Of a stretch of 64,000 nt of DNA, positions 1 to 64,000 are shown one piece after another. Every line of letters starts with the position of its first letter. Position 1 is the first letter of the stretch. The DNA comes from Deuterostichococcus epilithicus (taxonomy: Eukaryota; Chlorophyta; Trebouxiophyceae; Prasiolales; Stichococcaceae), in assembly GCA_033439295.1 (NCBI GenBank), contig JAVTLE010000004.1, positions 806,012 to 870,011 of the forward strand, read 5' to 3'. Made by a program: the position numbers and the translations under genes. The notes below the pieces were generated by a model. That model saw only the letters and a list, made by a program, of their open reading frames with translations. It made no database searches and was not told where the DNA came from.

Positions 1-1188
1 ATTGGCTCGAGATGATTGCAGCAGCCGCATTTTTGCCGCACGCACGCCAGCAGCATGCAGGATCGATTTTTGGAGACGTCAGATTCGATAAGTCCTGAGC
101 ATCGCGAAATTCCGAACGCAACTATGTGCAGTGCAACTACAGCAAGCATGCTGCACCCCTAACGCCGTCCTTCTGCAGCCACCACCTCTGCGCATATAGC
201 ACCGCACCTCTCCAAATTGTCAGCTGGTATCCATCACTGTACCTCAACGTGATGCTCAGGCCTAATTTCCAAACGCAACTAGGTGCAGCGCAAGTACAGC
301 AGGCACGCTGCACCCTTAACAACGTCACCCTTCAGCCGCCGCCTCTGCGCGCACAGCACCACACCTCTCCAGGTAGTCAGCTGGCACCCGTTAACGTAGT
401 ACCTCAACGTGATGCTCATGCTTGGCTGACCCTGCGCAATTACGGTCCCCCCACCTGTCTCGACTTCATCTCGCTGGATGCGGGAAAGTCAATTGGGTGC
501 CGCACTACTCCCACAATGCCTAGCACACTGCCTTGTCCAATACGTTTCGCTATAGCTTTTGCCTGTTTGACACTACTGACCCTTGCAGCCACCGTCTAGC
601 GCACCTGGGACACTTTCCTGTCTGCCTGACCTCGAGCCAGGTGCCTTTTCTGTTGTGTGCATGCTGCTTGGCCGATCCCGCCTGAGTGCATTCCACCCGG
701 CTCGCAGCCTTAGTTGCGGGGAAAGTATCGCCGCACTACTCCCGCTGCACCAGGTCGATGCGGTGAGCACGAGTCTACACTTACCGACGACAGAGCCTCA
801 GCTGGGCCGAGCCAGAAGAGGTCCTAACGATGGGCAGCTTGCGCTCTATGATAGCGACCAACCTTTATCAAAAGCACAGCAGCCTTGGCCTTGCAAGCTC
901 GTGTGGCGTGCGACTGCAGCGGGTTGGTCCAAGTTTTCGAATCCGGTGCAAACCAGCCCTTCTTGAGTCCACGCTAACAGCAGCTCTCTTTGATTCTGAT
1001 GCTTGTCGGATCTTCGAATGTCCCTGCATGGCTCGGTCAACCTGCTGTGACTTACCGACACACCGCCTGGCCGCACGCCACCATGTCAGCTGCGGCAGTG
1101 CCAGCTCAGGTGCGTGCTTCAAATATAAATGTGAAGTTGCAGACACCACAAGTGCATACAAGCCTGCAACGACTGGACGTGTGCGAAT
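1..1188. other. 5' flank without a supported gene
   Basis: I see no coding region with recognisable domains. The stretch holds a tandem duplication (listed separately) and looser repeated phrases, for example a GCCGCACTACTCCC core near 500 and again near 737. It ends at the start codon of the first RBR ligase, so it probably carries that gene's promoter and 5' UTR. No TATA-like element stands out. Confidence 0.5.
111..422. repeat. Tandem duplication, unit about 157 bp
   Basis: Copy 1 (about 111-265) and copy 2 (about 269-422) run in parallel. Both hold a CGCAACTA(T/G)GTGCAG core, a CTGCACCC core, a CACCTCTCCA core and the ending ACCTCAACGTGATGCTCA. They diverge by scattered substitutions and small indels. 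Confidence 0.8.
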
Positions 1189-3958
1189 ATGCAGGCGCCT
1201 GTGCAAATCGACTTGAGCGCCCCAGATGCCGCCGTGCTCTGGCCAGCCTCGCCGATCGATCTGGACGCCCTCAGCGACTCAGAGCTCGCACTGCCCTCTA
1301 AGCGGCGACGTCGAAGTCGAGAACCTCAGGTCATCGAGGTGCGGATCAGTCACCCAAGTTTCTCGATGGTGGAGTGCAGCTACAGCAAGTTGGTCTTCAG
1401 GACGCAACACCCCGCGCAACTGAGTGTCCCGCTCGACTGTCCCAACGACCCAGTCTTGCCGGTTGCACAGCACGTCCACCTGTGCTTCAGCAGGTTCCAT
1501 CCTAGCCATGCCAGTGACAGCATTCCTGCCGCAGTACTGCAGACACTACTTACTGTCATGTTGCACGCGCAGCTCGGCTCGTCCCCGTCGTCCAGCGACG
1601 AAGATGATGTGCGCTTCATCGGCAACGGCGCAGCAGAGCGGAAAGCCGTCCAGGCGCGCAGGCTGCGGCAGCTGCATCACCCGCCCGGGGTGCGGCGGGA
1701 CCCCGCCCAGCGGCGGCGGCACGCACGCGGCGGGGCGGCCGCCGCCGCCGATACCATCTGCATCGACAGCGAAGACGACGGCGGTGCAGGGTCTGCCGCC
1801 GGCACGGCAGCCGGCGGCGGCACGGACGCCGCAGCCGCCGCGGACGCTGCAGCAGCAGCCGCCGCAGGCGGCGCAGCCCCGGCAGCAGAGGATGGCGACC
1901 CGTGCACCAGCAGCTGCGGCATCTGCCTGAATGACGAGCTGGCGAGGCGCAGCATGTACCGCCTGGACGGATGCCGCCACGAGTTTTGCCGCGCGTGCCT
2001 GCGGCAGCACGTCATGATGAGCGTCGACCAACAGAAGCAGCTGCCCAGGCGCGCATCTTACGTCATTTTCGTCGTTGTGCAGCCTCCGCACGTGCATCTC
2101 CCGCAGGTTGCTGAGACAAAACCCGAGCCAGCTGGGCGACTGGCAAAGGCCGTGGCGTGGTGGCTGGGAGCCGCTCCGGAGCGAGCAGTCAGCGCCTCAG
2201 CCTCACTGCACGATGCTGACCAGTGCCATGCCTGTGTGACAATTGCAATCGCTGCATGCGCCGGATTGCTGCACACCAACACATGCAGCTCATGACCGCC
2301 GCCCCATGCCGGCTCGCCACAGGCTGCACACCGCAGAACGAGCTGCGTTGAGGGTGTGAATTTGTGCAGACTGCCAGACGTGTCTCCAGGTGCCCGCGGC
2401 CGGAGGGCAGCCCGGGACGTCGAGAGCCGATGAGACATGCTACGCATCACGCGCATCCTGGCGACTGCAGGTGCCCGCAGCCAGAGTGCAACAAGGGCAT
2501 CGCAGCCGAGGCGGTGCGGTGGCTGCTCAGCGCCCGGGAGTGGGGCGCGGTGCTGGACGTGGCTGCCGAGGCGTGCCTGCCGGCCGACCAGAAGCTGTAC
2601 TGCCCCTACGCCGACTGTTCAGCGCTGATGGTGCTGCTGCGACTCGCTCCCCGTCAGCTCAATCATGAGCGTGCCTGCGCGGGATGGCAGCAGCTTCAAG
2701 GAAAGGCTTCTTTTACAGCTTTCGCATCGAGCAGTGCTTCCTCCTGGTGATGCTCAGCCTGGTGATGCTCAGCCTGGTGATGCTCAGGTGGCCGGCGACC
2801 AGTTTGGCATGGCCGGCGACACCGCGTGCCCGCACTGCAGGAACTGAGCGTTGGCAGTTCGACTCGCCTGAGCTGCCTCTGCACCGCTCTCTTTCCTCTC
2901 GGTGACCGGCGGCTCAGCAGAGTCGGCGACACCATGTGCCCGCACTGTCGGATTGCGCCAACTGAACCTCCCACGACACGCCTCAACATTTCCTCTACAA
3001 CGAGTTTGTTTCAGGGCCTCAAGGTGGCTCTGTCATGAAGCGACGAGCTGCTGCCCGATTCCGCGTGTTAAAGTGCTGAATCCCGGCCTGGCAGCGGCGC
3101 CGCAGCACTCTTGTGCGGGCAGGGTCGCCTCGGCAAGAAGTCCGCTGTGCTGCTCTGTCCAATGTCGCGAGCACTGAGTGCCGCCTCCTGTGTGGACAGC
3201 CGCGCAGCAGGCTGTGCGGGGAGCCCAGGAAGCAGCCGCATCCCAGCGCGTTGTGAGGTCTGCAGGGCTGCTACACGCCTTTGTCAGGTTTCAAGGAGTC
3301 CACCTGATGTCTGTCAATGTGACGCAGGAAGCTGTGCGGGGAGGGCGGCAAGCAGCCGCACCCGGGCGCCGACTGCGCAGCGGCGGCCGCCGGCGCACAC
3401 CTCGCCTCGGACGCCGGCGTGCTGAGCCTGGCGCAGAAGAAGAACTGGGGGCAGTGCCCCAGCTGCCGCTCGATGGTGGAGCGCCTCGCGGGCTGCAACT
3501 TCATGGTGAGCTGTCGAAAGAGCATCAACATGCGAAGCTGTACGGGGCCTCAGGGTATGGAGGGCATTCACGCAGAACAGGGTTGGTGCAGCATTGGCGC
3601 ATGCTGCCCTGTGCTTGGCGCCGCCTGCGCAGCCTCTCGCGTTGTGTGAGATCGAGCACGGTGCCGTCGCACCCTTGGTGATGCATGCACTTGCCTGTGC
3701 TGTCTCCGACAGGGGCGTGCTGGTGCATGAATGGCCCTGCTCGGGTGTTGAAGACGCATGGCTTTGGGCGACATGCTGCGCCCACTTCACATAACCAGGA
3801 AGTCATCTCCTTTGGCGCCCCGCCAGTCGTCCATCCACTCTCGTGTCCTGCACACGCAGACATGCGCGTGGCGGGGCTGCAACACGGCATTCTGCTATAA
3901 GTGCGGCAAGAAGGCGGGCAGCTCGTTCCAGCGAGACCACTACTCCTGCTGCAGCTGA
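1189..3958 (+). CDS. RBR (RING-IBR-RING2) E3 ubiquitin ligase
   Basis: Six exons: 1189-1329, 1573-2048, 2471-2630, 2788-2840, 3328-3505, 3860-3958 (368 residues); phases agree at every junction. The N-terminal 160 residues are low-complexity, with acidic patches (SSSDEDD, DSEDDGG) and a basic run. RING1 follows (CGIC...CRHEFCRAC, ending RCPQPEC). The IBR contains KLYCPYADCSALM, CPHC and KLCGEGG. RING2 contains CPSC and AGCNFM, whose Cys is the expected ubiquitin thioester residue, and ends with FCYKCG. RBR ligases take ubiquitin from an E2 onto this Cys before transfer to substrate. The intron after 2048 appears to start with GC and that after 2840 with GA; both are inferred from phase and the Zn-ligand pattern. 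The start is the first ATG of exon 1. The next gene is a paralogue in the same orientation. Substrate unknown. Confidence 0.85.
2743..2787 (+). repeat. Three 15-bp units at the exon 4 acceptor of the first RBR gene
   Basis: CCTGGTGATGCTCAG occurs three times without a gap (2743-2757, 2758-2772, 2773-2787), and exon 4 begins at 2788. Each unit ends in CAG, so there are three possible 3' splice sites. The unit is 15 bp with no stop in frame, so use of an upstream site would add one or two PGDAQ peptides. Confidence 0.9.
2916..2951 (+). repeat. Intronic echo of RBR exon 4
   Basis: This copies the end of exon 4 (about 2808-2844). Both contain GGCGACACC followed by GTGCCCGCACTG. The echo lies about 108 bp downstream, inside the intron. 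Confidence 0.75.
3205..3250 (+). repeat. Intronic echo of RBR exon 5 and its acceptor
   Basis: It resembles 3323-3370, the exon 5 acceptor and first codons. Shared blocks are GCTGTGCGGGGAG and AGCAGCCGCA. The offset is about 119 bp. Confidence 0.8.
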
Positions 3959-4834
3959 GCCGGCAGACGCGGCACTCAGGTGAGGGTTCTGCAAGTGCAG
4001 CGCTTGTGGCTGCGATGTTGCAGATCCTCGGTGTTGCTGCATGCGGGTGCGCCAGCACCTTCCTGCCGCCATTTGTGCATGATGTCGGCCGGTCTCGAGG
4101 ACCGAGCCGTACTTCAGCCTGGTGTGGTTGCATGCAGGATTGTGGAGTCGATCGCAGCGGCTGCAACTGCTCTGTGTGCTGAAGTCGCCGCTGTGTACCG
4201 TTTGCCGGGGCTGCCAGCGCTCCGCAGTCCCCCCCCCATGATCTGCCAGAGTCGGTGGTGGACGGATCAGGATGCGACCTGGGGCCACATACCATGTACT
4301 TCACAAAACAACAGAAGCTGCTGGAACTTCTGTATGAGAGAGTGTACATGAGCCAGTGTACATGACCCAGTTAGGTAATTTGAAGGAACACGGCTTTGTC
4401 ATGCAGAGGAAGAGGACAGTGGATGCAGGGGCAGCTGACAGACTTCATCACGACGGCAATGGCTGATGCCGCCATCGTTTCCTGGTCACAATTGGATGTA
4501 CAGAACAAGTCACGCTTGCCAGTTGTTTTCGTCAACCGCATCTTGAAGAGCCTGCGAGTGTGCAATCAACGGGTTCGTGCTTCAGAAGCGAGAACAGTCG
4601 TTATCCCAGCGGTACGGTCATGGTATTGTCGTACACGTTTTGACTGCTGTGCTGAGCACGATTCCACAGGCTGTCGACACACAAACAACAGGGAGTCAAC
4701 TCAGATCGCGCAGGTGCGAACGGCACAACACTCAAACAAACACGCTGCTAGAAATATCGGCGGCAACAGGCAGTGGCGAGATCTCGAAGAGCACTTGAAA
4801 TCATCAGACTTTGCACCTCGTAAGCTTGAGAACA
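3959..4834. other. Intergenic, nothing recognised
   Basis: The gap between the two RBR genes. It has no ORF with a recognised domain. It should hold the 3' end of the first gene and the promoter of the second. Confidence 0.5.
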
Positions 4835-6588
4835 ATGGCGAGTCACAGCTGCGGCATATGCCTGGAGACGCATTTGCCGGCTGCCTCCATGTTCACCTCA
4901 TGTGCCTGCGCACACCGCTTCTGCCGGCCCTGCATGCAACTGCACGCCTCAACGATAGTGCAGTCCAAGAAGACCTCGATTAGGTTTGTTGAGGAGCCCG
5001 CTGCCACTTGATGTGACCAAAGCTTTTGGAAGCTTGCTATGGTGTCTCGTCTGGAGCGTTGCCTGAAAGGGGCTCGTCGCATCAAGCTCGAAAGGCGCTG
5101 GGTCTTTCCTTACGTTACAGGTGTCCAGACACAGACTGCAAAACGCTGCTGCCGGACACAGACTGCAAGGCGCTGCTGCCGGCCGCAGAGTGGGCGACAT
5201 TGCAGGCGCTGGAGGATGCTGCCATACCGGATTCCAGGAAGCTGTACTGTCCCGGCGCCAGCTGCTCGGCGCTGATCGTGCTGCCTGCCAGCGGCGCGTC
5301 TGCAGATGGCGTGGCGGTGTGCCCAAAATGCCAAAAGTACGTGCTCTCTGAGATTGCCGCAAAGCCTCAAGCCTGATTGGTGATGTGCTCTCGTGTCAAG
5401 CTGCACTGTACTGCATTGCTACGCTGCAATGGGCATGATGCGCAGGGGACGAGATTGCTGCGCTCATCACGGAAAAACCGCGCTCGACATATGGTGTCTG
5501 AACCGCTGCAGCGAAAAGTCGTGATCGTGGCGCTTGTGGAGCCGCAGGGAGGTGTGCGTGCACTGCCGCTCGGAAGCTCACCCCTTCAGCACCTGTGCGG
5601 AGGCATTGAGCGCCGGCTTCGACGCCCGCGTGCGCGAGATGGCGGTTGAGAACAAATGGAGGCAGTGCCCTGAGTGCAGGTGAGATGTTGAGAAATGATA
5701 TTATAGCCGTGGCTGTGTAACGCGGGTGCGGTCGACTGACGTCACAGCAGGCTTTCGTCCATCACGCAGCGCTACACTGCTGCCACGATGTCGCAATGGA
5801 ATCCGTAAGCACCTCCGTATTTCTCCATGCAGTCAGCTCATCGAGCTGGCGCAAGGCTGCAACCACATGACCTGCAAGTGCTCCGCCGGTGCGCAACAAC
5901 ACCCGGAACAGCTCTCCGCTGTTTGCGGGATGTGATGTTCCAGTAGCTTTGGAAGCAGCATTGCAGATCTAGCTGGAGGGCGTCCACACAATGCTTTTTC
6001 ACTTGCACTGGCAATGCCTTGCAGAGTTCTACTTCAAGTGTGGCGCACTTTGGACGGATGGCAAGAAGACATGTGAGTGCGGCCTGTATGACGGTCGCTC
6101 GCGTGGCGCGGAGGCTGCGCGACCAGCCGTGGCTGCTGCTGCGGATGCGCCCAACAATCGCAGGGATCTGGGCATGCGAGAGGATTTCGAGAACCTGCTG
6201 CGTGCTTTGCGTCTCGACAGTCCTCCCTTGACAGTTGGACTTGCAAGGTACCGTGCCGCTACATTATGCTGGTGCATTGTATACGCTGCTCTGCTGGCTG
6301 TGCACAGTGGCATGCAGAGCGCGTGGCAGCTCACAAGGCATCGTACATTCACATCTATTGAGACTGACGGACGATGTGTGCAGGCGCGGCATTGGGCCCG
6401 GCCACCACATGTACAAGCGCACCATCTGCCGCTTCTGGCGGCAGGGCTGCTGCCGCTACGGCAGCGCCTGCACCTATGCGCATGGCAGGGACGAGCAGCG
6501 TCGCAGGACAGCAGGTTCTGACGACGACGACATCTACGGCTTCGAGGAGGACAGCGATGACAGCAATGGGTACTCGTGGTACCACTAG
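4835..6588 (+). CDS. RBR E3 ubiquitin ligase with C-terminal CCCH zinc finger
   Basis: Six exons: 4835-4983, 5121-5336, 5548-5679, 5833-5888, 6025-6247, 6384-6588 (326 residues); phases agree throughout. RING1 starts almost at the N-terminus (MASHSCGIC). The IBR holds KLYCPGASC, CPKCQK and CVHCRSEAHPFSTC. RING2 holds CPEC, then QGCNHMTCKC with the expected catalytic Cys, then FYFKCG. A linker leads to CRFWRQGCCRYGSACTYAH, a CCCH finger of spacing C-x7-C-x5-C-x3-H, and a very acidic tail (GSDDDD...EEDSDDS). CCCH fingers usually bind RNA, so the domain order suggests a ligase targeted to RNA or RNA-bound proteins; that is inference. Exon 2 contains an in-frame 27-bp duplication within the RING1 region. 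The ATG lies just upstream of the first Zn ligand, so this ligase lacks the acidic N-terminus of its neighbour. Confidence 0.87.
5128..5181 (+). repeat. In-frame 27-bp tandem duplication in RBR exon 2
   Basis: Units 5128-5154 and 5155-5181 differ at two positions and encode DTDCKTLLP then DTDCKALLP. This doubles the segment with the last RING1 Zn ligand, so one of the two Cys residues is probably surplus. Confidence 0.9.
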
Positions 6589-7051
6589 CCGCAATCTATG
6601 TGATCTGCAGACCTTCAGAGGCATTGCTTGCCCATGCGAATCTGAACTATCAACATCTGGCAGTAGCCACCAGCTTTGAGCACAGTTGTGCTTGCTTGTG
6701 AACCTTCAGTGCAACTCACCATGGTCGTTTGCATTGGCAGTAGATACTCAGCTGGACACCCAAGTTGCTGAGGGAAGGAGCATGCAATGAAGGCTCCGAC
6801 TGGGACATTCGTCAGGGATTGCAAGCTATGTTCAATGGTGACACAAAGTTCAATATGAATGTGCCACGCAGGGAGAGTGATGCCCTGCTTCGGTGCAGCG
6901 CTGGCAGCCCACAGGGCATATAGTCCTGAGCTGGAATTGTATTTCGAAAGAACCGCTGCATCAGCATTCCGAGCTGCACAACAAGACCCCTTCTGACTTC
7001 GAACCACTGCTTGCAAAGCACCGCAAGGACGTCAGTGCCGCTTGCAATACT
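6589..7051. other. Convergent intergenic region
   Basis: It lies between the 3' ends of the second RBR gene (+) and the BABAM2 homologue (-). I see no gene or repeat. Confidence 0.5.
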
Positions 7052-10000
7052 TCAAGACAGCAGGTCCGGCGGCGGAGGCAGCCTCGCCGGCGGCGCCGGC
7101 GGCGCCGATGGCACCGCCGCCTGCTGCCCCGCCGGTGCCGCCTGCTGCGCCGCCGGCAAGGGCTGCTGCTGCTGCTGTGGCGACGGCAGCCCGGAAATGG
7201 GCAGCGGCGCCGGCGGCTGGAGGTGCGCCTTCCACTGTGGCGCGGTCTCCTCCAGGTGCGCGAATATTCGCGCCGCGGCCTCCGCTGACGCCCACCGCGG
7301 CGACCACTTATAGTCCGTGTACCGGACGACGGGCCGCGACTCGTCCGCCCGGCCGCCGTCCGCCTGCAGGCGTTCCAAGCTGCGGGAATCAGACATGCGG
7401 GGCCGTGCGTCGAGGACCCGCATGCGCCTGTGCGATTTGCGTCGAGGAGCTGTCCCATGGCACGGACAGGTGACGTGCAACAATGTTTTAGACCTCTATG
7501 AAGAGCGGGACGGACTTGCAGTGTCAGCTAGCCGGTAGGTTCTCGGCATCACCGGTGCCGCTGGCTTGGGGGTGCATTCAGTACGGTTTCTCGATCTACT
7601 CATGACAGACGATCTTCTCATGACAGACATTCTGGAAGGGTCCTAGAAGAGTGCCGCAGACCTGCAGCGTGAGCTCCGGCAGCTTGTCCGGGTACTCGGC
7701 GCCTGCGGCCACGTGCAGCAGGCACACCAGGCCCTGCACTTCCACCCGCCACGACGCCCGCCTGCAGGGCAAGTGCACTGGTCACAATGCTTCCCGGCAC
7801 TTCCTGGTGTAAGATTGAAGGAGCGTCGGCGCTCTTAAGCAGACCAGGCCCTGCACCTTGCGTCTAACCGCCACGATGCCCGCTGGCAGGCGACACGCCC
7901 GCTGGTTGCCTCAGCGGAGGAGGGGAAGCTGCGGTGACAGTGTCGAGGCCCCGGCAACACAGGACCGACTGGTGGCCGGCTGAAGCGGGGTGGCCAAGCG
8001 GCTCTGATGCGTCCCCCGCATCAAGCAGGGAACCCAGCCCCAGCGACAGGCCAGGCCGGAAGGCGAGTCCACTCTGACGCCGCCGCGATTGCGACCAACA
8101 GAGTGGGCATTCAGCAGGAACACCCTAACCCCTAAAACCCTGAAACTCGACGCACCACCAGCCCCCCGAGTCGATGCGCAGCGGCGCGCCCGCCAGGTTG
8201 GCAATGGCATACAGTAGGCCAGCCCGGGCGGCGCGGGCCGCCGCCGCGCGGTCTACGGCCGCCTGCACCGCCTCCGCCGCCGCAGGAAGGAACTCCATGA
8301 GGCACATGCCGCCGGCCCAGCTTGGCAGCTGTGGCGTCCGCCCTGCACCAGTGTCACAGCAGCGCATCTCAAGAAACCCTACATGAGGCACATGCCGCTG
8401 GCCCAGTCCAGCAGAGGCGGCGCCCTGCGCGGTGTTGGAGTTAGGATGCAGGGTTTGATGCCCCCTGGGGGGGGGTTCCTGCGGCTTCTGGTGTCCCAGC
8501 TGGCTGTCTTATTTGAAAGCATACAAGCAGCCAGTCCTGCTGCATTCCGGCATGGCCCAGGTTGTGCACTGCAGCAGCCTGCCCGGTTGAGGCATCAACC
8601 GGAGCGAAGCGAAATTGCACACCCAGCAGCGCTGTCAGCTCCGGTGGCAGGTGCAGAGATGGCTGCGGGGTGGCGCCGCCGCCGCCGCCGCCTGCAATGG
8701 CTGCCCAGCTAGTGGCTGGCGCCGCGCCGCCCACTGTATACACCAGCTGCAACGACACAGGTGGCTCAAGCAAACCGCAGGCGCATCACCTCAAGTGTGG
8801 GGCGAATGTTAATGTCCGCAGGTCCCGGCGGCTTGAACATGTATCTTATCGTGCGAGCCACGAATATGATGCGCAGTGTCCGCATTGGCATCGTTTCCCA
8901 GCAGACAGCTGCGTCACGATATCGCTGTGCACAGCCCAGCCCTGTGCGGATGCGTTGGCCCGCTTATATCAGAGAACCAATATTCACCTTGAGCCGGACC
9001 TGCGCCGCCAGGGCTGCTGCGTGCGCTGCAGCCTCAGGCAGCAGTTGCGGCGCCGGCTCCGGGTGCCGTGCGCCACTCGCTGCCGGCTTGCTGGGCGACG
9101 CTGGCCGCTGGCTACTTGGCCCATCTGCATCGCTGGCAGACAGCTGCTGCTGCGGCTGGTGCAGCAGAGTAAACAGGGAGCCCAGCTGGACGCCCGGAAT
9201 GGGCAGCACGAACACCACCTGTCGACATAAATATCGCTTAAATACATCTCGTTCAGTCACCGAAATAATCCCAGCCAGCTAGACGATCTGAGGGGACGGG
9301 CCGGCACAGAGCATTCCGTGGAATGCTCCAATCGATGACACAGCATACGCTGCAGCCGCTGCTGCATGTACCACGGCAGACAGACGTGCAGACGCCCGCC
9401 AGAGGTGAGGTGGGCGGCATGTGTCGTGGCAAGGTCTGAGCTCTCAAGCTGCCCGGGCAGTGGACCTGCACTGGCAGAGGATGAGATCCACATCCTGATG
9501 GCGGCGGCTGCCGCAGCGCCCTGCAGAACGACCTGCTGCCCCTCCCTTCAAGCACCACTAGGAATTGATATGTCTGGCAGCACACCTTGATGGCGGCAGA
9601 GCCAGCAGTGCTCTGCAGCATGACCTGCCGCCCCTCCGCCGCCGTGGTGTCCAGCTCAAACTGCAGCGCGTCGTCCGTTGCGGCGACTGTGGCCACCCGA
9701 GCCGCATGGTGCGCCTGGTAGCTGCACCGCAGTTCAAGGAACACCTTGTGGTGTGGGTGCTGATTACAGCTTGGACTGCAGCGCGTCATCCGTCGCGGCG
9801 ACCAGCGCTACACGCGCCGCGAGGTGCGCCTTGCAGCTGCGCATGCAGCAACCGCACGGGAGCATGATGTTTGTCTGAGTTGGCACTAAAAGAAAGCTCG
9901 AGCCCAGGAAGCGGCGTCTGTCACGGGAACGTCAATACAGTCATCGCGAGATGTGCCTGATATCTGCGCAGCAGATGATGTCATGATGATGTGTAATGAT

Positions 10001-11821
10001 GCCTTCGGCAGCAGCAGCACACAAGGTCATGCTAGAACTGCAGGCGGTGTCGTCCGTTGCCGCGTCAATTGTCATGCGCCGCAAAAGCGGCGCCTGGCAG
10101 CTGCCCGGCAGGGTCAAGTTTGGTGCAGGTGCTGAGGTGGACAGCTGGCAATGCGGCATGTGTGCTGCTGCTTCCAACTTCCCCTTTGCCGAGCGGCAGG
10201 CTCGCAGGCCAGTCGAGCAAACGTGCTGTGCACTGCTGGCTCGACGCCAACGCAAACTGTCTCTTGAGGGCCATGTCAACAGCGACCGCACCTGTTCAGC
10301 AGCAGCGACACGATGTGCGCCAGCTGCAGCGGGTTGTCAGCGGCGGCCAGTCCGTCCGCCAGGTGTTTTGCATTGGCGCCGCTGCCGCCACCGGGCACCA
10401 GTGGCTGGAACGTGGATTCCGTGAACACAAAGTCGGGCGCCCAGGCCACCCCGTGGCGCTGCATGATGACCTGCGTATAATTGCGGACTGCGCTGATCGG
10501 TGCACTGGACAGGCGTCTTGCATACCACATATGTAAAGGGCCGTCAGGCCTCGGGCCCCAGCGGCTGGAAGGTTAGCGAGAGGTTGACTCCGAGAAGAAA
10601 CAAGTCAGAGGCTCACCCCACCCCATGGCGGCACTGCATGACAACCTGCGTCGGAAGTGCGGCGCTCTGGACAAGAATGCTCTGCAGCTTGATGTCTGCA
10701 CGAGCGAACTGTGCGCCCACGCCACTCTGCCGATGCCTGATGCTGCCCGAGAAGAATATCCAAATTCGGTCTCATAGCTTGTTTGCAGGCCTCCGCAGCA
10801 TTCAAACCGTGTCACGGGAAGCCCATTCGAGGTCAGCTGGTTGATGCGTGCGAATGTGCTGCCAACAGTGAGCGTGGAGGACGGTGGTGCCTCAACTCGT
10901 ACCCAACAGCCATAACACAGAGCCGCAAGTCAGCAGGGAGCTTTCAGCATCAGAACACTGACTTCACTGCCAGATGTCTTTGGAGACAGGGCGGCAAGTG
11001 CGCTGGCTGCAGCGCAAGACGAGGGGCAGGTGGTGGTCATTGGAACCAAAGTCGTACAGGACATGGACGCCAGCCAACGGAGGCGGTGCACTGCTGTGCA
11101 TCATGGCGGCTGCAACCCGTCTGATGTTTAGCAGCTAGTCTGACAATGCAGGGAAGCGCAGGGTCTGCCGCGCTTTCTGGCAAGGGACAACTGCTGCTTT
11201 CTGTCACACGCAAAGAAAATCGAGCCCTCCTCGTGATGCCCGGCCAGCAACAGCGCAAAGGCCGTGCAAACGTGAAATCAGGCGGCGCTGCGGCGCCTCG
11301 CTACTCTGCGACTGACATCAGGACAGGTGGTGCATGTGTGGTCGCGAAGCCATCACCGTTTCAATGGTCTCGTGTGGATTTGACCACGGTTCCATTAGAA
11401 ACACGGTTCACCTGCCACCGCACACGCTCCAGGCAGTGCTGGAACTCCAGCGAGAACCGCGTCGCAGGCCGCGGCATGGCAGAGCGGCTGCCCGGGTCTG
11501 GCGGCGGCAGCGGCGACACCTCCAGCGCCGCCGCGGCATTGTGCGCCAGCATGTTTGCAACCTGCACAATGAACATGCAAGCTCGCCAGCAGTCAGTCCT
11601 GGACCAGCATGATGTGCCGCGACGCACAGCGCAGAGCTTCAATTGAACGCTCGCTGGGATCTATCATTGCTGCGACTAGAGCTGCGTCCACCCTCTCACA
11701 TCCTTGCAGCATGCATCTGATGCAACTGGAGCTCTACAGGTGGCGTGCACGAGATGGGTGATCTTGGCTCTACCTGCTGCTGGATGCCAGGTGCCAGAGC
11801 AGGTAGAGATTGCGCAGCCAT
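7052..11821 (-). CDS. BABAM2: BRISC/BRCA1-A complex subunit 2 homologue (BRE/BRCC45)
   Basis: Nine exons, 5' to 3' on the minus strand: 11774-11821, 11412-11561, 10292-10470, 9625-9721, 9000-9218, 8623-8746, 8159-8342, 7662-7761, 7052-7363 (470 residues); every phase agrees. Landmarks recalled from animal BRE appear in order: an N-terminal MAAQSLPALAPG; RFSLEFQ...LERVRW; APDFVF; then a second UEV-like half with GGMCLMEFLPAA, VQGLVCLLHV...EYPDKLPELTL and YTDYKWSPRW. In animals BRE bridges subunits of K63-specific deubiquitinase complexes (BRISC, BRCA1-A) and has ubiquitin E2 variant folds without a catalytic Cys. The last 45 or so residues are Gln/Pro/Ala-rich and look lineage-specific. Introns contain echoes of exons 3, 4, 7 and 8. 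Identification rests on motif order, not on a search. Confidence 0.82.
7838..7893 (-). repeat. Intronic echo of BABAM2 exon 8
   Basis: It resembles 7711-7772. Shared blocks on the plus strand are ACCAGGCCCTGCAC and CCGCCACGA. The offset is about 125 bp. Confidence 0.8.
8121..8146 (-). repeat. Telomere-like motif just inside a BABAM2 donor
   Basis: The plus strand reads CACCCTAACCCCTAAAACCC and then TGAAAC. On the gene strand this is a run of AGGG units with short T tracts, beginning about 12 bp inside the intron that follows exon 7. It resembles degenerate TTTAGGG telomere repeats. Confidence 0.7.
8380..8434 (-). repeat. Intronic echo of BABAM2 exon 7
   Basis: It resembles 8296-8350. ATGAGGCACATGCCGC is identical in both, followed by GGCCCAG. 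The offset is about 84 bp. Confidence 0.85.
9774..9849 (-). repeat. First intronic echo of BABAM2 exon 4
   Basis: It resembles exon 4 and its acceptor (9659-9732). CTGCAGCGCGTC is identical, followed by related GTCGCGGCGA and CGCCGC blocks. Confidence 0.75.
10036..10110 (-). repeat. Second intronic echo of BABAM2 exon 4
   Basis: A more degraded third copy of the exon 4 region. It keeps CTGCAGG, GTCGTCCGTTGC and the CGCCTGGCAGCTGC block that matches the acceptor region of exon 4. Confidence 0.65.
10620..10676 (-). repeat. Intronic echo of BABAM2 exon 3 acceptor
   Basis: It resembles 10450-10512. Shared blocks are CCCC(A/G)TGGCG, CTGCATGA and ACCTGCGT. The offset is about 167 bp. Confidence 0.7.
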
Positions 11822-12343
11822 GGAGATATGTTTAGCAAGACCGTGTAGACAAATCAATATGGTCTGGTAGAGCAAATGGGGACAGCTTGGCGCGAGTTGA
11901 TCGAAAATTTCGAGTAGAGCCTTTGTTGGAGGTTCCCACAGGAGACGACCGGGGCTTCGTGCTGCACACTGGCGTGCAGTGCAGTGCACAGAACGGAACA
12001 ACGGATTCGGGTCGTGAACTCAGCGCGCAAGCGCTCAGCGTTCGGCTCGAGTGTCCCCCGCATTCATACATCCTTTGGCTGACTAAACCTCTCGCTCTGC
12101 GACACGTTCTGGTCTTGCAGAGCCAATTCTGCAATCAGCAGATCGTGTGCACTATTGAGTTTGTCATGGAGTGAAAGGCCAAGTCGGGGCGTCACATCCT
12201 GCGCTCTGTCAAATTGAACCTGTGCCCTGATGTGCACTCCTTGATAGAGCAGCCTTCAGTGACGATATCGACGTTGGGATCTGGAGCAAGGCCAGCACAG
12301 CAGCTCCAATCTTGTAACACAGCGCCGCCTAAGACGGCCAAGT
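11822..12343. promoter_or_regulatory. Putative bidirectional promoter region
   Basis: The 0.5 kb between the divergent starts of BABAM2 (-) and the next gene (+). I see no specific element; the call rests only on gene orientation. Confidence 0.35.
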
Positions 12344-13450
12344 TTGAATATGGGGCTGGTGCATAGGGCTGCATGCCTGGCCTTTCTGGCTCTACTGGCT
12401 GGCTCAGCGGCGCTGGAGACAGCCGTGCCGCCCGAAGACCCCACGTTGGAGCCGGTGCAGCTGCCTGTGGCGCGCAGCATCTCCCAGGTGCCCCTGCACC
12501 AGGTGCCCCTGCACCTTGCCGCTGGCTGAATCTGCCTGCCGGCGGCATCTTGCGCCCACATCTCATGTCGATAAAAGCCTGGTTGCAGAAGCACCCCAGA
12601 CTGATTCATCTTGCCTCTTACAAGGCGCAGCTCAAAACCTTTGTTCTCTGTTGGCTTGTGGCCGCCATGCTTGCGACCATGCATATGCGCTGTCCACGTG
12701 CACGCCCCGCGCTGACATGGCACCGCACACCCATCCGCTGCAGAGCATCGCCGAGGGACTGTCGACACTGTGGCACGGCTCCAGCGCCAAGACCGGGCCG
12801 CTGTCGGACGCTTCTGCGCTGGCGGCGGCGGCCGCCGGCCTGGAGCATGTGCCGGTGGCGCCACCCCTGGTGAACTCACCAGCAGCGGGTGGCGGAAGCA
12901 CATCTGCCGGCCAGGCCACCGGCGCCGAGGCCAACTACCCGGCCAGGCTGCGGCAGCTGACGAGGTCGTCGTCGGAAAAGGCGCGGGCGGCGCTGGCCGA
13001 GGCGGAGGCCTGGGCGCGCGGCCCATGGCCGGCCAGCAGCGCCGCTGGGCGGTACCTGTGGCGCCGCTCCCGCGACGTCGCCGGCTGGTGGCAGACAGAG
13101 GTGGGCTCATTCGGACTTGTGTTGTCATGTTGGCCTCTGCCGCCGTCCGGGCGGCGACCTGTGGCGATGCCAGAAAGCCCTGCCCGGCTGCGCGATTGCC
13201 TGCTCCTCCACTGGCACAGGGAGACTTCTGCCGCCTCCTGCCCTGACCTCCTGCATTGCATTGAAATATATTTTCTAGCACCGGCCGCATCTGCTGCCGC
13301 AGGACATCGACCTGCTGCGGGACCCGTGGCGCTCCGCCGGCAAGGTGCTGCGCGCCAGCGGCCGGCAGACGCGCGCCGGGCTGCGCGAGTTCTGGGCAAC
13401 CGTCGGCCCGGGCGGCAAGCTGCACCCCACCGCTCTGTTCGAGAGCCAGG
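12344..13450 (+). CDS. Unrecognised exons with a signal-peptide-like start; may be the 5' end of LCB1
   Basis: Three exons join in phase: 12344-12487, about 12748-13099, and 13280-13450. The first encodes a hydrophobic start (AACLAFLALLAGSAALE) typical of a secretion signal or anchor. The second is Ala/Ser-rich, with RSSSEKARAALAEAEAWARG and GRYLWRRSRDVAGWW. The third reads LLPQDIDLLRDPWRSAGK and ends ALFESQ before a GT donor. That donor is phase 0, as is the acceptor of the LCB1 membrane exon at 14078, so these exons could be a long LCB1 N-terminus. An alternative is a start at ATG 12717, giving MAPHTHPLQS. It could also be a separate gene. A 15-bp duplication at the first donor (12487-12517) offers two in-frame donors. 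I do not recognise the protein. Confidence 0.5.
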
Positions 13451-13545
13451 TGCGCAGAGCAGCAGGGTCTGCAGAAGGGGCTGCAGCCTTGCGGGAGGCA
13501 CGCAGCCCGGAGCAGGTCGGACTCGCGCCTGCATTGTGTGCTGCG

Positions 13546-13587
13546 GCGAGCTGCTCCCCACTGTGTTGTTCAGCAGCCAGGTGGTTT
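13546..13587 (+). repeat. Echo of the exon ending at 13450
   Basis: It resembles the exon end and donor at about 13420-13455. AGCTGC(A/T)CCCCAC and a CAGCCAG/GT ending are shared, so the donor itself is duplicated. Confidence 0.65.
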
Positions 13588-13836
13588 GCCGCACCCCTCC
13601 GCGCGGGGTCCGGGAGCCAGGGTGGTCAAAAGGGTCTGATCATGGCCAAACACAAGGGAGGGAGCGCCTGCACTACGAGCGGCGGCACGAGACGCGACTC
13701 GCCACGATGTCTAGGAGCCTCCCTTGTGCGGCGAGAGGAAACAGCCGGGAGGAGACAGATGCGGCACGCTGCTGGGCCGAGGACGCATTGTCTCCTGCTG
13801 ACGCCGGTCCAACGCATGCTTCTCCAGAATCTGTTG

Positions 13837-14007
13837 TGTACAAGGCCACCTGGCGGTGGAAGCTGCGATGCTGGATTCATAGGTGGCGCCGCTGGCTCGC
13901 GCGTAGGTCGAAAGCCGACCGATTATCATATGTACTTGGGGCATTCCCGGAGCTGCCTGGCGGTGGAGGCCGTGGTGCTGGGGCTGCTGGTGGCGCTGCC
14001 AGCTCGG
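13837..14007 (+). repeat. Two upstream copies of the LCB1 membrane-helix exon
   Basis: The real exon (about 14068-14132) is preceded by copies at 13930-14007 and 13837-13899. All share TGGC(G/A)GTGGA(G/A)GC. The middle copy still reads SCLAVEAVVLGLLVALPA in frame. The first has a stop after HLAVEAAMLDS. Copies lie about 110-140 bp apart. Confidence 0.85.
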
Positions 14008-14077
14008 ATGTCGGGCCTTGAATCTGAGGGGCAACCTGTCCATCAGTGTCTCGAGTCGCATTTCAATGTGTACACAG

Positions 14078-17000
14078 GGCCATTTGGCAGTGGAGGCCGC
14101 GCTGCTGGTCCTCCTGGTGGCGCTGCTGGCACAGCGCAGCTACCGGCCCGGCGCGCCCACCCCTGAGCGCCTCACAGCACGGGTGAGGCCCCGGCAGTCA
14201 CCTTGTTCCCCGGCCACTTCGCACACTGCCCTGCGGCTTGCCCCCTGGGCGCATCAACGCACAGCACCTGCTCTGCCCGCCATACAGCGGCCTTAGGCCT
14301 TAGGGTTCACACCCGGCCACAGCAGCTCTGCCCGTGAACACCCACCGCCGCTCGTCGCACACCCTCTGATGCCACACGGCCGGTGCGCCACCCTTTGCTG
14401 CTGACCACTGGTGCCGTAACTGCCACAGTGGCGCCTGGGTGTCGCCGTGATGCTGCGCAGGCAATGAGCAAGCAATATCTCTTGCAAAACCAATACCAAA
14501 ATCAAAAACAAGATCCTGCAAGTTTTTGGCAATCTCTGGAATTTGGAGATTTTGCAACCCCAATTTTGCGAAACTTAACCGAAAGTGGAGATTGGAGACC
14601 ACACGCGGAAAGGGAAGGTGGAGGTCCCGCGCTGGGATTGACGCCCGCAGCCGCTCGCGGGCACGCTGCCGGTGGCTCGCATCTCATATCGAACTCATGC
14701 AAAAAGCATGTTGCCATGCCCCCAACGAACAGGAAGTCGAGGAGCTGTGCCAGGAGTGGCGCCCAGAGCCGCTGGCGGGCCCCGTGCCGGCGGCGCGGGC
14801 CCAGCTGAAGCCGGCGGTCATCACCAGCGAGGTCGGGCCGCACATCACCGCGGACGGGCGCCGAGTGCTCAACCTGGCCAGCACCGACTTCCTGGGCATC
14901 GCCGCCGACCCCGAGATCCGGGTGAGGAGCTCGGGGCCCCTGCTCTGGCGAGTTTTGGGGCACCAACCCGATGCGCCGGAGGTCGTCAGGCATGGTGTGA
15001 TACAGCTTAGCGCTGCACCACGTGCGTCGGGCCAGGGCTACGGGCTGGCGCCGCATGTCGGGTAATTCATGGACGCGTTTGCGTGGTCGCTAACGCTTGC
15101 AACGCATGGGGTCGCCTGTTGCAGGGCGTCTTGATGTCACTGCTCTTGCTAGCCGCGCAGGACATATGCCGCAAGACGATCCAGAAGTACGGGGTGGGCG
15201 CCTGCGGCCCTCGCGGCTTCTACGGCACCATCGACGTGCACCTGCAGCTGGAGGAGCGCCTCGCACGCTTCATGGGCACCCAGGCGCGCACACTCAGGGT
15301 TTGTGGGTTTAGGGTTTGGTAGGCACCATCGACATGCACCTGCAGCTGGAGGAGCGTCTCGCGCGCTTCATGGGCACCCAGGCGCATACCTTTGGAAGGT
15401 TTCAGGAAGGGGGTGGGTCGGACAGATATGAATGGACTCTCGCGCGCCTGAGCTGCCCCGGGCCGCGGCGCGTTTGCCGCACCACTGCAAGCGTCAGCGG
15501 TGTGTTCGGACCCATCTGCGTGCGGCGCACGTCGGTCCTGCCCCGCGGGCAGCGCACCGGGCTCCCTGAGGACCGCGTGAGGCGGCTGCGTGTTTCCCAT
15601 GTCCGGATCCAGATGGCGGTTTTCCGACCGCCGAAATGCTAGCGACATGTGCACGCTTCCGCGCCGCATGCATACGGTGATAACATAGCCTCGTGTGCCC
15701 GGCGACTGCGCCCAAAATGTGTCCTGTTCCTGCGCGCAGGAGGCGATCATGTACTCCTACGACCTGGCGACGGTGCCCTCCATCCTGCCCGCCTTTGCAA
15801 ACAAGCGCGACCTGATAGTCTGCGATGAGGTGGGGCGCACCTCCCGGCCCAAATACTCAAATTTCCGTCCCATGTGCTTTCTGGTGGAGTTTCAGGAGTG
15901 CCTTGCTGTTCAACCCGCTGCCGGGGCTGCGCTCCTGCCGCCAGTCCTTGGCACTGCGACGACGTCGTGCACTTGTAGTTGGCATGCAAGCTGCGACTCC
16001 CCTGCAGCGAGCTGCTTCAGCGAGCTGATGGGTCGCACAGCGCTGAAACGCCGACCGCCGACAGCGCCTGCATGGCTCCAGTTGAGTTCTGTTCCCGCAG
16101 GCGGCGTGCTTCCCGGTGCAGAGCGGAGTGGTGCTTTCGCGCGCCAAGGTGCTGTACTTCAAGCACAACGATGTCGCGGACCTGGAGCGCGTGCTGCGCA
16201 GCGTCGCCGCCGAGGACGCTCGGAAACAGTGCGCTGCGCTCTTCACTTCTCGCACTCAAGGACCAAGGAGATGATCATTCGCATACGAAACCCTGTGCAG
16301 AGCTCGTTGCAAAACCGACTGTGCTGCGATTCCCCGCAGGCGGCCGCTGAACCGACGGTTCATTGTGGTGGAGGGCATTTATGCCAACACGGGCGATGTG
16401 GCGCCGCTCGCCGCCATCGCGCGCCTCAAGCACAAGTGAGCCGGGGATCTTCACATATTAGCTAACGCGCGTGCTTAGGGCTTCAGGCTCCTCCCTGTGC
16501 ATTGGGGCAGCGTCCATCTACCAATGGGCGTCCCGACCGCTGCCAACCTGCCGTTGCCTCTTGTCTCAGGCAGGGTGTTGCTGCTTCTGCACTGCGTGTG
16601 CATGGCACGGCCGGGCGATCTGCTTCGAACACAGCCTCCGCTTGGTATCGATCGTTGCCGCGGGGGCTCGTGAAGTGAAGTGCAAGCCCAATCCAATCCA
16701 CGTGCGGCAGGCGGTGGACGAGCCAATGGCGCTGGGGGTACCGGCCTGAAACCCTTGAACCCTAAACTCCCATATAGAAGTAGGAAACACAGCATCGTTC
16801 ACCTTCCAGGTACAAGTACCGGCTGGCAGTGGATGAGTCGCTGGCGCTCGGTGTGCTGGGCGCCAACGGCCGCGGCGCCGCCGAGGCCGCCGGCCTGTCG
16901 CCCAGGGACGTCGACATCATCACCGCCAGCCTCAGTGCGCCTCCGTTGGGCGTGTCCTCGCTGTATGCATGCATGTCTGCACACACAACTTGCAGCATGC

Positions 17001-19154
17001 TCTGCCGCGAAGAGCTGCGCAGAGGCTCCTCTGAGGCACTCACAGGCTTCCTCACAGGCAGGGTGTACTTGATCTCGGACGCCAACTGCTACTGCGCGGC
17101 GATATGTGGCGCCGCGCTTTGCCCTGGCACAGCTCTCCTGATCCATGCCTGAAAATCCACTTATGCTTCGGCGCAGGCAACTCGCTGTCGAGCGTCGGCG
17201 GCTTCTGCGCCGGCGTCCGCGAGATTGTGGACCACCAGCGCCTCAGGTGCGCAGCTGCGATTTATTTTAGTTCCTGGTCCTTGACCATGCGGCCAGCAGG
17301 TGGACTCAGATGGGTCAGTCAGCACACCGTCCAGCTGGCTGACATTTTGGACCGCGCCCAGATGTGGGCAGCCTGAGGCACCTCTGTTCAAAAGAAAGTT
17401 AGATGGCTCGTCACATGTTCCAAATCTCAGGAAGATAATCTTGCGGCTGGCGGCGCAGACCGCCGCCGCTTCCTGGCTGTGCTGTTCCCGCGGTCAGCCC
17501 TGCTGCCCGTGACCTGAAACACCCTGAATGGTTCGTGTGGGTTGTTTTCTTGAAGCCATTCGTTAAAATAAAAAGTCTCACCGCAGCGGCACCGGCTACT
17601 GCTTCTCGGCGGCGCTGCCGCCCTACCTGGCGACGGCCGCGGCGGGCGCGATCGACAAGATCGGGCGGGAGGGCCGCCAGCTGGCGGCGGCCTGCACCGG
17701 CAACGCCCGCCGGCTGCGCGGCCTGCTGTCCGATGTGCCGGGTGCAGCGCCAGCTGCGTGACGAGCAGCTCGTGCATTATGTTTCCGCGTCCGTGATTTG
17801 TATCCTCCCATAGGCCACTCAGGCAGCTGTGCACTGTGGTCCACGCCGCGCTGTCGACCTTTCTGGGCAACCATCTGACAGGCTGGTTGCAGTAAGGTAC
17901 AGTGGCCAGCATCCCTACCGCTGACGCTGCATGCTGTCAGAATGGCTCGGAGGGCGCCCGCTGTGGGTCGGGCTTGCTGATCAGAGAGTGTGACTGCCCC
18001 AAAAACAGGGCGCCCTTGCAGTCGTTGTGTACAGCGTCTTGCGGGGAAGGCGACAGGGCTTTGCAGTCAGGCCTCCTGGACCGCTGTACCTATACCCTGC
18101 AGGCTCAGCCTTCCATGTGCAGTCCCCAAACAACCAGCCCATCAATCCCCCACAGGGCTGACGCTGGTGGGCGGCGATGATGACATGGACTCGCCGCATC
18201 TGCATTTGCGCCTGGCTCAGCCGCGCGCCTCCCACGGTGCGTGTTCATCTAAGATGGCAACCCTCAGGCCGCTCCAGGGCTGCTGTGTGCACGGGCCGCC
18301 TGTGTGTGCGCCGACAGCGGGCGGGGCGCACCGCAACACCGATACACGGTGCCGGGACTCAAAGCTGGGGGGAGTCTCCGCCCCACGGGCTGCCAAGCTG
18401 CCCGCAAGAGGTGGACTGTCAGCAGGTGCAGGAGGTGGATTCGTCACCAGAGGACCGTTCCGCAGGGTGTGCTGAGATTCGGCCTGCACTGAACCCTCAA
18501 ATCAAACATGCAGATGAGAGCGAGGCGGTGCTGAGCGAGATTGCGGCGGAGGCCCTGAAGCGGGACGGCGTGCTGCTCGCCGTGCACCGCTATGCCGCCA
18601 ACGACCGCTGCGCCGCGCAGGTGTGTTGCGTGTGCACGGAAGTAACATAGTTGTATTCAGAACGAACATCTGCCGCTTGTGTGTCGCCAGCACTGGCGGC
18701 GACAGGCACCGAAAACGGCCCCAGCTTGGCGTCCCGTGCCCGAGCGTGGAGCAGCCTGTAGCCCGGGCTCGATGCTGATGCTGATGGGCGCGGCGGCATG
18801 GCGCGCAGCAACGCCCTGCATCGGCTCATGCCGCGGCGCCGCGCTGTGCCGTGCCTTATCATGCTTGCCCATATGCGGTGTGGAAGCAGTGCAGGCTCCG
18901 CAGGACCCTGGGGTGCGCGCTCGGAGCTTGCCGGGGAGCTGCAGCCATGGAAATGTCACATCATGTTCTGAAACGGTCGACAACATGCTCTCCTGCAGGG
19001 CGCCAGCACGCTGGGGCCCAGCCTGCGGGCGTCGGTGTCGGCGGCGCACGAGGCGGCAGACCTGGATCGGGCGGCGGCAGCAATCCGCGGCGCCGTGCAG
19101 CGGGTGCTGCAGCCGCGGAAAGGGCTGACGACGCGCAGCAGTGCCACCCTGTAG
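14078..19154 (+). CDS. LCB1: Serine palmitoyltransferase subunit 1 (long-chain base subunit 1)
   Basis: Twelve exons: 14078-14182, 14733-14921, 15161-15283, 15740-15829, 16101-16228, 16340-16435, 16810-16934, 17177-17246, 17587-17741, 18156-18236, 18514-18620, 18999-19154 (474 residues); all phases agree. Exon 1 is a transmembrane helix ([18 protein letters not shown]). Then come [63 protein letters not shown] and [15 protein letters not shown]. This matches LCB1/SPTLC1, the ER-membrane partner of LCB2 in the first step of sphingolipid synthesis (serine plus palmitoyl-CoA). As known for LCB1, the PLP lysine motif is absent. The Cys of VGACGPRG matches the SPTLC1 residue mutated in human neuropathy. 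The intron after 15283 appears to have a GC donor. The N-terminus is incomplete here and probably uses upstream exons. Confidence 0.93.
15291..15322 (+). repeat. Telomere-like run between an LCB1 exon and its echo
   Basis: The sequence contains AGGGTTTGTGGGTTTAGGG then TTTGG. It lies exactly between exon 3 (ending 15283) and its echo (from 15313). Confidence 0.8.
15313..15390 (+). repeat. Intronic echo of LCB1 exon 3 and its donor
   Basis: It nearly copies 15216-15289. It would translate as [20 protein letters not shown] against [20 protein letters not shown] in the exon, and repeats the CACCCAG/GCGC donor context. The offset is about 100 bp. This is the best-conserved echo in the window. 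Confidence 0.95.
16703..16741 (+). repeat. Intronic echo of LCB1 exon 7
   Basis: It reads [10 protein letters not shown] against [10 protein letters not shown] in the exon (16821-16859). It is followed at once by a telomere-like segment. Confidence 0.85.
16746..16770 (+). repeat. Telomere-like segment beside the LCB1 exon 7 echo
   Basis: CTGAAACCCTTGAACCCTAA then ACTCC: C-rich strand, degenerate CCCTAAA. It lies 5 bp downstream of the echo. Confidence 0.7.
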
Positions 19155-20131
19155 CGAAGCCTGCTCTCGGGCGGCTCAGTGCACTGGTTCCTCCTGGGCT
19201 GCCAACAGCGTTGGGCTGTCACCGCGCGGCGGGTGCTCCCCCCCACAGGAGGGGGCTCTCGGCTGCCGCACTGTTTGTGGCAGCATGGCGCTGCTTGATT
19301 ACTATATCGCGAGATGTGGCCGCGTCTGTGCAGCCATGCTGGTCCTCTTCAACGTTCTAGGTATATGCAGGCGTGCAAACGACTGGCGATTTCCTCCGCA
19401 CCTCTGCAATGGTAGTCTGTGCGGGTATTGTGCTGCAGCATCTTTGTGGACGTCGGTCGCTGGAGTGCTGCCCTTGCTCAACAACTGCAATGCGTTATCC
19501 CTTGGTGTCAGACTGCCGATGCAGTGCCAGACTGCAGACCATAGGTAGCTTTGGTCTGAAACTTGGTGGACCCTACACGTCATCTAGGATTCAGGTGGGT
19601 TGTTTTCCAGTCAGACAAGGAAGTCACACCTTGCCACGCGTGCTGCCGCCTCATCCACTCTTGGACTTGGCTGATGAAATTTCGTCGTGCGGTGCTTGTT
19701 CCAGCCGAGTGTGCAGTCTCACTCTCGCTCCCCGGTCACATCATCATTTGACGTCACACTCGGCAGCAGACACCACGCCTCGCTGCGTGATCATGAGCAA
19801 GCAGTCTTGAGCCGAACTTCTTGATCGACGATCTGGCCGAATTTTCGACATCGGTCGCCGCTGCATATTCCGTCGGTTGGCGCTGGGATGTGCTAGCCCG
19901 GTGCTGTACGTGTCGGGCCTTTCCAGGTTCAGATGGCATACGCAAGGCATCGTGTGTGCAGGACGGCCCTCCTTGTCATTTGGTGGTGCGTGGGGTCATC
20001 GACTTATCTGTTTCCGCTTGTCTGGAGTGGTCGCAGCAATGTCAGATTGCCGATCATGCATTGGAGCCAGCTCTCTCTGCCTGCTAATTACAAGGAAAAC
20101 CCGCCTCTATCTGACCTGCTCGCTCTGCAGG
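19155..20131. other. Intergenic or 5' region of the amine oxidase
   Basis: No gene is supported. A hydrophobic reading from ATG 19285 (MALLDYYIARCG...) ends near a GT donor at 19360 but in phase 1, which does not fit the next exon. A further 5' exon of the amine oxidase could lie here. Confidence 0.4.
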
Positions 20132-23100
20132 ATGGGAACCACCGCAGGACAGCCGCCACCCAGGCGGCTATGGTCACCGCCTCCCCAGGCAACCTCAGGT
20201 TCCAATGGCGCCGAGCTGGGCATGGTCACCCCGACAACAGCTGGCAGCTACAGCCGCCGGCCGTCATTGGGCGAGCAGCTAGGCGTACACCCGCCCCCAA
20301 CTGCTGGCGGGAAGGTCCCGCAAGCAGCGCCAGGCAGGGCGTCGCCCAAGCAGCCTGCTGGCAAGCCGCCATCGCCGCCGCCAAAGTCAACAGCGACGCC
20401 AGCGGCGCCCCCGCTGGCGCCCAGCATTGTCCCCCTCAAAGTGCCAGTTACGCAGCCAAGCAAGGCGGTGCCCACGAAGCCGTCGGCCGCGCCACTGCCA
20501 ACCAAAGCCGTGCCCATGAAGCAGCCGGCCACCCCTCAGCCGGTAGCCGTCCCCGCAAAGGCAACGCAGGCTCAGGCGCCGCCGCCGCCGCCGAGCGCGC
20601 GCCAGTATGGCTTTGCCAACGACACTGCGGGGCGTTCCGCCGCAGCAACGGACGGCAGAGGTCCAGCACCGCAATGCCCCATACTGCAGGTGACCCCCAA
20701 GCTTTTGACCCTTGGTGCTCTTGAATCATGATGCCATCACACACATGCTGCCGAACCGCAGGCTGCGGCGGCTGTTGCTTGCGACAGGGCGAATCAGCCA
20801 CCTAGCAGCAGCTGTGCCCACATCACCATGCAACGCCTCCGACTCAGACATTGTCAGGCTCTGAACAGTTGTGTTATGCTGGCTGTCGGTGCAGCCGGTG
20901 AAGATGCCTCGTGCTGGTCAAGAGCCGAAGAGCTTCATCTTCAACGAGCTGACGACAGAAGAAGTGCTGCAGACACAGGCCTATGTGGTGAGCTCTCCAC
21001 ATGATTTGCTTCGCACGCCGCTCACCCTTTCCTGAGAGCCGGCATGGGCCTCCGAGCGACTTATCCTCTGAGTGCACCACCCGATCCGACGAATGGGCCT
21101 CGCGATGAGCTCGTCTATCCACTTATTACTATCTGCAGACGGCGGCACTGGGCCTCTGGAAGCCGACGGCAGCGTCCCCAGCTCCCCAGGTACTATATCG
21201 TAGCAGTTGTTATTGCAGACGAACGTAACGCAGCAGTTCTAGAACCCGACGCCTCTAGCTTGCATCAGGTTCAAGCACTGGGACTCATGGCACTGCGCAC
21301 CGTTTTCGGGCCTGTAGGTTGCATTTTCCATTGCACAAATCGTCGATCAGTTAGAGCAAGAACTTTCTAGCATTGCAGTCATCGCATCTGTACATACAGT
21401 CATCGCATGTGCGGGGAGGTGTCTTAAAACCAGCAGCCTAACGCATCATCTCTCCAGCGCAGCCCAACCAGGACATCTTCAGCCAGGCCGAACTGATTCC
21501 GCCGCCCAAGGCGGAGGCCCTGAAGCACCTGGACGGCAGCGGCCCGGCACCAGACCGCTATGCCCGCGTCACCGTCATCCGCGGCAGCATGAAGGACTGC
21601 ATGGACTACAAGGTAGAGCGTGGACGACAATCCATTGGAGTCAAGTGAAGTTTCCTCCATATTGACCGGGTCACGCATGTTGCCCGAACCTGACCTTGCG
21701 TTGAAACCTGACATGGGCCAGGTGCCCAAAGCGCGCCTGGGATAGCAGGGGAAGGCATTGACGAGGATTGATACAGTCTGGGCGCAAAAGGCAAGAGACA
21801 ACCACACATTGGTCTTCACACGCAGGTGGGGCCGCTGCAGACGCTGACGCGGCAGACCAACATCACCAGGGCGGTGGTGCCCATCACAAGTCCCGGTCAG
21901 GTGCCGTGGGTAAAGCGTCCGCGGTCAGACTTTGGCGGCCAGTGGCTCGGCCAATTCTTGTCTCCGGTGGGGCCCTTTCTCCGCCCCCAAGTCTTCCTTT
22001 CTGCATCATTGACACTCTCTTCTCATTATGCGAGCAGTCGCCACGAGGCTTGTACATGCAGCGCTCAGCCTTCACCGGGTGATGTGAGCACACCGCTGTG
22101 GAGAATGGTGTGTCTGCATGCCGGTTGCGGGGTAGCGCTCTTCATGTCTAGGATACGATTTTGGTCAAGTCCTTGACCGTGGTCACAGGTAGCATACGAG
22201 CTGCGGGAGATCTTCCGCAACTTCACGGGCAGCGACAACTGCTTTGGCGCCCCCGCTGCTGGCAGCCAAGCAGACCCGTAGGCCCATTCCACAACTCTCG
22301 CATTACTTTGCCAGCAGGAGACGGCATCTACAGGATTCAACAGTCCTGCTTCTGCTGCGCCTTTCATGGCCGCTCCAGACGCCTTGCACAAAACTGACGA
22401 TCAGCTCTTGCCTTGAATCGTAGTCGCATTCAACTTGTACTGGAGTCTTGGTTTGTCGCAGGTGCGAGGCGAGCAATCAGTTTGGGCTGCTGCCCTACCC
22501 GGCGCTGTCAGCAAACACCAGCCAGCGGCTGTCGACCATCAAGTTCTTCCTCAACGCCCTTGGCGGCGATGTGCGTGCCTCTACCACAACCTCTGACTGA
22601 TGGAAACGACGCAACTTATTATCAGCTTTGTAATTTCATGACATCGTTCTCAAGCTCTCCGCGGCACTGGTTGTCCTGCCTCAAAAAGAGGTTTTTACCC
22701 CACTGATTAAGAATGCTGACATCTGTTGGTGTTGCCATGCTGCAGGAAGCCAACCTGTTCTCGATCCCGCTGACGGTGCAAGTCGACGAGTCGGCCACGA
22801 ACTTGCGCGAGTGGCTGGCCGGCAACTTCGTCTATTGCAACCAGGTGGCGATGCCGCTTCTCACTTGCCATGCTGTACAGCACATTTCGTTTCGCTCTCA
22901 AGGAGAATTCCGAACGATAAGCGGCAACTGCTTGCTGAGCTCCTGAGTGGGTGTGTATATTGTCCATATGTCTTCATGAGGTATCACTTGGCCATAAAAA
23001 TTTCTGCAACTGCAGGGGCCGTATGCCAACACGACGGCGCTGCTGAGGGCGTTCCGCAGCGGCACGCTGCGCTACTGCCAGTCGCCGGGCTGGGGCACGC

Positions 23101-26100
23101 CCTCCTTCAACTTCCTGCCCTTTACCACCATCCCCTTTGTACCGCCCGCGGTGAGGTCACTTCACCACCTTGTCAAAGCTGGCCACGACACTCAAAGCAC
23201 TTAACGTGGCATTATTCTGCATGTCAAAGAACCAAGGGACCTCCCCACGCGGAGCGCACGAAGCTCCTTCTTGCAGAGAACTGGCTGGCGCCCTGATCAC
23301 GCAGGCAAATGCGACAACCGCCAGGGCGGCGAACAACGCCAACTTGCGCGTTGGGTTGCAGCCGGCGGATTTGGGCAGCCCCTGGCGCCCCGGATCACCA
23401 AAGGCTTCCGCTCGCAGCTATCTGCCGCAGGGCTCCCGCGTCACCGCCACGCCCTCGCCTGCAGGTGAGACTTGAGCCGTGGCAGCTAGAGGTGGAAGAT
23501 CCGGCGGTCGGAATCTCACCGGACCCTCTACCGCCAAGTCCGTGTGCAGGCAACTCTGACGTGGCTACCTGCTGTTTGCGATCGACTGCCCTATTCTCGA
23601 AGCGGCATGCAAGGCGGCTACGATACCGGGCAAGGATACGCATGCCAGAAGTGCACGGGCGGGGCAATTGCAGGACCTTTCCCAGCAATTGTCTTTTGCA
23701 AGCATTGTTGGGCCTCCGTTCAGCGATGGACGCCTGCTGCACACCGCCGCCCTGACACTCATGTGTCCCAGTCCATCAACTCTGCCTGCTGATTGAAACA
23801 GACACAGGCACTTTGTTGATTGTCAGTGTGAGGGGCCACTCCAGTGTCAGCGTACCCTGCGCGCGCCTGGCGCTGCGCAGGCCTGCTGATGACGCTGCAG
23901 GGCGCCGCCTGGCCCCTCACATCCTCCGCATCGCGGCCATGCACGGGCACCTAATTCAAGTGGCTGTGTGGGGCAGCCATGTTTCAGCCGGCCTGTGAGC
24001 GCGCTGTACGAACACGCACAGGCACGGGAACCTCCTTTGAATGGCTGGAGTGGAGCGGCCACGTCAGCCTGAGAGCCACCAGCGGCCTGGCACTGCACGA
24101 CCTCCGGTTCCGCGGGCAGCGCGTCGTGTACGAGCTGGCGCTGCAGGACCTGTTCATCGCCTACAACGGCTACGGTGGTGGGCAAATGTCAGCAGGCCCG
24201 GGCCTCTACTGATAACGGCCAAACCTGATGACTGCATCTCTACATTTGCAGACGCCCAACCGAGTGAATGCTGTAATCATTGGGTGGTCGCAGGTGTCGG
24301 TCAAAATTATTTCCTGGACAGCTATTACGGTGCTTCGCCGGTGGCTGCTCATCTTTGCATGCTGCAGTGTCTGCTGCTAGCTCTGAGCTCTTCTCAGGTT
24401 CAGTTTCGGCATGGTTGACTGCAGCCTGAGTGTATTTTCACGACGCTGAGGGTCTGTGCATGTGAATGCAGGCATCGGGATCGACACTTTGCCGCTGAAG
24501 GTGAAAGCCCACTGTGCCGGCATAACAAAAGGCACAGCGAAAGGCACAACGAAACATGCCAATTTCTTGAACACGAATCGACTTGCTTTCTGCCACTCCG
24601 GCCCCAGAACAATTTTGGTTGCAATGTGAACGCCCACACACTGCGGCAGGTCGGTTCGGACTGCCCTGACTATGCAATATTCGTGGACGCGGCGACAGTG
24701 CTGGACGCCGGCACCGGCGGCTCGACGCCTGATGCGCTGTGCATCTTCGAGGACGACCTGTCGGAGACCTCCTGGCGGCACACCAACACCGGAGGTGAGC
24801 ACCGCCGCCACCTTGATGCATATCAGGGTGGTATGATTGCCGCGGCTGTGCAGCGGCTGACTCCGGGGGCGTCCCGACGTGAATGATGCTGATACGCAAG
24901 AAAAACTGGATGCCCGTTGGCTGAAGCAACGTTCGCACACAGATTGCAATAGGTTTCTCTGTTACTTGAACCATGCGGTCTTGTCGCAAAGTCATTTCCC
25001 GTCTTGCGTCCGTTCCCATGCATCGAAACCCTGTTCACACCTACGTAGTGCAAGGCGGCACTCGTGGGCTGATCAGCATGTTGGTGCCTTTCAGGTCCCA
25101 ACGGACCGCACCTGGACTCGCAGCGCTCTGTGGAGCTTGCGCTGCGAGCCGTCGCCACCGTCGGCAACTACGACTACATTCAAACAGTGCGGTGCGACCA
25201 GGACGGTGAATTTGCAGATATAACATCTTGTCATTCACGCGCGCACTGTGCAGTGCTCCAGTCTGCTTCACTAGCATGTGGCGCATGATTTCTGGGTGGT
25301 TCATTACGATCACAAGAGCTGGGCGGTGGCCTCCGAGCCCGCAAACATTCCACAGGGAGCGGCATTTGCTGACGCCTGCCCTGGCTCGCTGGCTTGCAGG
25401 CTGAAGACCGATGGCAGCATCGGCGTCGGCGTCCAGGCGGGAGGCTACATGGAGACATTGGCAAGCCAACGCTGGATCCCCTGCACCGGCTCACTTGCAG
25501 CTTGCTTGCCGCTGTCCTGTCATTGCATAACGCATGGCGGCCAAGTGTCTTTGTCATGCTGACAAATGCGATGAACACATGGCGCCACAGCTCACCTTGC
25601 TCAAGTATGCGATTGAGGATTTTCGCGATGTCCCCCCCAGTTCGATTGACGTTGTCATCTGGCAATGCAGTATTGGGAGTACCCTCAAACGGCCGGCGAC
25701 CTGCCATTTGGCACAGTGGTGCAGCGCAATGTGCTCGCCAACCTGCACGACCACCTGTCGGGTGACAGGCTGTTGCCCACTCCATGATCGTATCGTGTGA
25801 ATGTGCCTTGCTTCGACTCGTCAACATGTCTTATCATGCATGCTGCAACTGCCTTCGCAGCGCCAGATGCCCAAGACTTAGCTGAAGGGGCCTGCGCTGA
25901 GTGGTCTGTGCGTGCCTCACCTTTTCTTCTCATCAAATAAGTGTGCCAATCAACGTGAGCAACGACTCACGTGTGCAGGCTGGAAGGTCGACCTGGACGT
26001 GCTGGGCACGCACAACACCTTTGTCAAGCAGGTGGGGGCTGACGCAGCAGACATCGAGCTTGACTAAGCGCATGTGCGCAACCACTTTCCGGGCGATGTG

Positions 26101-27961
26101 ATGACATGTTCCCTTTTTGCTTCCAGTCGTGCATGGAAACACACGAATGTGGCCGTGTCTTTAATGCGGACCTGTGTCCAGCATGTGCGAAGATGTTCAC
26201 AGGCGATCAAGGTGGGCAGCTACGAGGATGCGCTGCGGAGCGGCGGCGGCGGCCGCCCTGGCCAGTCCGTCGCCGCGGCTGGCGTGCCGGCAAAAGAGCC
26301 TGGATGGCATGGCTCCGCCCCGAATGTCGTCAAGTACATCGAAACGACGACACCTGGCAAGGAGGCACGCTTTCCGGCAGGCGTTCCAGCGTTGGACTCC
26401 TCATTCGCAAGCCTCAGGCAGATGCCCCGGACTCGGCGCGGCTGCTAGCTGTCAGCACGCTGCGGAGGCGATGCAGGCTCAATGCAACATGCGAGCTTGT
26501 CAGACCAGCAGGCAAGCAGAAGCAACACATTTCGTGTGCTGATCATCGCAGTTGGGCCTGCACCTGGACCTGCGGCAGCCAAGCGTGTGGCAGTTCGTGG
26601 CAGGCAATGGCTCCGACCCGGACCTCAGCAATGCATGGGGCCAGCCGCGCGCATATGCCATCGTACCCACAGGCGTGCCCTCCCCGCTGTCGGCTCCCGA
26701 CCCTGAAGCTGGTGTGCCGCTCATGAGCGCAGGATCCTGCAGTCCCGCTCAGGTCGAGGTGTCCTCAATTCCTCATGGACCCATCACTGACGTGCAGCAG
26801 CGGGGCAGTACGCAAAGGACCCTTGCTTTTCTAAAATGATGGATGCCCATGATCCGCTGTGCGGCTGACCATGCTGCTGGCAGTAGCCGGGTGCTGGCAG
26901 GTGGCAACAGGCAGCTATCTCGGCTTCAGGCAGTGGCTGGCATACTGCCGTGGAGAGCGGGCTGCCGCAAGCGGATACATCAGCATCATGCACGAGTCGG
27001 TTCTCTGGCGCGCTGAACAGGCTGGCAGTCGGCACAGCTGCTGCCGGACAGCCACCCCCTGCTGCAGGCCAACGCGTGGACCAAGTACCACCTGGCGGTC
27101 ACACGGCGCAGGGACGGTGAGCCGCGCTCCGTGGCGTCGCGCTTCGACACCTACTCGCCCGGCAAGCCGTACGTCTCCCTGGACGACTTCATCGACGGTG
27201 CGGCGTCAAATCTCTGAGAGCCCTGCCGAGCGGCTTCCAGCGATGCAGCGACAGAGCCCGATAATTACCAATATGTCGCTGGGAGGAGTACTTATCCCCA
27301 ACGACATTGCATTCGTCTCCCCAGTCATGGAAGGGTGAAAGCCCTGCCGAGCCGCTGCCAGTCATGCAACTGCTGTGACTGCTTCCACTCAAGCACAAGT
27401 AGTCCAAGTAATGTAATTGCCAACTACTTATGCCGCCTATGCCAGACACATGTGCGGGTGTTGCATCTTTGATGCTCACCCACGGAAGGTGCAATCAGGC
27501 AACGAATCTTGTTCGCGTGGAGCAGGCGAGAGCACCAATGTGACGGACCTTGTGGCGTGGGTCATGGCGGGGGTGCAACACATTCCCCGCTCTGAGGACG
27601 TCCCGGTGGTGTGCTCTTCGACTTGTGCAAGAACTATTCGCCATGCCTGCAGTCAGGCCCTGAGCGCTATGCCAATCACAGTGCAGAGGATTCACCATGC
27701 TGGCTAGGCTGGCTGTAATGCGCTGCACCTGCCGCCGCACTGCATAGGAGCACGCTGAACGTGAGAGCTGAGTACTCCTGTGACACAGCATCACCGCATC
27801 TGCAGGTGTCCAACTTCGGGTCCAGCTTCGCGATAAAGCCCTGGAATTACCACAACGAGCTGCCCAGCCGCGTTATCTACGACAACGCCAACCCAGCCGA
27901 GTGCGCTGCGCCAATCGTGGGCCTGGATGATCCGTGGCCGCCGGCTGCCCCAGCAGCTTAG
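20132..27961 (+). CDS. Copper-containing primary amine oxidase
   Basis: About 22 exons, including 20132-20689, 20895-20987, 21463-21612, 21826-21909, 22189-22277, 22462-22570, 22746-22844, 23016-23150, 23305-23464, 24022-24177, 24294-24329, 24472-24500, 24650-24794, 25095-25191, 25400-25460, 25671-25761, 25979-26031, 26203-26382 (end uncertain), 26552-26674, 27038-27197, 27526-27608, 27806-27961; about 950 residues. Family landmarks occur in order: WSGHVSLRATSGL...VYELALQDLF; NYFLDSYYG with the catalytic-base Asp; SDCPDYA; VGNYDY, whose Tyr should become the topaquinone cofactor; NLHDHLS with two copper His; GWKVDLDV; DLVAWV...QHIPRSEDVP with the third copper His; WNYHNELP. The enzyme oxidises primary amines to aldehyde, ammonia and H2O2. 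The first exon is Pro/Ala-rich and not typical of the family. The intron after 25460 appears to use a GC donor. The start is tentative: ATG 20132 follows an acceptor-like GCAG, so an upstream exon is possible. Confidence 0.92.
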
Positions 27962-28700
27962 CAACCTCATGTGCCCATCACTGCTCTACAGGAAGCGCGC
28001 TACGCCCGGCATTGTTGATGTCGCTGCGCTGTAAGGTGACAGCGGCGGTGGGATGGGTGGGATTGATTTCAAGTCACTGACTGTTTGACGTCAAACCTGT
28101 ATGCTGGCTTGTGACGCACACAGCGCCAGTACATACCTACTGAAAGTTGGCGGCGCATGGTCGCAATTTGGCAGCATGTCTACTTCACAAATGCATGTTG
28201 TATAGCGCGATATCTAGGCTTCAACGGAAAGTATGGCCAGTCGGATGCCTTTCCAATCTGATCATCGATGATATCGGCACCGAGCGGTACTGGGCAGCAG
28301 AAAGCCATAAAGACATGTGCGGAGCCCTTACTGTGCTTTCGCAGAGCCCTCTTGCGGGCCGCTCAAGCAAGAGCGACATCAGTCTGTGCACAAGCTCTTC
28401 CTGACGATACGAACAGGAAGCATCAACTGTCTCGCAGGCTCGTCAACGACAATTGACAACACCCTGCAGGTTTTGAAGCGTTTTGCGCCCTCATTTGAAG
28501 GGATGCCCACACACAATTCCTTCTGCGTCAATCTTACACGATTACCATGCTGCCGAAAGCGCAATCAAGACAGCTGACGGTCCTAACGTCTCCTTCCATC
28601 GTGTGTGGGTCCCTTCAGCACATCCCACGTCTCAGCTGCGAATGCAGTGCCATTTGGCTGCAAGCCACCGCTTGCACTGCGTGCACCCAGTGGCGGCCTC
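27962..28700. other. Convergent intergenic region
   Basis: It follows the amine oxidase stop. A TGTAA at 28030, about 70 bp after the stop, could be the green-algal type of polyadenylation signal. The rest may include the last exons of the minus-strand gene; I cannot resolve them. Confidence 0.35.
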
Positions 28701-28950
28701 CTTGCTGACGGAGATGCCCAGCGATACCTCAGCAGGCGTCCCGACCTGCACGGCAGTCGAGTCGGTTTAAACGGCAGGGATCCTCATTTTTTTGTCCGGG
28801 CGGTGTGGCAGTCAGCCATGCGGTGCATGAACAAAACATGCTTGAAATTGGACAGTTGCAGCCTGCGCCAGAGTCCGAGCGCACCGCAGGCTGGCAGCCT
28901 GGCTTCCCCAGGGTAGTGCACGTATCAGAGCTGCCACCGTCACTTGCAAG

Positions 28951-29999
28951 GATGACGAGGTCGCTTCGCTTGGCCAGGTCCTGCAGATAAAGGTTTGAGC
29001 GAGTGGATATTTCCAGAAACAAGGAATAAACCCCATGAGTTGCTGTGCCGGTGCTGCGGCGTAGCTTACTGTGCCTCGATACAGTCATGCACCATATCTT
29101 CCCGAATTCATGCGCCAAGCTGATCTCTAATATTTTCTCTTCCATGCTCTGGTACAGGGGCTGCAGGCGCCCCTTCTGGTTAATTGCCTGCTGCACCAGA
29201 CAAAAATATAGAGCCACAGATCCATAAAGCGCCAGCTGCATTGCCAATTCAGTGAAGGGGCTCATTCGCCATTGATACCAGGAGCTGATTGCAATAATAT
29301 GGTATCAGGCACACGATTGCCGTATCAGGCACACGATGTAGCCCCGTCTCATAGGGCGGGAAAAATCACACCTCCAGATATGACAATAAATCCGTGAAGA
29401 GCATTGCACAAGGGTCGCAGCTTTGGAGCAGCACCTGAGCGCGAGACAGCAGGCGTTCCTGCATCCACGTCTCTGCCACATCTCTGATGGTGATGTTGTG
29501 AGAGTACGGCCACACGACTTCGCCATTGCCCTGGAACAGCCAACGCAGCATTTTGGGGCTGATCACCACCTCCAGCTCGGCCTTCTGCAGCATCGCTACC
29601 TGCGCGCATTTGGAGAAAGGCGCCTGGCAGGCGATGCAGCGCAATGAGCTTTTCCTGCAGTACAGTCAGTCGTGCGTGCCAAAAGCTCGCAAGGTGTGGA
29701 AGACGCAACGGGAGACAGTGAAGTGCAGCGCTGCACAGCTGGGTTGCTGCATGCACCATCATGTCCACCTGCTGCCTTTGGTAGCCCGCCCACACCACAC
29801 TGCCATTAGCCTCAACCTTGCAGCGGCCTTCGTACAGGAAGATTGGCGTCGTAGTGTCGTCGTCTGGCAGCGTCTCCAGGAAGCCATTAGCTGCATTGAG
29901 GCCAGCAGGTCCGCCGCCAATGATGTGCACCTGCCTGCCGTAAGCGGCAACTGCACCACCACCCAGACAGCCTTGGCACATGCAGCAGGCTGATACGAC
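28951..29999 (-). CDS. Rossmann-fold FAD/NAD(P)-binding protein, partial model
   Basis: From ATG 29963 or upstream, the minus strand encodes RQVHIIGGGPAGLNAANG, a dinucleotide-binding GxGxxG loop, then TTPIFLYEGRCKVEANG and VVWAGYQR. A second exon (about 29368-29653) encodes KAELEVVISPKMLRWLFQ, EVVWPYSHNITIRDVAETW and ends YLE at a GT donor. A third, starting near 28988 after a CTGCAG acceptor, encodes DLAKRSDLVILA. Joining the first two in phase needs a GC donor. Other exons are unresolved. The pieces look like a flavoprotein oxidoreductase, but I cannot name the family or substrate, and the C-terminal end is unknown. Confidence 0.4.
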
Positions 30000-30698
30000 T
30001 GTGCAAGACGTCCTTGATTGTACTGCTGAAAGACGAGGCTTGACCCCATCCAAGGGTGAGAGTGGACCACGAGACAAAACTTGTCACCAGGAGGCAGCGC
30101 ATTTACTGATGATAATGCAACGCACCTGCAGGCGGTTCCTTCGCTGGCGGCAGCTGCGGCTCGTCGCCAGCTGCACTCATGGGAGTGCGCTTGACGGACT
30201 TGGAAAACATTTCTGGCATTAGCCGTATGGCTCAACCGGTAACGCAGAAGGTAGGCTTTGGAGAAACCAAACTCTACTTGCTGCTTGGCGGAATAACAGG
30301 TGGCGGATTGTTTCAATGCACTCTGTGCTTGGAACAGCATACTGTTAATTCTCCAGGGACACCAATAAGATTGTTAGCCGTTTTCCATTTCTGGTTTCTT
30401 GCACCCCCAACCCAGGCATAATTATGTGCCGCCGCGTGGCATCTAGGGATGTGGTGGCAAGCCAGCAAAGGACCAATCTAAGTATCCATTACCAACGTAA
30501 TTGTCCTCCCAGTTCTGTCAACCGCCCCCAGCCGCTGCACCTGCTTGCCAGCGCCGCCAGGATGCTCGCAGCCGGGCCTGCTCCTGACGTGACGCGCAGG
30601 GCCGGCACAAACAGGCAGCACCCCGCCCCGACGCCGCAGCCGCCGGCGCCTCATCTGGGGCCACGGCAGCTAGGTAACCCGGCTCAGCAGCCGTTGCC

Positions 30699-33507
30699 TC
30701 AGCTCAGCAGCGGGTCCACCGTTGTGTCCTTGTACAGTATGTACCGGCTGGGCTGGGTGCCCAGCGCGGCATACCACTGCGGCACGTAGGGCGCCATCCA
30801 GATGGCGTCGCCCGCCTGGACCGGGTACCTACAGCGGCGGAGCAGCAGATGTACAGAGATCTCGATGTGCAGCTCACTTGCGCGGGTGCCCCGGCAAATG
30901 GGTCGAGACTGGGTCCATCATCAGCAGCCTGGAGCATGGTTACATGACAGGTGGATAGCCTTGTTTGCTCAGGGCACTTGAGTTCTTGGCCCAGGAACCC
31001 ACCAGCGGTCGGCGAGGCGGTAGATGCCCTGCCCCGCCAGCAACACCAGGCCATGCTGATTGTAGTGCACCTCCTGCGCTCGCAGCACGGGCAAAGTTTT
31101 GAGTCTTTTTGATTGATTCATCAAATCAATCCTGGAACCAAGAAGTGCTGATTGTTCGTGCACCTCCTGCGCTGTGCCCTCCCAGCACAGGCGATAACTG
31201 ACGAAATCAGCTTGTCCACATGGTTGTAGCACTGGGCCGTGCTCCTCGTGAAGCACCTCCCCAGCACCTCCTGCGGCATCGGCACACGGCAGAGCCGTGC
31301 AGCTGTGGCATGTGGCCCAGACATGAACGTCCAAAGCCATGGCCCTGCAGGCTGTCCTCAAGAAGCTGCGCTTCACCACTCACTGCCGTGACTTGCCGTG
31401 GGTTGCAGCCATCAGTCACATGGTCAGCATGCTCTGTTTCAGGGAGAGCTTCAGCAGACGCCCGCCGCAGCTCCAGAGGATTCCCACAGCTCCAGAAAGT
31501 TCATATGAATCTCAAGACGCCCACCTTCACGTTCAGGTACTCCCCCGGCATGAAGTCCATGACGTGGACGTTGAAGTCGTACGTCGCATTCTGCGGCAGC
31601 AGCTTGCGGAGCGCAAACACCTCGCCCGGTACCGGCAGCACCGGCCGCTCCGCCGTGGTGCCGCTCTGGTACACTGGACGGCCGCCCTGCAGCGGGGGAG
31701 TGTTAACAGCATAGGTTGGATTGCAGACAGGGCACCTCGAAGGGCTGCACAATAGGTTCCCAGGCCCCCGCTGCACACCAGCGTCGCACATCAGCGCTGC
31801 TGCAGGGCCGCAACGCAACTGTGCTATGCTGCTCAAGTGCAACTTCAGATGCAGCAGCCCCATGACGCCGCTCTAACCCTACATCCTGAAATGCAAGGGG
31901 AAGGCTGGGCGCCTTCGCGTTCGGAGCTGCACAGGCACTGCATCCGCAAGCGCTCTGCCGCTTTGTCGAGGGTGGAGTCGCCAGTCACAGCTGAGACCAT
32001 TGGAAGGAAAGGGAGATATCTGCATTCACATCAGACAGCAGCACAGCCTCACCTGTAATGCATACCGCCGCTCGAACACCAGCATGCTGGCGCCGTCAGG
32101 CGACGTCACCCTGCAGGTGCAAGGAGGGGCTCGAGCTTCAGGCCTCCATTCTGGGGCTCTGTGGGGTTTGCAGCGGAGGCGACATCACAGCAAGCACCAA
32201 GGGGCGCATGCAGAGACCTGCGGTCGTCGTCCGGCGGGAAGTACGAAAAGTCGTCCGTGTACAGCCGGTCTGGCTTGTCCGCTGCGGCGCCGCCTTGCAC
32301 CACCAGCTCGCCGTCGATCAAAAACACGAACCTGCGTGCCGACAGGCCGGATCGAGCGGTGCCTGGCCAAACGCTCCGCCGGGCGTACTTCGCACTGCAG
32401 CTTCTGCCTGACACCTTGATGATACGAGGCAGACCAGACGGTGCTTGACAGGCGCGTTGCTGCCTTGAGGGACTGTGGCAGGCGCCACAGTCCCTCAGAC
32501 AGACCGACGTTCTCCATTTTCGTTCGTGCGCAGGGCACGGTGTGCAGAGTGTTGTGCAGCTGCCACTGCCCACCTCTCGACGCCAGGGCCGGGACGGCCG
32601 ACTGTGGCATTTGGCGCCAGGTCCGCCAGGTACATGTTGAAGTGCGCGCCGCCCATGCCGGGCGAGATGATGTGCGCGGTCTGCGCATTGGCCCTGCGCC
32701 GCGCCGCACGGTTTCAACAATCCGTTCAACATTCCTTCGCATTGAGACTGAGCTCGCAGCGCTGGTGAGACGCAGCCGCGGGCAGTACCCGGGGCTGCAA
32801 GATACAATTGCGCTATGAACACGTTAAAGCAATGCCTCTGGAAAGCGGAATCAGAGTTTTGTGCGCGGTGCACACCAGCCTACAGGCCCCGGCGCAAACA
32901 CGCGGCTCTCGGGCGTCACAAGCGCATGATCCCGCTCGTAGACGCTGCGGGTGAAGCCAGGCAGGTCTGCGGGCAGCGGCAGCGGGTCTCAGCACTCAGC
33001 AGTCCGCGCTCTGCGCTTTGCGAAACAACCGCAGCGCGGTGACGCAGGCGGGCGGCGCGCAGACCAGCGAGCATTTCTGTCCTAGGGACGCTTCCGAAAT
33101 TTGCGTCAGGGCAGTGCCACACAGCCCAATTCCAGGACTTTGTGTAACGTGCTATGCAACATTTTCGGGTATGCGACCAACCAAGCAGGCCCCACCAGCG
33201 AACGCGATGCCGGCGGTTCGGTGCGGCGACAGCACGCCAGAGTAGTCCCACTCTGGCGTGTCCTCCGCTGGATCATCGTCTAGTGCCGCGTCAGCCGCAC
33301 ACTGGCCGTCCTTACATGGTTCTGCCGCGGTCGCACCTGCTCCCAGGCAGCGTCACTTTGTCAGCGGGGCTGCATGCACTCTTAGGGCTGAGCCGCCGCA
33401 CTGCACGGTGAAGCCTGATCCAGACTCTAGAGTGCCGCACCTGATACGCAGCTGCTTGCACAACACAAAGCAATCGCCAGCGCTAGCAGGGCGAAGCTGA
33501 GCTTCAT
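30699..33507 (-). CDS. UGLYAH: (S)-ureidoglycine aminohydrolase
   Basis: Nine exons 5' to 3' on the minus strand: 33441-33507, 33196-33279, 32884-32966, 32574-32680, 32218-32331, 32053-32110, 31525-31686, 31003-31073, 30699-30828 (291 residues); all phases agree. It starts with a clear signal peptide ([20 protein letters not shown]). Plant-type landmarks follow: [95 protein letters not shown] and [10 protein letters not shown]. It is a bicupin; the second half keeps the E-x-H...Q-x-H metal-ligand pattern. The enzyme releases ammonia from (S)-ureidoglycine to give (S)-ureidoglycolate, a late step in purine ring breakdown, in the ER of plants. The ATG is chosen because it gives the signal peptide and an in-phase first intron. 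No ER-retention tail is evident (ends DPLLS). Confidence 0.95.
31146..31173 (-). repeat. Intronic echo of UGLYAH exon 8 acceptor
   Basis: TGCTGATTGT then TCGTGCACCTCCTGCGCT, against TGCTGATTGTAGTGCACCTC etc. at 31054-31080. It includes the acceptor. The offset is about 92 bp. Confidence 0.8.
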
Positions 33508-34020
33508 GGCCGAATCATCTGCACTTTGCAAGGATTTCTGCGGGGATTGGTAAGGTGTTTCTTGCAGTTTTGAATTTGGGCAACCGTCGGATTACTGAAT
33601 CCTGCCAACGATCAACGGCGATTATCTAGTATAGCTGTTTGCAAATGGCTGAATCGATGAGGCTGAAGGCGTGTGCGAATGCTGAACAAGGGTTGTCGAA
33701 AGCTCGATGCACGAGGAATGCTCGTGGGTCATCGGGTGCTTACGTGGCAACTGTGGCACGTGAGCCTTGAGCGAGAAGATTGACGCATGCCGGCTGCCGC
33801 ACGCATGCAGGCATCTACCTAGCTGCTACCTTGGCTGTGCCTCTTGTGCCTTTACCTCTTCAGACTCTTGCCAGTAAAGTTTTATGCGACCGAGTGTCGT
33901 GCAGCGTCGTACTGGCATAAGAGCTGCCCCAAGTTGGGCATGCTTGCAGCCCGCCTGCAAACGCTTCAAACAACACAGTTCCGTTGTCGTGCTCCTCAGC
34001 AGCTCGCAAATGTAAGGCGG
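33508..34020. promoter_or_regulatory. Divergent intergenic region, possible shared promoter
   Basis: It lies between the UGLYAH start (-) and the next putative start (+). No element is recognised; the call rests on orientation only. Confidence 0.3.
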
Positions 34021-35094
34021 ATGCGTGCCGCTGCACAACGTGTGTTGGTGCTTGCTGTGGTCCTTTCGCAAGCTGCGAGCGCGCGGTCAGCGTTAGCTCA
34101 CCGAGTGGCGGTTCCCTCAGGCAAGCTAGCCACATCAACCAAACCAAAAGTGACGGTGATGGCGCACGATCATCACGATCATTCATTCAACAGCGCAAAT
34201 TCCACGCGCGCATTTGCCCCAACATGTTCACGTCCAAAATCCTCGCCGCAGAAAAGTTGCACACCGGATAAACCTCTCTAGGATTCGATGGCTTCCGAGA
34301 CATTTGACACTTGCGCTACAATGCAGATGCCGGTAGGAATGCCGGTGCAGGCGGACAGGGCGGCACTGGCGCACCTGGAGGTGTGCAAACAATCACAGCC
34401 ATAATTGGATGCTGTGGGATACAATTAGGAGCTTCAGATTGATCTGTGCAGTTAAGATGGCTGCTTCCGCGACTGCATAACGCCTGTGCTAGATGCCAGG
34501 CATTGACGCCTCCGGTGTGCCGGCATCTGCATGCGGCTGCATGTGCAACACCCATCATTGACGCTGAATCGGCAACCTGATGCAGAAGTGTCACGTACGG
34601 CCCGCTTGCGTGTAAAGAGTCTGCACTCACCACATGTACTCAGCACAATTTGACGTGCCAGCTGTCACAATGCAGGTGCGCCCACAGGCGGTTTGCTTGC
34701 AGAAGAGCCCATCTACGAGGACAACACTTCGGCCGACGCTAGAGAACTTATCAAGCTGGCATCAATGGCTCTGGGGTCCCAGCCGCCAACAACAGCGGCG
34801 CCCGACTTGCTGACATCGGAAAGTGATGAACAAAGTGCCGACGCAGCGCAGCCCCCCAGCCTTGCTGCGGCAGACTTGCAGGCTGCTCAGGCCGGCACAT
34901 CACTGGCCAGCATTACGCGCATGCAGGTGACGGAAACTTACTGCGAGCAGAATGCCATGCAGCATGAAGCTGCCCTGCTTCCCCTGCACGCAGTGTACTC
35001 GCTCGATGGCCTTTGCTCCCCCGCGGCCTCGCCCACATCCCAGCTGCTTCGGAGCCAATCAGGCTCCGTCCTACTGCCTCAAAGCAACAGCTGA
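34021..35094 (+). CDS. Putative secreted protein, family not recognised
   Basis: Three exons join in phase: 34021-34120, 34327-34380, 34688-35094 (186 residues). The start encodes a signal peptide (MRAAAQRVLVLAVVLSQAAS). A Gly-rich stretch (NAGAGGQGGTGAPGG) is followed by LLAEEPIYEDNTSADARE and a Ser/Ala/Gln-rich C-terminus. The first intron would use a GC donor (CTCAG/GCAAGC), the same hexamer as in the amine oxidase. There is no recognised domain. The last exon could instead end at GTGACG near 34927. Support is the open phase-consistent frame and the signal sequence only. Confidence 0.45.
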
Positions 35095-36175
35095 GGATCT
35101 TGATCCCGGTTGCAGGTGTTGACGTTGGGAGCAGGCCTGCTGGCGCTCCGGCAAGCAGCTTGCTCCATGTAACACCTACGAGAGCACAATCATATCGGGG
35201 CTGAGCAGGCATTTGTGTCATGCTGGAACAGTGGTCATGCCAGCAGCGACTTTGCGCGTGGCTCCAGCGTACAAATAGCGATCATTAGAAGAGTAACATG
35301 GGAGCGTTCCAGGATACGGAGTGCGGCATGTCTTGCAATAGCACTGGAAGTCGGAGGGGGAGCATTGGGCTGTAGGCGCGCTACTACTGATTGTGCATCC
35401 GCGTACGTAGGAAATCTACAAGCCTGTGAATGTCAAGATCTGACGCCTGCATGTCAAGCACCACTCAAAGCAACCGCAAGGGTTCATACAGCATGCCGTG
35501 CATACGAGCGGGTAATACCTGAACCTCAGTACTTGCTCTGTGTGAAACCCCACCACAACACTCCACAGAGCCGGTAGGCTCCGGTGCAGCGTTCCGACGC
35601 GAGGCTTGTCAGAGCCGCTTGCAGAGTTTCAGCCGACCCTGCAGTGTGATGGAGCAACACCAAGATCAGCATTCTCAGCGCGGTCGCGAGGCTACCCCTA
35701 GGCTACCCCCTCGCCCTACCTATGCGTGCGCATGTGCGAACGTGCCGAGGTTGCAAGCACAAATCACTTCATGGGGTGAACCGTCAGGACGTTGAGTGTG
35801 TCCGCACCTGGGCATCGCGTACGACCAGTACGCCCAGCAGTGCCTGCGCGTGGCTGCAGCAAGGGCGCTGGCCTGCCGCTGCGCAAGTGGAGGAGCGCGT
35901 GCAGTGCCGCCGCCGTTCGTCGTCGCGCTCACCGCTGACAAGGGCCTCTGGCCCAGGCCTCCCAGGCCATCGGCGCTGGCTCCCCCGGCCGCCGCGCGGG
36001 TCGCATCGACGACAGACTGCCGCCGGGGCAGTGGAAGCTGGTGTCGCCGACGGAGCCGCAGTCAAAGGGCCGCCGGCAGCCGGCCATAGGCTGAGCAGCG
36101 TGAGGGCAGCAGAAGCGTCTGCGCCGCCCGCCGCTGCCACAAGCTGCCAGCCCAGGACTGCGGCCGCCGCGCAGG
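35095..36175. other. Intergenic, holds an echo of the AFG2-like last exon
   Basis: No gene is supported. A degenerate copy of the final exon of the AAA ATPase lies at 36009-36062, about 170 bp past its stop: CTGCCGCCGGG, GTGGAAGC and a CCGCAG ending are shared with 36185-36241. Confidence 0.5.
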
Positions 36176-39100
36176 TCACGCCGGCACCAGGCTGCCGCCG
36201 GGCCGGTGGAAGCGGGCGAACATCGCGGCCGTCTCCGCAGATGGCGGTGCGCTGGGCACGACGAGGGCGAATGCCGCCTCGAAGTGGCGCGCCGCCACTT
36301 GCTCCGCTCCCAGATCCTCCTGTGCGGCAGGTGAAACTGTTGTGTGTCTGTTCAGCAGTGCACTGGGCGTGACGAGCGTGATGCTGCCTTAAGGCGGCCA
36401 CACAAGTAGCATTGTGAGCTTCCATGCATCCGGCGTGCACCGTTTCGGCTGCCGAACTCAGCAAACATGTGAGAGCAACCCCGCAGTGCGCGCGGAGCGC
36501 CTCAGAACGTGGGCAGATGGTGTGCCTTGCCAGCAGAATCCACTGTCAGTCGCAGTGACCAACAACGAGAAGGTATGGTTTTTGTGCACCTGCAGCGCTG
36601 CGAGTCCGGCCTCGCGGACGAGCGCGGCGCAGTCGGCGCCCGTGAAACGCTCCGCCCGCGCCGCCAGCGCCTGCGTGGCGATAGACTGGGGGTCAGGGTT
36701 TGCAGCGTGTCACAGAGTAGGGTTCGTGACAGCCGGCGCCTGTGAAGTGCTTTGTGCACGCCGCCAGCGCCTACAGCTACTGATGTGGAAATCAGGTTTT
36801 GTGGTGATCACACCAGCAGGGATTGCGGCAGTCATCTGCTTGAGAGGCGCTCCGAGCGTGCCGCAGGCGGCTGCAAGGGGGATGTCCAGCAGCAGGCCCC
36901 TTCCGCTTGGGCTTGCCCAGCGACACCGGACCAGTGCGAGACATCGCAGCTCCGCAGGGCGCTGCCGGGGATCGCTGCCTCCTGGCGAAGCTGCACACTG
37001 CCAGTTGAGCAGCTCCCTAAATGACTTCTTGCTTCCTTAGATTTCCTGCGTGCATGAAACGCTCACCGGCAGATCGACGTCGGGCGCCAGCGGCGTCGTG
37101 CGCGTGTGCACGGCCAGCACCGCGGCCCGCGCTGCGCAGTCGGGCGGCGGCACGTGCAGCAGCCGGTCGAAGCGGCCCGGGCGCAGCAGCGCAGGGTCCA
37201 CCCGGTCGGGGCGGTTCGTCGCCGCCAGCACCGTGACGCCCTTGCGCGCCTGTGTAATTTAGGGTTTCTAAGTCAATCATTGTAATGATCGTTTCTGGGT
37301 GCATCACTAGTTTTGAGCCTGCCTGCCACTCGCAGGCATGTGCTGCAACAGGACGGCAACGTCGAAAGACACCAGCAGAAAAAGCGCTGCAGACGTGCTG
37401 AGGACTGCTGTCGTCGGCGCGTCGCGACTCGAACACGCGCTCATGCCTCACAGGCTGCCCCTGCAAACCAGACGCCTCTGCCGCTGCTGTGCCTCCTTTC
37501 TGCAAGCGCATCGCGCGACTGTTAACGATTTGGAGCATGCACAGGAAACAGCACTGCCCACCGTGAGGCCGTCCATTTCGGACAGCAGCTGCGCCATGAC
37601 GCGGGTTTCCACGCCGGCGCCGGACTCGCCGCGCGGCGGCGCCAGGCCGTCGATCTCGTCGAAAAACACGATAGCTGGCGCCGCCCGCCGCGCCCTGCGC
37701 GGACCGAAGCGAGGATGACATGTGCACAGCACCGTAAGCACTATCAGTGCTGGATCAAGCACGGTGCTGCATCTCGGGAAACGCGAAAGTGAACCTAAAC
37801 ACCAAGACCATAGCAGGACGCCTGTTTGCCAGTGTCTCATAGGATCGGCGCTCTGCATGTGGGCTCAGTTTCTGCTCTATCGTATAGATTGGGTCACCAC
37901 GAGGATGCCGGTGTTTCAAGCCAGCTCTGTCGATTCAAAGGTATCCTCACAGCCCACAGAACTCCAGCCAATGTTGCAGAACACAGGACGCAAACACAGA
38001 AACCCAAACAGCAACCAGAGTCTGGTGCAGAGAGCTGAGCCAGCCCGAGCCAGATCTGGCAGCTACAACTGCTCGAAACTCGTGCATGGGGATGTTAAGG
38101 GCTCAGCATTTGTGTGTTGTCGCCATCCACTCGGTCAGGCCTTATGAGAAAATTTTGTGCATTCATTGCCCCGGGATGCTTCATGCAAATTGCCGCACAA
38201 ATGCAAAAAGCCAAACCAAGGCAACATGTGGATGGGCGCGCAGCAGCGCCGCACTGCCAATGCTGCTGCCGACTCGAAAGCGAGTCTTAGGCCAGCAGCC
38301 GCCAGCAAATGAGACGTCCATGTGATGATTTCTGCAGGAGGGAGAGTCGTGTGTGGACTCTGAATAGTGCGGCCGCACCTGGCAAACAGCGCGGCGACGG
38401 CCTTCTCGCTTTCCCCCACGAACTTGGAATACAGCTCCGGCCCCTTGACCGCCAGGAAGTTAAGGCCCGCCTCGCCGGCGACGGCGCGCCCGAGCAGCGT
38501 CTTGGAGCAGCCAGGGGGGCCGAACAGCAGCACGCCGCCCGGCGGCCGCGCGCCGAGACGCGCCAGAGCTTGGGGGTGCCGCTGCGGCCACTCCACTGCC
38601 TCCTTCGGCAGACATGGAGAGCACCGATGAGTGTAATTAAGGGGACCAGTAATCACAGATATCCGCTGCTCCTGTGCATGAGCGGCCGAACTGCGCGAGC
38701 GCTCCAGACGCCGCAGAAGGAACTTGAGAGGGCTACAATTTACAGGCTACTGCAGAGGCAGAGGCTGCAGGGTTGACAGGCAATTGCAGCAAGGCTCCGG
38801 CGTCGACGGCTGCCAACCAGTGTCATTAAGTAAAAGTGGAAAGGCATCCAGCCCCACAGATGACGCAAGATGCTCCTCTTGCGAGTCCGCTGACCGCTCG
38901 CCGCGTCTGGCTGCGTCACCTGCTCTTGTAGGTCCCCTGCCCCACAGCTGGCTTACTTGGACCCGTCAGCCGGTACTGTCATCGAAAGCCAGGGTCACAC
39001 GAGTGCCTGATGTTGATCGCACCTGCAGCCAGGGTCTGACATCTGCCAGGTGGCCGACGTCAACACAGCGGGCGGGCGATGTTTCCAGAGCAGAAGGGCA

Positions 39101-42100
39101 CACGAGGATCTCGTTAAACCCACCTGGAGGCGCTGTTTGACGTCCGCCAGGCCGCCGACATCGGCCCAGCGGGTGGCCGGCAGCTCCAGCGCCANCTCCC
39201 GCAGCCCGCTCGGCCGCACGCGGCCGCGCGCCGCCGCAAAGTCCGCCGCCGTCGCCGCCACGGGGGGAGCTGGGTCGCCGCCTCCGGCGGCGGCTGGGTT
39301 GCTGGCAGCGGCGACGGCGCTGGCGCTGCCGGCGGCGCCGCCGCCCGCCGGCGGCTGCCCAGCAGGCAGTGGATCGCCCGGCTGACAAGCCGGCGCCCCG
39401 GCCAGGCTGAGCCCNCCCAGGGACAGCGCCGCTGCTGCAACAGCGGCGGCAGGACCGCCTGCCGCGCTGTCGCTGCATGGCGCCTCCGCCTGAGCGTGCG
39501 GCTCCGGCGTCCGCGGCGGCTGCNGCTCGGTTGTTGCCAGCTGCGCCTGCTGCGGCGCTGGCGGAGCGTGGCCCGAGGCCTGCCGCGCGGCCACAACACG
39601 GCGCAGCGCCGTCATGGCCGCCTCGGAGACGAGGGCCGCCAGGTCCGCGGCGACAAAGGCATGCGCTGACGCCACCAGCTGTGAGATGTTGCTGTCTGAC
39701 AGCGTGTGCCGCACGCCCCGTAGGTGCGCCCTGGAACCAGGAGATGCAGTGACAAAACAATTAGCATTTGGTCGAACAAAGTATGAAACCCTGGAATGTT
39801 GCCATTCTGGGAACATCGTTGTTAGCAGTGAGAGTGTCGCACATCTGGGGGCTCAGTTTCTGCTCTATCGTATAGATTGGATCACCATGAGAATGCCGGT
39901 GTTTCAAGCCAGCTCTGTCGATTCAAAGGTATCCTCACAGCCCTCACAGAGGTGTGCATGACAATGCAATGCGATGTAACGCGCAGACCAGCAGCAGGAA
40001 AGCAGGAACACACATGCAACAAGCGCTGGGCTCAGCATATGGGTATGATTGTCGCCATCCACCCGGTTAGGCCTTATGAGAAAATTTATTTGCAATCATC
40101 GCCCATCAAGATGGAAACATGTCCTTCCAGCACACAATGAAACGCAGTGTCGGTCATGCCGCAAGCCGCCTGAGCATTGCAAGACTGACGCACCGCAGGA
40201 CGCTGGCTGCTGCCCCAGGGTGGGCATGCCCACTTCCCGGTTTGAGTTGAGTCTCTTGAAGTCTCTTTCTTACAAGCCACGATCGGATGTCGTGAGGCGG
40301 CGTAGCGAGGGGGTTCACCTGAGGATGGCGTCCCGCTGCCCCGGGGTGGGCACGCCGACTTCCAGCTCCCGGTCAAAGCGGCCCGGCCGCCGCAGGGCCG
40401 GGTCCAGTGCCTCTGGGCGGTTGGTGGCGGCCAGCACCACCACCCGGTCGCCGGCAGCGCCTGTCAGATCCCAAGCAAGTGATTGAGTGTTTGGTTCGTG
40501 AAACATCTGGGTAGATCTGGTGCCTCAGGCCGGCTTAGGCCGGCTTTGGCCGCCGGCGCCGCTGGCCGGCCACCCGCCACGCCTGCAAGGGCGCTGCACT
40601 GAAGTGATGATTGGTGGGGTTGCACGCAGGACCGAGTGCTGACATGACAAGCCTGATGACACTGGCGCATCGGTCATGGGCTCTCCAGGCTGGAGCCTGC
40701 ACACAGAGAGGCAGTCGCCAAAACCCTGCGGTCAAAACCCTGCACACCTGCGCCGCCGCCGTCCATTTCCGTGAGCAGCGTGGCCACCAGGCGCGCCGCC
40801 GCATCAGCCGCGGCGCCACCCGCTGCGCCAGCGCCGGCGCCGCTGGCCGCCGACTGCGCCCGCGCGGGCGCTGCCGCATCGGCCTCGTCGAGGAAGACCA
40901 CTGCCGGCGCTGCCGCACGCGCTGCGGCAAAGACGCCTGCGGACATGCGGCATGGCCTGTCAGCGGCGCTGGGTGTGGGACCAATGATTGAGGCAAGCGC
41001 CAATCTCTAGCTCGAGCACTGTGGTGACAAAAAGGCGCCAGTGAATTTACCCTTAGCTACAAGTTTGTTGCAGAAAACAGATGCTTGGTTAGTTTGGCCA
41101 CTCGATGACCTTCAACATCGTCTTGCTCAGGAGGGCGGCGGCGCAGGCGAAGCTCTCCAGCAAACAGGCCCGCGACCAAGGCCAGCCAGTCGGCGCTGGA
41201 CCATCTAAGCAGCCGGCGCACCTCTGAGGCCCGCCTCGCTGTCGCCGGCAAACTCAGAGACCACGTCCGAGCCGTTGAGCACGAAGAGCGCGGCGCCGGC
41301 GGCGCCGGCGGCAGCCCTGGCCAGCGCCGTCTTGCCGCAGCCGGGGGGGCCGTGCAGCAGCAGCCCGCGCGGCGGGCGGATGCCATACTTCACAAACAGC
41401 TCCGGCGACTGCAAGGGCAGGGTATGAAACTTTTATACCCGTTGGGCGACTGCACAGGCAGCAGGTGCAGACCCACCGGTTGAAGGCTTGATGCGGGGCG
41501 CTCGGGTGTACGGGCGCTTCAACTGCCGGTCTCAGCAAGCAGCGTTGCAGGTAAGCCCTCTGAAGCACGAAAGAGCGGGCGCATCTGCTGGCTGCAAAGC
41601 CCGCATCGACATGACAAGTACAGGCTGCTGCACATGTGGTGCGGCAGGAGCTGTGTGTCATTTCACGGATGCAGGTGGAACAGGGGGGGCGGCGATGGCA
41701 CCTGCAGCGGCAGCGCGACGGCCTCCCGCAGGATCTGCGCATAGGCCTCGACGCCGCCGAGCGACCCGAAGCCGCCCGAGGCCGCCGCCGCGCCGGAGCG
41801 GCCGCGCGGGATGCCGCGAGCGCCGCAGGGCCCTGGTCCCCACCTGCATGTTCGACAGGAGAATTTGCACTCTGTCTCGCAGGAGCCCAGGAGCCCAGCG
41901 GATGCATCGCGACAAGCTGCAGCGCGGCATGTGCCGGGATGAGGCGGCTGTGGCTGTGGACGCTGCGGCACAGCGCAGGGCTGCACTGTGAGGCAGGAGG
42001 AGCGCCCCAGTGGCCGCACGCTCTGACCTGAGCAGACATGTTCACAGCTGTGGGGTCATGCAGCTCGGGGAGACGCACCTCCCACGGCCGCCGCAGCCGC

Positions 42101-44420
42101 TGCCGCCGCGGCTGCCACCGCACCGAGCACCGGCTGCCGGGCCGGTGGTTCACCGGAGTCCGCCAGCGGATTGCGCTCGGCAGCGCCTACGTCTGCGCGC
42201 TCACTGGCCTGCTCGCCGGGCGCGAGCAGGCTGACTGGTGTGCCAGGTGCCAGGCGGTTGCCTGACGCTGCCTCGACCTGGATAGGATTGTGTAACAATC
42301 ATGCGCCGGCTTGACAGCACATGGAGACCCTCTGCAAAACATCACTGATGCAGCCTGCCACGAGTTCTTCCTGCAATGTTTGCCTGCCATGTCACTTCAA
42401 GTTCCCCACAGAAGTCTTCGGGTCCAGAACTTTGCCAGCAGCGCGGATGAAACTTTTCAGAGCAGCCCACCCAAAAGACGACGTCGCGGCCGAGCAGCGG
42501 CAGGACAGCCGTGTTGCCGGGCAGCGGCCGCCCGCCCGCCAGCTGGCGGCCCGCCAGCGCCGCCAGCAGGCGCCTCTGCCGTGCGCCGGCGCGGGACAGC
42601 ACCCGCAGCGGCCACTCCGCCTCCGCGTCTCCAGCTGCGCCTGCGGCTGCAGGCTGGCTGCCACGAGCAGTGGCTGCCGCGGCCGGCGTGCCGCCCGCCG
42701 CCGCAGGGGCTGCGCCGCCGGAGCAGGACCCGGCGGACGCCGCTGCGGCGTGGCGGGCGGCAGCGGCGCTGCTGCGCCGCCGCCGCCGCCACCTGCGCCT
42801 GCTGCGCGGCCGGCTGCAGGTGGCGTCCGCTGCGGGCTGGGCATCGAGGCAGCGCCCGGATACTGCTGCCTGCCCACTGCCGGCCGCGCGCGCGGCAGCG
42901 CCGCCGGGAACCCCGTGACCTCGTCGTTGCACAGTCGCAGCGTTGCCCGCGCCTGCGCTGCACATGCAGCACGTGTCTGGTAAGGAAGGCATGACGGGGG
43001 CAAAGAAATGCATCGTCTGCGTCTGGACCAGGTTCTGCATGTGAAACAGCCAAGCATGATGACAGGAGCTACATGCGCCGAGCTGCACTTCATGACGACC
43101 AGTGTTGCTGTACGGTGTAAACCCTGGAGGACCCCAACCCATCGAGGCACTCGAGTCGACTCCACCTCGCCTCAGTGGGCTCACAGGCACCCTCACCCGC
43201 AGCGCAATCTGGTGCCAAAGCACCCGCCCGGAACAGCAGCAGGTGGCCGCCTGCCGCTGGCCGCCCCAGACCGCCGGCGACGCCGGGCGACAGCGCCGCG
43301 GAGCCACTCGGCAGCTGCGGGCCCGGCCACGCCTCGGCCAGCGCCACAAAGTCGCCTGGCCGCTGCGCCTGCGAGGTGCCAGGGGTTTGAGGGATCTGCC
43401 AGTAGGTTCATTCCCAGGTGTCACAGCCCCGGGGCATCGCGTGTCCTGTGCCATGTACACTTGGTCAGCCAGCACCGAGATGGGAGGGCAGTGTTTCGTG
43501 GGCGGGATTGCAGCAGGGCTGCTGCACATTGCACCCGAGCACAGCAGTCTGTGCGGCCGGCGTCAGTAGCTCCGCCGGGTATTGTAGCAAGATGTCCAAC
43601 TGAGAAAGAGGGTTCCACCTCCGGCAAGGCGATGCTGACGCCGTGGACAGTGGACAGGGTGTTGCTGATGGAGCCGAGGCTGAAGTCCGCTGCTTCCGGC
43701 GGCCGCTGCGGGGCAGCCGGCCCAAAAGGCGAAGCGGCCAACTGCGGGGTCTGCGGCACGCATCTGGACTGGTGTGCAACGCCAACCTGCACAGGTAACG
43801 GGACATGCTTGGTGCCATCCATGACCAGGTCGCACTGCACTGTCACACGCGCTCTCACAGGCGCTGAGCCAAGATGGACACTAATGGCGGAGAATGCCTG
43901 CAACTGACCCAGCCTGGCGCACCAGTTCAAGGCCCGCGACCAGCTCTGTATCCCATGGATCAGATCATACACCGGCACTCGTTCTGCTTACCACAAGCAG
44001 CTCGCCCGCCGAGATGCGCTCTGCATGCATGGCGTCTGGCGGCAGGTACACACGGCCGGGGGCGCCCTCAACTGCACCCGTCAGCTGCACAACCAGGACT
44101 GGCACGCCTGCATGCGGATGCCTTTGGAATTCAGATACACAGTTACGGGACGGTCAGCGCGGTGTTTCCGCGCGGTGTGATGACGCTGGAAGTTCTTCAA
44201 GCGCTGCTTCAACACAAGCGCTACAAAACAGCATCCTCTCAAGCGACAGAATATGCAGAATGATGTGCACCATGAAAGACTGAACCTTACCCAGGGTCTG
44301 CAGGACGTCTGCAGGCGGCGGCGGCGGCCCAGTTGGTTCCTGCGGTTCCACGTCGCGCTGCGGCGTCTTGGGCGGCTGCAAGTCGGCTGATGACGCACGC
44401 CGGATTTTCTTCTTGGCCAT
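36176..44420 (-). CDS. Tandem-AAA ATPase of the AFG2/SPATA5/CIP111 family
   Basis: Exons I can fix on the minus strand: 44291-44420, 43992-44107, 43619-43750, about 43200-43380, a low-complexity exon region about 42430-42965, about 42070-42240, 41702-41843, 41222-41408, 40748-40936, 40319-40460, 39124-39730, 38379-38602, 37562-37694, 37067-37249, 36590-36670, 36176-36319. The N-domain includes [20 protein letters not shown]. The first AAA domain has [38 protein letters not shown]. The second has [52 protein letters not shown]. The S in GPPGCSKT fits plant CIP111. AFG2 proteins strip Rlp24 from pre-60S ribosomes, and CIP111 is its plastid/calmodulin-linked plant relative. The first domain reads DEAD, so both Walker B acids are present, in an unusual Ala-rich context. 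Three ambiguous bases fall in 39194-39524. The frame within the low-complexity exon is unresolved. Confidence 0.88.
36730..36775 (-). repeat. Intronic echo of the AFG2-like exon at 36590-36670
   Basis: It resembles 36631-36675. CGGCGCC(C/T)GTGAA and CGCCGCCAGCGCCT are shared. The offset is about 100 bp. Confidence 0.85.
37256..37272 (-). repeat. Telomere-like motif beside an AFG2-like acceptor
   Basis: AATTTAGGGTTTCTAAG on the plus strand, 7 bp from the exon edge at 37249. It contains one exact TTTAGGG unit. Confidence 0.55.
37858..38184. repeat. Dispersed intronic repeat, copy A
   Basis: Its first 98 bp match 39847-39943 with only three or four differences. A second block (38096-38184, with GTCGCCATCCAC and GCCTTATGAGAAAATTT) matches 40028-40108. 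The middle differs. Same orientation in two introns of one gene. Confidence 0.9.
39017..39076 (-). repeat. Intronic echo of the AFG2-like second-domain exon edge
   Basis: It resembles 39117-39178. On the gene strand it reads [17 protein letters not shown] against [17 protein letters not shown] in the exon, and includes the donor region. Confidence 0.9.
39847..40108. repeat. Dispersed intronic repeat, copy B
   Basis: Second copy of the element at 37858-38184, about 2 kb away, shorter in the middle. No inverted termini, transposase or target duplication is visible. Confidence 0.9.
40206..40248 (-). repeat. Intronic echo of the AFG2-like exon at 40319-40460
   Basis: It resembles 40331-40380. 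CTGCCCC(A/G)GGGTGGGCA is nearly identical, followed by a CGACTTCC-like block. The offset is about 130 bp. Confidence 0.8.
40719..40747 (-). repeat. AGGGTTTT-like pair just inside an AFG2-like donor
   Basis: The gene strand has CAGGGTTTTGACCGCAGGG then TTTTGG directly after the donor of the exon 40748-40936. Confidence 0.55.
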
Positions 44421-44943
44421 GACGGGCGGGTTGTCCGTGATCTCAGAGAGTGAAGTGTTTCGTCAAGTCGACCTGAGCCGTTACGGTCTCCTCACCCGGT
44501 TTAATGCCTCACAGCCCTTCGATTGCACAGCACTGACAAAGGGGTGGAGAGGTCCCAGGCCGTGTTCCGGATCGCTGCAAGCCATCATACAAACCACGAG
44601 CTTCCACCGCCTGGTCGTTGCGAAGGTGCATCAGGAGTGCCGGCCGGCCTCCCGGCACGACCTGCGCGGCACTGCCCGCAGATGTTGAATGAAAGAAGAA
44701 ACTTTAACAAGCTAATTGAGCCGCCATGAAGGGCTCCGTTGTCGGCACGACCGTTGTCGGCACGACACTGGATGACAGATGACGAATTCGATGAAGACAT
44801 CCTTCGAGTTCTGACCATGACACTTTGTCGAAAAGGTTCAGGTGCACACCGATCATTTGCTTGCTTACTTGTTTGCTTTACTGTGCCTGCAGCTGCTCCA
44901 TCAGTGACACGTATTAACAGCATTGACAGCCGCTGCTGTGGAC
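44421..44943. promoter_or_regulatory. Putative bidirectional promoter region
   Basis: About 520 bp between divergent starts of the AFG2-like gene (-) and the F-box gene (+). No motif is recognised; orientation only. Confidence 0.35.
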
Positions 44944-46686
44944 ATGGCACAGCCAGCGCGGCAGACGACCATCGATGATCTGGGCGACGAGCTGCTGCTT
45001 ACAATCTTCAGCCACAATAAGAGCGACACCAGGTGCATGCCGCAGGAATGCAGCGTGATGCATTGCATGCGCCGCCAATGGCTTGGTTGACTGGTAGGTA
45101 AATGCAACGTGAAAGCCTGCGAAAAGTATTTTGACTGAGACTTTTGAGAACGCTCGCAATGCGTTCTCGTCCTGCAGGTTCGTTCTGCCGCAAGTCTGCA
45201 GGCGGTGGGACCGCCTCGTGAGTTATCCAAGTGCAACTCTGTGGGAAGGAATCACCGTCGACCTTGGCGACGCGGGTTCTGCTGTGCAGTGCGAGTTGGA
45301 CATGTGGCTGCGCCGCAGACTCGGCCCAGCTACTCGCCGATTGTGTATCAAGGAAGCTGTGGTGAGGCTTGCCCGAGTCTTCAGACTTGCACACTTTGCC
45401 GGCGGCGTTGTGCCTGTCACAATTGATGTGCTTGCCTACTCGAGCCCTGAGGCTCGGCAATATGTTGCAGGCGGACGAGCTCGGTAGGCAGGGGGAGCAG
45501 CTCCTGCACGCTCTGCTTGCGCGCCTGGAGGCCGCGCCGGCGCTCGAGGAGCTGTCCATGCGTGATTGCTGGGGTGGCGAGCTCGCTCACAATAACGCCG
45601 GTCAGCCAGCTGGCGTCGCTGCTGACTCTGGTGCTGGAGGACGTTTGCCAGCCGGTGCGAGTCGCGCACCTCAACCACGTCCTGCGTCGCCTGCCGTTGC
45701 TGGAACACCTGCGCCTGAGCATTGTCGGCAGCACGCCATGGGCGGACCAAAAGGAAGACGTCGCGGGGGAGGCGGCCTGCCCGTGCCCGGTGGCGCTGCA
45801 CGCCTGCACCCGGCTCACGCATGTGGAAATCAGCGCGTCGCCCTCGCTCGTGACGCACGTGATGAGCGTCGGCGCGGACGGCGCGCTGCCGCCGGGTCAC
45901 GGCGCTCTATCGGCGCTGCGAGTGCTCAGCCTGCGGGGCGTAGACGCCAGCAGGGTACCGGAGGCGCGGTCCCTGGCAGCGCTCACCCGGCTGGAGCTAC
46001 TGGAGCGGTACCCGATGCCGGTGCGCCTGTCGGCGGCGTCGAGCGGCCTGACGGCGCTGCGTGAGCTCGCCATCAGCTGCGTCCGCGTCCCTGAGGCGCT
46101 CTCGACGCTGCGGGGTCTGGACGCCCTGACCATACACAGACTGGCGCCCGTCGAGCAGAACAGCCTCACGCTGCTGGGGAACCTGGCCGCGTCGCTCACG
46201 CGCCTGCGTCTGAGCAACTGCGGACCGCTGGCTGTGCAAGCGCTGCTGGAGGTGGCTGACCTGCCGGTTCTCCGGGTGCTGACTCTTGACAACAACGAGT
46301 TGCGCAGCTGGCCGGCCCTAAGGGGCAGCATGGCCGAGCAGCTGCAGGTTCTGTCTTTGCGGAACAACATGATTCAAGATGCTGTCAGCAGCGACATTGC
46401 AGCTTTGAAGCACGTCGAGGTTCTGGACTTATCCTTCAATGTATTCGGTTTGTTTCCGGGGTTGCCAGAGGGCATGCATCAGGCGGTCGTGGCATCCCCG
46501 CTGCTCAGGCACCTTTGTTTGATTCCGCGCATGGAGGACGAGACGCAGCCGCATTTCGTTGGGGCGCTCCTCCGGATGCAGGAGGCTTGTGGGCGCGCGC
46601 CAGGGCGCATGCCGCTGACGGTGCACTTTGACGGCAAGAACCTTCCTGACTGCTGCGCTGATGATCGGCTCGAGTGGCACAGCTAG
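44944..46686 (+). CDS. F-box/leucine-rich-repeat protein
   Basis: Exon 1 is 44944-45032 and exon 2 is 45178-45361, phase-consistent. They encode an F-box: TIDDLGDELLLTIFS, then RFVLPQVCRRWDRLVSYPS and LWEGITVDLGD. Exon 3 starts at 45471 (ADELGRQGEQLLHALLARLE). The main LRR block runs in one frame from about 45580 to 46686, with LRVLSLRGVD, LTRLELLERY, LTRLRLSNCG, LRVLTLDNNELRSWP, LQVLSLRNNMI and VEVLDLSFNVF. F-box proteins select substrates for SCF ubiquitin ligases, and the LRRs would bind the substrate. The exon 3 start and the LRR block are in different frames. Either a 52-bp intron (45551-45602) restores the frame or the assembly has an indel. A TGTAA lies about 40 bp after the stop. Confidence 0.85.
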
Positions 46687-47398
46687 GCAACTGTCGGATA
46701 TTGGGTACTCACGGAGCAAGTGCACCTGTAACACCTGTAGTTTCAGCCTGCTGGTGCAGCCACAGTGCAGCGGCAGCTGCCACCCATGGTCAGAATGGTC
46801 CACTGCAGCTCCGCAAATCCGCTGCGCCATGCACAGGAATGTCTGCACGGCTAGTCTAGACATCTGCCGCGCCGCACACGATTACAGGGCGTGGTCATCT
46901 CAGACTGTGCGACACGACGTCGAGCCATGTTCATCTGGCTCCAGCATTCGCTGCATCGGTTGCACTTGCCCTTCAGGATGCTGCACCCGCCCTGTATGAA
47001 GTCATTCGAACCTCGGCTTTCACATTCAATTTCACTATTTTCAGTTATTCAACATCGTTTCCACGTCGACTGATGCCATGAACGCAAGGTCAGTGCCATT
47101 CGTTCGTAATTATCGGGAGCTTGCATACTTGGCTTGCGTGCTTGAACCATCTATGCGTCGCGGTCGTTGGTCGCTGCAGGTGGCAATGCTCCGAAAGTCA
47201 ACACCGACAGCCCAGTCTGACAATTCTGGCGAAGCTCACACAGATCACTGGCGCACCGACGATTGCAACAGTACAAGAGCCACATGTGGATATATCAGCT
47301 GCTCGTTGGCCTCTGAAAGCAGTCAGCGCCCTTACCCAGCGCCAGTGTGCCAGTCAGACGAGCCCGCAACTTGAACTGGTCTGTGCCTGACGTACATC
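46687..47398. other. Intergenic, nothing recognised
   Basis: It lies between two plus-strand genes. It should hold the F-box gene 3' UTR and the next promoter. No repeat or domain is seen. A short 5' exon of the next gene could be missed here. Confidence 0.45.
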
Positions 47399-50300
47399 AT
47401 GCCAGACGTCGTCATGAAGGCAACGGCGGCAGTGCTCTGCGGGGAGCCAAGCAGGCTGGACGCCCTGCTGACGCTCCTGGCGTCGCCTCCCGCCACCTGC
47501 ACCAAAGCAGCCCAGCAGAATCTCGACACAGGCCAACGTGCCTGCCCAGACCCGGCAGTTGGCCACCACACCTCGCAGCGAAATGTCATTGCGCCAACAG
47601 GCTGGGCCCCCATCGGTGCGGCTTCGCCACGGCAGGACCGATTCCCGGCCGCCGCAGCAGGGGCCTCTGATCCACGGCAGACGGCAAGCCCGGAGCGGCT
47701 GGCTGTGGAGCAGCGCCGGCAGACTGAGCCGCTGGCAGAGCTCGACGGGAATGCATCGGCAGCATGTGCGGCAGTCGCCAGCAGAGTCTGTGGCGTCTCG
47801 CTGTGCGGCGCCCGCACCGCTGCCGACCAGCAAGCGGCCTGTCTGGACTCAGGCGAAGAGACAGCCGCCACGCCGCAGCCGCGCACGCCGGACGCACGGG
47901 CGCTGCCAAGTGCGCGGCACCGCTGGCCGCCGCGAACGCAGCAACCAGCGGACCGCAGCTTTGAGGCGCATGCCGCCGCCAATGATCAGCAGCATGTGCG
48001 TCAGCAGCCCGGCGCCGCCGCAGTGGGCCTGGCCGGCGGCCAGCACAACAATCCTGCAAGCTGTGCCGCTGGTCCGCGGCAGGAGCTGCTCTGGTGCAGT
48101 AACGAGGAGCCTGGGCCAGAACAGGCGGATAGGGAGCCTGCTCTGTCGGACGCGCACCAGCAGCAAGACGATGCAGCAGTGCAGCGACAGCAGCAGCTGC
48201 TGCAGGGGCTCGCCACAGATGACGCGGCAGGCGCCGCCGTGGCCCCGGGCGAGCGGCGGCGCCTGGAGCTGCGGGTAGCGGCGGCCACGAAGCGTGCCCA
48301 GGTGCCGTGCCCCGCATGTCTACGATCAGTTTCGCTGGGCAGACATGCTGAGCAGTGCTTGCTGTACAATGGTCATGACATGTGCACAGCAGCAGGCTCG
48401 CTGGACACACAGCAGCTGAGGCAGCTGAAATGTGGGAGACTGCTCCGCTGCAGGCAGCAGAAGCCAGGGCGGCCGGGGCACGGGAGCTGCTGGAAGCGGC
48501 AGAAGCGGAGCGGTGCCGGCTGGCTGGCGCGCTGGCCGCCGCGCAGGCCACGGGGGACGCCGGAGCGGCAGAGCACGGCTGTCTGCTGGACTCGCACCAG
48601 CAGGCAAGCTGCATTGCAGGAGTGCAGTGCTGAGCGGCACCAGGGCGGCCGTCGCCGTGCGCAAGAGGCAGCTCAACCTGGGGCTGCCCGAACCCTGTCA
48701 TGTGTCGCAGGAAGACGCAAAGCTCCAGCCTAGTTGCGGCAACCCCATCTGGTGAACCTTCTGGCTGACTACGTTCATTCACTGATCGTGCTCTCCTGTA
48801 CTCCCAGGGGCGCTTGCCCGCGGCAGAGGCCACGGCACCATCAGAGTCGACCACCTCAGCTGCCAGGGGTGAAGCCGCGGCGGCGCTGCAAGAGCTGCAC
48901 GGCACCCAGGCGCAGCTCCAGCATGCGCAGCGGCAGCTGGCAGCGGCGCGGCAACGGGAGGGCGAAGCCGGTCGCAGGGCGGATGCCGCCACCGAGGCGG
49001 CGGCCGCTGCGAGGCAGCATGACGGTGCCGCCGTCGCAGCGGCCTCCCAGGCGCAGCAGCAGGTGTGCGCACTCGCAGGCCTGGCAGGTGCCCGCATTGC
49101 GAAATGTTTTTGCACATGCCGCAGAACTCGTGCATGCCTGGGCAGCATCACCCCTGTATTCCCTCAGACACGGAGTGCCTTGAAGGCCCGACAGCGCTTT
49201 CCTCTTCAGCAACTGTAGGGTCGGACCTTGCAGCTCCTTGTCCCGTGCACAGCTGCAGCGGCTGCTGGACCGGGGGGCGGGAGACGCGGCGGCCGTGACG
49301 CGGCTGCAGGAAGCAGCAGCAGCGCTGACGGCCGAGCGGGCGGCGGCCCTGCGGCATGCGGCCAATGCCTGCGCGGCGGCTGACGCGGCGCAGCTCCGCA
49401 GCCAGACAGCGGAGCGCCGGGCGGCCGCGGCGGAGGGCNTCGCGGCCGCGCTCAGGCGGGGCGCGGCGTCTGATGCCGCAGACGAACAACTGGCGGCCTG
49501 CGGCGACGAGCACCTGCAGGTGATGCCCTGCATGCTGGCCTCATCCTTCCTCTCCCCCCCTACCTGGCCGGAGCTGGTGGCTGCATCATCGAGCAAATGT
49601 TACACAGCAGCTTTCCTGCACACGATGCCTTGCTGGGTTTCTGCGTCGCCGGGCGCAAGCTCTGCTTGACTGTCCTCGGCTGGCACGAAGTGCGGCCGCA
49701 GCGTCTGCGCACAGGCGTGCACCACTCCTTGGAATGCTTTGCACGAATACAGCTGCTGGCGTTGCGCATTGCAGCGTGCCCCTGTTCTGCGCGACAGTTT
49801 CGAGTCGTTATTTCATGACATACAGACAATGATAGTAAACGCAAGCATTCCGTCTCACGACTCGCATGGTGCAATCCTGGTTCCGCAGGCATATGTGCGG
49901 CTGCTGGAGCAGGAGCTGTCTGCGGCTGCCGAGGCGGCCGCCGAACTGCGGCGGCGGCTGGCGCATGTGCCTGGAGCACTTGCAGCTGACGTGCAGGCGC
50001 TGCAAGGCAGGGCAGCAGCCGCAGAGGCCGCACGGGGCGAGGCACTGCAGCAGCTGCAGGCGGAGCGACACAGGTGGGTGCGACCCCTGGCACGCCGTGG
50101 GCTATCCATGCCGTCGGGTTCTCAGGGCGGTTTAGATCATCGGTCAGGGACCTGCTCTGCGGGACCTGAGGCTGCGGCGGCGCTGCAGGCCCTGGGTGCT
50201 CGAGTGGAGGCTCCGTTGCGCTGTGACGCAAGCACCACGCCGCACCGAGTCACCGTTGTTTCATCAGATGAGACATGAGGGGGCCACTGGCGCTGCAGCA

Positions 50301-50887
50301 CGACAGCTGTACACAGCAGCAGGCTGAACCCTCCCTGGTGCGGTGTGAAAGCGGCAGCAGGCGTACTGCCCACTTGCAGAGCACGCTTACTAGTCTGCGG
50401 ACACAATCGAACCAGCGGGGCGCAGGGTGGCAGCCCTGGAGCGGCCACTTGCAGAGCAAGCTTACGGGTCTGGGGCTATGATCAGATAACGGCGCGCAGG
50501 GTGGCAGCGCTGGAGCGGCTGCGCCTGGAGGACGCCCGCGAGCTGGCGCGGCTGCAGGCGGCGGCCGGCGCGTCGCAGGCTGCAGGGCAGCGGGTGGCCG
50601 CGGCGCTGGAGGTGGCGCTGCTCGCGGCAGCAGCCGCGCAGCGGCAGCTGGCGGTGGCGGGGGAGCAGCAGCAGCAGCAGCAGCAGGGGTTGCTGTCCGA
50701 GGCGCCGGCGCAGCGCTGTCCGCCAGCAGACAGCAGCAGCACGGCCATCGGACAGATGTGTGGCGGCGCCGCACAGGGCAGCGTGGCGGTTGGGCTGGGC
50801 AGCGGTGCAGACCATGACACCGGCCTGCCGGCGCATTCTGCGGCACGGCTGGCAATTGCACAGCTCCGCGAGGTTCTGGACGTCTGA
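47399..50887 (+). CDS. Ala/Gln-rich coiled-coil protein, family not recognised
   Basis: Exons judged from open frames and splice sites: 47399-48301, about 48464-48530, about 48810-49062, about 49252-49520, about 49890-50072, about 50502-50887. The first exon is Ala/Gln/Arg-rich and lacks structure. Later exons are long heptad-like helices, for example LQELHGTQAQLQHAQRQLAA, LLEAAEAERCRLAGALAA, AYVRLLEQELSAAAEAAAEL and RVAALERLRLEDARELARLQ. A Gln run (7 Q) lies near the C-terminus, which ends LAIAQLREVLDV. One ambiguous base is at 49439. Such proteins are often centrosomal, flagellar or scaffold components, but nothing here fixes a role. The start at 47399 is the first ATG of the frame. Confidence 0.6.
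50374..50522 (+). repeat. Tandem duplication of the last acceptor of the coiled-coil gene
   Basis: Units 50374-50447 and 50447-50522 share ACTTGCAGAGCA(C/A)GCTTAC and GCGCAGGGTGGCAGC(C/G)CTGG. The second unit contains the true acceptor and exon start. The offset is about 74 bp. Confidence 0.9.
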
Positions 50888-51294
50888 ATCTTGGAATTCT
50901 TGGATTTTAAATGCTTCTGAATTTGTATTCTTGTCAATAAGGAAATCGCGGATCAGCTTTCTCATCTCAACCGAATGCTGCTCAAGCCACCACTGTGTCC
51001 CAGCATGACCCATGCAGAGTGCCCCACCAAGTCTTAGCGAGGACGAATGCAAGATGTTGCGAACATAATTCAATCGGCTGCCACCGGCACAAAGCATGCA
51101 TGTTATACAAGTCCACAGATGAGACAGCCCTCAGCCATGAAGGCAGGTGGTGAGATTTGTTTGTCGTATCAACTCAACGTGAGTGGCATGTCGTGTGTGC
51201 GATGATGACCCAGACCATCACAGCGCCAGTACATGTTCAGATGTGCCTTGCACCCGTGCGGATCTGTCACATTGCTCAATTGAGAGCATCAAGC
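50888..51294. other. Convergent intergenic region
   Basis: AT-richer than its surroundings (50888-50960). No gene or repeat is seen. Confidence 0.4.
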
Positions 51295-51829
51295 TCACTC
51301 CTTGTGCTGCTCCGCCACCTTCCCTATGGGCTGCGCTGCACCGCAAGATGACCCATCACGCCACGGCTTCCAAAATCCGAAAGGGGTGATGAGGCCACGG
51401 TTGTGGAACGGACACGCCTTCTTGTGCAGCTGCTGCAGCCGGCGGCCCGCGCGCCGCAGCGCTCCCTGCTTGTTCTTGGCGTCGCCTGCATCTGCAATTT
51501 ACAATCGCGCGTCTGCAGCACGCGCAGCGAACAGCCTGCTCGCTCCTGGCAAGAGTGTGCAGGAGAGCAGGAGTATGTGTGTACGTGTGCAGCTGCTGCC
51601 GCAGGGTGCGCTTGCATGCTGTGCGCGTCGCACCAGAAATGCAAGCAATCAGCTGCTCTGGTGTGGTAGAGCAAATTGTTATGCCTAAGTGCGTAGCAAT
51701 GCACGAAGTCGTACCTGCGCCGACGTCGATGACCTTCCGAGCAGGCACCTCCGGATCGCTGTTGGTGACACCCGCCATGCTGCGACAGCTATCGCTGGTG
51801 GGGTGCACATCATACCCGTGCGTTGCCAT
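51295..51829 (-). CDS. Small basic protein, 101 residues, family not recognised
   Basis: Two exons, 51715-51829 and 51295-51485, join in phase 1 with GT-AG sites. The product starts MATHGYDVHPTSDSC, continues PARKVIDVGAGDAKNKQ, then a basic helix ALRRAGRRLQQLHKKA and the motif CPFHNRGLITPFGFWKPWRDG (residues about 63-83), and ends KVAEQHKE. The VIDVGAGD segment resembles methyltransferase motif I, but the protein is too short and basic for that. A ribosomal or mitochondrial small protein would fit the composition. Support is the clean two-exon frame and unusual conserved-looking motif. Confidence 0.5.
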
Positions 51830-52490
51830 CTCAATATGGCAGCTGTTGCTTGTCGTGCGTCGTCTGCAACGTTCACTGCGCACAGCACACGTGTATATGT
51901 ATATGGCGGATGTGCCGTTGACGAAACACCGTCGATCGCGGCCCAAGCAGCGAGCAGTAGATATCAGCGGTGTTGCACACACGCAACCTCGCTTCGCGTT
52001 ACCGCTGACAGCATGCAGTGCCGGAGAGCTCGACCACACCGGACGAGGCAAACTGTACCTGGGTCCCTTGCGCAGGTGTTCTGTTGGCTTTGGTGTTGGA
52101 ATGTTTTCTGTAAAAGAGTGGAAAAGTGTTCTGTGCTGCAGTATGGAATTGTTCAGACCGCCTTGCTGCTTCATTCGTGTCGGAGCAGTTTCGTCTCGGA
52201 GGATGAGACGACTCTAGAGATGCGACTCACGTGATGTCGAGTCCCTGTGCTGCGGCCTGCCTGCGCCAAGCTGTGCGGGACGGTCCGCGAAGCGCAGGCC
52301 GGCGCAGGCGGTCAAAGAGCCTCTCTGGGATGTTTGCAGGGTCTCCACATAGCGCCCAGCCCCGTGCCGCTCAGTCTTTGGCACATGTTTGAATACATTT
52401 TGCGTTTCGGAGGCCAATTTGATGACGCTCAGCAACTGCATGACGGGGCCAAACTGCCGCCCAGCCGCGCTGATGCATCAGCTTTGAGGC
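51830..52490. other. Divergent intergenic region
   Basis: It separates the small minus-strand gene from the PHD gene. A minus-strand reading at 52214-52441 has no recognised domain, so I do not call a gene. Confidence 0.4.
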
Positions 52491-55400
52491 ATGACCGGCA
52501 CCGCAGCTCCTGACGTGCTGTGGCCCGCGGGCGACCTTGCTCCATACAGCGGCGCTTTCCGCAGCAACGTGCGGGCGTTCTTGCGCGACCATGCAACGCC
52601 AGTGGCGCTGCCGGCCGGCTTGGCGCACACAGCAGCCTGGGTGATCGACCTGGCGGGCGCTGGTGGCGGCGCCCGCCTGCATGTGTACCGTGAGACGCAC
52701 GCCGACGACGCCGCCGCTGCCGTGTGCGACCAGTGCCGCATTATCGGTGCGTCTTCGCGCCGGCCGGCTGTTGCAGGGCAGTTTTGACACTTTTGTACAC
52801 TGCGAGCTCCTGCCTTGCATCTGACAACCTGTCCCTGCGTCCGCATGAGAGGTACATGGCATCGCCCACTGCATTCCGTCACCATGAGAACATGATGCAT
52901 TCTGTCGCCTGCGTCGCACCTGACGCCCTCCGAGTGGCCCCCTCGCAGGCTGGCAGAGCCACCCGGTGTGCACGATGCGCTACCACTTTGTGATCCCCGC
53001 TGGCGCTGGGCCACTGTCCGCCGCCGACCCGACGGCACTGCCCGGTATGGTGGAGGCCTGTCACGCCGCCGCCGCGGCCGCAGCTGCCCGCCAGGCTGCC
53101 TGCAGCAGCAACACCGACACCATGCCTGTCCAGGTAGACATGCCCGCCTGCAGCGGGCATGCTGCCAGCGGTGGCGACGGCGCCGCCGCCGCCGCCGCCG
53201 CCGCNGCTGCCAATGGGTTTGCGCCGGCAGATGCGGCGGCGGCGGCGGCGGAGGAGAGCCAGATACCAGTCGGCCTGGAAGTAGAGGCAGCTCCGCTGCA
53301 AATCGCGCTGCCGGCGGACGAGGCGCTGGAGTCGCCTGACCCGGTTTACGGTGGCTGCGGGTTTACTGCGCCGCCGTCGATCTACGACAGCCGTGCGCAC
53401 CTTCTGCACGGCGTGCTGCACCAGAACGGCTTCGGCCACCTGCTGCGCGTCAACGGTGAGCAGATCTTTGCCAACCATTGTCGCTCGCCCACTGCCCTGC
53501 CCTGATGCCTCGCGCGCATCGCTGCACGCTGCACTGAAGCCAATTGTGCTGCATTGCACTGGCTTCGCACCCCTGCTGCCCTGTCAACAGGTGCCGATAG
53601 CTGCCGCTATGCACATCAACCACGCTGTGTCGCAACCAAATGCCCAATAGGAATGCCAATTGGCAGCTGCACTATCAGCAAACCCTGAGGGCGGTGCCCT
53701 GTGTCGAGTCGCTGCAGGGCTGGAGGGCGGCTCGGCGCGCGTGTCGGGGCGGCAGCTGATGGACCTGTGGGACGCACTGTGTGCGGTGCTGGCAGCGCGC
53801 CAGGTCAGCGTGGAGGACGTCTCCAACAAGGTGGGCTCCTTAGAGTGAGGATGTCCACCAGGAAAAGGAAGATTGTTACTGTGTCAGGGGGACACGCTGT
53901 GCGCGGTGTGGGCAATGTGCCAGGTCAGTGCGGAGGAGGTGACCAGCAAGGTCGGCGCCTCTTATGAAATTCAGCGTAGGGGTGCAGCTCTTGCACCGGT
54001 TTTCAATCACATGAATCTGCGAGGTTGATGCAACATGAGGTCACATCCCGCGCACACGGCTTGGTCAGGTTCCCTGATCAGTGCGCATTGGCTCGGGTCA
54101 GTGTTCCTTGGTCAGTGTGCTACAACATGTTGTCCGAAGGGCGGCATGGAGCTGCGGGTGCTGTTCCCGGCGGCCTTCAAGGCCACCTGGTACGGCCGCT
54201 GGGGCTACGCCTTCGGCCGCGGCGGCTTCGGGATCAAGCCCGCCGCCTGGCGGCGCGCCGCGGCCGCGGTGCACGACGCCTCCCTGGCGGCGCGGCTACG
54301 GCAGGCGCCCGGCGGCGGCGGCGCGCCCGCCCGCATCGTCGCCCGCTACCAGGTGCATGCTGTGTTCTTTCAGGGTTTTCAGGCAAGCGTCCGGCTTGTT
54401 GTCTGTCTTGTCGATGGGCTGAGCTGCACGGTTTGCTGACAGGAGTGACCGCCGAACCAAGGGCACCCGGCGTGTTCGGCGGATGTGTAGTTGACTGGTC
54501 TTGCGACTGCAGGCGTGTTCGCTGATGCTTAGCTGAACAGTCCTGCAACTGCAGGACGGCGGTGAATCCAGATCCGGCCCACTGCACGGCACCCTGGCAA
54601 GTCCTGACAGGTCTTGGCGCAGAGTCGTGTGCCGCAGGGCGTTGGCAAGGCAGGCTGTACTGCTCCACCCTGGGCGACCTCCTGGGCCTCATGAACACAC
54701 CTGTGATGGATGGGTGCCGCTATCGCAGGGCGGTGGCAAGGCGGGCCGCGCGGGGCCGCCGCACGGCACCCTGGGCGACTTTCTGGCGCTCATGGTGCGG
54801 CTGCTGTCGCACCCAGAGGAGGCAGAGCAGCTGCTGCAGGACCGCCCCGACGCCGGCCAGGTGCGGTTCGTATTCAGGACGTGGGTCCGACGGCAAATCT
54901 CAGGGTTTGTGCAGAGATGACAGCCTGGACCACGTCTGCTGATGCAGCTGGCCTCTGGACCCTGATGACCAGCCTTCTTCTAAGAACCTGCACATGGAAT
55001 CAGACTGAGAATGCCTACACGAGGCTGCCTGTTGTCACACTGTGCATACCCTGGCTTGACCATACAACAGGAGCCCAGGGCGCATTCTAATTGCTAGCGC
55101 AGCTATTGTTCCAGGCAATGCCTCGAAGGGGATAAAGCACCGGCTGGACAATTGAGAACAGTTCGTCTTTGGATTGAGAGTGCCCTGCGCCCGCCTCTGA
55201 GCAAGACTGACAGGTGTCGCGTCGTGTGCTGCGCAGCAGGCGAGGCCTTCCTCGGCGAGCAGCGGCCGCCGCCGGTCGGCATTGCCTGGTGAGGAGGGCG
55301 GGGGTGCGTCGGTGTCTGAGGCCGCAGGCGGGGTGGCGGCTGGCAGCTGCGGTGCCGCCCTGGCGCCGCGGCCGCCGCAGCGGCCGCCCAAGCCGCCGCC

Positions 55401-58400
55401 GCCGGCAGTCAGCGAGGAGGCGCTGGCTGCGCTCAGAGCCATGCAGGTGGTTGCTTTGGGCCGGCCCCCTGTGGGAGAACCCACATCTTGCAGTCCCTGC
55501 TCAGGCTGCCGCATCAGGTTGCGGATTGGTCGGTCGCGGCAGAAACGGTTCAGCGGTTTGACGCGCCTTTCGCTGTGTTGCACTGATGGAGGATTGCTCT
55601 GCTGCGACATGCAGCCGGCCGGGGAGCTGTCCAGGCGACGGGAGGCGCTGAAGCCGCTGGCGAGTCTTGTGCTGCCCAAGCGCTGGGGGCGTGACGCCAT
55701 GCACGCCGGTGTGGAGGCTGTGCTCACAGCCCTGCAGGTGCGATTCATGGACCTTTGACTCTGTAACGCTGGTTGATGGTGCAACGGTGTGCCCGCTGCT
55801 TTGGCTGACGCCGCCGAGGAAGGGCAGGGGCGGCCTTGCAGGGGGGCGCGCCAATGTGCCTGGCAATGCGACATTGAGGCGCCCTTTGCTGGAAACCGCT
55901 CATTGCCCTCAGCTCGTCGAGCATCGCCTGTCGGCGCAGCTGCTGTGGCTGAGAGATTGCAGGACTGTGCCTTGGTACCTAGCGTGTCGAAAGCCCATTC
56001 ACCTGCTGCCAACCACTACTGCAGGAGTCCAGGGGCCGCTGGCTGTGCGTTGACGCCGCGCGGGCAGCGGCGCGGCGGCGGCTGCCCGGAGGCACCGACG
56101 GCGCCCTGCTGGAGTTCAGCCTGCGGGCAGTCGCCTTCCGCTCCTGGGCCGACGTCGCTGTCTTCTCGTGAGTGTCCCCTTGCTACCAAAGGCGCTCTGC
56201 CACTAGCACACTGGGCATTCTGGAAGTGAGGGGCATCGCGCACATGGGCCGACCTCGCCGTCTCCTCGCGAGTGCTGCTGCACCGTGTGTCCTGACAGCT
56301 GCTCGGGCCAGGGCCAATGTCGTCGCCGTCTTCTCGTGACTGTCGAGTGTATGTGTGTCTTTAACAGCCTTTTTCGCCTAGGCTGGCGACGCTGGCTCCT
56401 CCTTTACACGCTGATGAACCAGTCGTTCCACTGCTCAACACCTTTAGGAGGGTTTGAGGGGGTTTCATATCAAACCTGCTCAGAGCCTGCCTGCTGGCCA
56501 GGCTCCCTCGTGTTAGTGGCTGCCGGTGTTACAAACATGCTGCCACTTTGCCTTCTGGCAAGTTCACCGTGGCACGCCTGAGCGCTTGCGATTCAACATC
56601 CGCAGGGAGATCGACGAGGCCAGCAAGCAGCAGTTCCTGCTGCTTGACTACGCCGCCGAAGCTGGCGCGGCCGCCGCCGAGTCGGGTGCCGGCGCGGATG
56701 CGGCCGTGCGCCCCGATGGGCCACCGCCGCCGCTGCCGCCCGTCCCGCGCCTGGCCATAGAGCCCCGCCGCTCCAGCGCCGGCGGCGGCGCGCGGTGCTC
56801 CAGCGCACGCAAGCACAAGCCGTCGGACGCTGGCGGCNCCGNCNGCGCNANTGGCGNCGGCNGCGCCANCGGCACAGCGGCAGACGTGGCGCANCCGTCC
56901 GGCGGCGAAGCGCTCGGCGCTGCGGCGGGTGACGGGGCCGCTGCAGACGCCCGCGACAGCGGCGCGGCGGCGGCCCCAGCTTCCGCAGCGGCGGCTGAAG
57001 GACTGCCAGAGCCTAGTGCCGCGCCACAACCCACGGCAGGGGCGGCGCTGCAGGTTTCAGAGCAGGCGTGTGTCCCTGACCCACAGCTGGCGGCAGTCAA
57101 GGCGGAGCTGCTAGCGGGTCCCGAGCCAGGGCCAGCCAAGCAGGAAGCAGACGCAAAGCACACGGTCGAGGCGATGCAGGGGGTACAGATCATGGAGGCA
57201 GATGCCGGAGCTGTGCTCGGGCCTGCAACGCCGGCGTCGCCACCGCCGATGCCGCAGCGGCTCATGCGCAGCCACCGGGTGGGCAAGGCAGCAGCGGATG
57301 CCAGCACTGTGGCGGCGGAGACATCGCACGGCGTAGCAGCCAACACTGCGGTGACGTGCAGCCCGGGGGCGGCGGACGGCAGTGGCAGCCTTCGGTGCAA
57401 GCCGCCGCTGCCGTCGCCGGCGGGCGCGACCCACGCAGTCAGCAAGGCACGGCAGCCGCTGCGCTCGGGGTCCGGGTCGCGCAGTCCGCGCCGCTCCGGC
57501 AAGAAGGGCAAGGCACTTGCAAGCCGCGTGGCCGGCGCGGCACCGGCAGACAGCCGGCCAAGCGGCGTGCGACTCGGTGGTGGAGGCAGCCACGCTGAAA
57601 ATTCAGCACCTGCCGGCGCTGGTGGAGCGCGCATGTCAGCGCCGCCGCCGCTGGCGGTGCCGCCGCCAAAGCGCATGCGCGCCGCAGCAAAGGCCGCGGA
57701 CGCCGCCAACCATGCACTGCTGACCGGTGCAACCCAGTACTTCCCCCAAGTCCCCGTAGGCATCAAGGACCGTGCACCGCCTGGTGGTGTCCGGAATGGT
57801 CCTAGCTCAATCTGCCCAGCCCACACCGGCTTGGTGTAACACGCATGCTGCCGTGCCAATTTGTCTTCGAATGTGCAGGTGCAAGGCCGCGTTGCCGCTG
57901 CTGTTGAATGCTTCTCGTCGTTGCGCTCCAGGCCAGCGTGGCAGCAGCAAGTCGGCGGCAGCCGGCAGGCAAGACTCGATCGCCTGGGGCCGCCGCGGCA
58001 GCCGCAGCATGCGCCGTGGGTCCCTGCCGGGGTACGGCCCTGGCCTGTGCCTGTGGCTAGCTTTCATGCGGTGCAGCTGCGCAGCATGTAAGGCTGCAGC
58101 TCGGTGGCATGTCATTGCCCGGTACTGCACAACTCGTAAATCCAGGCGCACGTTGGGGTTATATTGGAAGCGTCATGCTCAGTGGCCAGGAACGACGCGC
58201 ACGCTGCATAGCTCCGCAAACATGTGTTTGTTGGTCTTTGCACACCGACGCGATCCAAGCTTCCATCTTGATGTGAACGCGGCCTGCCATCGCAGCTCCC
58301 CGGCAAGGCGGCTCATGGCAAACGGCGTAGCCTCATCATCACAGCAGGGGCAGCCATGCAGCGATGGCGGTGACAAGTGCGCAGAACAGCGGGCGCATGC

Positions 58401-61400
58401 TGGGCAGTGCGGTGCGGGCGACTGCCGTGCCAGCAGCGACAGCCACGGCGAAGGAGTGACGACCAACGCTGAGCAGCAGGCAGGCGACGCTATCATGGCT
58501 GGCGGCGACGCAGCAGCAGGAACGACAGCAGCTCGGCCTGACTGCAGCAAGCCTGCAGGCGGCACCCTGCACTGCGCCGCCTCAGGCCAACGCCAGACGG
58601 GCTTCGCTGCTGGCCATGCGCCAAGGAGTGCAGCAGCCGCCGCCAGCGGCAGCGGCGGCGGGGCGGTGGGCTCGCGGCTGCGCATTGAGGCGGCGCAGCT
58701 GGCCGATGCCGCCGCTGGCAGCGAGAATGGCAGGTTGGCGCTTGAGCAAGTCGAACGGCCTCAGAACTGGGCAGTCTGCTGCTCTTCGTGCAGTGCCGCA
58801 GGTCAAATAGGTGCCAGGCCTCAAGATCACCAGCGCCAGCCGGATGGAGCCGCTCACCAGTTGACGACTTGCCAGCTCAGCAGTGAAAAGCTGCTTGCCG
58901 GCAATGATTGCCACCAGCAGCAGCTTTCAGGACATTGTTGTGCTGCTGTGTTCCATCCTTTCTTCCTTCGATACATGAAGGCCGCAGAAGGTATACTTCG
59001 GTGTGTGCCCGTGTGCAGGCTGCGCCGAGGGCCGACGGTCGACTACAGTGAGACGCGCAAGCGGCCGGCGCCGGCGGCGGCGCCGGCCGCCGCAGCCAAG
59101 CGGCCCCGCAGCCACCACAAAACCGCCAAGTCCTCCCAGTTGGGTCCGAATGTAAGTCGTGTCGCAAACCCTCTGAACACTAGTGATGTCGCACTTGGCT
59201 GTTGATAGGTTTTGCAGGCTCTGCGTCCTGACGGCCTCCCTTGGCAGCTTTGCAGGCAGAGTAGGAAGCAGCTGCCGCCGGTCCGCGGGGGCGCGGGGGG
59301 AAGTANNNGNNGCTCCCTCTCCCAACCCTAACCTTGTTGACTCAGCGTCATGCAGCCCTGCTGTCAGGACAGGTGTCGCCACTGGCTGCGATCATGCCAT
59401 GCAGGCTCCGGCCGCCGCCGCGCCGGCCGCTCCGCTGCAGCCCAGGAAGCCGTGGCAGCTGCTAACGCCGGGTGAGCCCTGGCCGCCGCACGAGAGGCCG
59501 CAGCCCGCACCGCCACAGCCCGGCAGCGGTACGCTCGCCGGCTGCGAGGATAGCGGAGCGACCCTGGCGGCGGCTGTGGGGTCGGAGGCTGTGGAGCCGA
59601 CGCTGCGTGACAAGGTGCTAGAAAGTTTTCTTTATTGACTTTTTGAATTGAACTGCCCTCGTCTTGCTTGTTCCCAGCGGCTGGCTGCGCTCGAGATGCA
59701 ATGCACGTGCTCTGTCCGCTTAAGGGAGCTCACTGCGCACGTGCAGCTCGTAAGGGGCGAGTTTTAGTTTCCGCCGCCGCGCAAGGCATTGGTGGTGCAG
59801 TCTCGGTGGTGCGGTCTTGGCAATGTTGTTGCCACCCAATACGTGCACCTGCCCACCAGGGGAAGCCTAGTGGTGTGCCCAGGAGTTTGACACGGCTCAG
59901 TACTTCTCAAGCGCAGTTTGTGGGGAAGCAGTGCTGTTCCCCGCGAGCCTCACGAGCCAAACCCTTGACATCCCGTGGACCGCGAGCTGCGCAGGTGCTG
60001 TGCGACCTGGTGTGCGTCTACAACGCGTGCGTCCGCTCCGCCGCAGCGCCGCCGGGTGTGCCCGGTCCGGTGCGCTGCGCGCCGGCGGACTCGCCGGACG
60101 CGTTTGCGACAGCGGTGCAGGTGCTACGGGACACTAAGCATTTCGTCAAGGACTACGGCGGCGGGTCGACTGGTGGGACTTCCTCTCTGTTCCGACATCG
60201 GAAACCCCATGCCCATGCGCTGAAGGACATCGTGCAACTGGTGAACTACAGCGGAGGCGGAGGCGCGGCTGGCGGTGGTTGCTGCCTTTGCATCCTCCTC
60301 GCGGGCTGCTGCTGTAGGCTCACATGGGGCTGAGCACCATTGCCATGGAGACATGCACGGCCTGTCAACAAAAGTGGTGGTCCTCCACACTGGCACTCAG
60401 ATGCCGCCAAGATTAGCCCTGCCCGCTCTACGAGGAAGCTGGTCAAACCTGCTGCACCCATGCGCTTGCGCTCAGCGACAGTGCAATTTCTTGTCCTTGG
60501 CATCTGCCGCCGCTGTGGGAATGTTGCACGGACCGGTCTGATTGCACTCGTGCATGCAACTCCGCAGCGGCCGGCGCCGCTGGCGTGCGGCTTCTGGCGG
60601 AGGTTGCCTTCGCGGCGGGGCCTCCGGCGGGCGCTGGCGCACGGTCCAACGGCCGCCGCGGCATTCGGGCTCGGCGGGTGCCCGGCCCGCCACCGGAGCT
60701 GCTGCAGCTGCCACAGGGCGCGCCCGCGTCGGCGCTCCCGGCCGCGGCGCAGGAGGCGTTCCGGGACACCTATCGGATGTTTGCAGCATTCGAGGTGGGC
60801 TCCGAAGCGCATGGCTGACTCTCGGTCAGCTGTGGCTGCACTCCGTTCGGCTGCAGATTGCTTTTGTCTGTGTGCTGTAGGTCTCGTAAGCAGCACAGGT
60901 CGAATCCTGCTTTAATTTGTGCTTAATCGATATGCGGGCGCCAGGTACCATAGCAATGTTGGATTGCTTCAACAACCGGTGACATGCATTGTCGGGTTAT
61001 TGCCATCCGAAGTGTGCCCAGTGCTGGTCGAGCGCCTGGGAGCGCCGAGCCATGTCCCTGGGAGGGGAAACGTTGCAGGACTCACCCCAGCAGGACTCTG
61101 GCGACTAGTTGGCACAGCGCAAGCCCAGGAAACACTTTTGATGTGCGTCTGCCAAGAACAGCGCATCTGTGGGTCGGACTCTCGCCGGCGGAGGACCTAT
61201 AGGGCATGTGCGACCAGCCCCCACACTGTTTGTCGGCATCTTCTCTTTAAGTTTGGGGTGTCTGCCTGACAGGTCGAGCGCGTTGAGGGGCTGGATGCCG
61301 GAGCGACCGCGAAAGACTTTGTCGGTCGCCCGCCGCTGGCGGTGCATGGCTCGGGGCTGCACAGCAGCGGCATCTGGCGCCATGCTGGTAAGTGCTTAGC

Positions 61401-61857
61401 CAGGGCTTCCAGTGTTACCGCCCGAGAGTGCTTCAGGCCTTGCCATGTGAAAGCTGTTTGTCGGCGGGCACGCAGCTGCCACCGCATCGAGCTACTCTGA
61501 AGCAACTCCCATCGCAGAGCGCTTCACTTTGGCGTGACTGACTTGCTGCGTCCATGGATCTGCCCTCATCGAGTTTTGAGCCTTCGTGCGTATGTGAGAC
61601 CAGCAGGCAGCCCAGGCAAGGGTTCGATCCCGGTCTCCACGCATGCAGGCGGGCCGGAGGACTGGCTGGTGGCCTGCTCCTGCGGTGTGCGCGATGATGA
61701 CGGCGAGCGCATGGCGGCCTGCGACGGCTGTGGCGCATGGGCGCACACTCGTTGCGCTGGCGTGTGCGACGAGGAGCCGGTGCCGCCGCTGTTCCTGTGC
61801 GCCGCGTGCACCGCCGCCGCCGCCGGCCGAACACCCGCACCAGCAGGCAGCGGCTGA
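52491..61857 (+). CDS. MMD1/MS1-type PHD-finger protein
   Basis: Phase-consistent exons: 52491-52746, 52949-53455, 53718-53830, 54140-54352, 54729-54860, about 55240-55446, 55615-55737, 56025-56167. Less certain exons lie in 56550-57780, 57875-58090, 58270-58800, 59020-59154, 59400-59620, 59995-60165, 60560-60795 and 61275-61385; the last is about 61650-61857. Landmarks of the plant MMD1/MS1 family appear in order: CDQCRIIGWQSHPVC, YDSRAHLLHGVLHQNGFGHL, RWGYAFGRGGFG, LRDTKHFVKDYGG, QEAFRDTYRMFAAFE, and a C-terminal PHD finger (CSCGVRDDDGERMAACDGC then WAHTRCAGVCDE and FLCAAC). Plant members are nuclear regulators, required in meiosis or pollen development, and the PHD reads histone H3K4 methylation in MMD1. 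The middle carries a long Ala/Pro/Ser-rich insertion absent from the plant family as I know it, with several ambiguous bases at 56838-56894 and 59306-59311. Confidence 0.87.
53889..53959 (+). repeat. Intronic echo of PHD-gene exon 3 and its donor
   Basis: It resembles 53769-53839, about three quarters identical by eye over 71 bp. GCCAGGTCAG is shared and the AGCAAGGT donor context is kept. The offset is 120 bp. Confidence 0.9.
54368..54384 (+). repeat. AGGGTTTT-like motif inside a PHD-gene intron
   Basis: TTTCAGGGTTTTCAGGC, about 16 bp after the donor of the exon ending 54352. A related CTCAGGGTTTGTG lies at 54900 in the next intron. Confidence 0.4.
54631..54694 (+). repeat. Intronic echo of PHD-gene exon 5 and its acceptor
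   Basis: It resembles 54721-54798. CGCAGGGCG(T/G)TGGCAAGGC and CACCCTGGGCGAC are shared. About 20 bp in the middle are deleted. Confidence 0.9.
56244..56342 (+). repeat. Two intronic echoes of a PHD-gene donor
   Basis: 56244-56275 and 56305-56342 copy the exon end and donor at 56142-56175. All keep GCCGTCT/GCTGTCT then CTCG and a following GTGA-like or GAGTG sequence, so three candidate donor contexts stand in a row. Confidence 0.8.
59321..59335 (+). repeat. Short telomere-like motif
   Basis: CCCAACCCTAACCTT, next to a cluster of ambiguous bases, in an intron of the PHD gene. Confidence 0.4.
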
Positions 61858-64000
61858 GCGCCGTGAAGGCTAGAACCACAGGGGCGAGCCTGCACCGCAG
61901 CTGCGGCTACTAAAAGCCTCCACCCTGTAGCGGCCGCTGGGGCCATGGCGGTCACGGGCCTGTGGCTATCGCTGTTGGTCCAGGGCAGTGTGTGCAGCCC
62001 GCTGAGAACGCGCCCCTGCATATTCGTTGCAGTGCTACTTCAGGCAGGGCATGATGGAGGTTGGAAAGTAGTCGTGCTCTCGACAACTGGGATCTGCAAA
62101 CAAATGGAATGTTAATTAAATATGGTCTAGGCCAGCGGGCACCAGCATTTTTGGAAGTTGATTCATCTGTAAAGCGACGTGATCCAGTGATGCAGCTCGA
62201 CTGCGCTAGCACGAGTGGTCTGGCCTTCAAAGCTTTACTGCCTGGCAGGTCGACTTCCGATGAGACCGCAGCTAAAAAGTCGTCTTGATTGCATGCCCTG
62301 ACAGAGCCGCATTGAGATTCTTCGGACCATCTGCAGTGCCGTCACCGCTTCCACAGGCGACGAGTCAGCTGCTCGCGCTTTGGATTTATTTACATTGCGG
62401 GGACAGTATTCACTGCACCACAGGTGACGACACACAGCGGCCACCGGCTGCTGCTGTAGCTGCCGCATGCCCGCATCACGTGCTGCTTGCCAGCCTCCAC
62501 TTACGCCTCGCTTGGTCCCGCCTCTGCCTGCTGGTGCTTTGACCGTGCCTGCGCTCCGAGCTACCTGCCTGGAGATATGCTTTGACGGTCGCTATTGTCA
62601 AAGTTTCAGAGGGGCCGTCAGGTGCTAGCGTATTGCTTGGCTGTTTGTTGTCACAGCCGCCGCTACCAATGGCGCACTTACTCCACGCCTCCCAAACCAG
62701 GTGCGGCTTTGGGACATGTCGAATTGTCAACGCCTGTCCGACCCCGCCTGATTTCATTCCACCCGCCCGCGCTTCGGAAGTCGTCTCTACATTGATGCAA
62801 TGCGGGGACAGTATGCAGCTTAGTTCGTCGTCGCCGCCGCGCAACAAGTGGGCTCGCTGTGATCGTGTCCGTGAATCCCGTAGCTGCCTGGCGGCCAGAA
62901 ATGACCTTTGCGTTGGATCCTGAGCAGGCAGAGTGTACTGCTCATGGGTCATGGTCACCCACGCAGTTGTAGTTTTCATTGGCAAGGGATTGCGCATGAC
63001 ATGCAACGCTCATCGATGAAAGCGCGCGCCTATTAAATTGTATGTTATTCATTGCATTTTGTAGTTATTCAGTGAAACGTCAGCATTTTGTACTGCCACT
63101 ACTACGACTGGGTCCCGCTGCCGGTCGGTGTCGCGCGGCCTTGTCGTCTCCTGCAGACCGCAATAATATACAGCTTGAAGTGACATCAATCTAATTGCAG
63201 AGTCTGCAACAGCATGACCCGCTCTAACTTGCGCCGGTGCAATTGCGATGCCATCACGCAGCTTCGGCGCAAAGGACTCGGCAGACGCAAGAGCAACGAA
63301 GACCACTGGATCAAAGTTCTGCAACACGACGATCTCGAAAGTTTGTTTCACAGCTGTTCGTTTTGGACGCTCGAATCGCTGTTGAAAGGTAGTTGCAGGA
63401 CGTTGGTCAAAATGGGCTTGCTGGGCAAACCCAAGGTCCGCCCACCAGCACTAGCAGAAAGTGTGCCTTCAGATTGAATCGATCAAGCCCGTGAGGATTG
63501 CCCGCATGCGAGCGTCGGCGCAGATTGTAGCATCCCCGTGGATGTCGTGATTGTTGATCGTTTTTGCGCGGGAAGGTGTCAGACAAACCTGGTAATCTCT
63601 TGCACATGATGGCCTTCTACGGGACATTCAGCTTGCACGCCGCTGACTTTGGGGCGCGGGGTGACCGTGAAACAGCTTTGATCTCTTCTGTCGTCAATAC
63701 GGCGGACGCTACGGTCGCCGTTAGGCAGGGCAATATCTGCTCACCTGAACACCGTCGTGCGACAGGTGCGGACCGTGTGTTGTCGCGAAAACCATGCGCG
63801 ACTGACTTGGACGCAGTGTAATGATCTTGCCGCCAGTCTGATGCGAGCAGGTGCACGGACTAGACCAACAGAGCTCGTGCACGTGGTCGTATTGCTACTG
63901 ACCGGCTCGAGAGCCGGCCATACAGTCGCTGCCGACCTTGGCGAGACGACTACTGACGGCTGCTGTAGCTGATGTATGATTGGATTTGGCGTACGGGTCG
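61858..64000. other. Terminal region with no supported gene
   Basis: Short open frames exist, for example 62582-62923 and 63214-63477 on the plus strand, but none has a recognised domain or a convincing splice partner. A GCGGGGACAGTAT core is repeated at about 62397 and 62800. A gene extending beyond the window is possible. Confidence 0.4.

Follow-up and report, generated by a model that had tools for sequence, protein, structure and literature searches.

The window, a 64,000-nucleotide stretch of Deuterostichococcus epilithicus DNA (JAVTLE010000004.1 positions 806,012-870,011, from an assembly of 46.8 Mb in 21 contigs), contains genes in which a piece of an exon edge recurs as a degenerate copy in the adjoining intron. 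We refer to the exonic piece as the source and to the intronic copy as its echo. Exon borders are the predictions of a custom-written gene finder, self-trained on 249 kb and later 289 kb, which learned CAG/GTGCGC-like donors, TGCAG/G-like acceptors and a median intron of about 200 bp; they were checked against orthologous proteins in the LCB1 (serine palmitoyltransferase) gene and in parts of a BRE-like gene. No Rfam family matched within the window. In LCB1, whose protein is 77%, 69% and 67% identical to environmental/transcriptome proteins and then 55-59% identical to those of Myrmecia, Coccomyxa, Elliptochloris and Chlorella, marking its source as a trebouxiophyte-like green alga, the exon borders agree with the orthologous protein, and introns 13450-14077, 14183-14732 and 15284-15739 contain four echoes:

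13412-13452, + strand: LCB1 exon end, donor side, source (orthologue P0004 aligned up to 13449; repeat scan)
13543-13583, + strand: echo, donor type, lying 131 bp downstream of its source 13412-13452, in intron 13450-14077 (repeat scan)
13958-13999, + strand: echo, acceptor type, lying 127 bp upstream of its source at the start of exon 14078-14182, in intron 13450-14077 (repeat scan)
14085-14126, + strand: LCB1 exon start, source (repeat scan, orthologue)
14635-14679, + strand: echo, acceptor type, lying 118 bp upstream of its source in exon 14733-14921 (repeat scan, orthologue)
14753-14797, + strand: LCB1 exon start, source (repeat scan, orthologue)
15224-15287, + strand: LCB1 exon end encoding 20 residues, source (shuffles, repeat scan, orthologue)
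15322-15385, + strand: echo with 95% identity to 15224-15287 across 64 bp (shuffles, repeat scan)

P0004 aligns to the downstream copy of the 13958/14085 pair, weakly (E 0.26). At the 15224/15322 pair, 15313-15381 matches P0004 residues 316-338, which are already covered by the real exon 15158-15283, and a 117-bp piece of this locus matches itself and its echo only in the genome. Further repeats lie in the BRE-like gene, in an AAA ATPase gene and elsewhere in the window:

3203-3249, + strand: plain tandem-type echo of exon start 3323-3369, with similarity extending into the intron (repeat scan)
3323-3369, + strand: exon start, source of 3203-3249 (repeat scan, pair table)
8293-8320, - strand: BRE-like gene, exon part near the acceptor, source (repeat scan; P0001 alignment 8343-8134)
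8379-8406, - strand: BRE-like gene, acceptor-type echo in the intron upstream (shuffles, repeat scan)
9489-9545, - strand: donor-type echo in a BRE-like gene intron (repeat scan, pair table)
9581-9637, - strand: BRE-like exon end, source of 9489-9545 (repeat scan; P0001 aligned down to 9601)
9652-9725, - strand: BRE-like exon start, source (P0001 alignment)
9767-9840, - strand: acceptor-type echo of 9652-9725, 115 bp away (repeat scan; also called as an exon by the gene finder)
36630-36672, - strand: AAA ATPase gene exon start, source (shuffles, repeat scan)
36730-36772, - strand: acceptor-type echo of 36630-36672 (shuffles, repeat scan)
39012-39078, - strand: donor-type echo of 39113-39179 (shuffles, repeat scan)
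39113-39179, - strand: exon end, source (shuffles, repeat scan)
40209-40237, - strand: donor-type echo of 40335-40363 (repeat scan, pair table)
40335-40363, - strand: exon end, source (repeat scan, pair table)
53769-53840, + strand: exon end and donor, source (shuffles, repeat scan)
53889-53960, + strand: donor-type echo, 120 bp downstream of the 53769-53840 source (shuffles, repeat scan; intron-half z -0.7)
54633-54693, + strand: acceptor-type echo of exon start 54724-54794 (repeat scan, pair table)
54724-54794, + strand: exon start, source (repeat scan, pair table)
56139-56174, + strand: exon end and donor, source of two echoes (repeat scan, array comparison)
56239-56274, + strand: first donor-type echo of 56139-56174 (repeat scan, array comparison)
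56308-56344, + strand: second donor-type echo of 56139-56174, with unrelated spacers (pair table, array comparison)

The six pairs that the initial annotation had singled out as clearest are real, each outscoring all 500 of its first-order shuffles (6/6): local scores were 113 for 15216-15289/15313-15390, 62 for 53769-53839/53889-53959, 54 for 14068-14132/13930-14007, 39 for 36631-36675/36730-36775, 37 for 39117-39178/39017-39076 and 52 for 8296-8350/8380-8434, against null maxima of 29, 28, 34, 29, 24 and 36, respectively. The annotation's count of at least 18 echoes was a fair one, there being 18 distinct exon-intron pairs in the window, some of them ambiguous (for example 35986/36161 and 40551/40832), and its seven genes come down slightly, to six predicted ones. 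That the copies sit at exon edges, usually with the splice signal, and in the same orientation as their sources was borne out, and their distance, given as 75-140 bp, widens to offsets of 75-175 bp. In 3203/3323 and 50370-50519 the duplication is a plain tandem one and takes in part of the intron as well, and 107-421 is an intergenic tandem duplication.

The pattern is also visible independently of gene annotation. A self-comparison of the window at a score of at least 38 found 23 ungapped direct repeats at offsets of 25-524; five bands of matching width at far offsets had none apiece, and inverted and mirror repeats numbered two and one. In eight additional 20-kb stretches (seven from other contigs, one from elsewhere on the window's contig; the whole analysis covered about 0.6% of the genome) the pairs at offsets below 525 numbered 9, 6, 4, 2, 17, 1, 23 and 4, of which the 17 and the 23 are inflated by coding repeats; of the far-offset controls, six had none, that of L021L022 had 1 and that of L019L020, which contains a tandem gene duplicate about 5.3 kb apart, had 14. 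At offsets of 525-1524 the excess was absent from six of the eight, with 7 and 2 pairs in L021L022 (coding repeats) and 1 in L017L018, and 55 of the 100 pairs scoring at least 38 in the window and the eight stretches (offset below 1525) lay at 75-174 bp. Four 10-kb hold-out stretches gave 7 pairs scoring at least 36 against none at far offsets, about four of the seven being exon-intron by gene-finder labels. In-frame coding repeats, which raise the raw pair count, are distinct from the echoes.

We also scanned 470 introns of 100-1500 bp, taken from 511 with flanking exons of at least 45 bp, for copies of their own exon edges at a score of at least 36. Donor edges had a copy in their own intron in 10/470 cases compared with 0/1880 for size-matched foreign introns, and acceptor edges in 23/470 compared with 1/1880; the reverse complement of the own intron yielded 0/470 for donor and 0/470 for acceptor edges. 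Shuffles, far-offset controls and foreign introns thus rule out chance or composition as the source of the pairs. The exon-echo observation is therefore confirmed, and it is genome-wide as first proposed, in that it recurs in stretches sampled elsewhere.

Echoes go with longer introns, as had been suggested: the 32 echo-bearing introns have a median length of 448 bp and the other 479 one of 236 bp (Mann-Whitney p 1.1e-11, with the qualification that longer introns also give more room). By rising length class, echo-bearing introns number 0/76 (40-149 bp, those below 100 bp lying outside the scan), 2/197, 5/127, 12/65 and 13/42. An echo was found in 25/107 introns of at least 350 bp and in 7/400 shorter ones, those below 100 bp again lying outside the scan, for a total of 32/470 scanned introns.

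The pair table has 93 rows, 55 of them exon-intron, with several rows per array. From the exon-intron rows we drew a boundary profile of 36 cases, those whose identity reached at least 0.70 and whose edge had a splice site. The similar stretch takes in the splice motif and some 25-90 bp of exon: identity is 0.59-0.78 across the first 30 exon bases, 0.71-0.72 over intron bases 1-5, 0.40-0.45 over the next five and about 0.3 further in. The extension on the intron side is at most 12 bp in 28/36 cases (donor 13/13, acceptor 15/23), and five acceptor cases extend 48-56 bp into the intron. When the neutral decay of plain tandem duplications was simulated under the same detection, such ends appeared in 1-8% overall and in 1-19% at matched identity. 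One copy, at L028 4519, begins 11 bp inside the exon.

A flank test that is independent of alignment ends compared the 36 bp of intron beside each copy. It kept 41 pairs, after dropping those with an offset above 280, without a splice site, with an exon part below 22 bp or with too short a flank; several rows of this test, as of the boundary profile, come from one and the same array. The intron-half z was below 2 in 32 pairs and at least 3 in 6. Among the 20 pairs with an exon-part identity of at least 0.80, z was below 2 in 15, and among the 11 at or above 0.85 it was below 2 in 8, the other three having z 4.9-10.6. Simulated plain tandems fall below 2 in 0-1% of cases at identity 0.95, 2-14% at 0.87, 19-52% at 0.80 and 41-79% at 0.74; the test thus has little power below an identity of about 0.8, and the 11 pairs at or above 0.85 best tell the two kinds of copy apart. 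Two pairs of 95-97% identity (window 15283, whose flanking intron parts are unlike with z 0.4, and L011L012 9796) lack intron-half similarity, and a third (97%, L019L020) has it. The copies thus appear to fall into two groups: in most, the exon edge and splice motif alone were copied, and a smaller number are plain tandems, with L026 2473-2749 looking intermediate. Described at first as decayed tandem copies of exon edges, the echoes are indeed copies; plain tandem duplication followed by decay does not match most of them, in which the intronic part of the supposed unit looks unduplicated.

The same distinction appears in four arrays, hand-picked for having at least two echoes (L009L010 6761-7145, L017L018 19392-19566, L021L022 12477-12713 and window 56138-56301). 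Their echoes resemble one another, with echo-echo z of 6.8, 7.6, 5.7 and 4.4 in one comparison each, and ten comparisons of their spacers gave z of -1.3 to 1.6; the farthest copy of the L009L010 array is doubtful (z -0.6 to 2.0). Echoes and spacers are both presumably unconstrained, and yet only the echoes are alike, which argues that the spacers were probably never in the copy. As to where spacers come from, their similarity to the flanking 600 bp on each side is slight (mean z -0.01 to 0.40 in 25 cases) and indicates no clear source nearby, although two reverse-complement scores (50 each) exceeded their 100 shuffles. At L011L012:9767, where source and echo are 95% identical, the spacer of 86 bp matches itself alone genome-wide (very common words skipped), and 26 spacers have one 12-bp match in common and form no family. 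Telomere-like TTTAGGG occurs within spacer 15287-15322; telomere-like filler was rejected as a general source because the motif is present in just 1/26 spacers.

Mismatches between source and echo fall almost evenly on the three codon positions (197/1039, 218/1033 and 252/1039, or 0.190, 0.211 and 0.243, over all exon-intron pairs, plain tandems included), which fits echoes decaying without coding constraint, the slight excess at position 3 being what silent changes in the real exon would be expected to add. The mismatches are unclustered (z 0.07, n=25). This speaks against gene conversion preserving the echoes, and so does L017L018, where the real exon differs, by eye, from its two echoes through silent changes of its own. 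The suggestion that the process is ongoing was not supported: exon-part identity is at least 0.95 in 3/41 pairs, one of which is a plain tandem, 0.90-0.94 in none and 0.68-0.88 in 38, and with so few high-identity pairs most copies are old.

The reading we prefer, tentatively and at somewhat less than an even chance, is that introns in this alga grow partly by short-range direct templated insertion of exon edges, with ordinary tandem duplications making up a smaller share. It starts from what we observed, namely direct copies of limited range and characteristic boundaries that decay without constraint and go with long introns. A piece of about 25-90 bp of exon edge, together with its splice motif, would be copied, mostly over a distance of 75-175 bp, into the intron next to it and would thereafter decay unconstrained; the copying may be templated synthesis that repairs an intron break or stalled fork from the nearby exon edge (repair-mediated proximal capture), and in the minority of cases an ordinary tandem duplication spanned the splice junction. 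Why the template should end at a splice signal is harder to say. Our leading guess, a weak and improbable one, is a transcription-linked template or break (an R-loop or splicing-factor-bound pre-mRNA). TGCAG is the fifth commonest intron 5-mer and CAGGT ranks 245, so acceptor-motif microhomology could help place acceptor-type copies, the commoner kind, leaving the donor side unaccounted for. The boundary also coincides with the end of purifying selection on the real copy, which hints at an age/constraint effect that the simulation may miss.

The main alternative is that the echoes are ordinary tandem duplications of about 100-120 bp straddling a splice junction, the constrained exon half staying recognisable as the intron half decays in both copies. 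Direct orientation and a short offset agree with this, as do the roughly regular spacing of the arrays, the full-length tandems in intronic or intergenic DNA (10/93 rows, mostly with spacers of about 0 or below), the 6/41 exon-intron pairs with clear intron-half similarity and the precedent of potato RdRp, for which a tandem duplication spanning the border of an intron and an exon has been documented (PMC4974935). Offsets are likewise tandem-like: in the 25 spacer-filtered pairs they range over 90-174 (mean 119.5, sd 23) and are unrelated to alignment length, with an r between offset and copy length of 0.06 (n=25) where 0.52 would be expected if the spacer were independent of copy length. This points to a tandem-like geometry rather than to an insertion whose spacer is random, and it is what the insertion reading chiefly leaves unexplained. 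The correlation of -0.59 between length and spacer might be taken as the sign of a regulated unit; unrelated offset and length give a part-whole correlation of this value, and we did not count it separately. The correlation, mismatch-clustering and spacer-source sets admit only spacers of at least 15 or at least 25 bp, which selects against plain tandems, so that the argument rests on the boundary profile, the decay simulation and the flank test, all of them unfiltered. Against these points, the intron half is duplicated in a minority only, ends near the splice site are far commoner than the simulated decay allows, two pairs of 95-97% identity have unlike intron halves, and array spacers are unrelated where the equally unconstrained echoes are alike. 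We consider tandem duplication unlikely as an account of the whole set, while leaving it a substantial weight. Repair of staggered double-strand breaks with filler DNA (P-U-F-U-Q), to which Daphnia-type intron gain is attributed (PMC3443670), would also place direct repeats around unique spacers; here offset should rise with copy length (r of about 0.52), contrary to the value observed, and the splice-site boundary goes unaccounted for, making it very improbable.

Three further readings were weighed. The initial annotation linked the echoes to intron gain by tandem duplication of an AGGT-containing exon segment, and some copies do hold CAG/GT (for example 53769/53889), while three first-pass pairs have an offset equal to the predicted intron length (139, 93 and 101 bp). 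These three arise via zero-length exons, that is, a predicted exon inside a longer intron:

L011L012 7427: zero-length-exon pair
L023L024 17508: zero-length-exon pair
window 39012: zero-length-exon pair

On the gene models they are possibly exceptions or recursive splice sites. With predicted exons below 45 bp merged, an offset of intron length ±3 gave no match scoring at least 28 in any intron (0/499); none of 3493 intron-length diagonals reached that score, compared with 2/3411 in the shifted control. The echoes sit inside longer introns, and we rejected AGGT intron gain as the general cause, regarding it as highly improbable. That the echoes are decoy, poison or alternative exons under selection is improbable, though somewhat less so: splice motifs are kept about as well as exon sequence and echoes persist in arrays, but the reading frame is not conserved, mismatches are nearly even by codon position, inspection of the printed edges by eye revealed no second splice site that recurred consistently at their far end, and two differences that the L017L018 echoes have in common prove, again by eye, to be silent changes on the side of the real exon, which is what copies free of constraint would be expected to show. 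Mobile introns (introners) inserted with long target duplications would explain a spacer between direct repeats and splice motifs at the boundary; the 26 spacers lack a common family, however, and the one searched in all 46.8 Mb matched itself alone, so that we give this reading almost no weight.

Intron lengthening and the origin of splice sites have largely been inferred from rare single cases. Here, with 32/470 introns (25/107 of those of at least 350 bp) bearing a recognisable copy of their neighbour, the birth, boundaries and decay of such copies become measurable in one genome, and the splice-signal boundary, if upheld, links a mutation process at the DNA level to splicing. We know of no mechanism that predicts copying bounded by a splice signal. 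A bolder form of the insertion reading, which we think unlikely on present evidence, is that a splicing- or transcription-coupled process repeatedly pastes exon edges, ending at the splice signal, into adjoining introns; if true, such coupled copying would be a principal source of this lineage's long introns and a record of past splice-site positions. We did not recognise the pattern in the open-access literature as represented by the titles and abstract openings of top-listed papers, which does not prove its absence.

Among known systems, tandemly duplicated exons are exon copies with splice sites beside the original, and in this they are like the echoes, which differ in being mostly partial and not coding-constrained. 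Introners (PMC9860276) share a genome-wide effect on introns, whereas here no common element sequence was found. Intron gain by tandem genomic duplication (AGGT; PMC3443670) is alike in its direct coding repeats around splice motifs; in our case the offset differs from intron length, the copies lie inside longer introns and no gained intron is demonstrated. In potato RdRp (PMC4974935) the duplication likewise crosses an exon edge and splice signals, and the intronic segment is duplicated there, which it mostly is not here. The vertebrate repair-mediated proximal duplications of PMC2671141 are short local copies of nearby DNA, some with filler, and exons and intron splice sites are among the duplicated sequences; there, an exon copied into an intron of the gene it came from is inverted, and the mean distance is 1.2 kb, which the authors ascribe in part to their method. 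The echoes share with them the proximity of the donor copy and the unrelated filler or flank, and lack their occurrence in either orientation (reverse complement 0/470 and 0/470), being direct only, about 100 bp away and mostly bounded by splice motifs. Taken together, repair-mediated proximal capture is the nearest description for the majority of echoes, and plain tandem duplication across the junction, as in potato RdRp, explains the minority.

Echoes, the worn same-direction copies of an exon edge and its splice motif within the adjoining intron, seem to be unevenly distributed over genes. Across a large predicted gene of about 22 introns (window 20222-27961), the repeat scan at a score of at least 36 returned no exon-intron echo; its only two matches were 20455/20497, a repeat within coding sequence, and 27215/27336, which joins intron to intron. 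In the serine palmitoyltransferase gene LCB1, both the exon end (window 15224-15287) and its echo (15322-15385) carry GC instead of GT directly after the putative exon end (window 15283 and 15381). Between these two copies, at window 15287-15322, lies the telomere-like word TTTAGGG, which occurs five times in the window, both strands counted. Three AG|GT-containing echoes, at window 39022 and, in 20-kb stretches sampled elsewhere in this genome, at L011L012 7427 and L023L024 17508, were called as zero-length exons by the self-trained gene finder, and are possible recursive splice sites.

Long coding repeat arrays (L017L018 10177-10580; L021L022 8542-9975, reverse strand), in which many offsets are multiples of 3, are a distinct matter from the echoes and swell the raw repeat counts. 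Tandem duplication also involves a gene (L019L020 6267-10000), whose second copy lies about 5.3 kb downstream, with blocks alignable at 71-97% identity and an offset that shifts from block to block, and intergenic sequence, where a 157-bp unit is duplicated at full length in tandem (window 107-421; ~81% identity over 155 bp). The array at L009L010 357-608 (reverse strand), whose 104-bp unit (~84% identity) covers exon end, donor and intron, belongs to the plain tandem class, the intron part being duplicated too. An acceptor-crossing plain tandem of 85 bp and 97% identity (L019L020 2290-2461, reverse strand) is among the youngest exon-intron duplications in the sequence examined.
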